From Hericium rajendrae (lineage: Eukaryota; Basidiomycota; Agaricomycetes; Russulales; Hericiaceae), in assembly GCA_033439255.1 (NCBI GenBank), contig CM065879.1, positions 2,274,501-2,338,500 on the forward strand: a DNA stretch of 64,000 nucleotides. Direction: 5' to 3'. Under the pieces are notes generated by a model. It saw only the letters and a list, made by a program, of their open reading frames with translations. It did not search any database and had not been told where the DNA came from. Shown here piece after piece: positions 1-64,000 of the stretch (the stretch's first letter is position 1; every line of letters begins with the position of its first letter). The translations under genes and the position numbers were made by a program.

Positions 1-2516
1 CCGCTTCTTGTGCTTCTTCGTTAGCCAAGTCCAAGCGTACTTTTGCCAATGAGATGTCTGGGCCTACAGTTAACATTGCGGGCTACTACCAGAACTCGCA
101 AAATGGCGCACCGTTGACTGGTTCCTTGTACGGATTCTCGCATGACTTGTCTTCATCCCAGGCCGTGATCATGGAGTCCCATTGCTCGATGATTTCTTGC
201 GGGAAAGTCTGCTTCATGTCGTCGAAGTTACGCTGCTGCTTACGGAGCAGCACGACAGCCTCCTTCAGTGAAGCAGAGATGTGCTCTCCTATATGGACAG
301 CATCTCAGTAAATGCATGAAAACCACGAGCAAAGGCACGCACCTGTCGACACCGTCTTGCGCCAATTCATCGCACCAAAAACATCGTTCAGGGTCTCATG
401 ACGTCCACCAAATGACATTTCGTGTGTACTCAGGGAGGCGCCGTTCGTTTCGGACCAGTTAGCTTCAATCCCCTCACCGCAGGTCCTTCCTACTCCTTCC
501 GTGAAGTTGAAGGAGTACCGCACTTGACAACTTGCACCGTGCGCGGGCAAATGGAACTTGGGTACGACGAAGATGATCTCGGTCTTCGTGAGGTCGATGT
601 GCAATTCGACTCCAAAGTTCTCGAGCATGCGCTTGATGAAATTCTTGGAGTACTGGCATGCTATGTCATACGAGATGCCGAGCAGCTTCCAGCATTCGGC
701 GGCAACCATGATCGTCATCAGAATGAGAAAATCCATATTAGCATACCTTGAAAATGGGTGAGCATTTGCAAAGATCCTCGAGATAAGATCACGTCAAGGG
801 GCTTACCGTTCACCGCGCTCCAGATCGCCAACGCCGTTTGGACGAAAAAATGAATGGCGCGCACAAATAACGGCGCCAACGCCATTGACAGTGAATCTCT
901 TCTGTGCTGGAGTATTTGCATGGTCTATAGCTGCGAAGCTCGAGTCGCAGGCTTTCATCTGTTTATCACAGGGACACTGGTTAGTCTGGACATAACTTAG
1001 GAGTGTTGCTGACTAACTTCGGTCTCGTTCTCGTGTTTCGACAAGTGCGCCTTGTACGCGGCGTCCGGAACAAAATAAGCCCAGCCAGGTGCTAATTCAA
1101 TGTCCTGGTGGCCACGGTTCTTGAGCTTCAGTTTGAAATTCGCATCCATCGCGAAAAGCATTCTATACAGGAACCTGATTTGATTTTTGAGTTAGAGCTC
1201 TGATCGGGGAAAGTTCCTGATCTGGCTTACTGAAGATGCGGCGGCACAGATTGCCAGTTATCCGGCAGGTTTCTTCCTGGATGGGGACATCTGGGGCACT
1301 CGACCACAAGGCTTCCGAGCGCAGTCCCTCGGATCCCAGATAGATCGTGACCACGCCCACAACGCTTGACCATTCGAATGTGCCGATAGCACCGGGCGGC
1401 GCGAGTGAACTCGTGATACCGGTCCTGCGGAGCGATCGAGATCTCGTCAGATGGTTTATCCTGTATCAGCTGTGCACCACATACCTTGGGCTTGTTAATA
1501 CCACTGCCATCTGTAAGTTTGACTATGCCGCCATAGAAATCATAGGCATTTGTCTTTGCTTGTAGTGTCATTGCATGAAATAGCTGGAGAGTCCGGAGGG
1601 TGACCGCAGTCTGAGGGCGATCGAAACTGACCGGCCACCATCGGACCCGAAGCAATTGGATATAGGCTTTAGATGACCCGACCTGCGCGCAGCCACAAAA
1701 CCGGGCATGAACAGTATGAATACCCGAAACGTCGATGAGCATCATTTTCTGATATGTCGTATATGGATTTGGGCAGGCAAGACCTTCGTGGCCTAGCTGG
1801 ACGATGAGCCCGAGGCCTGCTAGAGTCGAGCGTTCAAAATGGTCTCCGTTCCACTTCTATAAAACGATAGTTAAGCAAGAAGTGTGTAGAATAAAAGGTA
1901 TCAACATGCCTGTATTCTATGAAGCGGATCACGCGAATGACGCGCTACGATGCAGGAGGTGCACTCTAGGCACGAGTATGCACAGTCGATGCAGCGGGTA
2001 TCGGCGGGCGAGTCAGAATCACAATTCGGACAGGTCGATGACCCGCTTTGCGAGCCGGGGCCTTCATGACGAAGTAATTCGTCCAGGATTGTGTCGCGCT
2101 CTTTCTCGAACTTCTTCAGCATATCAATCTGAGTATAGCAGTTAGCAAGGAAGGAAACCGACCCGGGAGAACCTCACCCGTCTCATTCTTGTTTTGCGCC
2201 CACCACGACGAGTACGCTTTCGTCGGCGACCGGTCTGCACATCTGCCGAGGTCACTAGAATCTCTTCACTGTCTTGCCATGGTGCGTCAAGGTGATCTTG
2301 CTGATCTTCCGGCGGTACCGCGTCGACAGGCGTCGTAGCCTTCTCGAGTTGAATGTTCGAGCTGCTAGCCTCGACCTGGGTGATCTTCGCCCTCGTCTTC
2401 TGGTGAGTGCTGTGAGGCACGGTGACGGTGGTATGTCTGGAGGTACTAGGAGCGTCGTCATCGTCGCTTATGCAGATAGGCTGAAGGGTCTTTCGCTTGC
2501 GTTTCTTCGTAGACAT
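1..2516 (-). CDS. KDZ transposase, CxC2 type, copy 1 (C-terminus outside window)
   Basis: Transposase of the cut-and-paste KDZ family, expected to bind the terminal repeats and act in the nucleus. The chosen start at 2516 opens a Lys/Arg-rich N-terminus (MSTKKRKRKT) followed by an acidic ISDDDD patch. A CxC2-type zinc cluster (CPNC, later CIDC, CLEC, ending in PLHRI) lies at 1901-2122. The three likely catalytic acids are all visible: D in AMDANFKLK near 1150, D in YDIACQY near 660, and E in GEGIEANWSE near 465. Several short introns interrupt it. One, after PLHRIQ near 1903, appears to use a GC donor (GCATGT) instead of GT. The reading frame keeps matching copy 2 up to the window edge, so this copy's visible part looks intact, unlike the N-terminus of copy 2. 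Confidence 0.88.
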
Positions 2517-2715
2517 GGCACCGGAGAGCACAACGGGAAAGGATGGGCGGAGATACGAATAAGAAAAGGACGGAGAGGGGGAGAAGGCACTACGACATCG
2601 TCTTAGGGATCTAATTATCTATGTAGCTAAGCGAAAATAGTCAGCGGCTTTCAAAATCCGTACAGAGAACGAAAAATCCTCTTATTTATGCTGCCCATTC
2701 CATTAGCTCAGAGAG

Positions 2716-3410
2716 TTACACAAAAACGAAGAGATGAACAAACCTGCAACCCATAAAAACGAGTGCGTGGTCCCCCATCGCCTGCAGCATCATATCGCGG
2801 CCCGGCGAGAGCAGCTCCACCTCCTGGTGAAGGCCGGCAATGAGCCTGCGCACGCGATGCAATTCAGCCTTGGAGCTCGGCGAGTTCTTGTGCAGGAGGT
2901 CGCTGGCGACGGTTAGATGGCCATCGATCAGCGCGCGTATGACTTGGTTGTATTCGTCCACCTTGGGTGCGCAAGGTGCGGTGCCGTCCGCAGAACCGAT
3001 AATTTTGACGCGTAGTTCTCGACATTGTTCCCAAAGTTGAGTCTCGTCCGACAACATTTGGTCAGTGCGGTCGGGATCCTTTCGTCTGTGAGAGTGAATT
3101 ATGGAGTTGGAATAGGGCCTACAGAAGACGCTATGGTCACCGTCATACATCGCTCAAATGTCAGAACTTACGGACGCAAACCTGCCACGGTGGCCCGCCT
3201 AATGCTTTCCTCCACCTCCCGCTCCTTCTTGCTGATTTTCCGATGCCCTATACGCGTGATTCTGACGTACTCGCGCTGGTACGCTCGACGGGACTTGTTA
3301 TTTCTGGCGCCGTTCAACAATGACGTCCCAGTCAACAACAGATAGCTATTTAAAACCGGACCTACTTACTTTAAATAATAAGACTCATTGCATGAGTGCC
3401 CCTTTGCCAT
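2716..3410 (-). CDS. small basic KDZ-associated protein, copy 1
   Basis: I do not recognise the family. A consistent three-exon model starts at 3410 (MAKGHSCNESYYLK). It splices through GTAAGT...CCAG into a basic exon (NNKSRRAYQREYVRITRIGH, then HRKISKKEREVEE), and through a second GTAAGT intron into the long exon ending at 2716, giving a protein of roughly 210 residues. Both junctions keep frame. The N-terminal third is rich in Arg and Lys and likely helical, which would suit nucleic-acid binding; the C-terminal two thirds look like an amphipathic helical bundle. The identical gene in copy 2 supports it as a genuine element gene. The true C-terminus could differ if the GCAG-GTTTG near 2738 is another donor. 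Confidence 0.6.
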
Positions 3411-3932
3411 AGAGAGGAGTGCAGCGAAAAAGTGGTTGAGTGAGGACTACGAACGAAGCGAGAGCAACAAGAACAATGAAGCGAAAGGCCGCGCTGAGTC
3501 TGAGGCTGTGGCCGTGGCAACTTTGGCTACATCCGCGTCTTGAAGTGGGCTTCGCTCCGCATACATATCTAACTATTCCCTCCTTCCAAATGCTTCGGCT
3601 ACAGCTATCACTTGGAACTCTTTCTAATAGAAGGGGGCATGATATTTATTTTGCTTGCAAGTAATCTGAGATAAGTGAGGTAGCTACAGACATGTAAACG
3701 AGACCTGACATATGTTTTTGAGTGCTTGTCTCACATTATTGCCAAAGTAACATTTCCGTGTACTGTTCAAGTTCGCAGTCAGCAGTCGTCAACTAGTAGA
3801 AGTAAAATGGCTTCGTCGGTATAATAAAAAGCTCATTGGACAGATATATAAATTGATTCGCAGACGGGAATGTGGATATTGGTTAACCAGCGGCAGCAAC
3901 AACTTCGAAGTATCTACGACTATCTATCGCAT
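3411..3932. other. intergenic spacer inside KDZ copy 1
   Basis: About 520 bp between two minus-strand genes of the element, AT-richer than its surroundings. It should hold the promoter of the small basic gene and the 3' end of the SIM/RNase H1-N gene. No convincing reading frame is seen on either strand. The same spacer is at 26123-26644 in copy 2. Confidence 0.5.
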
Positions 3933-5127
3933 CTACATGCGTGCCTCAAACCACTCGACGGCCTCCTGCAAAGTACTAAAGCATCGGAACACGCAGTCGA
4001 AAGCGCTCAAGATCTCCACGCGAAGTTGAAGGCTATCGACGAAAGACAATCAGCATGTAGCACGGTTGACATTTAAAGATGGAAGAACTCACGAAGGACG
4101 ATAATATATCGCCGGCTGCATACCATTCGTGACAGCCCAGTATGGCAAAGGGTCCAGCACTGAACTCAAAGGTCCATTGGAGATTGAAGTTGGCAGGCGA
4201 GAAGAGCTTGCGACGGCGTTTGAAGGAGGTATGCGCCTCGACGTGACTTCGTTGTTGCGACGATGCACACCAGTGGGTACATCGGGCATGGTGACAGTAG
4301 TCGTCGTCGTGTGTGCAGTCTCGCGAGCTTGAAGGGAGGAAGCAGCAGCCTGGCGCATTTGCGATGCAACATCAGCTGCCCTATTGTCGACGGCGCAGTG
4401 ACATTCGGATGCAGCCGCTGCCTGCACATTGTTCCCGCCACTACCACCGTGACCGTGGTGGTTATCTCCACCGCTGGAGGCGTTCGACTGCCCGGTAAGG
4501 TTCTGGTGCCGATCAGAAGGATGAAGAAGTCCAATATATAAGTACATACCTCCAGCGAGATGTTGAGCCTGAGATCACCAGCTGGTAGGAGCCCTGCAGG
4601 GATGATGACGCTGACTGCAGACCTGTTCGTCGACACGACGACATGGGTCGTGTATGGGTGAGGTTCATCGTCTACCGAGAAGATGGAGTCAGCAGATGAC
4701 ATGTTGGTAGGCTGAGCATTGTTGGCCTCGTCGACGGCCATGGACTCGTCATCACTGGAGATGTCAATAACGCTCCCTCGGCCAGTAGTATCGCTGGAAA
4801 TGTCGATAACGCTGTCAGTGTCACTGGAGAGATCAATGACGCTGCCGCTGTTGCCGGCGTCGTGGTTTACGGCCCCGGAAGGCTCATTGGAGGGCTCGAT
4901 GGAGTTGCCGCGCTCGTGGCCGCGAACGTTGGATGGTAAGTCGACGACGCCATCGTCGATATTGCCTGTGAGGTCTCCGGCATTGCGGACATGCTCAGTC
5001 GCCATGAGCATCTCATCATCGCCGTTGCTCGAAGGCGCGGGAGAGAGGGAGCCTGAAAATGTCACTGAGTCTGTTTGGGATGTAGGTTTGGACGTGAGAG
5101 TAGAATAAACGTACAGTCTTCAGCCAT
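3933..5127 (-). CDS. SIM-repeat protein with RNase H1 N-terminal-like domain, copy 1
   Basis: The model starts at 5127 with a tiny exon (MAEDC), then a GTACGT...TTTTCAG intron, a long acidic exon, an intron near 4490-4550 and a last intron near 4020-4092, stopping at 3933. The first half is acidic and disordered and carries three tandem motifs of the SUMO-interacting type: VIDLSSD, VIDISSD and VIDISSD, each followed by acidic residues. The C-terminus, formed across the last intron, reads PYWAVTNG, PAIYY, FRCFSTLQEAVEWFE. This fits the RNase H1 N-terminal / viroplasmin fold (Y-x-V-x-x-G, GIY, F-x-x-F-x-T-x-x-E-A), which binds RNA-DNA hybrids and double-stranded RNA. No RNase H catalytic domain follows. 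The role is unknown; binding SUMOylated chromatin proteins plus a nucleic-acid hybrid is inference. Confidence 0.65.
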
Positions 5128-5552
5128 TTCCTATGGTCGCTGGTGAAGGGGAAACTGATGAGGGACGCTAGCGACACAGACAACAATTAGAGCAAGGATT
5201 ATTTAGGGGGGAGGGATGAAAGATTCCACAGGCAGGCGAACAGACTACGAACAGACCCTGACAAAAGATTGATCAGTTCGGATTGCAATAGCCGATGGTG
5301 CCGCTCGTGAATTTAAGTGGAACAAGCATTCCGCCGACGTACCGAGGCCTTGGCCACGACTTGCGAATTGGATGATCGTGTGGCAACGAGGGAGCAAAAC
5401 AAAGAAACAAATAAGGACGATGGACTCGAGCACGAACTGGTATTTACTACTTCCCCTGATAAGGCAGCAAGCGTCGTCGACAACTTGCTATAAATCCTCC
5501 TCGTTTGCCGTTTGCAGTCGCGTTTTTATCTGTTGCGCTATTCTGCTTAGCT

Positions 5553-8245
5553 ATGTGGACGACGAAACCCCAACTCACATACCTCAACTCCTATCTGCCC
5601 GAGTTCAGGCAGCTCCAGAAGAAAAATCGGTCCGGCGACATATGGGAGCGCCTCTACGAGGGCTGGTTCACGAAGTGGCCGGAGGGCCCATCGGGCTCCA
5701 AAGATAGGAAGGTAAGCACTTACTTCACATAAACACTAGGCAAATACTCACCCTGCTAGAATAGAGGATTAAGGAGTGGTTCAATAACCGTACGCGTGGT
5801 GCTGGCGGAGGCAACAAAGGGCGGCGGGTCCTTAAGCTTACGCACAGGACTTCCCGCAAGCTCTCACCGTATCAGATCTACCAGAAGCTGTACTATAAGT
5901 CCAAGCTTCAAGGCAAGATCAATAAAGCGTACAAGGCTTACCTGCTGGGTCTACCGGAAGGCGATACCCCCCAATCGCGCCTGGTCTTCCGCAACAAGCT
6001 CTGCATCGAGCTTCTCGAGGATGAGTCTGCGGACATCAAAGCAGAAGTCCAGAAGGAGTTCGAGAAGCAGAGTTCGCCTGCGAGCGAGGGCGCGACGCCG
6101 TCACCGGACATGACGGACTCAGATCGTCAGCAACAGCTGCTGACTTGGGAGAAGTGCGTTAATTCCATCCTGAATGAAACGAAGGGAAGACTGACATACC
6201 GCCAGGAACATCGAAGCTTTGCTGTGCACCGCCGAAGTTCTTGTCCGTGAGGTCTTCGAGCAAACCGGTTGGGTCTGCGTGTTCGACTTTGGCGGTCCGA
6301 GGCCTAGCGCTGGCGGAAAGATAGAATCCTTCAGGTCAGTGCAGTCTCGACAAATGACAGGCTCTTTACTTATCGAACGATTCGCTGGGCTAGCGTCCAC
6401 ACAGAGGCCGAGGGTGGCATTTCATTCAAGAAAAGCTACGCTGGCTTCCACGACTTGGTTGAGAAGCCATTTGCTGAGTATCTTCACAAGTACTATCGTG
6501 AGTGATGTGCATCTCAGTAAGGGCAACGGTCTAACAAATTTGCAGCTAAGAACGTGCGCGATAGTCGAGCACTCAAGCCGCAGAACGCCGATGGCCTTGA
6601 CCAGCCCGGAGACAAGGTATCTGAGACAGAAGATGGTGCTGATGATGGGCGAGTATCTGACGAGGATGAAGATGGTCCCGGCGACAAGTCGAAGGAGGTA
6701 GACGAGACCTCTCGTGAAGATATCGACGTCCAGTCCAACGATACCGAGGACGCCCTCGTTTCGACAGCTGCAAAGTCTAGAGTAAATCCGTATATGCAGG
6801 AACGCGAGGACAACATCACTCGGAACCGGCGCCTTTTGGACGACATCGACCGCCAAATGCTTGATGTAAGTGGGTCGCAGCCACTGGTTCCTAAGAAACC
6901 AGCCCCCAAGCCGAGGAAGAAACGCGCGGACACCATGGTAGAGCGCACTATAGTCACTCGTCAACGGGCAAGTGGTGGGGCGTGAGTCAATATCAGAATG
7001 CTTTATTTTGCGCGTAACTTACCGAGTATTTTGACCAGCGCATCGGCCGAAGATACGACAGCCTCGAAGACTACTGACAAGACCATAGACATGGCGGACG
7101 AGACGGGCGAAGACAATGTAGGCGGCCACGAGAACACCCCCACGCCCGACCCTGCCACGTCCAACGGCGAGTCCGCCGTCTCGCAAAGTGCCGCTGCTGC
7201 GACTGCCATATCAAGGGACATACCCGACCCTGAGACGTCCGCCGAAGTCGGGGCTGTGGGTTCGAATGCCTCTACCACTGCCGCCATGCCGATCGACATC
7301 ATCCCTGGCCCTGTAATGTCGAGCGAAGTTGGATCCGTGGGTGCAGGCATCGTCGCTGCGGCCACTATGACTATGGACGTAGATTCGACGGAGGAAAGCC
7401 GCGGGGCATCGCCGGCAGAGGAAGGCAGCGGGCGTCGCCGGCAGGAGAGACAGACACGTCGTCCGGCCAAGGACAAGATGGTGCCGAAACCTCTGGACAG
7501 AACGGTCCTGGAGAGACATCCCCGAACGAAGAAGACAGCAATGGCGGATCGCCGCCGAACGGAGGAGGTTCTGGCAGCTCGCCGCCGAGCAGAGGTGGTC
7601 CTGGCGAAGCGCCGGCAGAGGCAGAAGAGAATGTGCAGGAACTTGGAGATGCGCCAAGTGATGCGCCGCAGTTGGTCATGGAGATGTTTGAGTTCTTCAA
7701 GACCGGTCCAGAGGGGACCGAATGGGTCAGTATCGTGAATAACTGGCTGAAGATCGAGGCCGCGCTCGGGTACCCGGAGGGCACTGTGAGTGATTCATGC
7801 TACTCGTCTGAGAAACCTGGTACTCACATATCTATAGAACCGCAAGGAGTTCCTCGGCTCTAAGAATCGCCCACTTGCGGTCCAAGACTGGATCAAGCGT
7901 CATCGCAAGTTCACCAGCATACCGTCGCTGGGTCCCTTGTCAGCTTACGGGAACAGCTGGAGGATGTGGTGGAAATCCTTGCAGCCCAGCTGGCGGTTCA
8001 TACCGGATGTCGAATGGCCCCTGCATCGTTCGGGTAACGCAGATGAACGTTGGAGCCAGGTGATGAAAGGGGGGAAAAACGGGCTGGGGATGGTGCTGAT
8101 AACGCTCGTTTGGTGGTCTCGAAAGGCAGCCACGAAGGCCGAGATCGGCGAGCTGAATTCGGCGCTCGAAGACGTCGAATATGTGATGGGAGAGGTCGTC
8201 CGTGTCGCAGAGGCAGGTGAAGACGTGGTGATGGGTGACGCCTAG
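5553..8245 (+). pseudogene. WFNNR-motif KDZ-associated protein, copy 1 (frameshifted)
   Basis: A multi-exon plus-strand gene divergent from the three others. The start at ATGTGGACG (5553) is preferred over the upstream in-frame ATG, since the 16 extra residues look like read-through of a leader. Exon 1 ends at 5711 (SGSKDRK, then GTAAGC). The next exon begins RIKEWFNNRTRG, which resembles a homeodomain recognition helix, followed by a Lys/Tyr-rich helical stretch (LSPYQIYQKLYYKSKLQGK). Acidic and Pro/Gly/Ser-rich linkers follow. The last exon ends with GKNGLGMVLITLVWW and stops at 8245. DNA binding is inferred from the motif only. Compared with copy 2, one G is missing in the run near 7432, which shifts the frame and truncates the protein at about 7738, so this copy is probably inactive. 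Confidence 0.65.
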
Positions 8246-8659
8246 GAAAAGCTTGGGGTCCGTGTGTTCGTGGGCGCAGTAAAGGCGCCCAAATTCGGGA
8301 AATACACGTAACTAAGTGCTTCGTATAGTACTTAGGAGCCTGTCAAATAGTCAATACATCGTCTTTTACTTCCGTTAAGGCTCCTGACCGACTTACCGCA
8401 CCGACTTCACATTGCTCAGCCAAGCTTCTCTACTTATTCGTTTTAGTGCTTCATCGTGCAGTTCCCGTTTAGGAAAGTACATTGAAATTTCAATCCCGCG
8501 CGCTCGACCGATCGTCCAGGCAAATATACTCACTGGTAGATATCAAAGAGCTAATAGAACAAAGTGCAGAGGCCCTACCATCTAAAATCTATCGCATCTT
8601 TCAAGTGAAATGTCTTGGCTTGATACCAAAACCTCACCAGTACTAAATACCCGTACTTA
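8246..8659. other. non-coding spacer between last KDZ gene and terminal repeat, copy 1
   Basis: About 410 bp with no reading frame I can support. It holds the 3' untranslated end of the plus-strand gene and leads into the terminal inverted repeat. The counterpart in copy 2 is 30960-31373. Confidence 0.5.
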
Positions 8660-9515
8660 CCCGCCCACACATACACGAAATTCTGCTAAGTCGGTCGGTC
8701 ACGTGATCTGACACGTCAGCGCAACGCGTTAGAACAACTTCCCCGTGGTGGTGCAAACAGGATCACTAGAGTGCTAAAAAGTCATCAAGTATCTACGAAA
8801 ATGCATCACAATCGAATGTGCGAACAATTTCCGAAAGAAATCTGTTATTTTATTATCAAACCCGGACTGGTATGAACCCATAAGAGCTGATATTAATACA
8901 GTAACTGGGCAAAACGGTACGAAGATTTGTATAGCAATCGAAAGTGTGTAGGTTGCTATCCTGAATGCTGATTACAACGGTAGGGATAACGTCAAAAATG
9001 AAGCACAAACGTGCATGCAACGCATCCTAAACGGATCCCCGAGATCCCCGAGATCCCCGAGGCATGCCCCGAGACATGCCCCAAGGTGGACCCAAGGGGC
9101 TGGCTGGCTGCCGCACATGCCGTGCATCACCCACAGTGGTAGCAAGCACAGCCACAACTGGCAGCCGCACCATCGAGCCTAAGCCGAATCACTGGACTTA
9201 GGCCTGCACAGCATTTACTATAGTGATTCTGCAGCAAAGCGGCACCCTGCGGCACCCTCATTATAAAAAACTACCATACGTCTAGCCATCAATGCCCTAT
9301 AGCGGGAGCTGGGGGTCCCCTGTCCCCCCCTGCGGCCCCCTACTATAAACTACTACCATACCACTGTTAATCAAGCCAGAATACTACTACATGCTGATAT
9401 ATCCTCAAACTACTACCACACTGTTATAATAGCATGGTGGAAAAAGTACTTGATGCGACCACTAGGCTGTATTGATATAACAGTACTATAGTTATTACTG
9501 GGACCACCACGGCTG
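8660..9515 (-). repeat. right terminal inverted repeat, KDZ copy 1
   Basis: This is the reverse complement, with visible divergence, of the left terminal repeat of copy 2 at 20228-21085, and matches 31374-32229 almost base for base. It contains a short tandem GATCTCGGG-type repeat near 9030-9060 and ends TGGTCCC...GGCTG on the plus strand at 9515. Confidence 0.9.
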
Positions 9516-12500
9516 CTCCCATGCGACCCCACGCGTCTCTCCTGGCTCTACGACCCCAGGGCCGCCACCCGCTGGCCGGTGATTTTCCGGGTAGGGGTTG
9601 CGCGGATCGACGCCGCCGGTACGCAGGCCATGGACTGCGACCGCGCGGAGGCCCTCACCATCGCCACCCAGCTCTCGGACTTCTTGGGTGTCGTCCCCTT
9701 GCCCCCCAGCCCTGCTGATTGGCGTACCTACCCCGCCCTCCGCGAGCCTGAGGACCACACCGCTGTCATCCGGCGCGTGCAGGCTGACGTCCTCGAATGG
9801 CGCGGCTACGTCTTTTGGCTGCTGTCCCACGTCGGCGACGACTGGCGGCGTATTATCCTGCCCGATCCCGCCTGGCGCACCGCAGTTGAAAGCTGGGGCT
9901 TTCCCTTCACAGACACCGTCGGCACGCTGCTCGATCTTGGCGTCCCCGCGCGCGACCTCCCGTCCGTGGAAGTCCTGCTCAGCCACGACGTCCCGGTCCG
10001 CTACTTTTGGGCGCACCGCTTCGACAACGGGGGTTTCGACCACGTCGCCCTCCTTCACCCTACTCGGCGTGCCGCTCGGGATTGGCACGACAACCTTGTG
10101 GCTCAGACAGCGCGCAACCGTGCTCAGCGCCGGCACGACAAATCGGTTCACCGCCGTGAGACGCGCGCGCCCGACGCTCGCCCTGCTCCTGGCCATTCAA
10201 ATCCCGGGCCGTACGCGTACCAGTACCACGCGCGAGCCAACGAGGACGACCCTAGCGAGAAGGTAGTCGGCCGCAAGCAGCTGGCCTACTACAAGCGGAC
10301 GTTCCGCCTTCGGCTCGGCTGGCCCTCGGCCTCTTTCGCCACGTTCTTCACGGACGACATACTGGACAGCGACGAAGATGACTGGGAGGAGGCGCGCGTG
10401 CAGGGCCCTCACATCAGTAACCTCGTGAGTCCGCCCCGCTCGCCCGCCACCTCCCCGTCCGCCCCTATGGATGTCGACCCCGCCAGCCCGTCTCGTCGGG
10501 CGCCCAGCCCCGTCCCTTCCCCTCCTCTGCCGGCGAAGGGCAAGGGCAAGGCACCCGCGCCGCCTCCTCGCACGGCCTCCCGCGACCGCGACGACGAGGT
10601 GAGCCTGGGCAGCGACTTGTCCGACGATTGGAGCCCGGCTCTCGCTCAAGCCGTCGCCGCCTCCCGCGTCCGACCAGTCACGCCCGACGGCGCCGGGCCC
10701 AGCACTCTGCCCGCGCCGTCCGCCAGTCTCGCCCCACTCCCGCCCCGGCCCACGTTTTCGCCGCCGCGCCCCGCCGTGTCCTGTCCCCGCAGCGACTCCG
10801 CCGCGGACGACGGGCACGCCGCGCAAGCCAAGCGCCCTCAGCGGTGGCCGAGCCCCGTCCACGGCCGCACCTCAGCGTCCCGCTCCGGTGGCCTCCGGGG
10901 CCGCTTCGTTTCCGGGTCGTCGCTGGCGGACCGTATCACCTCGCCCACCCTCGCGCAGCGTTTGGACCCCGGCCTCGCGCCCTGCGATGCAGCATCCCGC
11001 GGCGATTGCGCCGCGCCGGCCCTGCTGCAACGCCTGTCGGATGCCTCCAACCCTCCGCCGCATCTCCTCCTGCGTATGCGTCCTTCCGCCGTTCCCGCCG
11101 CGCCGCCTGCTGCGCCCGCCCCTGTGCCGCCTGCTGCCACAGTCCCCGCGCCAGTTGTCCCGCCGCCCGTCGCCCCGCCACCAGTCGCCCCTCCGCCCGC
11201 TTCCGTTCTCTCGACTGCAGCCGCGGCTCCACTGCCGCTTCCTTCGCGGCTGGAGCCCATTCATCCTGCCGTTCCCGTCGCGCTCGGCGTCGACGCCGCC
11301 GCATCGCCGCTTGCCGTGCCTCCCGTCCCCGCCTCCGCCGCGCGGGGCACTCTTTACTTTTCCGCACGCTCCGTCTTGCGCGTCGCGGTGCACCGCTCCG
11401 CCGCCCCGTCTGCCCCGCTCACGGATCTTTTGCGCGACCTGGTGCAGCGCGGCATTGCGGTCACGTGGCACGTGCCTCGACCCCTGCCCGCCCCTGGCGT
11501 GCCCGCGGCCGGCCCTCCGCCCGACTTCCTGCTCACTTCATGGGCTGCCGCCGCGTCCCCGTCGCTGTCGCTTTACCTCGGTATGCTTCACGACCTCCTC
11601 CAGCGGCCGCACGCGCGGCAATGGCTCCTTCGCGGTGGCTTGTCCTGGCGTCTGGCTCTCCATTACGGCCCTCCTTCCCTTCTCGCGGACGCGCTCTCCG
11701 GGCCATCCTCCACTGCGCTTATCTCGGGCCGGGGTAGTCCTTGGGATCTGCCCGTGTCCAGCATCGGCGATTTGCCGACGGACGCGGAGACAGCGGCCCT
11801 CACTGGCCAGACTGCCGTCGGGGGTTTCTGGCCCCCAGTCGACATATGGGACCAGTCCGCCGCCTGGACTGGGGAGTGGCATACCGCAAACGAGCATTGG
11901 TTCCAGCAACGTCTCGTGCAGCTCGCTGCGGGTGACTCCCTGCTCCGCTCCGAGTCGTCTTGGCGTCGCCAGGTTCGTCGTGGCCTCCTTACTTCGGCGC
12001 GCCACCTCGGGGATGGCCTGGGTTCTTTACTCAGTGCTAATCAAATGGTCAACGCGTATCCCGAGGCCGCGGCTTTGCCTTCCCTCTCCTTCCTGGCGCT
12101 CGCGCCTGCGCCGCCGCCCGCGCCCGCTGCCGCGCCTCCGCCCGACCCCCGCCCCGCCGCCGGATCCGAGCCCGCACCTCTAGTGTTCTCCACGGTGCGG
12201 CTTGACTAGGGGGGCTTTGTAACGGATGCCGGGTGCCGAGTGATGTCATGCGACGCCAGGCGCCGGGAGCCATCACGCGCCAACACGGAATCTCGAGGTA
12301 GCCGGGCCCGGAAGCGCCGCCTTCCCGATTAGGTAGTCAAGCCACACCGGCCGACCTACTGTACAGTTGAGGGCGGACCTGCAATCTTATTTTCTTCCGT
12401 ATTTAGTGTACGTCTTGTGTAGGAAAAAGATCATCATTTTCATTGTCTATCATCTTCCAAATCTTACTTCTCTTTTCTTGCTTTTTCCTTTCTCTCGAAC

Positions 12501-12843
12501 GACGTCTGCACGTGCGCTCCGAACGAGCGCCCGCGCCTTGCTTCTGAACGAGGAAATCGAAGCGCGCCCACATACGCAAATCCGGCCAAAGGCCGTCTTT
12601 GGTGAGTGGACCGCCTCGTCTTCTTTTTCTCTCCACGACGCGTCGTCCGAGGTAACAGGCGAGTTCGCCTGCCTCGTCCTCCGTCCCTCCGATTCCTAGG
12701 AGTCTTTGTCGAGCCGAACTGAGACTTCTCGTTCGACTTTGACTCGGGCGCCTCGCTTGGACTCGAGGACCGCACACACCTCTGCTCTCCAACGCCCGCT
12801 AGCCACGGTGAGGACTCCCGGTACTTGCGACCGTTGCGTCACA
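9516..12843 (+). mobile_element. fossil LTR-type retroelement, 3' part
   Basis: A GC-rich open frame runs from the KDZ boundary at 9516 to 12209 and ends about 9 bp before a probable long terminal repeat (12218-12843). The frame is already open at the KDZ end, so the element once continued to the left and KDZ copy 1 interrupts it. The encoded protein is Pro/Ala/Arg-rich with a more ordered N-terminus and C-terminus. I do not see reverse transcriptase, protease or integrase motifs in what remains, so the superfamily is not assigned. The element is broken: it keeps one terminal repeat and one partial ORF. It is older than the KDZ insertion in it. Confidence 0.55.
12218..12843 (+). repeat. probable long terminal repeat of the fossil retroelement
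   Basis: A 626-bp block starting TGTAACGG and ending CCGTTGCGTCACA, so its ends form a short imperfect inverted repeat of the TG...CA kind. A purine tract (AGGGGGG) lies just before it. No second copy is seen in the window, so the assignment rests on the ends and on the neighbouring ORF. Confidence 0.5.
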
Positions 12844-12984
12844 ATACGCCACGTTGTCTCATAGTGTTGCACCAATCGACTTCACGCGTAGTGCATCGAG
12901 AGGTGCATCATCTGGGCTTCCCGGGTTGCTTTCATTATCGCCATCCTCTTTCATCCATATATCTAATGTCGACCCGCTTGCCCT

Positions 12985-13512
12985 AGTCCACGCAAGACTA
13001 TTGCGACGACACAGAATCTGTACCACCGGTTCCACCTCTTCTTCCCGTGCAAGGACTTCAATTGGTATGTGAGTCCTGCTGTGCATGGCATGGGCGACCG
13101 CTGATGGACAGATGGGCGGTAGAAGGTGACACTCGCGGCACTATACGTCTCCTCGAAGATGCACGACATGCTCAAGAAGCCGTGCAAGATCCTCATGGTC
13201 TGATACTCGATCCGCTTCTCCGAGCAGGCTGCAAAGTCCAAGTCAATAGCCGGCAAGATCGACATGGACCCCGCCGTGTGTGCTTAACAGACTGAATGCA
13301 GCACGTATGTTTACGATGGTTCGTTGGACGCAGGTGGTCGAGCAGGGCCGGGGGTGCCTGCTGGCTGTTGAGCGGCTCATTCTCGAGACGATTTGCTTCA
13401 ACTTCACGTCGAAGAAGTACGTATCCCCATGTTGCCTTCGTTTCTCACTGACCCCGCAAAAACGCAGCCTCCAAGAAGCTCAGCAAGCTCGCGTGGTGGC
13501 TTACAATAGACA
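12985..13512 (+). pseudogene. cyclin (CTD-kinase cyclin, Ctk2-like) pseudogene fragment
   Basis: Successive pieces match the cyclin box of the fungal CTD kinase beta subunit. They read TAQNLYHRFHLFFP, then ALYVSSKMHDMLKKP, then IRFSEQAAKSKSIAGKID and MDP, then LLAVERLILETICFNFTSK, then SKKLSKLAWWLTID. The pieces lie in the right order with intron-like gaps between them, but an in-frame stop follows KILMV near 13202. The segment expected between FNFTSK and SKKLSK is missing. The functional partner would bind Ctk1 and help phosphorylate the RNA polymerase II C-terminal domain. This is a decayed partial copy of a host gene stranded among transposons; whether it was captured or duplicated cannot be told from here. 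Confidence 0.75.
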
Positions 13513-13855
13513 GGTGCGCCGCTTCACACTTGACTCGCCTTCTCGTGTTCACTCGTACTAGCAGGTCTTGGAGTCTCAGACAGCGCTGTCTGTCTGGTGC
13601 CATCCGAACTATACACAGCGGTGCTCTGCATACCCATAGCTGCTGTCAGTATCAGCTATATGGAGTTTTTATGTGCGACCATGTGATCAAATGTGAAACT
13701 CAAGTATTTGTGTTATCAATTCGAATCTATCCCCTGCTCCTGCGATCCGATCGTGCATTTCTTCCCTCGTCTTGCCATCTGTCTTGCAACCCTTCCATTG
13801 CCCTGTCTCTCTTGTCTACTGTTGATCACCACTGTCTATCTACTCTACATTAAGG
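13513..13855. other. non-coding, upstream of second KDZ transposase
   Basis: About 340 bp of pyrimidine-rich sequence with no supported frame. It may contain the promoter of the KDZ gene that begins at 13856 and possibly the left end of that element, but I could not identify a terminal repeat. Confidence 0.4.
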
Positions 13856-16084
13856 ATGGCGACTATCCAATACCTCGCATTGCAACATCAGGCTCATCCA
13901 TGCCTTGCACTTCTAACCTTGGAACAGTTGAATCAATTTCAGCAGCTGGGATGCACTATCCGTCCCGAGATACGCCTCAGCCTTCCTTCAACATGGGATG
14001 ATTCATGAGTGCCACCAGCACTGGGGCCGAGACTGGAGGAATACCTCGCTAATGCCTGTAATATCACCCATTCTGACGTGAAGATGTGCTGGACTCTCCT
14101 TTCCCAGTTCATCTGGACTGCCCCAGAAACACCTCAATCAGTTTCGGACAGTTTATTGACGAGGTTTGGACATCCGTCCGGAGGTGGGTATCTCAAATCA
14201 AGGACTTTTATTCTCCCTACTCATGAGTGCTCGACAGTGGAGTGCATGCTATATCCACCAAATCCTTATTGCCAGACTGCTGGCTGTCGTCGACGCATGA
14301 TTCCGCTGGCAAAGGTTGAACCACGAAAGGTGGTCCTTTTTACGCTGGGCAGAGGCACAAGGCCTGCCTATCACATTCACTTGTACTGCGAGCGTGAGTC
14401 TGATTGATTTATGTTTGTAGTCGTTCTATACTAAGTACGCTACTACAGATTGTAAAACCAATTATCATCATGACTTTCAGGTTGTAGATGGGCGTCGGCA
14501 ATACTATGGAGGCCCTCCGGGCGATTGCCTGCAGATCGGTGATCACCAGTTCGCAGAGACCAAGCTCGTCAACCATTGGATCCACCTCATGCTTTACTCA
14601 TGGTTCGTATGCTTTTGGGCCCTATTTTTGTCGGTGGCTGAATTATTGATAGGACGTCAGCCACGAGTGCGGCTCGCACATATAATGCAGAACTCGGATT
14701 GAGTCCTGATGAAGTTACCGCCTTCAAAGCGAGTTGGTCTTTCTCTCCCACTTTGCGACCAGAAGAAGTGTGGGATGCATTCATCATCACATCTTTACTG
14801 GAGGACCACGCACGTCATAGTTCCATCCTTGTTGTCCCTCAGCAATGCAATCAAAAGGACCGCTTCACCGAGGCCATGAGGATCTGCAACAATCGTATCC
14901 GTGTCTACAGACAAGATGAACACCGACACTATTGCAACAAGTGTATGCGTCTTTATCAAGCTGAAGGGGCATCTCGAGCAGGTATTTTTTTTTTCTCTCT
15001 TCTTATATATCTAACGTTTCTCAACAATTTGTAGAAAAAGTCTCTGTTGTTGTCATTGATGGGGTCACTATCGGCCATCCGTGTTGTGCAGCACCCAATG
15101 GACTGACTGGTCCATGTCTAGAACCTCTTCAGAGCAACCGCCATCGTTTCTGTGCTCATCATTCGTACCTGCAGACGGTCTGTGCCATCAAGGGCTGCAC
15201 ATCATCCATTCGTCCTGGTGCCAAATTTACATGCTCCGATCCAGAACATGCAGCCATGGAAGCTCGACATATACAACGAGGTCAAGCCTGGTTCCAACTG
15301 AAACACCATCTCGAACGGGACAGACTCTCACAATATCAGCACTTTACTGGATTTGAGGACGACACAGATCAGCCCATTGTTCCTGAGCCTGCTGAAGAGG
15401 AGGAATTCCACTTTGATGTGTCAGGAAATCTTCTTGGTGATGATGAACCTCAAGCTCAAACCAGCTCTCACACTCGGAGATTCCGTGCACAATTCACACG
15501 AAAGCGGACTCACAACGAGCAACTATTCGTTGCGCCATGCGGCATGATCATTGCTCGAGAGACCTTCTATGGGGCAGAGGCCCTGACGGCGGTTAAGGTC
15601 TGTACACTCTCAGTGTATATCTAAAAATATGTGCTTATCCCGCGGAGGCTAGGAAATGATCAAGAGTGTTTATGTGTTGCCATGGCTCAAGCCTAGTCAT
15701 ATTTTCTACGACAATGCCTGTGGACTTTCAAAAATGGTCATTAATCAGGGAGATCCTTTCTTTGCCGATATTCAGCTGGTCGTCGACGTTTTCCATTTTC
15801 AGTGCAAACACTCCCAAACAGACGCATGGTGCCAGTCTCATTGCAATCCAGCTGCATTCCCACAGCTTCATATAGAGGGTAACAAGTGGTATTTCAATTC
15901 GTCAGTTGCTGAGCAGACTAACGCATGGTTTGGTGGCTATCTGTCAATATGTCGGGAGATGCGAGTGGACAAATATGAGTTTTTTCTCGACGAGATGATC
16001 CTTCGCCATAATATGGATACAAAGACGAAGTTAGAGTGGGATAGATGCAGTCCTAGATATTACAAGCAGTCTGACTTTGCATAG
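13856..16084 (+). CDS. KDZ transposase, CxC5/CxC6 type
   Basis: A second, different lineage of KDZ transposase. The first exon begins MATIQYLALQHQ at 13856. The CxC5-like zinc cluster (ECMLYPPNPYCQTAGC... HIHLYCE HCKTNYHHDF) spans an intron near 14391-14450. Further exons read SATSAARTYNAELGLS and KDRFTEAM, then a CxC6-like cluster (VCAIKGC, CSDPEHAAME) near 15180-15270. The C-terminal catalytic part includes IFYDNACGL, DVFHFQCKHSQTD, HCNPAAFP and SSVAEQTNAWFGGY, stopping at 16084. Introns are short and well formed. One oddity is an in-frame TGA at 14006-14008, between TWDDS and VPPAL, exactly where related proteins continue without a break. The gene is therefore either freshly inactivated or uses a start or splice I have not seen. 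No TET/JBP partner gene is visible nearby. Confidence 0.82.
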
Positions 16085-16383
16085 ACACTGATATATGTAG
16101 TTCAAATATGAAACACGTGCGTGCGTGAGTGAGGAAGAGTGATGTTTGTATTCCAAACGACTAATTGCCCATGTTGTGCAATGTTGTCGCCGCCGGTGGT
16201 AGGTATAATTAGCATGTACTGCTCCGCCTGGTGTATGTTCATCTTTTCCCCTTCTTGCATCTCCTGTGTACTCTGTCCTTCCCTTGTGTTTTTGCCATTA
16301 CCATTTCTTCCCACTCAGCGGTACATACGTGCTGTGGCAGTACTAGTCCATAGGCTGAATTGATGTCTACCGTGGCCCATTAG

Positions 16384-17201
16384 ATGCCCGATTTCGCCCC
16401 ACCCACCAGTTCCTCGTACAAACCAGTGTTGACGATCGCAGACATTTGGCCTGAGTATGCAGAACCAAAACCGTCCTCAGTTTGAATTTCATCTTATGAT
16501 AATATTCATTCTGATCAATTCTTTAGGACCCAGTTGATACCGAGGACGCCGTGAGCGACTGCATGGATGACGATGATGACGACGATCTTTCTAATGGCTG
16601 GTTCTATGGCAAATTTTGCTGCACGGACTCATCGGAATGTCACTTTTTCGCATTCCCTCAGTGTCCTCGCAAGTATTGTCATCATCATTGCACACTGTAC
16701 TACCAGGGCGATTGCCCGTACTACTGTCATCAAGACATCTCACACATGCTACCTCCTGAACTACAATGTTCCATCAGCAAAGATTGCACCCACCACGTCG
16801 CCATATCTTGCCCCCACTCCCTCTGCCAGAACCACTGCGAACTCCATTCCGATGGTGTCTGTGACTTCCATGCAGCGTTCATCATTCCCCCAATGCCTTC
16901 ACCTATCTCGCTTTGCCCCATGGACGTGGACGTCTATCACACTGGGTACTGCTCACCATCGCCGTCCTCCTGGTACTTCGAGTTCCTCTCCTCAGATGCT
17001 ATCCCAGATCTGGATTTGGCTACAGCTGTGGTATTGTCTGGCAACTCAGTGTTCTCTTCTAGCGACGATTTGGTGTTTTCGTCTAGCAACTCGGCAGGCA
17101 GTACCAGTAGCTCTAACTGCACTAGCGACTCTGTGTTCTCCTGCGGTAGTTCAGCATCTACAGCTAGCAGCAACAAGGGTGACAACAACAACAAAATATG
17201 A
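16384..17201 (+). CDS. Cys/His-rich protein beside KDZ transposase
   Basis: I do not recognise a named family. Exon 1 begins MPDFAPPTSSSYKP at 16384 and splices near 16480-16526 (donor GTTTGA, acceptor CTTTAG) into a second exon reading DPVDTEDAVSDCMDDDDDDD. Two metal-binding-like repeats follow, each with the pattern C-x5-C-x7-C-x4-C-x2-HC-x6/7-C and a closing His: the first starts CTDSSEC and includes CPRKYCHHHC, the second starts CSISKDC and includes CPHSLCQNHC. The last 90 residues are Ser-rich and disordered. It lies 300 bp downstream of the CxC5/CxC6 transposase on the same strand, so it is probably a gene of the same element. A zinc-binding role is inferred from the spacing. Confidence 0.6.
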
Positions 17202-18060
17202 CCGCCTCCACACCCGTTGGAATACAGTATCGCGACTTCAGCACTCTCTCCTCAGTCTATGACTATGACGTTACTCAGACTAGCATTTTATTGTTCTGCA
17301 TACCATGTATCCTTGTGTACTTAATAAATTCCACACCACTCCCGCAATCCTACTCGTTGCCGCATCGCACATGTGTGTCGTCGTCGTCCTTCACTGTGGG
17401 GAAAATCTTGTTTACCCACCGGTCACATGACGAGATCACAGCAGTACAGTGAACAACTGCTCTGGCAATATGCGAGTCACCGCATTCTGTATTCCCCCGG
17501 TCTCTCAGGCTGTTGCTGTCCATTTGACTCTCCCCTTCCTTTGCCTACTAATATATCTCGACTGATTCCTCGTTCGGAGGTGTCTTAGGTGAGTGAATTT
17601 TTCTCGACTCCCGGCTCGCTGACCCTTCTCCTTGCTTTGCTCTGTAGTTCTCATTTGATATACTGGTCTTCTCTCAGGCATTGTGTGCACGAAACGAGCT
17701 CCACGCCTTGTGCGCTCAGATTGTGCATTCTTCACCTTCATCTTTCATCTCCCTCCTTGCCTCCTATTGGGCATCATCTCCCTCCTTGCCTCCTATCGGG
17801 CATCATCTCCCTCCTTGCCTCCTATTGGGCATGGTCTACGAGGAAAGAGCTCCACACTTTGTGCGCTCAGACCTCGTATACTTCAGTCATCTCAGTATCT
17901 GGGTATTGTTCAAGGTGCTCTAATTTCTGGCCTAGACTTTTGCTGGATCTCCATCTCTGCCGTGTATCTGCTGTAGCTAGCATATGACCTGTTAGATATA
18001 AGGTATGAGTCTACGTAGTTGGCTCATGTCATCATTAAACTGATTGAGCATATTTTATTT
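17202..18060. other. non-coding, repeat-bearing stretch
   Basis: No supported gene. A 3 x 29-bp tandem repeat sits at 17746-17832. It is flanked by a separate imperfect direct repeat containing GAGCTCCAC and TTGTGCGCTCAGA near 17697-17720 and 17848-17870. The right end of the second KDZ element may be here, but I found no matching terminal repeat. Confidence 0.4.
17746..17832 (+). repeat. 29-bp tandem repeat, three units
   Basis: Three units of 29 bp, each beginning CATCTCCCTCCTTGCC and ending TGGGCAT or CGGGCAT, differing at about one position. Confidence 0.9.
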
Positions 18061-19490
18061 TTTATTCAAGATGTCTGGCTCTCCACGTCGCTTGGATCTT
18101 CCCTACGCATGTTGGTGCTCGGACGGAATAGGCTGGAAAGCACCCGCTGAGGGTCTGCATTCGATGCATGTCCGTGGAACATGTCACTCTGCAGGTCCAT
18201 CCGTGCCGAATTGGCGATGTCGCGATGGAAAGGGGGTGCGGTACTCTGCTTGGGGTGCGCCAAAACGCCTCGGATCGCTGCATAGAGCATCGGGATTGAT
18301 GCACTCGACCATAAGGAGCTCGGTATGTCGCATTCAGGGTGGCTGGCCAGGCGGATACGGTTGTGATGGAGATCCCCCACCCACGATCCCCCGCCCACGT
18401 TCTGACAGGCAGAGCTCGCGAGGATTGCACTGTCCGCAAGTCCAGTGAAACCGCATCTTCGTCGGAAACCAGGCGGGCGAAGATGTTGGGGACCGGGCAC
18501 AAGTTCGACCCTAACTCGAAGGGGGCGGGAAAGCCTGTATCGCTGGAGTAAGTAATACGACACATGGACCATGCAGAGCACGGCTCACCAGCGATACCCC
18601 TTCCAGGATATGGCCGCCCCGGAGGCCGGGAGCCTGCGCAACTGCGATATACGCGGAAGTGACGCCAGCGCGACAGCCACCACGAGTAGAGAGCACAGCG
18701 CCAACCGCAAGGCTGCCATCTTCAGCGCGACTGGGAGGAGGTATCGACAAAGGCATCTGCCCGACCACGCAAGTGACGTCCTTGTCGGCCACAACGAACA
18801 GGTGCGGCAACGCCGTCTACACGACAGCCCGCTTTGGAAGAATGATGTTGATCGCCACGCCCCGTGATTGCGGGCATCATCGTCAAATTAGGTCATGCCG
18901 CACAAGGTGTACCTCACACTGCATAAAATGCCCTTCGCACCGCGGCCTCCAGCAGGGCGACTCGCATGACGGACGCGGGAAAGCCGGCGGGAAACAGGAT
19001 TGCGGGCCAAGTCATCTACTTGACGATGATGCTCTTGGCTTACAATTAAAGCGTCGGCACGATGAGGACACCGCATGAGTCTGGGCTAGTAGAAGTGACA
19101 GGAATTCGCAGGCAGTGAACCCGAGGCAGCATTGGGAGCGGTAGCTGTCCCAAGCGCATGCAATAGGTGTAGGGACAGGGTGCACCAAGGCAACAGCAAT
19201 GCAAACGGCGGTGAGGGAAGAGCACAGCAGGAATGAAGAACGTAAGTGACACTGTCTGTACAGTGGGAGCTGCCTTGCTCACCTCTCTAGCCCTGTTTAA
19301 CAGCATGTTCGGCAGGACATCATGAGCGAGTCTGCATCCCACTTGCGCGGAGGACGATGCAAGGGTGGGGCGGACATGGAGCGCTCACGACAGAACATAG
19401 GCACAGCAGCTCACTCGCTCGAGATCGCAAACGCTGCACGCATCAGCGTCCCATCGACATCAGTGAATACGGACAACATAGATTGGCCCC
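18061..19490. other. unassigned, possibly decayed genic sequence
   Basis: GC-rich sequence with several 60-170 codon frames on both strands, none with a recognisable domain or a consistent intron model. On the minus strand it lies where the rest of the truncated kinase gene would be expected, but I do not find kinase subdomains beyond 19630. Nothing firm can be annotated. Confidence 0.35.
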
Positions 19491-20214
19491 TCAACCATGG
19501 GCTACTGCTAGCCGCGGAGGTCTGGGACCCTCAAAAATCGAACGGGTGACACGTGAGCAATGTATCCACCTCCGATGATGCTGAATAGACTCGCATGTAC
19601 ATGTAGAAGATGCGATCCAAGCATCAATGAATGCGAGACAACGTGCATGCTGGGCTGTGCCCAACACGCGCTGCTCGCTCATGACGAGCTTCTGCGAGTG
19701 GTGCCGCAGGCGCTCCTTCGGGATCACCTTGAGCGCGAACGAGCGGCCTGTCATGCGGTCCACGACGTGGTACATGCGCCCGAAGCCGCCCTTGCCCACG
19801 AGGCGTATGGGCATGAAGTCGTCCGCGGTGAGCGGCGGGTTGACGAGCGTCACGGAGGATGAGGCAGCGGGAGAAACGTGCGTGTCCGTGGTGAGGAGCG
19901 AGGTGGAGCCGGTGGGCGGGTTGAAAGGCGCAGGCGAGGGCGTGGGGCTGAAAAGCATCACGGCGGCTGAATGTGGGCTGTGAAGTTGGAAGGTGTCATC
20001 GAGTTGGGCGGCGAACGCTGGGAGTCCGGTGTCGCCAAGATCATGTCCGATGGTAACGAGCGTCAGTGTTCCGGCTTGAAGGTGTGATGGCTGGTTGAAG
20101 GAAGACTAGATGGCAGGTCATTCGACATGGGTGTCGCTGAGAAGCATAATGCAGCATACTCACCTTGAAGTTGGCTGAAAAGAAGGCTGATCGTGCTACG
20201 CTGCTCAGAAACAT
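19491..20214 (-). pseudogene. truncated serine/threonine protein kinase (N-terminal lobe only)
   Basis: Exon 1 (20164-20214) encodes MFLSSVARSAFFSANFK and splices with a GTGAGT donor into an exon starting PSHLQAGTLTLVT. After a Pro/Ser/Thr-rich stretch the kinase N-lobe is clear: the glycine loop GKGGFGRMYHV, the ATP-binding lysine in FALKVIPKERL, the helix-C glutamate in SEQRVL, and FIDAWIAS. The style resembles AGC-group kinases. After that, the frame runs on with unrelated residues to 19491; there is no HRD or DFG motif. It is therefore truncated or rearranged. KDZ copy 2 begins at 20228, so its target-site duplication ends only 6 bp upstream of the adjoining untranslated leader, and the native promoter now lies beyond 32236. 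Confidence 0.7.
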
Positions 20215-20220
20215 CTTGAG

Positions 20221-20227
20221 GGTTGTT
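20221..20227 (+). repeat. target-site duplication of KDZ copy 2, left
   Basis: GGTTGTT, repeated directly at 32230-32236 on the other side of the element. The preceding G also matches if the element end is placed one base earlier, giving 8 bp. Confidence 0.85.
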
Positions 20228-21085
20228 CAACTGTAGTGGTCAGTATAGTATACTATAGTACTGTTATAACAGTGTAGCCTAGTGGTCGCATCAAGTACTG
20301 TTTTCACTGCAGTATTATAGCAGTGTGATAGTAGTTTGAGGGTATATTAGCATGTAGTAGTATTCGGGCTTGATTAACAGTGGTATGGTAGTAATTTATA
20401 GTAAGGGGGCTGCAGGAGGGGACAGGGGACCCCCAGCTCCCGCTATAGGGCATTGATGACTAGACGTATGGTAGTTTTTTATAATGAGGGTGCCGCAGGG
20501 TGCCGCTTTGCTGCAGAATCACTATAGTAAATGCTGTGCAGGCCTAAGTCCAGTGATTCGGCTTAGGCTCGATGGTGCGGCTGCCAGTTGTGGCTGTGCT
20601 TGCTACCACTGTGGGTGATGCACGGCATGTGCGGCAGCCAGCCAGCCCCTTGGGTCCACCTTGGGGCATGCCTCGGGGCATGCCTCGGGGATCTCGGGGA
20701 TCTCGGGGATCCGTTTAGGATGCGTTGCATGCGCATTTGTGCTTTGTTTTCGACGTTATCTCTACCTTTGTAATCAGCATTCAGGACGGCAGCCTACATA
20801 CTTTCGATTGCTATACAAATCTTCATATCATTTTGCCTGGTTACTATATGAATCTCGGTCCTTATGGGATGGTACCAGTCCAGGTTTGCTAATAAAATAT
20901 CAGATTCCTTTCAGAAATTATTGGCACATTCGGTTGTGATGTATTTTCGTAGATGTTCGATGACTTCTTAGTACTCTAATGACCCCATCTGCATCACAGC
21001 GGGGAGGTTGTTCTGACGTGTTGCGCTGACGCGTCAGATCACGTGACTGACCGACTTAGCAGAATTTCGTGTATGTGTGGGCGGG
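20228..21085 (+). repeat. left terminal inverted repeat, KDZ copy 2
   Basis: Pairs with 31374-32229 in inverted orientation. Identity judged by eye is about 85 percent, with many scattered transitions. The inner edge is marked by GTGTGGGCGGG, after which the two arms diverge. Confidence 0.9.
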
Positions 21086-21223
21086 CACGGACATGACATA
21101 GGCTTTGGCTCTGTCATTGATTGTATCTCACTCAATAAATATAAGTTCTGCTCAACTTCTGACTTAGTTATAGTGTACGATGCTTCCAAATGGACTCAAT
21201 TGAATTATATCAAACTATTGTAA

Positions 21224-24200
21224 TTAACTACTTTCCTCGCCTTCGCTCTCGACATACTCAATCCCAGATTCCTCCGAAGTCTCGTCATCGGATGACGAGA
21301 CATCCGATTGTACTTGTTCTGGCATATCTGGAAGCAGTCCATCCAGCGTGTTAAGTGACGAGTTGGTGTCTGGAGGTGGTGGTGGTAATGTCTCGGACGT
21401 CGACGCAGCCGCTGTCGTCACAGATGCATGCGGTAGCACCGAATCATTTGTCACTGAGCCCTGTGGTTCTTGAGGCCAGTCAACCGTGAGGTGGTACTTT
21501 TCCAGTAGAGGGATCCATCGTCGTTTGAAGGACGCGGCCAGATCCTCGTAGATTTGTGCTTGCCTTAGTGCATAAGCGCGGATACCTACTTTGAGGTCTG
21601 AAGCAGCGTTGGGGCGCAACGACACGCGTGCCCGCCACCATTCGGCCTTCCACAGCATAAATACGACGCTGCGACGCATTTCCTCCTGCAGGAGGAGAAC
21701 CTCCTCCTTCCAGCGACGCATTCACGCTCGACTCTTCGCGTAAGTCACACGCATACCTGACATCGTGAATAAGACTTGTCAGAAGAGATAATCAGGATGT
21801 TGGAATAACTTACTGTCGTGGACCTCCTCAGCGGACATGTCTTCTCCATCAAAATGGTCGCGTGCATCATGAGTGAGTACCCGCCAGATCCACGGGACTT
21901 CTCGTCGCCCTTCTCCGAGTGCCTTCTCTCTTGCCTTCTTCTTCTTGTGGCCGGCATTAGTCTCGTCGTCGCTGTTCACATCATCGTTTTCATCGTCGCC
22001 CGATGGATTGACCATGTCGCTTCGTTTCAAAGGGAGCAGCCGATGACGCCATGCCGCCACCTCATCCGGGTCGAGAGCATTCAGCGCGAGACGCGAGGCA
22101 TTATACCGTTCGAAATGACGGTCGCGCTTCGACAGGACCTTCTTGATGACGGTCCGGGCGCGTGTGTGTCGCTTCTGGCTGGGACCATCGACATTCGCAG
22201 TCTTGTAATGACGAAGGCCCATGGCAGTGCGAATGAAGCGGCGGATTTCGTGGAGGGAGGTCTCACACTCGGCCTCCCGCAATCGAGCCTCCTTGGATGC
22301 TAAGCCCGAGACCATGCCGGCTTCTCTCAAGGCCTCCGGGACATCACTCGGCATCCACAACCTGTCGAATTCAGGTTTGGGGGGATCGGCCGCAGAGACG
22401 CCGTCTTCGGGGGTAGAAGCGTCGGAGGTTTGAGCAGAGGTGAGTGTGGAGACGACTGGCATGTACACGGCCTGTATGGCGCGCCAGGTGTTGATTCGGT
22501 GTCGAAGGGCATTTCGACTGTCTTGAAGGGATACCTTTTTCGTCGCAGTGTCGTTATCTTTGTTTCCATCTTTGTGGCGCAGCGTACGCCTACCGGAGTA
22601 TAAGAAAAAGGTTTGATTCATGAAATTAAATACGTACTGTTGCTCTTGTAAATCGAGACCCATAGCAAGGAATGTACTTGCAGTCGTCTCATGGAGCGAC
22701 ACCGCACCATTCTCCGCTTCTTGTGCTTCTTCGTTAGCCAAGTCCAAGCGTACTTTTGCCAATGAGATGTCTGGGCCTACAGTTAACATTGCGGGCTACT
22801 ACCAGAACTCGCAAAATGGTGCACCGTTGACTGGTTCCTTGTACGGATTCTCGCATGACTTGTCTTCATCCCAGGCCGTGATCATGGAGTCCCATTGCTC
22901 GATGATTTCTTGCGGGAAAGTCTGCTTCATGTCGTCGAAGTTACGCTGCTGCTTACGGAGCAGCACGACAGCCTCCTTCAGTGAAGCAGAGATGTGCTCT
23001 CCTATATGGACAGCATCTCAGTAAATGCATGAAAACCACGAGCAAAGGCACGCACCTGTCGACACCGTCTTGCGCCAATTCATCGCACCAAAAACATCGT
23101 TCAGGGTCTCATGACGTCCACCAAATGACATTTCGCGTGTACTCAGGGAGGCGCCGTTCGTTTCGGACCAGTTAGCTTCAATCCCCTCACCGCAGGTCCT
23201 TCCTACTCCTTCCGTGAAGTTGAAGGAGTACCGCACTTGACAACTTGCACCGTGCGCGGGCAAATGGAACTTGGGTACGACGAAGATGATCTCGGTCTTC
23301 GTGAGGTCGATGTGCAATTCGACTCCAAAGTTCTCGAGCATGCGCTTGATGAAATTCTTGGAGTACTGGCATGCTATGTCATACGAGATGCCGAGCAGCT
23401 TCCAGCATTCGGCGGCAACCATGATCGTCATCAGAATGAGAAAATCCATATTAGCATACCTTGAAAATGGGTGAGCATTTGCAAAGATCCTCGAGATAAG
23501 ATCACGTCAAGGGGCTTACCGTTCACCGCGCTCCAGATCGCCAACGCCGTTTGGACGAAAAAATGAATGGCGCGCACAAATAATGGCGCCAACGCCATTG
23601 ACAGTGAATCTCTTCTGTGCTGGAGTATTTGCATGGTCTACAGCTGCGAAGCTCGAGTCGCAGGCTTTCATCTGTTTATCACAGGGACACTGGTTAGTCT
23701 GGACATAACTTAGGAGTGTTGCTGACTAACTTCGGTCTCGTTCTCGTGTTTCGACAAGTGCGCCTTGTACGCGGCGTCCGGAACAAAATAAGCCCAGCCA
23801 GGTGCTAATTCAATGTCCTGGTGGCCACGGTTCTTGAGCTTCAGTTTGAAATTCGCATCCATCGCGAAAAGCATTCTATACAGGAACCTGATTTGATTTT
23901 TGAGTTAGAGCTCTGATCGGGGAAAGTTCCTGATCTGGCTTACTGAAGATGCGGCGGCACAGATTGCCAGTTATCCGGCAGGTTTCTTCCTGGATGGGGA
24001 CATCTGGGGCACTCGACCACAAGGCTTCCGAGCGCAGTCCCTCGGATCCCAGATAGATCGTGACCACGCCCACAACGCTTGACCATTCGAATGTGCCGAT
24101 AGCACCGGGCGGCACGAGTGAACTCGTGATACCGGTCCTGCGGAGCGATCGAGATCTCGTCAGATGGTTTATCCTGTATCAGCTGTGCACCACATACCTT

Positions 24201-25301
24201 GGGCTTGTTAATACCACTGCCATCTGTAAGTTTGACTATGCCGCCATAGAAATCATAGGCATTTGTCTTTGCTTGTAGTGTCATTGCATGAAATAGCTGG
24301 AGAGTCCGGAGAGTGACCGCAGTCTGAGGGCGATCGAAACTGACCGGCCACCATCGGACCCGAAGCAATTGGATATAGGCTTTAGATGACCCGACCTGCG
24401 CGCAGCCACAAAACCGGGCATGAACAGTATGAATACCCGAAACGTCGATGAGCGTCATTTTCTGATATGTCGTATATGGATTTGGGCAGGCAAGACCTTC
24501 GTGGCCTAGCTGGACGATGAGCCCGAGGCCTGCTAGAGTCGAGCGTTCAAAATGGTCTCCGTTCCACTTCTATAAAACGATAGTTAAGCAAGAAGTGTGT
24601 AGAATAAAAGGTATCAACATGCCTGTATTCTATGAAGCGGATCACGCGAATGACGCGCTACGATGCAGGAGGTGCACTCTAGGCACGAGTATGCACAGTC
24701 GATGCAGCGGGTATCGGCGGGCGAGTCAGAATCACAATTCGGACAGGTCGATGACCCGCTTTGCGAGCCGGGGCCTTCATGACGAAGTAATTCGTCCAGG
24801 ATTGTGTCGCGCTCTTTCTCGAACTTCTTCAGCATATCAATCTGAGTATAGCAGTTAGCAAGGAAGGAAACCGACCCGGGAGAACCTCACCCGTCTCATT
24901 CTTGTTTTGCGCCCACCACGACGAGTACGCTTTCGTCGGCGACCGGTCTGCACATCTGCCGAGGTCACTAGAATCTCTTCACTGTCTTGCCATGGTGCGT
25001 CAAGGTGATCTTGCTGATCTTCCGGCGGTACCGCGTCGACAGGCGTCGTAGCCTTCTCGAGTTGAATGTTCGAGCTGCTAGCCTCGACCTGGGTGATCTT
25101 CGCCCTCGTCTTCTGGTGAGTGCTGTGAGGCACGGTGACGGTGGTATGTCTGGAGGTACTAGGAGCGTCGTCATCGTCGCTTATGCAGATAGGCTGAAGG
25201 GTCTTTCGCTTGCGTTTCTTCGGACATGGCACCGGAGAGCACAACGGGAAAGGATGGGCGGAGATACGAATAAGAAAAGGACGGAGAGGGGGAGAAGGCA
25301 C
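21224..25301 (-). CDS. KDZ transposase, CxC2 type, copy 2 (start codon region altered)
   Basis: The full-length transposase gene. It has the CxC2 cluster at 24614-24835 (CPNC, CIDC, CLEC) and catalytic acids in AMDANFKLK (near 23860), YDIACQY (near 23370) and GEGIEANWSE (near 23180). A long helical C-terminal region lies at 21779-22789, and the tail is acidic and Ser-rich (SSSDDETSEESG), stopping at 21224. The ATG that starts copy 1 corresponds to 25227, but here TA is missing just after it, so that ATG is out of frame with KKRKRKT. The frame is still open upstream to an ATG at 25301, used here as the outer limit; translation from it would add an unrelated hydrophobic leader. Whether this copy makes active transposase is doubtful. 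Confidence 0.85.
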
Positions 25302-25427
25302 TACGACATCGTCTTAGGGATCTAATTATCTATGTAGCTAAGCGAAAATAGTCAGCGGCTTTCAAAATCCGTACAGAGAACGAAAAATCCTCTTATTTAT
25401 GCTGCCCATTCCATTAGCTCAGAGAAG

Positions 25428-26122
25428 TTACACAAAAACGAAGAGATGAACAAACCTGCAACCCATAAAAACGAGTGCGTGGTCCCCCATCGCCTGCAGC
25501 ATCATATCGCGGCCCGGCGAGAGCAGCTCCACCTCCTGGTGAAGGCCGGCAATGAGCCTGCGCACGCGATGCAATTCAGCCTTGGAGCTCGGCGAGTTCT
25601 TGTGCAGGAGGTCGCTGGCGACGGTTAGATGGCCATCGATCAGCGCGCGTATGACTTGGTTGTATTCGTCCACCTTGGGTGCGCAAGGTGCGGTGCCGTC
25701 CGCAGAACCGATAATTTTGACGCGTAGTTCTCGACATTGTTCCCAAAGTTGAGTCTCGTCCGACAACATTTGGTCAGTGCGGTCGGGATCCTTTCGTCTG
25801 TGAGAGTGAATTATGGAGTTGGAATAGGGCCTACAGAAGACGCTATGGTCACCGTCATACATCGCTCAAATGTCAGAACTTACGGATGCAAACCTGCCAC
25901 GGTGGCCCGCCTAATGCTTTCCTCCACCTCCCGCTCCTTCTTGCTGATTTTCCGACGCCCTATACGCGTGATTCTGACGTACTCGCGCTGGTACGCTCGA
26001 CGGGACTTGTTATTTCTGGCGCCGTTCAACAATGACGTCCCAGTCAACAACAGATAGCTATTTAAAACCGGACCTACTTACTTTAAATAATAAGACTCAT
26101 TGCATGAGTGCCCCTTTGCCAT
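25428..26122 (-). CDS. small basic KDZ-associated protein, copy 2
   Basis: Same three-exon gene as at 2716-3410, starting MAKGHSCNESYYLK at 26122 and joined by two GTAAGT introns to a basic helical region and a helical C-terminus, about 210 residues. Transition differences from copy 1 near 25886 and 25955 fall in an intron or in the basic exon and do not break the frame. The family is unknown to me. Confidence 0.6.
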
Positions 26123-26644
26123 AGAGAGGAGTGCAGCGAAAAAGTGGTTGAGTGAGGACTACGAACGAAGCGAGAGCAACAAGAACAATGAAGCGAAAGG
26201 CCGCGCTGAGTCTGAGGCTGTGGCCGTGGCAACTTTGGCTACATCCGCGTCTTGAAGTGGGCTTCGCTCCGCATACATATCTAACTATTCCCTCCTTCCA
26301 AATGCTTCGGCTACAGCTATCACTTGGAACTCTTTCTAATAGAAGGGGGCATGATATTTATTTTGCTTGCAAGTAATCTGAGATAAGTGAGGTAGCTACA
26401 GACATGTAAACGAGACCTGACATATGTTTTTGAGTGCTTGTCTCACATTATTGCCAAAGTAACATTTCCGTGTACTGTTCAAGTTCGCAGTCAGCAGTCG
26501 TCAACTAGTAGAAGTAAAATGGCTTCGTCGGTATAATAAAAAGCTCATTGGACAGATATATAAATTGATTCGCAGACGGGAATGTGGATATTGGTTAACC
26601 AGCGGCAGCAACAACTTCGAAGTATCTACGACTATCTATCGCAT
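26123..26644. other. intergenic spacer inside KDZ copy 2
   Basis: Counterpart of 3411-3932. No supported gene on either strand. Confidence 0.5.
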
Positions 26645-27839
26645 CTACATGCGTGCCTCAAACCACTCGACGGCCTCCTGCAAAGTACTAAAGCATCGGA
26701 ACACGCAGTCGAAAGCGCTCAAGATCTCCACGCGAAGTTGAAGGCTATCGACGAAAGACAATCAGCATGTAGCACGGTTGACATTTAAAGATGGAAGAAC
26801 TCACGAAGGACGATAATATATCGCCGGCTGCATACCATTCGTGACAGCCCAGTATGGCAAAGGGTCCAGCACTGAACTCAAAGGTCCATTGGAGATTGAA
26901 GTTGGCAGGCGAGAAGAGCTTGCGACGGCGTTTGAAGGAGGTATGCGCCTCGACGTGACTTCGTTGTTGCGACGATGCACACCAGTGGGTACATCGGGCA
27001 TGGTGACAGTAGTCGTCGTCGTGTGTGCAGTCTCGCGAGCTTGAAGGGAGGAAGCAGCAGCCTGGCGCATTTGCGATGCAACATCAGCTGCCCTATTGTC
27101 GACGGCGCAGTGACATTCGGATGCAGCCGCTGCCTGCACATTGTTCCCGCCACTACCACCGTGACCGTGGTGGTTATCTCCACCGCTGGAGGCGTTCGAC
27201 TGCCCGGTAAGGTTCTGGTGCCGATCAGAAGGATGAAGAAGTCCAATATATAAGTACATACCTCCAGCGAGATGTTGAGCCTGAGATCACCAGCTGGTAG
27301 GAGCCCTGCAGGGATGATGACGCTGACTGCAGACCTGTTCGTCGACACGACGACATGGGTCGTGTATGGGTGAGGTTCATCGTCTACCGAGAAGATGGAG
27401 TCAGCAGATGACATGTTGGTAGGCTGAGCATTGTTGGCCTCGTCGACGGCCATGGACTCGTCATCACTGGAGATGTCAATAACGCTCCCTCGGCCAGTAG
27501 TATCGCTGGAAATGTCGATAACGCTGTCAGTGTCACTGGAGAGATCAATGACGCTGCCGCTGTTGCCGGCGTCGTGGTTTACGGCCCCGGAAGGCTCATT
27601 GGAGGGCTCGATGGAGTTGCCGCGCTCGTGGCCGCGAACGTTGGATGGTAAGTCGACGACGCCATCGTCGATATTGCCTGTGAGGTCTCCGGCATTGCGG
27701 ACATGCTCAGTCGCCATGAGCATCTCATCATCGCCGTTGCTCGAAGGCGCGGGAGAGAGGGAGCCTGAAAATGTCACTGAGTCTGTTTGGGATGTAGGTT
27801 TGGACGTGAGAGTAGAATAAACGTACAGTCTTCAGCCAT
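26645..27839 (-). CDS. SIM-repeat protein with RNase H1 N-terminal-like domain, copy 2
   Basis: Identical by eye to the gene at 3933-5127: tiny first exon MAEDC, acidic disordered region with VIDLSSD, VIDISSD, VIDISSD in tandem, and a C-terminal RNase H1-N-like segment (PYWAVTNG, PAIYY, FSTLQEAVEWFE) completed across the last intron. That no difference is seen over about 1.2 kb, while neighbouring genes carry several, may reflect chance or a requirement for function. Confidence 0.65.
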
Positions 27840-28265
27840 TTCCTATGGTCGCTGGTGAAGGGGAAACTGATGAGGGACGCTAGCGACACAGACAACAATT
27901 AGAGCAAGGATTATTTAGGGGGGAGGGATGAAAGATTCCACAGGCAGGCGAACAGACTACGAACAGACCCTGACAAAAGATTGATCAGTTCGGATTGCAA
28001 TAGCCGATGGTGCCGCTCGTGAATTTAAGTGGAACAAGCATTCCGCCGACGTACCGAGGCCTTGGCCACGACTTGCGAATTGGATGATCGTGTGGCAACG
28101 AGGGAGCAAAACAAAGAAACAAATAAGGACGATGGACTCGAGCACGAACTGGTATTTACTACTTCCCCCTGATAAGGCAGCAAGCGTCGTCGACAACTTG
28201 CTATAAATCCTCCTCGTTTGCCGTTTGCAGTCGCGTTTTTATCTGTTGCGCTATTCTGCTTAGCT

Positions 28266-30959
28266 ATGTGGACGACGAAACCCCAACTCACATACCTCAA
28301 CTCCTATCTGCCCGAGTTCAGGCAGCTCCAGAAGAAAAATCGGTCCGGCGACATATGGGAGCGCCTCTACGAGGGCTGGTTCACGAAGTGGCCGGAGGGC
28401 CCATCGGGCTCCAAAGATAGGAAGGTAAGCACTTACTTCACATAAACACTAGGCAAATACTCACCCTGCTAGAATAGAGGATTAAGGAGTGGTTCAATAA
28501 CCGTACGTGTGGTGCTGGCGGAGGCAACAAAGGGCGGCGGGTCCTTAAGCTTACGCACAGGACTTCCCGCAAGCTCTCACCGTATCAGATCTACCAGAAG
28601 CTGTACTATAAGTCCAAGCTTCAAGGCAAGATCAATAAAGCGTACAAGGCTTACCTGCTGGGTCTACCGGAAGGCGATACCCCCCAATCGCGCCTGGTCT
28701 TCCGCAACAAGCTCTGCATCGAGCTTCTCGAGGATGAGTCTGCGGACATCAAAGCAGAAGTCCAGAAGGAGTTCGAGAAGCAGAGTTCGCCTGCGAGCGA
28801 GGGCGCGACGCCGTCACCGGACATGACGGACTCAGATCGTCAGCAACAGCTGCTGACTTGGGAGAAGTGCGTTAATTCCATCCTGAATGAAACGAAGGGA
28901 AGACTGACATACCGCCAGGAACATCGAAGCTTTGCTGTGCACCGCCGAAGTTCTTGTCCGTGAGGTCTTCGAGCAAACCGGTTGGGTCTGCGTGTTCGAC
29001 TTTGGCGGTCCGAGGCCTAGCGCTGGCGGAAAGATAGAATCCTTCAGGTCAGTGCAGTCTCGACAAATGACAGGCTCTTTACTTATCGAACGATTCGCTG
29101 GGCTAGCGTCCACACAGAGGCCGAGGGTGGCATTTCATTCAAGAAAAGCTACGCTGGCTTCCACGACTTGGTTGAGAAGCCATTTGCTGAGTATCTTCAC
29201 AAGTACTATCGTGAGTGATGTGCATCTCAGTAAGGGCAACGGTCTAACAAATTTGCAGCTAAGAACGTGCGCGATAGTCGAGCACTCAAGCCGCAGAACG
29301 CCGATGGCCTTGACCAGCCCGGAGACAAGGTATCCGAGACAGAAGATGGTGCTGATGATGGGCGAGTATCTGACGAGGATGAAGATGGTCCCGGCGACAA
29401 GTCGAAGGAGGTAGACGAGACCTCTCGTGAAGATATCGACGTCCAGTCCAACGATACCGAGGACGCCCTCGTTTCGACAGCTGCAAAGTCTAGAGTAAAT
29501 CCGTATATGCAGGAACGCGAGGACAACATCACTCGGAACCGGCGCCTTTTGGACGACATCGACTGCCAAATGCTTGATGTAAGTGGGTCGCAGCCACTGG
29601 TTCCTAAGAAACCAGCCCCCAAGCCGAGGAAGAAACGCGCGGACACCATGGTAGAGCGCACTATAGTCACTCGTCAACGGGCAAGTGGTGGGGCGTGAGT
29701 CAATATCAGAATGCTTTATTTTGCGCGTAACTTACCGAGTATTTTGACCAGCGCATCGGCCGAAGATACGACAGCCTCGAAGACTACTGACAAGACCATA
29801 GACATGGCGGACGAGACGGGCGAAGACAATGTAGGCGGCCGCGAGAACACCCCCACGCCCGACCCTGCCACGTCCAACGGCGAGTCCGCCGTCTCGCAAA
29901 GTGCCGCTGCTGCGACTGCCATATCAAGGGACATACCCGACCCTGAGACGTCCGCCGAAGTCGGGGCTGTGGGTTCGAATGCCTCTACCACTGCCGCCAT
30001 GCCGATCGACATCATCCCTGGCCCTGTAATGTCGAGCGAAGTTGGATCCGTGGGTGCAGGCATCGCCGCTGCGGCCACTATGACTATGGACGTAGATTCG
30101 ACGGAGGAAAGCCGCGGGGCATCGCCGGCAGAGGAAGGCAGCGGGGCGTCGCCGGCAGGAGAGACAGACACGTCGTCCGGCCAAGGACAAGATGGTGCCG
30201 AAACCTCTGGACAGAACGGTCCTGGAGAGACATCCCCGAACGAAGAAGACAGCAATGGCGGATCGCCGCCGAACGGAGGAGGTTCTGGCAGCTCGCCGCC
30301 GAGCAGAGGTGGTCCTGGCGAAGCGCCGGCAGAGGCAGAAGAGAATGTGCAGGAACTTGGAGATGTGCCAAGTGATGCGCCGCAGTTGGTCATGGAGATG
30401 TTTGAGTTCTTCAAGACCGGTCCAGAGGGGACTGAATGGGTCAGTATCGTGAATAACTGGCTGAAGATCGAGGCCGCACTCGGGTACCCGGAGGGCACTG
30501 TGAGTGATTCATGCTACTCGTCTGAGAAACCTGGTACTCACATATCTATAGAACCGCAAGGAGTTCCTCGGCTCTAAGAATCGCCCACTTGCGGTCCAAG
30601 ACTGGATCAAGCGTCATCGCAAGTTCACCAGCATACCGTCGCTGGGTCCCTTGTCAGCTTACGGGAACAGCTGGAGGATGTGGTGGAAATCCTTGCAGCC
30701 CAGCTGGCGGTTCATACCGGATGTCGAATGGCCCCTGCATCGTTCGGGTAACGCAGATGAACGTTGGAGCCAGGTGATGAAAGGGGGGAAAAACGGGCTG
30801 GGGATGGTGCTGATAACGCTCGTTTGGTGGTCTCGAAAGGCAGCCACGAAGGCCGAGATCGGCGAGCTGAATTCGGCGCTCGAAGACGTCGAATATGCGA
30901 TGGGAGAGGTCGTCCGTGTCGCAGAGGCAGGTGAAGACGTGGTGATGGGTGACGCCTAG
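28266..30959 (+). CDS. WFNNR-motif KDZ-associated protein, copy 2 (intact)
   Basis: The intact version of the gene at 5553-8245, starting ATGTGGACG at 28266 and stopping at 30959, with seven exons by my reading. Conserved parts are the N-terminal TKPQLTYLNSYLPEF region, the homeodomain-like RIKEWFNNR helix, the LSPYQIYQKLYYKSKL helix, VCVFDFGGPRP, and the C-terminal NRKEFLGSKNRPLAVQDW and WWSRKA segments. The central exon 29755-30500 keeps frame through a Gly/Ser/Pro/Glu-rich linker where copy 1 has lost a base. The gene is divergent from the SIM/RNase H1-N gene with a spacer of about 430 bp, which probably holds a shared control region. DNA binding is an inference from WFNNR. Confidence 0.7.
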
Positions 30960-31373
30960 GAAAAGCTTGGGGTCCGTGTGTTCGTGGGCGCAGTAAAGGC
31001 GCCCAAATTCGGGAAATACACGTAACTAAGTGCTTCGTATAGTACTTAGGAGCCTGTCAAATAGTCAATACATCGTCTTTTACTTCCGTTAAGGCTCCTG
31101 ACCGACTTACCGCACCGACTTCACATTGCTCAGCCAAGCTTCTCTACTTATTCGTTTTAGTGCTTCATCGTGCAGTTCCCGTTTAGGAAAGTACATTGAA
31201 ATTTCAATCCCGCGCGCTCGACCGATCGTCCAGGCAAATATACTCACTGGTAGATATCAAAGAGCTAATAGAACAAAGTGCAGAGGCCCTACCATCTAAA
31301 ATCTATCGCATCTTTCAAGTGAAATGTCTTGGCTTGATACCAAAACCTCACCAGTACTAAATACCCGTACTTA
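30960..31373. other. non-coding spacer between last KDZ gene and terminal repeat, copy 2
   Basis: Counterpart of 8246-8659 in copy 1; 3' untranslated sequence with no reading frame I can support. Confidence 0.5.
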
Positions 31374-32229
31374 CCCGCCCACACATACACGAAATTCTGC
31401 TAAGTCGGTCGGTCACGTGATCTGACACGTCAGCGCAACGCGTTAGAACAACTTCCCCGTGGTGGTGCAAACAGGATCACTAGAGTGCTAAAAAGTCATC
31501 AAGTATCTACGAAAATGCATCACAATCGAATGTGCGAACAATTTCCGAAAGAAATCTGTTATTTTATTATCAAACCCGGACTGGTATGAACCCATAAGAG
31601 CTGATATTAATACAGTAACTGGGCAAAACGGTACGAAGATTTGTATAGCAATCGAAAGTGTGTAGGTTGCTATCCTGAATGCTGATTACAACGGTAGGGA
31701 TAACGTCAAAAATGAAGCACAAACGTGCATGCAACGCATCCTAAACGGATCCCCGAGATCCCCGAGATCCCCGAGGCATGCCCCGAGACATGCCCCAAGG
31801 TGGACCCAAGGGGCTGGCTGGCTGCCGCACATGCCGTGCATCACCCACAGTGGTAGCAAGCACAGCCACAACTGGCAGCCGCACCATCGAGCCTAAGCCG
31901 AATCACTGGACTTAGGCCTGCACAGCATTTACTATAGTGATTCTGCAGCAAAGCGGCACCCTGCGGCACCCTCATTATAAAAAACTACCATACGTCTAGC
32001 CATCAATGCCCTATAGCGGGAGCTGGGGGTCCCCTGTCCCCCCCTGCGGCCCCCTACTATAAACTACTACCATACCACTGTTAATCAAGCCAGAATACTA
32101 CTACATGCTGATATATCCTCAAACTACTACCACACTGTTATAATAGCATGGTGGAAAAAGTACTTGATGCGACCACTAGGCTGTATTGATATAACAGTAC
32201 TATAGTTATTACTGGGACCACCACGGCTG
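31374..32229 (-). repeat. right terminal inverted repeat, KDZ copy 2
   Basis: Reverse-complement partner of 20228-21085 and near-identical to 8660-9515. It includes the tandem GATCCCCGA repeats near 31748-31780. Confidence 0.9.
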
Positions 32230-32236
32230 GGTTGTT
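32230..32236 (+). repeat. target-site duplication of KDZ copy 2, right
   Basis: GGTTGTT, the partner of 20221-20227. Confidence 0.85.
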
Positions 32237-32444
32237 GAGGTCTTGCGACACGCCGGTCGGGATGAAAAATCGTCTCTGGGAGAGCAGTAGAAAAGCCTTG
32301 CCTTCAACATGCCTGGGCACATGCACACGGCCCGATGACGAGCGCGGACACGCGCAGGTAGGCTCAGGCGAACAGGGAAGGGGGGTCTGCGCGGGCAGCA
32401 CACATCGCCGGCACATGCTGGCGGGCACGAGCAAGCGCACACAT
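32237..32444 (-). promoter_or_regulatory. displaced 5' flank of the truncated kinase gene
   Basis: Before KDZ copy 2 inserted, this sequence was joined to 20220 and so lay immediately upstream of the kinase start codon on the minus strand. No specific promoter motif is recognised. The next block to the right is a minisatellite. Confidence 0.45.
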
Positions 32445-32695
32445 CTGACGTCTCGTGAGTACTCGCAAATCGCGTCTCGCATATCGCGTCTCGCCTATCA
32501 TGTCTCACGTCTCGCATCTCGCATCTCGCATCTCACGTCTCGCGTCTCGCGTCTCGCATATCGCATCTCGCGTCTCGCAGCATCTCACGTCTTGCATTTC
32601 GTATCTCTTCAAAGTCCCGCATCTGACGTCTCATGAGTACTCGCGTATCGCATCTCATGTAGTCTCACGTCTCGTGCAGTTGCTCATCGCGTCTC
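32445..32695 (+). repeat. 7-bp minisatellite (CATCTCG/CGTCTCG)
   Basis: A dense array of about 30 degenerate units of CATCTCG, CGTCTCG and CATATCG. A longer unit containing TGACGTCTC and GAGTACTCGC occurs near both ends (about 32436 and 32622), so the array has probably grown by unequal exchange. Confidence 0.85.
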
Positions 32696-32790
32696 GTCAA
32701 TCTTTCAATCTTTCCTCGCAGATTGTCACAGCTTCCTCCTCTGGTGCTACACCGCTGCGGCTTTTCATCTGCAACGAGGCGTCCCAGTTG

Positions 32791-35700
32791 CCCCAAAATA
32801 ATGGGGCCGGAATCACGCTGCAAGAGCATTCCAATTCCTGCGGATACAAGCGTCTCCGCAGGCATTACAATGTCTCGCTGAAAAGTCCCTATAGGACTTT
32901 TCTAGGGGCCGCTTTCCGGGCCGTACGCTACGCTACGTAGCGGCTGTTGCCGCTGCACTCCTCGGCACTGCGCGCCGACCTCGCTCGGCACTGCCCCGCC
33001 GCGCCTCGGCTACGCGTTGCGCGCCCGCTCGGCTGCGCGTTGCGCACCCGCTCGGCTACGCTCGCCCGCCCGCCGCTCGGCTACGCGCGCCCGCGCCCAC
33101 CGCCGCCGCCACCATGCACCCTCCCCATCACTTCCCTGCACACAGCCATGCCGGAGGGACCTGGAGAGGTCCAGCTACACAGCCGGCTCATGTCGGGAAG
33201 GCCTGGTGACAGCGCTCGCTGCCCGCTGCCCGCCGCCCACACGCCCGCTGCCTGCCGCCCCTGCCTGCGCGCTGCGCGCTGCCCCTGCCTGCGCGCGGCT
33301 CGCCGCCCGCCATCCACGCTGCCCGCTGCCCGCGCGCTCGCTGCCCGTCGCCCCCGCGCAGCTCGCCGCCTGCCACCCCGCTGCTCGCCGCCCGCCACCC
33401 ACGCTACCTGCGCACTCGCTGCCCACAGTCCGCCCGCGCGCTGCCCACAGTCCGCACGCACGCTGCCCACCATCCATCTGCGCGCTTCCCGCCACCTGCC
33501 CGTCCGCTTTTGCTCGCTCCGCGCTGCGTTGCTCCACCCGCGCCGCTCCCACGCTCGCTCCCCGCTGCACCGCGCTCCCGCCTGCCTGCTCGCGCTGGTG
33601 CTGCCTACTCGGGACAGCACTGCTTGTCGTCACCGCAGCTGGCGCTGGTGTCGTTGCTGTGGCCGTTGCTGACGTGGTGCGTCGTGCGCGGGCGTTGAGC
33701 GCGACGCCGCGGCTGTTGCGCGTAGGCGCGTGCTCGGTTGTGGAGCACGGGCACGGCGTGGGCTGGGATGGGCCGCGTGTATGCGCTCTCGTACCTCGGT
33801 CGTACGGGGGCGCGGCGTGGGCACATGAGTGGATGCGAGAGGGGGGCGAAAAAGCGGTGGTCGGGCGCGGTGTCGGATGCGTGGGAGGATCGGGGAGTGG
33901 TGTCGACGTGCCGAGAAGAAAGACCATGCGCGAAGCGCGCAGGAAGAGGGAGGACAGTGCAAGGGTGTGGTTGAAGAGCTGTGACGGGCCGCATACCTGC
34001 GGTGGCGCGGCTCGGAAATCGCCGAATGGCGGTGGCTGAAGCCCGACGTGCCCGACGTTCGAGGAAAGGAACAGTCGGCCATGCATTCTGAAGCAAGTTG
34101 AGCAGAATATATACTGCAATCATGTATATATTATAGAATAAAGTTTGAATACGAATTATTTAGAATCTCCCACAAAGATTAGGTCCATAATGACGAGATT
34201 ACTGTAACCCTAGGGTAACCCTAGGCCCGATTTTGCATAGTACAGGCTCTACTACCTTTATCTTCACCCATTGGCTGCATTTATATAGTTCATAATTATA
34301 TGTAGCATACATATAGCAAGTTTTAATTTTTTCGGACATGACTACAGACATAGAGACTCAAAATATTTGTAGAATTGTGTTATACTGTACGAAAAACGTT
34401 AAATCTAGCCCAGATCTCAATGATCTAGACTTCCAAAAAATACAATGAAATTGGAATACATCTAAATTGTATATCTCAACATAATACTATATACCGATAT
34501 GTATGAGGGGCCGATGCGCCCAGGAAATACAGCTCGAATCAGGTGTCCGGCGTGCCCGAGACCTCGATTCGAGCTCGACGCGTTTAGCCTGACTGACAAG
34601 CGCCGCACATTTTAGACGTTCTTATCAGTATTTCGTGCACAGCATGGTTCCAGTCCATTCGATTCGTACGAAACTTTGTAACCATACTAATCTGTTGCAT
34701 ATACAGCCAGTAGATTATTTATACGATTTAAAACAATTTATTTGTCTTGAAAATCGTCTTCGAACTTCGGCTAGCCTCGTTCGTCGCCCCGTTCGGCAAT
34801 TGCCGAACGTGCCACAAGGCACGAGGCTCTTGCTCTTGCTCTTCCCGCCACGCTCACCCGAGCGGGCAAATTGCGAGGCTCAACAGCCTTTTACTGGTAC
34901 GTCTGTATTCTTTTTGCCCTTCTCTGTGTGGTTACTGACTTTCTGTGCTTTTTTTAAGCCCGAGACGCCGTTGACGTGGCAACGCCGACCACCCCTTCCC
35001 GCGACCACCACGCCTCCCCTCGCGCTTGCAAATGCGCGTATTCACTCCCTCTCACACCCCATCGTCCTGGAATGCCTCTCCGCGCGCAGCTCAACACCCG
35101 TGCGGGCCCTAACACCAGCACACCGCATACGCCTGCGCGGAGAACCCCCGCGCGTGCATGAAAACCCCACACGCGTGCGCGAAGATCCCCACGCATGTGC
35201 TCGAGGAGCCTCCGCCCGCCTGCTGCGGATTCGCGGCTGGAACGCGCGTTCCAGCATGCATCCCCGCCTTCCTGTGCGTTCCAGCACGCGTCCCCACCTT
35301 CCCGCACCTTCCAGCACGCGTCCTCGCCTTCCCGCGCCTTCCAGCACGCATCCTCGTGGTCCAACACGCGTCCTTTCTGCGCGCGTGGCGCGCTTTCCAC
35401 GGCGTTCCGACACGCCTTTCTCTTTGCCACGCTCCCACCTCCGTGCCCGCGTCGGACGTGCTGCCATGCACGCCGAGGCGCTCTCCGCAGCGTCAATGCG
35501 CGGCGAGGGAGCAGCATCGGCGAGCGGGAGCAGCAAGCGGGAAGCAGGAGCATCGGCGAGCGGCGAGGAGCGAGCGGGAGAGCGGCGGGGCGAGCGCCGC
35601 GCGGGCGTGGATGGCGGGAAGCGGCGCGAATGGCGAGGGTCGAGCGCGGGCAGAGGAGAGCGAGCGTGGACCACGGGAGGCGTGCGCAGACAGCGAGGTG

Positions 35701-36310
35701 TGTGCGCAGACAGCGGGGAGTGCATGCGGACGGCGGGCAGTGCAGGTGCAGACGGCGGGCAGCGCGGGTGCGGGCAGCGAGCAGCGAGCAGGCGGGCGGT
35801 GAGCGCGTGGGTGGCGAGCGCGTGGGCGGCGGGCGGCGGGTAGCGGGCGGCGGGCAGTGAGCAGGCGGGCGGCGGGCGGCGGGCAGCGAGCAGGCGGGCG
35901 GCGGGCGGCAACGTCCTCATCCTCTGATCCTTTCATGCAGATTGCTGTGTAGTTGGACCCTTCAGGGACCCTCCGGCAATGCTGCATGAATTGGAGGGGA
36001 GTGGTGCAGCGGGGCGGGAGGGCGCGCGTAGCGCCGGCGGCGGGAGGCGCATAGCCGAGGCGGGAGCGCGCGGGGCGTGTAGCCGAGGCGGGGCGGGGCG
36101 GGGCAGTGCCGAGTGCAGCGGCAGTAGCCGCTGCCGTAGTGTAGCGAGCGGCCCAGTAAGCGGCCCGTGAGAACCTGGGCAGCATTATAATGCTGCCCAG
36201 GAGCGGGGCATTGCAATGTCTGCGGCAGCAGGTCCTCGGCTAGCTGCGGCAGCTGCCGCAGGAATTGCAATGCCTTTGCGGCGTGATTCCGGCCCACATT
36301 ATTTTGTGGG
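32791..36310. mobile_element. 3.5-kb element with long inverted ends, unclassified
   Basis: The left end begins CCCCAAAATAATGGGGC; the right end is its near inverse (GCCCACATTATTTTGTGGG). Similarity continues inward for several hundred bases (CCGGAATCACGC, AATTCCTGCGG, GGGCCG, CGCTGCACT, CCTCGGCTACGC, GCCGGAGGG, CAGC-rich tracts), to at least 33240 on the left and 35890 on the right. Weaker similarity may extend outward to about 32781 and 36321. The middle is GC-rich low-complexity DNA and an AT-rich core at 34100-34760. No transposase is recognisable, so it looks non-autonomous. I could not define a target duplication. The long frames inside (for example 33017-34039) are Ala/Arg/Pro runs in several frames at once and are not supported as genes. 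Confidence 0.6.
35249..35368 (+). repeat. 30-bp tandem repeat, about four units
   Basis: Units begin TTCCAGCACGCGTCCTCG and continue with a CCTTCCCGCGCC-like half. The first and last units are the most diverged. Confidence 0.85.
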
Positions 36311-36334
36311 TACTGAGACTGGTGCTGCAACTTC

Positions 36335-36898
36335 ATGCCGCGTGCCCGCAAATTCTTCGACACAGTGGTGGCATTCTTCGCAACGCTGGCTGGCTGTGGT
36401 GTCAGCGCCGAGGAGGATAACTACGTTCAGCAAGTCTTGCAGGAGGGCAAAGATGGAATTGATCGGATGACAATCCCCATGATAGTGTAAGTGTTCCAGC
36501 TTCTCCGCTCTGCTCGCGTTGAACACGATATGCCTAGGATCACACCACCAGATGCCGATCCTGTTCTATGGGTTGAACGCGCCATAGCTCGAGCAAACGC
36601 CCTGGCGTCACGCATTCCGATCCCAAACGGTGGATTCACGTCAGCAAGGAGGGCGCGACAAGTCTTACAGGAGGTATTCGATGGTATGGAACGTGTAGTC
36701 GCTGAAGCGGCTGTGCTTGCGCAGGAGGGGATGGAACAGACGATGGCCGAAGTCCACCAAACATTGGTAGTCGTGCAAGAACAACAGGTAATTCAGCAGG
36801 AAATGATCGCGAGCACCATTGCTGGGATAATAGAGTCCATGCGTGACAATTTGGATGGTTCGGAGGAGGGCGAGGAAGGGAATATTTCGAGTGAATGA
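36335..36898 (+). CDS. hypothetical protein with C-terminal coiled coil
   Basis: Two exons joined by a 51-nt GTAAGT...CCTAG intron (36487-36537) give a protein of about 170 residues. It begins MPRARKFFDTVVAFFATLAG, has two copies of a VQQVLQEGKDGIDRM / RQVLQEVFDGMERV-like segment, one in each exon, then a Gln/Glu-rich coiled coil (VVVQEQQVIQQEM) and an acidic tail. The repeated segment suggests an internal duplication. The start codon lies only about 25 bp outside the inverted-repeat element, so its promoter may be supplied by that element. The family is not recognised. An exon structure with a proper donor and acceptor and a maintained frame supports it being real. Confidence 0.5.
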
Positions 36899-37494
36899 AG
36901 ATGATGAAGGGCGCGGTCGATGGTTATGCTATTTTCTTGTTGTTTTCTTGTTGTAATGTGATCTATTGTGATCTAACTGTCATCCTTTGAAGTCACACAA
37001 TGTAGCTGAGTAATGTATCGAATGTAATCGTCATTATATAGTTTGTATGTAGAACGTAGTCGTCATTATATAGTTCGTAAGTAGTCGTTCTTACAATATG
37101 TTCCAAATTATCAAGTAAATATACTAACCATCTGTTCCACACGCAACGCGGCCTACGTTTGTCGCCGTCAGTCATCATCCAATGCGCTGTACTCGAGTAC
37201 GTATATCTCTGTGCATTTCTTTCCAGAATCAATTACATGCAGCCCTCGTACCAATTTCTCCGCATCATCTTGTGTGACTATACTAATACATGATACTCTA
37301 AAATCCTACCCCACAGTGCTTGCAGCGTGGGCGCCGATTGATCTGATCAACCAAATATGACCAAAGCCTTGGGCGCCGTCCCGATCCCTCCCGATCATCC
37401 CGATCCCTACTACACGCCCGGACGGCCGGACGACTGGATGATCGGACGATTGGACTGGACGATCGGACGATCGGACGGCCGGACTTTCCAATTC
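36899..37494. other. non-coding, AT-rich then short repeat
   Basis: No supported gene. The first part is AT-rich with TATATAGTT(C/T)GTA repeated near 37034 and 37067. The last part is an imperfect 10-bp repeat of GATCGGACGA type at 37419-37484. Confidence 0.5.
37419..37484 (+). repeat. short GATCGGACGA-type tandem repeat
   Basis: Five to six imperfect 10-bp units alternating CGGACGGCCG, GATCGGACGA and TTGGACTGGAC. Confidence 0.7.
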
Positions 37495-37811
37495 CCGTTT
37501 GCTCTCGCTTTTCCTTCATCCGCTACCAGATCCGCCCTGCTTTCGCCGAGATACTGACCCGGTCGGGAGTCCCAGAGCCGTTCTCATTTGCAGAATGTAT
37601 CTATCTGGTCGCACGCAATGAGCTCTACGTGAAGAACTATGGCGCAGCAGCAAGAACGTTCGCGGTTGAATACAGCAACGGGATTGACTCAGACATCAAC
37701 TGGAATATGGCGGTCTTCTTGGCGCTCGGCGAGATTGCGTATCTGGAGGCAGCCTTATCAGGCGTATTTGAGTGGTTCGCTGCTGCGCGTAGTAGGCTCA
37801 GCATGCAGTAG
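37495..37811 (+). pseudogene. unrecognised gene fragment
   Basis: A frame reading YQIRPAFAEILTRSG, PEPFSFAECIYLVARNE, then FLALGEIAYLEAALSGVFEWF to a stop at 37811. It has ordered, helical composition unlike the random frames around it, but no start codon or upstream exon is evident. It may be the 3' exon of a decayed gene. Confidence 0.3.
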
Positions 37812-38222
37812 GTCATGAGCATCTTCTGAAGCGCACAGTGTGTTATAGACATAGACTGTTCGACGAATTTCCTGCATATGTATGATGCGGATGGCCAATT
37901 TCCCTGCTAAGAAATGCTACTCGTACGACTGCCTGATCTCTCGCTCTCCTCAGTACTAGTAGGGTCCTGCAACGCGCGTCCTGTACTGATACAAGTCCTT
38001 CTCTGGTCATGAGACAACACTGCGGCATACCGCATTACACTCCGCATCAATATCCTCCATCTACTTGTAAACTCCGCCCAAAGACCATTGTCAAAGCTCT
38101 GCCCCCATGTCAATATGACCTGCTCGCTCGTACCGTGGAGTGACTACATCTTCGCCCTATTGGACTTGGATGTCCTTTCTCGTATGTTGTTGCTGTGCCT
38201 ATCGCCGCCTTCCCTGTTATTA
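37812..38222. other. intergenic, nothing seen
   Basis: About 410 bp 3' of the F-box gene. No gene, repeat or RNA feature is recognised. Confidence 0.4.
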
Positions 38223-40243
38223 TTAATCGTACAGAGGAAAAGGAGATGGTGAGGGCTTGCGGGATGGATGAATAAGTCCGAAATCATCATTCCTCTCGGA
38301 CTCGAAGGGTGCACCACTAACTCTGAGACCGACATTCCTTAAGCCGTCAACCCAGCGCCTACGAAAACAGCATCCCGTCACACTGATCTCCTCCAGCGTT
38401 CTATTCATCTCGCGCCTCTCGGTCAAAGCTGTAGTCGTGATGTCAGACAGCAGCGCATCGGCTGCGCTAACGAAGCACGTAAAGTCCACACGGTAGAATT
38501 CCAACGTGCGCAGATTCGGGAACAAGACCTGCTCCCCAGGCGAAGATGTGTGCCCAAGGACAGAACTCGGCCAAAGATTGAGGGTGAGATCGAGGCCGAG
38601 CGCCTGCATCAGATTGAACGCGACCATTCCGTCAATCGATAGATGTTCGAGCGATGTGAACGATGCGAACAATTTGAGCCATTCTATGCAGTCCAGATGC
38701 GAAGCAGTTCCACAGACTTTAAGATGTCTGATGTTGTTCGTATGAATCTTGGCCAGGAGTGGATGCAGAACCTGCACCACTGGAATGACAGGTCCTACAA
38801 TGCTGGAAAATTTGAAGTCGATGGGTGCCGACTGTGCCATAGCTGCAGGGTAGATCCATGTCGGCCAGGTGGGGGGACAAGCATTACGCAAGTCATCTAT
38901 CCACCCAGCAAGCATGGTAAGTTGCCAGTGTCGAGAATGACACGTAACCCTCAACGATTGAGTGGATCGCGAATAGCTCTTCTCCATAAGATGGCGTATC
39001 ATAAATGGTAAGAAGCCATCACAGACTGGGGCTTGATCTTGCACAGCAACCATTCGGCACTCCAACCAGAAAGAAGCCGTCGCAGGTATGGACAATTGTT
39101 CTGCCAACCACAGCCAAGACCATGGATCACCCCCTAAGGCCAGGTGTTTCAGCTGTGGTAAGGGAACAGCGGCAGACAACGCTGGCCCCGGCTGGTGATC
39201 GTCCACGTCTGACTGAGATTCAGTATCTTCCAATGACTTGTCTATCTTGCCTCCCAGCATGAGTGTTTCCAGTTTTGGAACCTGAAGCAGTAGCTCCAGA
39301 AGCTGGTTTCGATTCAAGGGTATGTTGATACCGAAAGTGCCATCAATAGTGACATGTCCATAATTTAGACAGAGTTGAACCAGATTTTCAAAGATGGATG
39401 GATGGAATGTGAGTGTGGTGTTTTCTAGGTGGAGATATGTCAGGTGTGGTGCATTGCAGGCAAAAATGTTGTATGGGAGCTTGAGATATTTTCCTAGAAC
39501 GCGTTAGTATATTCTTCAACTAACAACGGAGTCACGAACATACCAGGACTCCAATATGGATGTCTGTAGGAAAAGGATAGCAAGAATGGAGCGGACGAAG
39601 TGAGAAGAGCACGATGGGATGCGTCTATGTCCATGTCCATGTCCCCCTCCCTGTCCGGATATCTCCATCCCCTCCGGTTGAAAGAGACTTCTCGCATGCG
39701 ATGTACATTGGCAACGACAGCAGGAGGTATTGGCTCGCGATCCTGGATCATAACATCAAAAGGTGTTTCCTTCGACCGTCGCAGCCGTTCATCCGTCCAA
39801 CCCGGCAGGGAACAGATGTCGCCCCGTCCCCACAAATCAGGGTAATCCAGAGCAATATTCCTCCAGGATCGGCAAACGTGCGTGACTCGCATCCATCCGA
39901 TATCCGGTGCCTCCTTGGAAGGGTGAAAGGGCCATTCAATGTCTGTTAGAAGCCGAAAGACATGTGCGAGCACTTCTGGGCTCAGTCGCGCAATGGGGCA
40001 AAGCATATTCAGACGCGACTTGATAACGCTCTTTGTCTCCTCGATCCATCTGAGCTCCTGTTCAAACTTGGCCTTGACCTCCGTGAGCGGGATCTTCGGA
40101 TTGTTCAATACCGAGAGGCGGGAGGCACATAGCGGAAACCATGGGTTGCCTTCCACTAGACTGGTATCCTGTCCCTCGATTTCCGATGACGACTGAATGA
40201 GGTCTTGCGCGCGAGAGCTTCTAAGCCAACTCATCATCATCAT
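38223..40243 (-). CDS. F-box domain protein
   Basis: Two exons joined by an intron of about 50 nt near 39493-39541 (donor GTATGT) encode roughly 650 residues. The start is a run of four Met codons at 40243. An N-terminal coiled segment with LTEVKAKFEQELRWIEETK is followed by the F-box core, CPIARLSPEVLAHVF...WMRVTHVCRSWRNIALDYPDLW, typical of the large agaricomycete F-box family (I-x-x-LPPELL-x-x-IF, V-C-x-x-W-x-x-A, P-x-LW). The rest has irregular leucine-rich repeat texture (PHLTYLHLEN, LPQLKHLALGG, FPNLRTLEFYR) and a Cys-rich end. It should act as a substrate receptor of an SCF ubiquitin ligase; the substrate is unknown. Such genes are numerous and fast-evolving in these fungi. Confidence 0.85.
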
Positions 40244-40612
40244 ATAGAAACGTGATAATGAGCTTGAACGTACCCTGTATCGGAGTTCGAGCCTACGGAC
40301 ATCGTGAATGGGATACGAAAGGCTCGACGAGGAGATATCGACAGATAAGAGGCGAGGACGACTCGGCGCCTGGCACTATGTGCTCTGGCCAAGCCGAGGT
40401 TCTAATAAAAGCCCTGCCTTCAGTATGGTCGAGTTTGGCGGAGATTGCTGTCACTGCATGAATGAAGCATGTGTGAGAATGGATCCAATTATTTAAAGGC
40501 CGTGAAACGCCCATAGCACCCTGCCATCTGAGCGCTGCACCGCCATCTAACGAAGAGTAGGTATATGCGCGAGCCCCGCGCCCCGAGTCCAATATCCAGC
40601 CGCCAAACGCAG
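40244..40612. other. intergenic: F-box promoter side and MCP2 3' end
   Basis: About 370 bp between the F-box start (minus strand) and the stop of the ABC1-type gene (minus strand). It should hold the promoter of the former. No distinct motif is recognised. Confidence 0.4.
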
Positions 40613-42515
40613 CTACCCCTCGAACGTCGCCGGCGTGACCTCCACCCCGAGATTGTCCCTCGCAAACACCTCCATGCCCTTCTCCAGCTCGTCCTCGAAG
40701 CCCCCGTCCGTCTCCGCGCGCAGCAGCGCCCGCCGCAGCCGCGACGCATAGAACGCGACATCGCTCGCGTACATCACCGTCAGGAACACGCCGTGGTGCC
40801 AGTGCTCCTTGGCCCGCTGCGCATACGACAGGCGCGGCGTGCGCGCGAGCGCCCCCGCCGCGTGGAACCCAACCGTCTTGATGCGGTTCACAGGCGAGCC
40901 ATACATCTGGTTGTTCCCCTGCACAATGCGCATATTGCGCCCAATAAACACAAGCTCCTTCGGCATCCGATCCGTATCCTTCAAAAAATGCCGCAGCATC
41001 TCCTTCATGCGCACGCCCGCCGCATACTGGTCCCCCTCCACGGGCGCGCCCTCCTCCTTCCTGAACCTGACCGGCCGCAGCGCAACCGCGCTCGCGAACA
41101 GCTCCGGCAGGCCGATGCCCCACTCCTCCGCGACGCGCCGCACGGTGCGCAGGTCGACCGCGAGCAGGCCCTTCCACAGCTCCGCGTACTGCCGCCGCAG
41201 CGCCGCGTCCATGTGCACGTACAGCCCGTGGTCGAGCAGCACGAGCTGCGCGGGGCCGTCCGCGCGCGCGCGCACGAGGATGTTGCCCGGGTGCGGGTCG
41301 CAGTGCACCCAGCCCCAGCGGAAGATCTGCGCGCTGAAGAGGTCCGTCATCGTCTGCAGCAGCGCGCGCACGCCCGGCGGGTCCAGCAGCGCCACGACGC
41401 CGGCGCGGTCGGAGAGCCGCGTGCCGTCGATCCATTCGGCGGTCATGATGCGCGGGGTTGTGTATTGGGGGTATACGGTGGGGATGTACACGTGCTCGCG
41501 CAGGTGCGGGTCGGCCGCGACGAAGCCGGCCGTGCGCGTCGCGTTGCGCGCCTCGTTCTCAAAATCGAGCTCCTGTCGTAAGTGGTCGTTGATGAAATCT
41601 GGTGATGTCATCGTGAGCAATGCACTGCCGATGGGAAGGACAGGTGAACGCACCGACGAGAAAATACACCGGCATGTCGAAGAACCAGTGCTCGTACATC
41701 CACATCACAGCACCAAACGCCGCGAGATCGGGCTCCATCTGCTTCCCAACGGCCGGCTTCTGCACCTTCACCGCGACCCACTCGCCCGTGCCCTTCACGC
41801 GCGCGCGGTGCACCTGCGCGATGCTCGCGCTCGCGATGGGCTGCTCTTCAAACTCTGCGAACACGCCGTTCGGGCCCGCAGGGAGTTTTCCAAACTCGGA
41901 CAGGAAGACGGACTCGACAGCGGAGTAGGGGATCTGCGGCGCGTCGTCGAAGAGGCGCGCGAATTTGACTTGGATGGGGCGCGGGAGGAGCGCGGCGTTC
42001 GCAGCGACGGCTTGGCCTGGTTCAACGCGTCAGTTCGATTGGTGGGTTACATGAAGAGATATCCGCACCGAATTTGATGTAGAGCCCGCCGTTGGAGGTG
42101 AGCAGGTCGTATAATCTGTCCGCGACGCGCGTGTGGAGGGCGACGATCTTCTCGCTCGGCATGCCCGGTTGGAAGTTCAATTTATAATCGGCGGCGATGA
42201 GGGCACACTACAGAATCAATTCAGTCAATGCTGTCAGAGAGCATGCACGACACTCACCGTCCAAAACGCCCGTGCATTTCTAGCAATTGTCGATGCATAC
42301 AGCTCTCGATCGGCAAGATAGCCCGCACCCAGAGCAAGACCAAAGTATCCTGCCCGCCGGGCGTACTTTCGTAACCGAGACGATCCAGCAGATCCAGACG
42401 ACACTGCTGCTGAGTCTGACAGCAGTCTTGTCGCATACTTCTGCGAAGTGCTTATGGGCGTCCGTATGCGGCTGGTCGACGCGGCGATACGATGCATCGC
42501 CAAGCTAGAAAACAT
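40613..42515 (-). CDS. MCP2: ABC1/UbiB family atypical kinase, MCP2/ADCK1-like, mitochondrial
   Basis: At least four exons. The start at 42515 gives an N-terminus with Ser/Arg-rich targeting features and a hydrophobic stretch (YFGLALGAGYLA), fitting a mitochondrial inner-membrane protein. The diagnostic ABC1 elements are present: the KxGQ motif (YIKFGQAVAAN), the alanine-rich loop (PIASASIAQVHRA), the lysine in VAVKVQKP, the acidic DFENEARNA helix, HCDPHPGNILVR as catalytic loop and LLDHGLY in place of DFG. The HCDPHPGN and DHGLY forms match the ADCK1/Mcp2 branch better than Coq8. Family members influence mitochondrial lipid and coenzyme Q distribution. Codon use is strikingly GC-rich in the 3' exon. 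The neighbouring F-box and hexokinase genes are on the same strand but separate. Confidence 0.85.
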
Positions 42516-43121
42516 CACTTTAGAAACCAGATTAGCCTAGGTATCAATTATGTGGCGGAATAGGTAGGGTATGTCTGGATGAAGCACGCGGGGGATAAGG
42601 TGAATTCCAGCGGTGGTTTTCATGGCCGCTGCACGCGATGTATTGCAAAGGCCTGACTGAGATGACGGAGTCCATCGGCACTCAGCCGGCGCTTATCCAC
42701 AAACCCTCTCATGTAAGCAAGCGCCGTCATCCGGCACCATGGGCGCTCCGTCAACTTGCACCGCGCTTTGAAATTTGAAATTTGAAATACTCTGCCTGAG
42801 CCTGGCAGCGGAAATGCTCGAGTAAAGGCAGAACGTTCATCGTGATCCTCCCAGAAAGAGCCTTGAAGAAACCAGCGCCGCGAGCTGGTGGTATCGGACA
42901 GACTGTCCGTACTAAGGCTGAAAAACATTGACTTCTGAACAGTGATTCAACTACATACCACGACCGAACTACAGACGAAATACTACGGCATACAACGGAC
43001 TCTGCAGGGGAGACACCAAAAGCTCTATCTCGAACGAAATGGCTACAGAAACGACACGCGGCAAAGGCGAAGAAGGCGAAGGGCAACGAGGGGCAACGAT
43101 GAAACGAAAGACGGCGGGCAC
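42516..43121. other. intergenic, nothing firm
   Basis: About 600 bp between the MCP2-like start and the hexokinase stop. Frames here are short and inconsistent. It should contain the MCP2-like promoter. Confidence 0.4.
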
Positions 43122-45653
43122 TTAGACGTGGACGTGGAGACCCTTTTCCTTTCTGATTTTCGTCATGGCTGAGGCAGGGAGTGAGTGCGTTGGAATAATT
43201 CAGACGTGAGGTCAACGTACCCGCAATGATGGCACTACCGACGCCACTTCCATCTTCGGCATGGTGGGTTACGATATTACTGCGAACATTGGATTAGCCT
43301 CGTACAGACTTGAGTCAAGTACACTACTCACTGGCCCTTGTCACCGAAGATGTCTTGCAAACCTTCATGTACGCGCTCCGGGAAGCCAGGATATTTCTGT
43401 CCGAATGCGATATCAGCAAGATACCCCCAGATGGCAGAAAAAAAAAACTGACATTATACAGAGACCCATCGGCGCCGACCAAGCAGCCCTCCTCAAGGTA
43501 CCCCATCTTGCTCACGATAGCCGCAATACCACAGGAGCTTAACCGCGCAGCACGGCGCCCGACGAGCTTCGCCAGCGCGCGGAAGAACTGGCGCTCGGCG
43601 AGCGTCGTCTCTAGTGCGAAGAAGTGCGAGAAGATGCCAATGATCATGAGGAGTTCTTCCGTCGGGTCGCTATCGAGAGACAACTGTGAGCGTGAAGAAG
43701 GATTCAAAACAAGAGATGCCGACCTCTCCATGAGCGACAGGAAGGCGGTGTCGAGCGAATAGGACATTTCGATCTTGTACGTGTTCTGGCCGAGGAAGAG
43801 GACACCTTCATCGATGAGCTCGCAGATCACAAGACGCAGAATCTCGCCGAGATATCGCCCCGAGATCAGTTTCTGCAAGCGATAAGCTATCAGGAGGAAC
43901 GCAAGACGACACTTTAGTGCTTAACATGCCTCGAACGCCTGCCCCCCGGGTTTGTGAGACCGTTCGTCAATGATCTGATCATACTTCGTCCGCGGCAGGT
44001 GCTCGTGCTCAAACGAGTCAAACGCGCCCTAAAAACATAGCCAACGTCATTAGGCGCTCAATCTAGCCCAGAAATGAGATGGGTGCCATACCCATTCGCA
44101 GTTGATAGCCATCTCCACATCGTCGTCAATACCCAAGTGTTTGATCTTGGGAATATTCCCGACGCGCTCCATGTACGCCGCATTGCATCCCGTGCCAAAG
44201 ATGACGGCGATCTTCGTGCGCGGGTTCACATAGTGCGACGCGATCAGGGTACCCGTGGTGTCGTTGATGATGGCGGTGAGATGAACGGGGATTTTCTGCA
44301 CGCGATGATCTAGTTCAGCTAGTCCGGGAAAGCGTCATAAAGAGGTTACCTGCTTCTTCAAGGACTGGCGGAACATCTCAGAGACGTCTTGGTTCTCGGT
44401 ATTTGGAGCGCTGAAGCCTTTTGTCCATCGGAGGAGAACACCATGATCAATGCGGTCTTGCCTAAGAAGAGACGGGCAGTCAATACGAGCGAGACAGGGC
44501 CGTTGAAGTGACCGCGCAGGGTCAGGCGCATAAGAATCCGAGGACACTTACGTGCAAGGGTATGAGAACTAGGAAGCATATACATCTAACTGGTTAGCTC
44601 TTTCGTATTTGAGTATAGAGAATGATGTTGAGGAAACAATGGACAAGATGTGAAGGAATCAAACAGAAATCCGGAAGAAGTGCAGTGGTATGGGGTAAGA
44701 GGAACAGGCTATTAGATTTCCAGCTCACCGTGAAACCAAGGGGTAATAGTTCCCCCTCTTTGATGGACCCCGCCTCGAAATTATTGTCGATGAACGTCTT
44801 CAGGCATTCCGCACAAAAGTCAAATAACTTCTGACCGTCCTCTGCCTTCTGCTCCTCGGTGAGGCGATATTTGGACTGCGTGATCTCGAATTTGCCATTG
44901 CCCTGCAGGGTCACCAGACACACACGAAGGTTCGTTCCACCTGTCAGTGTTGATATGGAGGTTGGCGGACGTCCGGAGAAAACGGAACGTAAACATACCG
45001 AGATCCACAGCGAGATAATCACCCTTCTCTTGACCTGTCGGCCAGCCGAAGACGTATGTCGGGATCATAGGCTGTAAGGGCAAGGGTAGTCAAGCTAGTT
45101 GTTCACATGACGACCAATGGTAAAGGAAGAACGGCATTTTTGGCAGAAGCATGCAGACTCGGATGTGTCGAATTTTGGCGCTTTGTGGCGGAGATGGCGG
45201 TACACCCCTGGCGGGGTCGCGCTCCGCACGCATCGATATGACGCGCACGCGCCTAAGACGCGTAGATCTAAAGCGAACAGTTCGAATGAATACTCACCAC
45301 AACTTGCCCCGGCTTCTCGAGACCGAGATCAAGGGTTTCCTTGAATGCTTCGACGATCATGCGCATTCGTTGCGGCGTCAGCGTGAAGCTACATGCAGGG
45401 ATGGCCCGATCAGTACGGCGCGGGGAAAGTAGCTCGGTGACATGCAACGCACAGGCTCTCATACTTCCGCAAATGATCCGCCATGGTCCTATCACACAGG
45501 TCCGTTAACACATTGCCTGGGCTGAATGAGTAGTAGAACGCACTTCTTGGTTGCATGCGGGAGGGTCTCCTCGTCCTGCGTCCGGGTGTGGACGGCGAGC
45601 ACCTGCCCGCTGGGCAGAGTAACGCTCCCACTTCCTCTACGAGACGCTGGCAT
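43122..45653 (-). CDS. hxk1: hexokinase
   Basis: ATP-dependent phosphorylation of glucose and related hexoses at C6, the first step of glycolysis in the cytosol. The gene has about ten short introns. It begins MPASRRGSGSV at 45653. Recognisable parts in order are FTLTPQRMRMIVEAF; FGWPTGQEKGDYLAVDLG and GGTNLRVCLV (phosphate 1 motif); FTVSYPC and WTKGFSAPN (sugar-binding region); LTAIINDTTGTLIASHY with the catalytic Asp; VIFGTGCNAAYME; EWGAFDSFEHEHLP; LISGRYLGEILRLVI; and the C-terminal HHAEDGSGVGSAIIAA followed by MTKIRKEKGLHVHV and stop at 43122. All expected hexokinase landmarks are seen, so it looks functional. It is divergent from the uL14m gene with a 234-bp shared upstream region. Confidence 0.92.
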
Positions 45654-45887
45654 GGTTTCTAGGCAGGATGTAAGTTGTTTGAGGTCTCTGGAGGGTAGAG
45701 GGTAGGGAGGGTATTGATGGCGGGAGTGAGGGGTGCGCCAGTTGAGGATTCCAGGATCGGGTCTGTGGCGACCGTGGGAACTCCGAGCTCTGATCAAAGT
45801 CCCCTGCTAAGCGCTCGTCCCGTCCTCACTTCCGTCACCGTCACCGTCGTCCCTTATATTTCCTTGCTCCTGTTCCCGAAGATCATT
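45654..45887. promoter_or_regulatory. shared divergent promoter of hexokinase and uL14m
   Basis: Only 234 bp separate the two start codons, so both 5' leaders and promoters must be here. It contains pyrimidine-rich runs (CCTCACTTCCGTCACCGTCACC) near 45822-45845, a common feature of fungal housekeeping promoters. No TATA box is clearly seen. Confidence 0.6.
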
Positions 45888-46343
45888 ATGATTGGTCTCA
45901 AGGGAACGCTCAATGTGCGTAGCCTTATTTATCCTTTATTTTGCGTTTTTGACGCACGAAAACAGGTCATAGACAACTCCGGGGCCCTTCTTGTCGAGTG
46001 TGTCAATGTTCTCAAAAACAAGGTGAACAACGGCTGGGGTGGCGTCGGTGACGAGATCGTATGTGTCGTAAAACGCGCACGACCAGTGCCCACCTCCGCG
46101 CAACTGTCCGCAACAGCGCTCAAGGTTCGCCGTGGTGATGTGCGACGCGCCGTCATCGTCCGTACAAGGAAGTCAGTCACCCGGCCAGACGGCCGCGTAA
46201 TTCGGTTTGATGACAATGCGGCGGTGTTGTTGAACAACAAGCGCGAACTTTTGGGCACACGGATAGGTGGTGTCGTCAGTGCGGATTTGCGGATGAAGGG
46301 GTGGGGGAAGATTGTCAGCTTAGCACCTAAAGTGAGTTCGTAA
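45888..46343 (+). CDS. MRPL38: mitochondrial large-subunit ribosomal protein uL14m
   Basis: Binds 23S-type rRNA at the subunit interface of the mitochondrial ribosome. Exon 1 (45888-45914) encodes [10 protein letters not shown] 51-nt intron (45915-45965, GTGCGT...ACAG) follows, then [54 protein letters not shown] and [21 protein letters not shown]. These match the L14 signature (IDNSGA near the start, GDVVKAVIVRTK-like centre, DNAAVLIN, GTRIFGPV-like end). About 134 residues, the usual length of this family. The last codons around 46330 could be altered if GTGAGT there is a donor, but the stop shortly after gives a normal C-terminus. Confidence 0.9.
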
Positions 46344-47734
46344 AACTTATATCGTATATAAAATGTTTACCCTGTTTTCAGGTCATATAATCTGCTTTGT
46401 TTCTTTTGGTCGTGGATTCCTGCCATTTTTGAGTTGTAGTCCGAGTGGCGCGAGCAGTCCTGGAGCGAGGACCCCGTCCACGAAGAGGCGCACACCGCAA
46501 CAGCGCTCAAATTTCTGCGAGTCATGCTGACTTGCGCGTTAAGACTGATGGCAATGGCCGGACATGAATATCTCTGTCGAGCCGAGGTGGGGTTCGTACA
46601 GAAGATCATTCACATGGACAGCAAGAGTTCGTGGTATCTAGTACGTATCTATTCGTCTAACCTTCGACATGTTCTGCACGTGAGCAAGAGAACGAAGGGA
46701 TTGGGGACGTTGTTCACGTCTGAAGTGCGGCACTGGGGCAATTATTCCCTGTACAGCATGGTGATATCAATGACCAACATCATAGCCACAGTAAACAACA
46801 GATCCTGAGGCCCTATCAATCTCAGCGTTGCATTTTGTTGTTGTGAGGGCATATGACGTCTTCTGGACCTACTGTATGCATAACACAACGTGCTGTCCGT
46901 CAACACGGACATCAGCCGTTCTTTACGCTTCCAGAACTAGCACAAAGCGCTGTGGCGTATGCTCGTGCAGCCCATCCAAACGCACTAGGCTTAATCTATC
47001 TCAACCGTCCGTACTTCTACGGATATGTCCCAATAGGTGCCGGGGATTTTATTATCATCGGGTCCCTGGCACTACCGGCGTGCCATTGCAATCGCTCATC
47101 CGATCTTCTGATAGTCTTCTGTATAGATCGAGATTCGGGTCATCCCTGTCCGCAATGTCGAGGGTTATCACGCCAACCCCCTCCAGCCTCAAAAGAAAGG
47201 CGTGCTATACGGTCTGCTTTGGAGCCTAATGTCGAGGCGTCGTGATGAAGTTCAGACAGACGCATCGCGGACATGCTGTCTCGTTTACAGCCTTTCTCCG
47301 TGGATGACATATGGTGCTCGGCTCTGCTGCGCAGGTCACTGTACGTTCATTATTCCATCTTCCTGTTTGCCTGACTAACTATAAGCGTGTCTGTTGTGGC
47401 GTCCGTACATCTGTGCTCAGCACTGGTTTCACGGTCTGTTCCTAACTCTACTATTGTTCGTTCGCCACGTCCGACTTACACAGAAGCGTTGACGCCATGG
47501 CGTACGAACTTCAGGCGACGACGCCACGTTTATCAATCACCATGCAGGTATAAAAGGTCTTCTTCTCCCCCTCATTCTCCAGCAAATCCTTGCTAGTCAA
47601 CCCATCACGTATCAAGTGCAATCGCTTTGCTATAAGCACCCGTTCATCTGTGAGTCATGGTCCGTCGTCCACGATCGAATAGCTCAATATCATTCTCAGA
47701 AATCTTACAAACCCGATCTGCCTTTCTTGAATCC
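46344..47734. other. gene-poor stretch with unassigned frames
   Basis: No gene can be supported. A 130-codon plus-strand frame at 46853-47245 (starting MTSSGPTVCITQRAV, with FFTLPELAQSAVAYARAAHP) has fairly ordered composition, but I find no family match, splice pattern or repeat. Shorter frames at 46524-46808 and 47387-47596 look random. Confidence 0.35.
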
Positions 47735-48229
47735 ATGTCGCAAGCTAAGGATGCCAGGTGGGACAACGGGTTTCCCCCATGTTACTAGTCGATGATCATA
47801 CTAATATGGATCATCTTGTGGTTTAGGCCTGCGGCCTCGGGGCTTGGACGAGAGAATACACAGACTTTCGAACCACCTAGGCAGCCTGTCGATAATTTGG
47901 TGAACAGTGGCATCGCGCGCAGCAATGAAGGGCTTAAACCAGAGAACACAATCATCGAACCACTTGGAATACCAACCAATTCGGGGTCCACGTTTATCGT
48001 CGAGACTGGGTTAACATCTCTCGAAGGACCTGTTGTCGCGGAGGGGACAGCTCAGGATGTTAACCTAGTAAACTCAGGCGGATCTGCTGGAGATTCTCCA
48101 TCCAAGGAGGATGCTGGTAGTTCTTCATCCAAGGAGGCCGCTGGCTTGGACGGGTCAAAGAAAGGCGGGCAACCGAAGCCCCGGGCGTTAAGAAGGGCTG
48201 AACGTATTGATTTTTCTAAATTGAAATAG
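47735..48229 (+). CDS. small disordered hypothetical protein
   Basis: Exon 1 (47735-47757, MSQAKDAR) and exon 2 (47827-48229) are joined by a 69-nt GTGGGA...TTTAG intron in frame, giving about 141 residues. The protein is polar and low in aromatic residues, with two LVNSG segments, SPSKEDAGSSSSKEAAG and a basic end (RRAERIDFSKLK). No domain is recognised. The weak donor lowers confidence. Confidence 0.4.
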
Positions 48230-48689
48230 GCATTTACTTAGAGGTGGGCTTGTAGAGTTCAGCTTAGACCTCGATTGTGGCTATTTTGTTGAGGACAAAT
48301 ATGGAACTTGTTTAATTCTCTATGTTTCCCACTGAGACAGATATGAATGCAAAGCTGATTGACAAGACAGCCGCCATACAGTCTCGAGGGCAGGGCTAGA
48401 AATCTGTAACGAGGCAAAAATTCGACCTTTTGAATAGATGCATATATGGCCCGAGCTTTGAAGGATATACATACTTATTAATCATATTCCACAGAAAGCT
48501 GTATTTCAGCGAGATAGTCGGTACAGCGACCAATTGGATTTTACACCGATGCCAGAAGTATTCCTTCGAAACGAACCCAGGATATCGCCTCCAGTGGAAG
48601 GACATATGGAAAACGGATATTACGCAAGCTTGAAGCTACGCAGCGCGACGTACTTATACGCAAGGAGCGCAAGAACTCACCTAGCATCA

Positions 48690-49640
48690 GGAAACACCAC
48701 GAGTCGGCATCAGAAACAACTCGCAGAACTGTCCAAGAACTGTCAGTCATCCCTTCAGCATACTACTTACAGGGGATCTCCGATGCCAATTATAGACTGG
48801 GCGGTTGATTGGAACAAACGACTATAAGCACTGTGATGTCTATTGACATCGCGCGAAAACAAGCAAGACAGGTTAGACAACGGACAGGACGAGCACCTAT
48901 GAGCACCTTGAAGTGCAACGACTCGAAGAAAGAGAGACGAAACGCGAAGGCGAAGGCGAAAATGCCTCTCACGTGGCAAAAACACGAAGCACGAGACTCA
49001 CCGGATCGGGGCGCGGTAGAGCCGGGACGCGGACCGGGACAACCCGAAACCCTCCATAACCGGCACAATCTGGGGCGCGCGATCGCTAGTAGTAGGTAAG
49101 GGTTGCCGAGGCGTGTATTTACCTGCACAGTCCACTGCATTCCCGAATGCTATAAGAATCGGTCAGCCGCTTGAACTAGCTCATTGTCTTCTCTAAAGAT
49201 GTCTACCTCTGTTATCGACAACGCCGTTGGCACCGAATACCCGGATCTTCCTGTAATTTACGACTGGTATATTGGGAGGATGCTTAGTTCTGAGACGGTC
49301 ATATCAGGTTTCATGGACCAGGAAGGATGTTCTGACTTATGCTTTGGGGACTGGCGCGAAATGCGATGACTTTCACTTGGTTTATGGTACGTGATGACGT
49401 ATTCTCGACTTCCGCGTTGGACTCAGAATCGTGTCCCCGGTACAGAGCTGAGTGCGTGCTGTCCTCGACCCCCTATGTTTGGGGCGTCAATAGCTGATTT
49501 AAACGCGTAGATAAAAACTTCGACATCTTACCCACCTTCCCCACTGTCGTTTTCTTAAAAGGTGTATACAATTCTACCTCTACTGCGCCTGCTTCTGACC
49601 GTGTTGTAGGCGTAAAGCGATTATCATATCGCGTCTATGA
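48690..49640 (+). repeat. segmental duplication, copy A (partner 53535-54412)
   Basis: Upstream sequence and the first exons of the hydratase gene at 53991 recur here at roughly 80-90 percent identity, including GGCGGTTGATTG, AATGCCTCTCACGTGGCAAA (near 48960) and GGGTTGCCGAGGCGTGTATT. The match starts near 48690 and stops near 49640, just after the intron acceptor that precedes GCGTTGACAGC in the partner. Confidence 0.85.
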
Positions 49641-49767
49641 CGGAATGCTCGCCTTTCAACGTCGGAACGGCTTGATTGCGAGGCTAGGGAAAGATATTGC
49701 TGTGAGCACCCGCGTGCAGAGGAAATTGGACAACCTTATTGATCTGCATATGACGGATCACGGGTAA
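49199..49767 (+). pseudogene. truncated copy of peroxisomal hydratase gene
   Basis: Starts MSTSVIDNAVGTEYPDLP exactly as the gene at 53991 and follows the same exon plan, including the 6-nt exon AGCTGA, through NFDILPTFPTVVFLKG. After the next acceptor (about 49611) the sequence changes completely and reads VKRLSYRVYDGMLAFQRR, then LIARLGKDIAV, to a stop at 49767. Only the first quarter of the hydratase N-terminal domain remains and the catalytic hot-dog domain with its YRLSGD motif is absent. It could be a decayed duplicate or a new short chimeric protein; I favour decay. Confidence 0.7.
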
Positions 49768-50996
49768 CGCGCGAGATTTGAAGTTCCGATGGCGGCGGCT
49801 CGGAGTCCGTCGTCCTGTTCGAGACTCGAGAGACGATCATGCAAGGACTCGGACGACTACCAGTACTTACTCAGCGCTTGTCCTCGAGCAAAAGATACGG
49901 CTCATATAAACTCCGAGCAGACCTCACCCAGAAGATAGTCGTTCTGTGTTAAGCGGCTCATACGGAAAGTCGTTCTTTCCGGATAAAAGGGTCCCTCGTA
50001 TCCGATCCTTCTGATCCTTTCTAATTTTTGACGCCTTCTGTGAATGGGCAACGGAAACAGGACAAGAGCGTGCTTCACGTCTATGAAGGACGATACAGGT
50101 GCAGTTATCTTGATACGGATTGGCGATATTGGCGACTACTTACTTAGTCTAAGTGGCGTGAGCAGACAGACAGACGATCCTGAGGTACGAAGTGTTGAGC
50201 CCTGTCTGGAGACTAGAGCAGGCCTGGTTCAGGAAAACCGACCGCGAAGAGTCCAAACAACAGCACGTGGAGCTCTGCGGCTTAAATCGACATGGCTATG
50301 ATAGGGAGTGAAGATGGATCGGCGACTGGATACAAGGGCCTTCTCTGTTGGGCAGTGTCGCGGCTCTTGCAGAACTTTCGCATGGACAGTATGGATCTTC
50401 GAAACTGGCACGTCTGAGAAGTGGGATCGAGAAGATGGGTCTCTCAAATCCTTGAACATCCTGCACGCGAACATGGGAACAAGGATACAAGGATGCGATG
50501 CTGCTGTGAACTCCCGCGATCAAATACACTGTCATTCCATCTGGAGATGTTACCACTTCCAAGCGTGGCGATTTTGGCGATTCCATTGTGGGCATTGTCT
50601 CGTCTGATGTCACGCTTATTTCGTACGGACTGTGTCAACACAATTGAGGGACTACGTGGCGTGGATCGGCCACTAACAACGCAGAAGCACGTACACTCCG
50701 GCGATATGCCTTGTTCCTGTCAAAGCGAGGGGCACAGCACCGCGTAAGAACCTGCTATTTTTCGTTGTTGTCGAAAGCTGATCGCCTCCGTTGTTCTATA
50801 GTGACGCCCCACTTGTTCTCTCTGTGAACTCGTCTACCAGTCGCCCCATACGCCGCGCCTAGCGTGGGCCCCCTTGGTATAAAAGATCTGCGGCTTCTAC
50901 GTCTTCGTTAATCACCTCTCGGGCTTCAAACGTAGCTCACCTACCTTCAACCCCGGATATAACGTCTCTCTTCTTCACGCTTGACAGTCACTGTAA
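49768..50996. other. intergenic with unassigned frames; promoter of caspase-like gene
   Basis: No supported gene. A plus-strand stretch near 50515-50640 reads KYTVIPSGDVTTSKRGDFG and VGIVSSDVTLISYG between stops and may be a remnant exon. The last 200 bp before 50997 contain TATAAAAGA at about 50879, a plausible TATA element for the downstream gene. Confidence 0.4.
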
Positions 50997-53061
50997 ATGG
51001 AAAACTCGTCGGTACGTCTCTGGAGTTCTGAGAGCCTCATCTTCGGGCATACAGCCTGACTCTGGTTATGATATACAGGAATCTACATCAACCTTGCGTA
51101 ATTCGAAGTCCATATGGGCACTGATCATCGGGATAAACGAGTATAAAGACAACGCGACCACGAATCTTAACGGCTCCATTCAAGATGCTAAAGCAATGCG
51201 CGATTTTCTCGTCAGCCAGCATGTACCAGAGAAGCAGATCCGTATGCTTACGGACGAGGATGCAACGTACACCGGCATCGTCAATGCTTTCGTTGAACAT
51301 CTCATTACGAACCCCGACATCCGTCACGGGGACCCGCTTGTGTTCTACTTTTCAGGACACGGCACGCGGTATAAACGGAAACGGGGGGAACGGTACGCAA
51401 TCTGCCCGAGCGACCGAAACACAACCTCAACGCCGGGCGCGAAGGTGCCAGATATCGTGGAGCGTACGCTTGGGGGTATGCTCGCGACGCTTGCGGACGC
51501 AAAAGGGAATAACATCACAGTGATCTTGGACTGCTGCCACTCGTGTAGCTCCCATAGAGGACTCGAGCCAATGGTACCGATGGATGGTATTAAACATCTG
51601 CACCCGCGTTACGCGCCGCCTATCGAGGACAACGAAACTGTGCGCGCAATGTTTGTCGATCTCAAGCACCTGAAACGCACAATACAAGGCGTTCGCATGG
51701 TGGCAGGAGAGCTATATGGCGAACATATCACCACGCACGTCTTGCTAATGGCATGCCTCGAAAGCGACAAGGCATACGAGTCAGAGAAGACAGAGGGGAC
51801 TAATCCAAAATACTCTGGGCTGTTTACCTCGACCCTCCTCGACGCGCTGAAGAAAGGCCGTTTGCCCCAGCTGACCTTCGACGATCTAATTAGGAGAGTG
51901 CAAGATAGGATGACACGATATGCTGATCACCGACGCATCCAGTTTCCGCGATGCATAGGGAGGAATAAGCAGCGCGCAATCTTCACGCTTGGATGGAATC
52001 GACGCCTCGTGCCCATCACGCTGTTACCAGAGGGAAGGCTGCGCGTCGAGGCTGGGGCGATACATGGCGTTTCCGTTGGTACCGAGTTCTGCGTCTGGTC
52101 AGACGAGAACATCACGGCTGACCCATCGCGCGGAAAGCTGGTTGCGACGGAAATCTTCTCCGTGTATGCACTTGTCGAGGCAGAGTCTGGATTCTCACCT
52201 GAGGACAAATGGTATGCAGGCGTGTCGCGATGGGCCAACGTCGGCGGCGATCCGTATTCCCCAGTGCACGTTGCATACAGGGAAGAAACGGCACAAGACG
52301 AGTGCCAGCGTCTGCTCGAGGAGCGCTTGCAGCCGGGGAACAATGGCCAGCCGCATGATGGAATTGAGGTCGCTGTTGTGCTGGAGAAAGCGGCTGTCCC
52401 GCTCATCTCGGTTAGCGATGGTGTGATGAAGATAGAAAGGATGGATCCGTGCACGGGCACCGTGGACGTCGAGTTGCCGTGCCTAGGCCTGAAGAAGGGA
52501 TTGGAGCTGCTGAACCGCGTCCTGCGGTTCGAACTGCACCTCGCACGAAAGAACACGGCGAGCTCGCTGCTACGCTTTCTCGAGGTCAGCTTCGTTCGCG
52601 TCGACGCGGACGGGATGCCAGTGTCCCAGAACCTATTCGACGAGCTGCATCGGGCTTACCTGCCCAACGACGGCGCTAACCACTCCTTCATCGTCGCGAA
52701 CCATGGCCCCATGCCGCTCTGGGTATTCGTGTATTACTTCGATCCCGCAACCTACACAGTCTCCGAGTTCTACGTGCCGCCGTCACACATGATGGAGCCG
52801 CCCCTGCAGCCCAACAACGAGCTGGTCATCGGGAACGCGAATTCGGGCGTCCATCCGTTCTCGTTCATTATGAAGGAAGGACTAGAGGAGGATTCAGGAT
52901 TTGCGAAGATTTTCGTCTCTGAGACGTATACGAATCTGGCAATGCTTGAGGAGCAGAATGAATTCTTCTATGAAGATCCCCGAAGGAGTGGGGAGGCAAT
53001 GGGCCTCAGTGAGCACGGGACCTGGGATTCAGTGGTGACAACCATTACTGTCAGACGATAA
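50997..53061 (+). CDS. caspase-fold peptidase (C14, metacaspase-like)
   Basis: A 15-nt first exon (MENSS, 50997-51011), a 67-nt intron, then one long exon, giving about 665 residues. The N-terminal caspase fold is clear: IWALIIGINEYKD, LNGSIQDAKAMRDFL, DEDATYTGIVNAF, the catalytic His in PLVFYFSGHGTR and the catalytic Cys in ITVILDCCHSCS. HVLLMACLESDKAYE and GLFTSTLLDAL complete the p10-like part by about residue 270. The remaining 390 residues form a separate region with a beta-rich look (RLVPITLLPEGRLRVEAGAI, FIVANHGPMPLWVFVYYFD) found in agaricomycete expanded caspase-like proteins; its function is unknown. Members may act in regulated cell death or self-recognition, which here is inference. 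Catalytic dyad intact. Confidence 0.88.
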
Positions 53062-53534
53062 GTCGCCGACACGTGTACTGGCGTACTGTATGTAAAAGCG
53101 AGTCAGAATGAGCACTAAGGCTGAAAGTTTGAATACAAAGCGAGACAACCAGCCTGAGCTCTCAAATATACCATAATGCCAATAAAGCCGTATTGGCGAG
53201 GTGTCTGATCGTTAACCCATTTTTCTAATCACCGAAGGTGGTGAACAAGAAGTTGGCCTACATAACCTGTATCACTATTGGGAGAACTTAGAAGGACTCG
53301 GAGAAACTGGAAAGCACAGATTACTCAATCTGAACAGCACGGCTCGGATTTGTGCGCAATAAAGAGCTCTCGCACTCGTTGGAATGGAACCTTGAATGGA
53401 ATGGTAGAGCCGCCCAACCCTAGGATGCCCCGCGTAAAAGTGACTGTTGGAGCATAGAGTTTGAATAGGCCCGTTCCATTCCGGCCGGTACGAAAACTCT
53501 CTAATGGGCGTGGAGAACGCTGGTCGCATCAGAA
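53062..53534. other. intergenic, nothing seen
   Basis: About 470 bp after the caspase-like gene; 3' untranslated sequence and the approach to the duplicated block. Confidence 0.4.
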
Positions 53535-54412
53535 ACCACCACGAATCGACATCAGATACACCTCGCAGAACTGTCAGTCATTCATTCAGCATACTACTTA
53601 CGAGGGATCTTCGATGCCAATTATAGGCTGGGCGGTTGATTGAAACGCACGACTTTAAGCACTGTGATTTGTAGCGACATCGTGCAGGAATAAAGGAGAC
53701 AGACTGAACAGCGAAGACAGTGAGCACCTGTGAGCACCGTGAAGCTAGAAATGTAACGATTCAGAAGGAAGGAAGGGAGAGACGAAACGCGAACACGAAC
53801 GCGAAAATGCCTCTCACATGGCAAAGAACACGAATCATGAGACGAACCGGATCGGAGCGCGGTAGAGCCGGGCGCGCGATCGCTAACTTTAAGGGTTGCC
53901 GAGGCGTGTATTCACCTGCACAGTTCTCCATTCCCGAAGGCTATAAGAATCCGGTCAGCCGCTTGAACTAGTTTGTTATCTTCTCTAACCATGTCTACCT
54001 CAGTTATCGACAACGCCGTTGGCACCGAATATCCGGATCTCCCTGTAAGTGGTTGGAGATTGGTGTATTGGCAGTCTGTTTAGATCTGAGACGGCTGCGT
54101 CAGGTTTCGTGGACCAGGAAGGATGTTTTGACCTATGCCTTGGGGACCGGCGCGAAATGCGACGACTTTCACTTGATTTATGGTATGTGATGACGTATTC
54201 TCGACTTTCATGTTGAACTCAGAATCATGTCCCCTGTACAGAGCTGAGTGCGTGCTGTCCTCGACCCCCTATGTTTGGGGCGTCAATAGCTGATTTACGC
54301 GCGTAGACAAGAACTTCAACATCTTACCCACCTTCCCCACTGTCCTCTTCTTAAAAGGTGAATACAATTATACCTTCACTGCGCCCGCTTCTGACCGTGT
54401 TGTAGGCGTTGA
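53535..54412 (+). repeat. segmental duplication, copy B (partner 48690-49640)
   Basis: Contains the promoter and first four exons of the intact hydratase gene; the partner is 4.8 kb to the left, on the same strand, across the caspase-like gene. Confidence 0.85.
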
Positions 54413-55411
54413 CAGCGATGTTACGTTGTTCGCCGATAAAGTCAAGGGCCGCGCCAAGACCGGATTGCCCGAATTCGATCCCAATCGCGTTGTCAGTATC
54501 ACTATCCGTCCTATGCACCACACATCCTTAAATTTGTTCAGGTCCATTTCGTACAGACGATCGAAATCATCAAGCCACTTCCTGTCGCCACCGGTGACGG
54601 TTGGAAGTTAAAGCAGCGTATCACGTCCGTCAACGAAAACAGTAAGTCTTCTTCCCCCAGGCCCACATCCAGCACCTCATGCGCGCCAGAATCCGGCGTC
54701 ATCGTCCAGTCCGAGGCGCGCCTCGTCGACGGAAACGGCACCGAGTACGCCAAGCTCTACGTGCGTTCCTCGCTCCTGCCACACCCCCTCTCCCTCACTA
54801 TTTACAGTCCTCTGCCTTCAACCTCGGCGCGAAGATCACGGGCAAGAAGTACAGTAAGTCGATCGCGGGCCCGCCGCAGTCGAAGCCCATCCCGCGCGAC
54901 CGCAAGCCGGACTGGGTCGTGAAGGACCAGACGACGCCCGAGCAGGCCGTGCTCTACCGCCTCAGCGGCGACTACAACCCGCTGCACATCGGTGCGTATC
55001 TCCGCGGCCTCGTTTCTCACAGGATCCGGACGCTCACTGTGCGGTGCAGACCCGGCGATCGGCGAGGCCGCGGGCTTCGGGGGCGTCATCCTGCACGGGC
55101 TGGCCACATACGGCTTCACCGCGCGCGCGCTCATCGGCGCCATCGCGGGCGGCGACCCGTCCGCGCTCACGTACTTCGGCGGCCGTTTCACATCCCCCGT
55201 TAAGCCGGGCAATGCGCTCGAGATCTCCGCGTGGGAGCTGGGGCCGGGGCCCAATGGGACGACCGAAGTTGCGTTTGAGACGAAGAATTTGGGCACGGGG
55301 AAGGTGAGTTGGTTTGTGTTTGCGGTGGGTGGTGGCTGATGTGTTTGGTTGCAGGTTGTTATCAGCGATGGGCTTGCGTATATCAGGAAGCAGGAGAAGA
55401 GTAAGCTGTAA
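53991..55411 (+). CDS. peroxisomal MaoC/hydratase-2 family enzyme (enoyl-CoA hydratase 2-like)
   Basis: Predicted to hydrate trans-2-enoyl-CoA to 3R-hydroxyacyl-CoA in peroxisomal beta-oxidation. The gene has about ten exons, including exon 1 at 53991-54044, exon 2 at 54104-54182 and an exon of only 6 nt (54242-54247, AGCTGA) that restores YELNKNF across two normal introns. The N-terminal hot-dog half covers VSWTRKDVLTYALGTGAK to EYAKLY. The catalytic half has AVLYRLSGDYNPLHIDPAIG and GVILHGLATYGFTARAL, the hydratase-2 signature with its Asp/His pair (D in GDYNP, H in PLHID). The protein ends KQEKSKL: SKL is the canonical type 1 peroxisomal targeting signal. About 310 residues, like the standalone hydratase-2 enzymes rather than the multidomain Fox2. 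Confidence 0.9.
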
Positions 55412-55690
55412 GTTTACATGCGGACGCTGGGAGTCGATGTCTGCACATGTATATCTGTATCTGTATCTACCAACGGTTTCCGACAACCATTGCACGAATT
55501 GTCCGAGTGCTGACATGGTGGTGTCGTCGAGCGCTCTCAATGATGCCAGAGACTCAATTCATGCAGAAGCGCGCGCAATTCAGCCGCCTCCTTAGCCAAT
55601 CGCTTCAACCATGCTAAATTTTGCTAAATCACAACAAAATACAACACTCTCACTACACAACAACAAAACTCCAGAGTACACAGGAGGCGC

Positions 55691-58529
55691 CTACGCCTGC
55701 CACGCCGAGCGCCGCAGAAGGCGGAAATGGCGCGACACGACCCGCGGCATGTCCCCGTCGACGGAGCGCCTGTCGATCAAGTTGGGAATGCCGGTGGGGA
55801 GGACGGCGCTGGAGTCGGTCGCCTCCGGATCGTCGGGGTCCGCGATGGTGGACGTCGGGTCCGCATCGGTGGGGTCCAGCGGGTCGTCGGTAGGATCAGC
55901 GGGATCCGTGGGGTCGTCGGTGGGATCGAGGGGGTCGTCGGTGGGATCCAGAGGGTCGTCGGTAGGATCGGCCGGATCAGCAGTCGTCGCGGGATCGGAG
56001 GGGGCGGCGCTGGGGAACGCGGGGGCGGACTTGGTAGACGCGGGGAGGCCAGCGGAGGAGGTCCTCTGGGGGCGTCTGGAGCTGGACGCCTTGGTGGGAG
56101 CGACAACGGAGTCGGAGGTGTCCACAGGATCAGTGAACGAGGGCAGGTCGGTGGTGTCGGTGTCGGTTGGGACGGCGGAAGAGGTCTTGAGAGGGCGTTT
56201 TGAGCTGGATGCCTTCGTCGGAGCGACAACGGAGTCGGTGGTGTCCACAGGATCAGTTGGGTCGGCGGTAACGACGGTGTCAGTTGGGTCGGCGGGGTCG
56301 TCAGTCGGGTCGGTGGGATCGTCGGTCGGGTCGGTGGGATCGTCGGTCGGGTCGGTGGGATCGTCGGTCGGGTCGGCGGGGTCGGCAGAGTCAGTGCCCG
56401 TCGGACTGGCGATAGTACTGAAGGGGTCGCTTGCGCTCAACGTGTCGGTGGGCAGGGCACCAGGATCCGTCGTGTCAATCGGGTCGGCGGACTGCGTACC
56501 GAGAGGGTCGCTCGCGCTCAACGTGCTGGTGGAGTTGGTACCAGGGTCCGTGGTGGTGGAGTTACCAGGGTCCGTGCTGTTGGTGGGCGTGACTTTCCCA
56601 GTGAGCAGCGCCTGCTTGATCGTCTTGTCGAAGCGGTCATTGTCTGCGCGCATAAGTTAACCTGGGGAGGCTCGAGCGCCGTAGACAGATGAAACGCACC
56701 AAACGCGGTCGAGGCGTCGAAGAACATGACGCCGCCGAACGACTTGAACTTCTTCTGGCTGTCCACGGCGAGGGTCTGCAGCTTGTCCGCGCTGACGACG
56801 CCGGTCGTGGCGGATTTCTTGTCGCCGGGCGCGCCGATGTAGACCTTCATGTTCTTGTTCTGGGCTTTCGTCCGAGCGAACTCATCCCTGAAATCTCGTC
56901 AGACGGATTGACTTTCCTGATCACGGCAGAACATACCACTGGTCGAAATTGAAGCCCTGGGAAATAAAGAAGTATGAAATTGAAGGCTTTAAGAAGGTAA
57001 GATGTAGGGCAAACTTGCCTTGGCGTCAAGAGCACAGCCGGGGTTATTGTCTGTTCGAAGGTGGACGCTCAGAAGATATGGTCACAAGCGTCTGAAGCAA
57101 GCCGACGTACAGAACTGGATATAAATAGCATCGAAGTCCGAATTCGAGATGGGGTCACTCAAGAACTTGTCAGGAATCGGGCACTGGGGAGCCCCGGTGA
57201 CAAGGAACCTGGCAATAACAATGATCGCATCAGCATAGGTAGACATCATGCACTATCTGCACGTACTTCTTCGTAGATCCCTGCGACAGCTTGCGCATAG
57301 CATTGACGAATGTGGCCCAGTGAGCAGAAGAACCTTGCTCGATGTCGAGGTCGATGCTAATAGTGAGGATTCAGTGTGAAGTGCGTAGAATGAGCATGTG
57401 AGACAATTACCCATCGAGAATAGCATCGCCGAAAGGACGAATGTTACCGCCGGAGGTAGAGATGGTGGTGCTGTTGTCGCCAGAGGAAGGGACGGTACTG
57501 TTATCACTGCCAGGAGGAGTGACGGTACTGTTATCATTGCCAGGGAGAGTGACGGTGCTGTTGCCATCGCCGGGGGGAGTAACGGTACTATTGCCGTTGT
57601 CGGGCGGCAGGACGGTGCTGTTGCCGCCGTCGGGGGGAGTAATAGTACTATTGCCGTTGTCGGGGGGCAGGACGGTGCTGTTGCCGTCATCGGGAGGGAG
57701 AAGTGTACTGTCTGGGTCGCTGGGGGGAAGCGCCGTACTGTTGCTCCGACTGGCGCGACGAATGGCATTACGCCGGATGACTCTCCGACTGAAAGCACTT
57801 GTAGTAGTATCGTCGCCGTCATCGATGGGCAGGGGGTCCGAAAGAGGAAGGGTAGTACTGCCCGGAAGAGGAAGGGCAGTACTGCCCGGAAGAGGAAGGG
57901 TAGTACTGTTTCCGTCGTCGGGAGGGCTGGCAGTGCTATTGCTGCCGCCGTCGAAAAACAGATCCCACATCTGCTGCGCAGTCTTTGTCGCCTCCTCATC
58001 CGAGGAGAACCCGACAGTGGATGCCGCCCCGCCGAGACTGAGCGTGACGGCCTTGCCCTTGGCCTGGCACGCCTTGATCTGGTCCGCCAAGAAGCTGCAG
58101 TCCGCGAGCTCTGAGCCTTTGAAGGTGCCCGATGCTTTGGAGCACGTCTGATTTGTTTCGTGAGTAAACATAAGGAGAAAAGGGCATGGGCAGTAACTCA
58201 CGTTGGCAAGGTTGAGGATGGGCAAACCGCCGGTTCCGTTGAAGTCCGTCAGGAAGCTCATAATGACCGTATCGATAGAATCCTCCTTGCAGTAGTCAGA
58301 CAACTGCAGCTGGTCACCGGCCGTATTTTGACCCCAGTAACTAGACAAAACGATCAGGCTTTGGTTAGAAGAAAGCGAAGAGGGAAATTTACACAGCAAC
58401 CTAATAAAAATCAGGACGAGGATCGGAAAGTCATGGAGAGGTACATACATTAGTGTTCTTAGACATATCGAACGCCGCCTGAGCACCCCCAAGAAGGCCC
58501 AAAAGCGAAAGAGAAATTAAGGATAGCAT
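55691..58529 (-). CDS. secreted GH18 class III chitinase with large internal insertion
   Basis: Hydrolyses chitin beta-1,4 bonds, probably in cell-wall remodelling. It starts at 58529 with a signal peptide (MLSLISLSLLGLLGGAQA). An 8-nt exon (58393-58400, GTTGCTGT) between two introns rebuilds NVAVYWGQNTAGDQ, the class III entry motif. KAVTLSLGGAAS is followed by the insertion (about 57440-57950, roughly 170 residues of NST-, PPDNG- and LPLPG-type repeats), then RPFGDAILDG and, across an intron, DGIDLDIEQGSSAHW with the catalytic DxxDxDxE. Later parts are FNFDQWYVVRDEFAR, MKVYIGAPGDK and FGGVMFFDAS. A Thr/Pro/Asp-rich tail with DPTDDPTD repeats runs to 55691, probably O-glycosylated. The insertion contains many Asn-Ser-Thr sequons. 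The active-site residues are intact. Confidence 0.88.
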
Positions 58530-59904
58530 GATCGTGAAAAGTCCGGAGAACACTGCGACTCCAGGTCACAGGCACTATACAATATTCGAATCGAAGAAAT
58601 TAACCGCTCAGCGGGAAGCAGCACCTGGCCGCAAGGAAAGAGATAGAGGGAATGGGGAGAGTCAGGGAGCTCGAGTGAGTAGGCCCTACCAGGATACCTC
58701 CCGGCTGGAGTACCTTTATATGATCGCTGCCAAACGCACCAACGATCCCCTGTGAGCCTCGAAATCACTGACTAATTCGTAGACCACGATCGAACCTGTA
58801 CACGTCCCTGTAATGCATGATCGAGTCGTGCGCTACCACATACCGCATGCGCATTGGAGCAGTCCAGGCAGCGGTTGTATCGAAACACAACCTGATGCAA
58901 ATGATGGGTCGCGAAACCCTGAAGGCGCTTCAGGATGAATTTGATGAAGCGGATTATCGAGTCGTATACAATTATTCCACGGGGACATTTGGGGCAGGGA
59001 AACATCCGTTTCCAGAGTTGTCGGCCTCCTGTGTACCGGGAAATAATCGCCGTAGAGACGAAAGCCCAATCATGACTTGGCACGCTCACAAGGGACTTGC
59101 CCTGCTACGTGGCCTGGCGTACGAGAACGACAGGGTTGCTCACAGCATTAAGGTGCGCAATGACATGCCTACTGAACCAAGATGTAATCTATGACTGAAA
59201 ATCACAGAGATCAGCTCACGATTGTCAACAATATCTGCTACTGCACATGGCGTACCATTTGTTCAGCGAATTTCTTCAAAAAAGGTCTTCTATTTCTGCT
59301 CATATAGCAATGGCTGGAGTCGCACTTCAGGAACTTACACCGTACATGAAACCGCCACGGCGCATCAAGCGGTGTTATCAACACCGCCTCGATCCTTATT
59401 GCAGGGACGCTAGTGGACCAACGGTGTCCATCATAGGCACAACTTGGCCACCCTGCATTCCTCAAGATGGTCTCCATTGGTACCGGGATAAATCATGCGA
59501 AAGTAGGCGGTGAAGTCCGTCGCCGTGATGAAGGCTCTGATGCGGAAGGGTAGTTATGATGGTGTCGAGCTGAGAGCTGTAATAAAATGGGTCCAGCCTT
59601 TATGCTTGTCGTGAATCGAGTGTCCAGGGTTAATCGATCGATGGTAAGGGACGCTGAAAGAAGATGTAAAGCCCCGACATGTTGTCCATAGATGGAGGGG
59701 AAGAAAGAAACTCGACTCGACTCGAGCTGTATATGAGGCCACGTGACCGCATCCGCGTCTAAATCTTCGCGAATGTTTTCTTGAACGCGATCTCTTCACC
59801 TGGCCAAACACCCCTCGTCTCCTTCGGCGCATCATTCAAACGTACGACGTTTGGTCGTGCTATCTAAAATCTTGGGTTTACTCGCAGGCATCTCATATCC
59901 CAAA
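58530..59904. other. intergenic, no gene supported
   Basis: Holds the upstream regions of the chitinase (minus) and YTM1 (plus). A 125-codon frame at 58817-59194 on the plus strand and a 105-codon frame opposite it overlap, and neither has a recognisable domain or splice signals. The last 150 bp before 59905 should be the YTM1 promoter. Confidence 0.45.
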
Positions 59905-61385
59905 ATGGCGTCGACATCCCAGACGGCGCCGTCCCTTCCGGTGGTGTTCACCACCCGTACGCAATATCCCCTTCCCTCCCAAAAATTCATGATTCCTTCG
60001 ACATGGAAGCGGTATCAACTCTCACAGCTCATTAACAAGGCGCTTTCTCTTGCGAAAATCGTCCCGTTTGATTTCTTGATCCATGGCGAGGTGCTGCGGG
60101 GGAGCCTCAGCGAATGGACCGCGGAGAAGGGTGTCGGGGAGGTGAGCTTTTTAGCTTAATTTTGTGGATTTTTTCTAATGCAGACTGTGTTCAGGAAGAG
60201 ACCCTTGAGATTGAATACATAGAGTCTATCATGCCGCCGCAGCGCATGTCTGCTTTGCCTCATGAGGACTGGGTATCCTCAATATCATGCCAATTACAAG
60301 GGTACGCCCAGCTCCAGCTATGCTGCACTAACACCGTCTCATACCATCATTCACACCAGACTATTCCTCACGGCGTCATACGATGGAAACATCCGCGCCT
60401 TCGACTATTCCCAAAAGCTGCTGCACACCGTCCCCGCCCACGGCGCGGCCATAACCCACCTCTGCAGCATCCCCGACCCATCCTCCCCCGCCGACACCCA
60501 CCTCATCGCCACGACCTCGCACGACCTCACCGCGCGCCTCACGCGCCTCACCCTCTCCGCGACTCCCACCTCCGAAGCCCTCGCGACCCTCCACCTGCAC
60601 ACCGCCCCGCTCTCCTCCGTCGCCGCCAACGCCGCCGGCACGCACCTCCTCACTTCCTCCTGGGACAGCCTCATCGGCCTCTGGGACACGACCGTGCCCG
60701 AAGCCGACGAGGTGCCGCGCGAGCAGGTCGAGGCGGCGAGCGAACGCAAAAAGCGGCGGAGGGTGGACGAGGAGCACGACCGGCCGAAGCGCAAGGCGCC
60801 GCTGGGCGTGCTCAAGTCGCATACGGCGCGCGTGGCGCGCGTTCTGTTCGGCCATGAGGCGGGGCAGGCGGTCAGCGCAGGCTTCGACTCGACGGTGCGC
60901 GTGTGGGACGTGGAGAACGGGATCTGCACCAATACGATCGTGAGCAGTCCCCTCCACGTACTACGACCATTGCTGATGGCGTTTCTTTGTGGCAGACGGC
61001 GTCGGAGAAGCCGTTCGTGGCGCTGACGCTGCCGTCCGCGGAATCGTACCCGCAAACGGCGCTCGCCGCGTCGACGGACCGCACCGCGACGCTCTTCGAC
61101 CTGCGCAGCAGCAGCATCACGGCCGCGTCCAAAAGCTTCGTGCACCCCGCGACGCCGTCGTCGCTCGCGTTCGCGCCGGGCGCCGGCGCGCACCAGTTCG
61201 TCAGCGGCGCGTACGACGGCGTGGTGCGGCTGTGGGATCTGCGGAGTGCGGGGAAGGAGATGGCGAGCTTTAAGGTGTGGGAGGGGCAGAAAAAGGTGCT
61301 GGATGTTGATTGGGCGTATGGGCTTGTGGGCATTGCGGGAGAGGGTGGGGTTGAGATCTGGAAAGTTGCTGAGGAGCAGAAGTAA
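59905..61385 (+). CDS. YTM1: ribosome biogenesis WD-repeat protein YTM1 (WDR12)
   Basis: Component of the Nop7-Erb1-Ytm1 (PeBoW) complex needed for 27S pre-rRNA processing and 60S subunit assembly in the nucleolus; its N-terminal NLE/UBL domain is the target of the Rea1 ATPase. The model starts MASTSQTAPSLPVVFTTRTQ at 59905 and splices at 60139, 60299 and about 60940. The NLE domain covers residues about 10-90 (STWKRYQLSQLINKAL, PFDFLIHGEVLRGSL, EETLEIEYIES). WD repeats follow: LFLTASYDGNIRAFDY, LLTSSWDSLIGLWD, AVSAGFDSTVRVWD, ALAASTDRTATLFD, FVSGAYDGVVRLWD and GIAGEGGVEIWKV. A basic segment (ERKKRRRVDEEHDRPKRK) interrupts the propeller and may be a nuclear localisation signal. Stop at 61385. 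All expected parts are present. Confidence 0.93.
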
Positions 61386-61622
61386 TGTCCTTCTGACTCA
61401 ATGGTCAGCATAACCTCGCCCTGCGTTGTCAAGCGTTCATGCGTGATATTCATGCCAGAGAGGTGGTAGTATGCATTATGAGAAGCTGGTGATGGTATGT
61501 GTACAATGCTATAAAGCGATGAACTTCGCGCCATGTGAGCGGAGGAGACCAATGAACTCGAGGACGAGAACGCCGCGCACCAGCTGTAGATATCGTAGCT
61601 AAAAATGACGACAGCCAAGATC

Positions 61623-62043
61623 CTATGACGGTGAATTTCTACGAGGGTGCAGGGCATTTTGCGCGGCCTCCGCCCACATCTGCTCAAGCGTCTCGTCTTT
61701 CTTTGCCTACCCATCTGGTTAGGTATAGACGATCCAAGGAGGTATAATCGATACATACATCATCTACTGGTTTCACCAGAGGCAATCCGAGTGCTTCCCG
61801 CTCAGCAATAATCTACAAGACAGTCAGCATACCATGACGCCCTTCCCATGAACAGAACACACCTCTGTAATGCAAGACCTTCCAGTCAGGCCATGACTTC
61901 CGAAAGACGAAACGACACGCACCTCGTCCCCTCTTCATCGTGTTTTTATGCACCATGTATCCGGTAGCAACGCCCCAGACTGAGATGCCGACGAGGGTGA
62001 GGACCGCCCCTCGGTGCAGGATGTCGGCGATCGGCGGTGCCAT
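61623..62043 (-). CDS. COX14: COX14-like cytochrome c oxidase assembly protein
   Basis: A small mitochondrial inner-membrane protein expected to bind newly made Cox1 and couple its synthesis to complex IV assembly. It starts MAPPIADILHRGAVLTLVG at 62043; the LHRxxVLTLVG segment is the best match to yeast Cox14, followed by one membrane span (ISVWGVATGYMV). The exon ends in MKRGR at 61923. The most natural continuation (EIIAEREALGLPLVKPVDD, then AKKDETLEQMWAEAAQNAL) needs either an exon of only 2 nt (AG, 61863-61864) between introns of 58 and 50 nt, or a GC-AG intron from about 61920. The gene stops at 61623, about 85 residues. It is convergent with YTM1, with about 240 bp between the stops. 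Confidence 0.65.
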
Positions 62044-62250
62044 TCGTAAATTGTTGATCTTTCGGTTGACTGTGTCGGCACCATAGAGATGGAGACATCA
62101 ATATCGAAATCAATGGGTAAGGCAGATGCGTTACTTACGGTTGTGCGTCTGCAGGAGGGTCCTATTTCGCCTTGGAAGACGAGCGGTAACGGTGCGTGAG
62201 CTCGTGAGCGCCGTCAACTTGGCGCCAGGACGACGAGAGGTTCCCACGCT
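62044..62250. other. intergenic, COX14-like promoter
   Basis: Upstream region of the COX14-like gene leading to the inverted repeat. Nothing specific is recognised. Confidence 0.4.
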
Positions 62251-62363
62251 TACGGCAACCAGGGAGTCCATGGTTGGAATTTCCCGCGCGGCGCATCGCG
62301 CCACCGTATCGCTGGCACACCTCCGACCTCGTCCTCCTTATTGTACCTATTCCTGTGACTTCC
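62251..62363 (+). repeat. inverted repeat, left arm (partner 63521-63631)
   Basis: About 110 bp that recur almost perfectly in inverted orientation at 63521-63631, including CATGGTTGGAATTTCCCG and the GCGCGGCGCATCGCGCCACC stretch. Outside the arm the sequences are unrelated. Confidence 0.9.
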
Positions 62364-63520
62364 GGTACCGGTCTACAGTCTTTATACGTGTATGGCCAAT
62401 TGAGACGAAATTTTTGGAACAAAAATTGGCCTTTTCCTGCTGCTTCTGTGATTTTCTGCCCTAAGACACTAGCCCCTCGATAATCCTGCTATATTCAAGT
62501 CTAATCTGTATTAGAGGAGCTTTCAATCAGCTTCTCAACTGTCATGGCCAATAAAACAGCAGAAAATTGCATGTAGTTATTGACCCGACGGGGAAAAAAT
62601 GCCGGTTGTCCCATGGCAAACTCCAGGCCCTGGATCCTGGCAAGTTCTGACTTATTATCGGCAGTGAAGTACAGTCTATTACATCCGGAGTAGGAAAAAG
62701 GAACGAAGGAGAAATTATCTATTCTAGTATCCATGCACCTCCGGCTGTGACGTGTCACTACGTTCGTCGGCCGGCCAGCCAACAGCCCACCCGCTCGACC
62801 TTGCACTGGAGTGCGCATTCCAACACGGGTCTCCATCACTTCTGCATGTGTACATGGTCACTTGATCAAGTAGAACTGAATATACAAGTGCCACTGAGAG
62901 GGTTGAGGTCGATGTGCGCCAAAATTTAAAGTGCGTCAAAAACGGCGGGTTCGAAATGTCAATAAGCATATTTTCATATACTCATGCGGACAATGAGTTC
63001 AACGTACCGAAATCAAATCAAGAACCTTGACTCCAGCTGGTATAAGCAAATGCACAAGCTCTCTAAGAGGACATGTCTGCTTCGAATTATCAGTGCGGAG
63101 TTGGGGCTGGGTTGCGTACTAGTAATGGTTGTGCTTTGGTCCATGCAGATTCACACGGGCTCTGTGGAACTGGGACAGAGGATATATGATCAGTGTTAGT
63201 GGGAAGATGGCTCCATTAACGAAAAAGTTATCAGCGCTGCCAACTTGACGGTGTCATAACGGGCAGTATCAGTGAAAGCTAAAGCTATATCACCACCGAC
63301 TAAGGGAAAGGACACTCACCGTAACACCAGAGACAATTTTCATACATCATCGACACTGACTAGCTCAGAGCCTACATATCAAGTTCTTGAAGTCCGTTGG
63401 CCAGGTCCTCTATACGAAAATTGGAGGTGCGGTGGAAAAGGTCAGATTTCGTGCTAAAAATGTCATTTAAATTGGCTATACATACATAAGACACATATTA
63501 AGACCATAGAACAGTATAGA
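62364..63520. other. interior of the inverted repeat, no gene supported
   Basis: About 1.16 kb, AT-richer than the surroundings. Frames are below 115 codons and none is recognisable. Confidence 0.45.
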
Positions 63521-63631
63521 AAGTCGCAGGAATAGGTACAATAAGGAGGACGAGGTCGGAGGTGTGCCAGCGATACGGTGGCGCGATGCGCCGCGCGGGA
63601 AATTCCAACCATGGACTCCCTGGTTGCCGTA
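63521..63631 (-). repeat. inverted repeat, right arm (partner 62251-62363)
   Basis: Reverse complement of the left arm; see there. Confidence 0.9.
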
Positions 63632-64000
63632 CACGCTCCTCCGACTTGCGTTTGCGGCCGTCCGTCTCTTGTTCGACATGTACTTTGACCATTGACCTTG
63701 GTCCATTTCAATCTGCTTTCACTTCATAACCTGATCTGTGGTTCTTTCGCTGCTGCAAATGCGTGGAAGCCCAACTACCCGGTCTCATGGTGAGCGCCAT
63801 TCGCGGAATAAGCTAAAACACGATGTCTTTCTGAGCAGGAAAGCCTACACGTCTGTCCGAGACTTTGCAGTAGCCTCCCGTAGTGCCTTGACCAGTTGTG
63901 CTGGAGTATAATGAAAAGCTCCGACGACTGGCATGGATCCTAGCATCTTGTCTTTTTGTACGCCTCATAAAACAGCGCAAGTAGTGGTACGCGCATGCGG
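63632..64000. other. window end, nothing recognised
   Basis: About 370 bp with no supported feature on either strand. Confidence 0.4.

Follow-up and report, generated by a model that had tools for sequence, protein, structure and literature searches.

The window, a stretch of 64,000 nucleotides (C2:2274501-2338500) from the 46.8-Mb, 19-contig genome of Hericium rajendrae, contains two copies of a transposon of 12.0 kb, referred to here as c1 and c2 (Table 1). Window position 1 is the edge of the window, not of the element: it truncates c1, whose first base is at C2:2272016, 2,485 bases further upstream. A third copy, c3, is located 12.6 kb before the start of the window, and all three (12,000, 12,002 and 12,005 bases) lie inside 57 kb of one chromosome. 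The genome was queried with window positions 1-2000, 6500-9515, 20228-22713 and 24714-29212, which together span the entire element. At least three near-identical copies are present among the genome matches listed; the other listed relatives share 64-78% identity with the element, apart from a short end match of 45 bases (93%) on C6.

Table 1. Coordinates of the element copies and their features (window positions unless a contig is given)
Feature	Position	Strand	Remark
c1, right 9,515 of 12,000 bases	1..9515	+	full copy C2:2272016-2284015
CxC2 cysteine cluster, c1	1227..1856	-	PF18803, E 4.5e-35
Right terminal inverted repeat, c1	8660..9515	-	window self-comparison
7-bp target-site duplication, right of c1	9516..9522		CTCCCAT; left one outside window
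7-bp target-site duplication, left of c2	20221..20227		GGTTGTT; flank comparison
c2, full length, 12,002 bases	20228..32229	+	C2:2294728-2306729; 5'-CA..TG-3' ends
Left terminal inverted repeat, c2	20228..21085	+	~91% identical to right arm
KDZ transposase open stretch, c2	23018..23506	-	PF18758 positions 97-217 of 217, E 2.4e-37
Stretch without majority CpG loss in any copy	25957..29334 (c2); 3245-6621 (c1)		three-copy alignment
Second gene, open stretch of 292 aa, c2	29699..30577	+	opposite to KDZ/CxC2 gene
Right terminal inverted repeat, c2	31374..32229	-	window self-comparison
7-bp target-site duplication, right of c2	32230..32236		GGTTGTT; flank comparison
c3, full copy of 12,005 bases, outside window	C2:2249928-2261932	-	

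The genome search lists PF18758, the KDZ transposase domain, for each of c1, c2 and c3, and the CxC2 open stretch of c1 recurs in c2 at 23940-24569, so that both features of the KDZ superfamily, the transposase domain and an associated cysteine cluster, are present. The open stretch of the second gene is of low complexity. No Pfam family was matched by its 292 residues; the genome contains three weak matches to it (32-42% identity), found ~7 kb from KDZ matches at C17:343325, C6:2826256 and C17:426668. The initial annotation had considered a link of such elements to TET/JBP dioxygenases. Across the genome this link is evident, as 39 of 49 Tet_JBP matches (38 above and 11 below the Pfam cut-off) start within 6 kb of the start of a match at one of 127 KDZ places; these places were taken from those listed among 172 matches, leaving out extra fragments of elements already counted. 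It does not extend to the present element: none of the 49 matches, obtained in six frames with introns not considered, falls inside c1, c2 or c3, and no Tet_JBP match was obtained among 20 open stretches of c2.

The inverted-repeat arms measure ~850 bp each and are 91% identical. Every copy is bordered by an exact 7-bp target-site duplication, and all three duplications differ (CTCCCAT, GGTTGTT and GTTCTAT for c1, c2 and c3). Given this 7-bp reading, each copy has CA as its first and TG as its last bases. An 8-bp reading, the duplication length of Zisupton and Dileera, is possible for c2 and c3 if the last G is placed outside the element, but is impossible for c1. Duplications of 7 bp and 5'-CA..TG-3' ends are the features given for Kyakuja in PMC12730594. 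The two Laccaria families of Kyakuja described there carry TET/JBP and no inverted repeats, unlike the element with its long arms; in the part of that source concerned, the absence of inverted repeats is stated for these two families and not for all Kyakuja. The Cryptococcus elements KDZ1, KDZ2 and KDZ3, as presented in sections of PMC12810828, resemble ours in having inverted repeats and a cysteine-cluster domain at a size of ~9-11 kb, whereas their cluster is CxC1, their inverted repeats are 139-241 bp long and their duplications comprise 8 bp (KDZ1) or 4-8 bp (KDZ2 and KDZ3). Judged by these sequence features, the element belongs to the KDZ-type DNA transposons, with ends and target-site duplications like those of Kyakuja.

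Since the target-site duplications are copy-specific, c1, c2 and c3 were inserted separately. The chance that three uniformly distributed insertions span no more than 57 kb is ~4e-6 by a simple estimate made after the cluster had been seen, which points to local transposition as the likely origin of the copies. One insertion that was segmentally duplicated would equally place all three near-identical copies among the listed matches within 57 kb, but the copies are similar only up to the ends of the element, and their duplications all differ. With unique flanks and different duplications, segmental duplication was rejected and has practically no probability left.

Spectrum and polarity of the differences

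A BLASTN comparison of the window with itself aligned positions 1-9515 to 22714-32229 at 99.758% identity, with 18 mismatches and 4 gap openings, in agreement with the initial count of about 18 substitutions and 4 small indels; the gaps sum to 5 bases in the site-by-site listing. All 18 mismatches, each of them listed, are transitions, in accordance with the initial statement that only C/T or G/A differences occur, and 15 of them, again the number previously estimated, have a CpG in one of the two copies. The exceptions are located at copy-1 positions 928, 1599 and 7353. As CpG holds 27% of the C and G bases in these 9,515 bases, a share of 15 out of 18 corresponds to a binomial p of 1.1e-6. 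The observed/expected ratio of CpG is 1.04 in the part of c1 within the window, and such an undepleted state is consistent with a young element.

With three copies aligned, the direction of change can be assigned by majority. The alignment holds 36 substitutions, of which 35 are transitions, and 6 indel events. By majority, 28 substitutions are C>T or G>A at CpG and 4 are further C>T or G>A changes; the remainder comprises three T>C at sites where CpG occurs in one copy alone, and one C>G. Aligning and classifying the genomic copies had been proposed as a check on the CpG claim, to be judged by many transversions or a lack of CpG enrichment; neither was found, the C>G change being the single transversion. 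The direction C:G->T:A accounts for 32 of the 35 transitions (p 4e-7), and CpG sites have changed at a ~19-fold rate compared with other C/G sites (odds ratio 19, p 1.3e-12). The 28 losses among 5,070 CpG base positions (1,690 in each of 3 copies) amount to ~1.1% of CpG dinucleotides per copy. Substitutions are evenly spread over c1, c2 and c3 (12, 13 and 11), and the respective CpG losses are 7, 10 and 11. At the T>C sites c2 equals c3 twice and c1 equals c3 once; these sites group the copies inconsistently and therefore yield no single history, nor do they fit a strict star history. Reversals, repeated hits or a history shared by two copies may lie behind them.

No majority CpG loss occurs in any copy between alignment positions 5732 and 9111. 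This quiet stretch of 3.4 kb in the middle of the element, which would not be predicted from an even process, does include a T>C change at 8284 and an indel at 7941. CpG density is normal there (observed/expected 1.03); 465 of the 1,690 CpG positions fall into it, and ~7.7 losses would be expected from this share. As a rough check for selection on it, changes were counted in ten open stretches that overlap in part and may not represent true exons: 12 are nonsynonymous, 7 are synonymous and 0 create a stop codon. The chance of a gap of such length is 0.0016, in a test that was chosen after the data had been seen. No comparable gap was found in the control family described below (largest 367 bases, p 0.31), where a single hot bin of 500 bases makes CpG variability uneven (p 0.0006 if this bin is included, 0.41 if it is left out). 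Going by the layout of the open stretches, the quiet stretch appears to cover the places where the two oppositely oriented genes begin. A promoter island that is kept free of methylation in the germ line, around a start region shared by these genes, might account for it; we regard this as a doubtful explanation. If it were true, the transposon would hold a methylation-free promoter island while its remainder decays. The quiet stretch is the one lead in an otherwise mostly ordinary case.

Control family and other repeats

The control consisted of nine copies, spread over eight contigs in contrast to the cluster of c1, c2 and c3, of another KDZ element that bears TET/JBP; they were aligned over 5.6-9.9 kb, and a KDZ match is close to every one of them. 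Alignment columns were counted if present in copy L036 and were excluded if gapped, if they contained more than 2 bases or if fewer than 4 copies were represented. Of the 155 singletons, 115 are transitions that removed a CpG, 28 are further C>T or G>A changes, 5 are transversions at CpG and 7 fall outside these classes; the odds ratio for CpG is 16.7. An equal spectrum in a family that bears TET/JBP means that the pattern is not specific to the c1/c2/c3 element. Individual copies have between 1 and 53 singletons, and the load of changes varies among copies as age would make it.

Among the variants shared by control copies, 56 of 78 are CpG losses; some of the shared variants may be repeated hits at one site. 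Copies L034, L038 and L040 belong together: over 3.6 kb, 6-18 CpG transitions separate them from one another, compared with ~30 or more between them and most of the remaining copies. Because the control copies group by common CpG losses, many of these changes were probably passed on through transposition. Such inheritance argues against errors of base calling as well as against a process by which copies would be killed immediately.

A pair of 627-bp repeats nearby differs by 5 substitutions, all five of them CpG transitions. The spectra of older repeat pairs in the window are mixed, with 11 of 53 (49073/53870) and 3 of 10 differences (62251/63491) being CpG transitions; between the inverted-repeat arms, CpG transitions make up 15 of 69 differences. 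The older pairs and the arms are not dominated by CpG changes.

Origin of the CpG-biased changes

We propose, with a probability of roughly 80%, that the copies were inserted separately, were then methylated at CpG by the host and have since been subject to slow, independent deamination. Three Kyakuja-like KDZ copies would have inserted fairly recently within 57 kb, whereupon the host presumably methylated them at CpG; the methylated cytosines would deaminate in each copy on its own, most likely spontaneously and at a gradual pace, and CpG would be converted to TpG or CpA with little other change. Deamination of methylated CpG after a recent transposition had already been suggested in the initial annotation, and this part of it gains support from the C:G->T:A polarity, from changes that are mostly private to single copies and from the elevated rate at CpG. 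In both families an excess of C:G->T:A at CpG is accompanied by few other changes.

Candidates for the methylating enzyme may be found among five genome matches to PF00145 at four places. The locus L021 matches chain 7r76 at 1e-71; this chain is listed as 'DNA repair protein Rad8' and we take it to be the DNMT5 of Cryptococcus. L022 shows a weak match to DNMT1 chains (0.0047), L024 and L025 are DNMT2-like, and L023 has a methyltransferase-like PF00145 match without a clear class. Methylation of KDZ elements is not universal, since the Cryptococcus KDZ1 copies are nearly unmethylated, with at most one methylated CpG according to the relevant part of PMC12810828.

A mild RIP-like process had been offered as the other source of the pattern. 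Such a process would be directed at duplicated sequences during the sexual cycle and would alter their CpG sites in a single burst or a small number of bursts. Only repeats were examined here and the recent ones all show the CpG pattern, the PF00145 matches, among which a RID/Masc1 methyltransferase was sought, include the methyltransferase-like L023 of unclear class, and a similar pattern in Ganoderma is named RIP in the part of PMC4457147 that deals with it, all of which would suit such a process. Several properties of the changes do not. They are intermixed C>T and G>A, and strand switches are not lacking in any of the 8 copies with at least 10 changes (lowest p 0.13, the power being low for copies with 10-14 changes). 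RIP changes, by contrast, arrive in single-strand runs. CpA is not preferred, with 1 of 32 C>T or G>A changes in the c1/c2/c3 element and 6 of 143 in the control. In both families GCG and ACG are the most and TCG the least affected contexts (TCG versus the other three: odds ratio 0.52, p 0.0026), and TpCpG is the site named for Microbotryum in PMC4352252. Furthermore, just ~1% of CpG dinucleotides per copy have changed, and since groups of control copies have CpG losses in common, changed copies apparently kept transposing. The lack of strand runs and of a CpA preference, together with the disfavoured TpCpG, argues for slow deamination of methylated CpG over a burst of RIP, which we consider rather unlikely. 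A gentle, CpG-directed process that is tied to duplication is possible, given that the comparison was limited to repeats.

Long-read base callers can err at methylated CpG, and in repeats, which escape polishing, misread bases could persist in the assembly as apparent substitutions. Four one-base contractions of homopolymers in c1 are in line with such artefacts and are perhaps assembly errors. For the substitutions the chances of this explanation are slim: error of the base caller would give a more even rate than the range of singletons in the control copies, copies L036 and L037 differ by only 4 substitutions in 3,591 bases, variants are common to groups of control copies, and copy-specific indels in the control are rare, with 3 over 3.6 kb among the nine copies, all longer than one base. 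Setting the homopolymer contractions of c1 apart, assembly error is unlikely to be the source of the differences.

Relation to known systems

CpG-biased decay of transposons has already been published for Ganoderma and other basidiomycetes, and the phenomenon as such is known. In three Ganoderma species, C:G->T:A changes make up >87%, 90% and 91% of the changes in transposable elements, with CpG preferred, as can be taken from the respective part of PMC4457147. For G. sinense the same source reports that CpG accounts for 98.7% of the methylated cytosines, that transposable elements are methylated above the level of genes and that nearly all affected elements are methylated. The copies c1, c2 and c3 share with these elements the dominance of C:G->T:A (here 32 of 36 substitutions) and the preference for CpG. 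They differ in that the Ganoderma analysis, as far as described there, pooled families of at least 80% identity, found CpA in second place and named the process RIP, whereas three near-identical copies permit tests of polarity, strand and context, and these favour slow deamination. A CpG signature like the present one is also reported for basidiomycetes with a Masc2-type Dnmt1 and no RID, and is read as deamination of methylcytosine, in the pertinent passages of PMC4352252; the genomes concerned are those of Microbotryum, Puccinia and Melampsora, and the TpCpG site named for Microbotryum is the least affected context here.

The element represents an unusually clean case of CpG decay: there are three insertions, the direction of nearly all changes can be assigned and other mutations are almost absent. 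This case suggests that a CpG signature labelled as RIP in some mushrooms can be the result of slow deamination. With their unique flanks, listed private sites and quiet middle, the three copies could serve as a small system for testing methylation calls.

Clustering of the copies

All three near-identical copies found of the ~12.0-kb KDZ-type transposon (c1, c2 and c3) lie within a 57-kb span of the 46.8-Mb genome (C2:2249928-2306729), which makes local transposition the likely origin of this cluster on contig C2. Four one-base homopolymer contractions are present in c1 alone (columns 2152, 5201, 7941 and 9919 of the three-copy alignment), the last of which (window 7429) breaks the open stretch of the second gene; we regard them as slippage or residual assembly error.

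Distribution of CpG within the element

A 3.4-kb middle stretch, placed between the two opposed genes of the element, showed no CpG losses (CpG to TpG or CpA in one copy, by majority of the three) versus ~7.7 expected. CpG observed/expected, as measured on c3, was 0.54 and 0.49 in the terminal 500 bases of the two ends and 0.84-1.29 in the remaining 500-base bins. The five differences within a 627-bp repeat pair were all CpG transitions.

Coordinates of features in and near the window
Feature	Position	Remark
Second gene, open stretch	window 29699-30577 (c2)	no Pfam family matched
Stretch without lost CpG	window 25957-29334 (c2), 3245-6621 (c1)	majority call over three copies
627-bp repeat pair	window 12218-12844 and C2:2248106-2248732	5 differences
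CxC6 domain, KDZ-associated	window 14965-15624	between c1 and c2
Caspase-domain open stretch	window 50863-53061	

Neighbours of KDZ genes

Genome-wide, 39 of the 49 Tet_JBP matches lie at most 6 kb from a KDZ place, a count based on 127 such places; the KDZ matches found number 172. Weak matches to the second gene were detected some 7 kb away from KDZ hits at C17:343325, C6:2826256 and C17:426668. The second gene may thus be a partner that this KDZ lineage has conserved.
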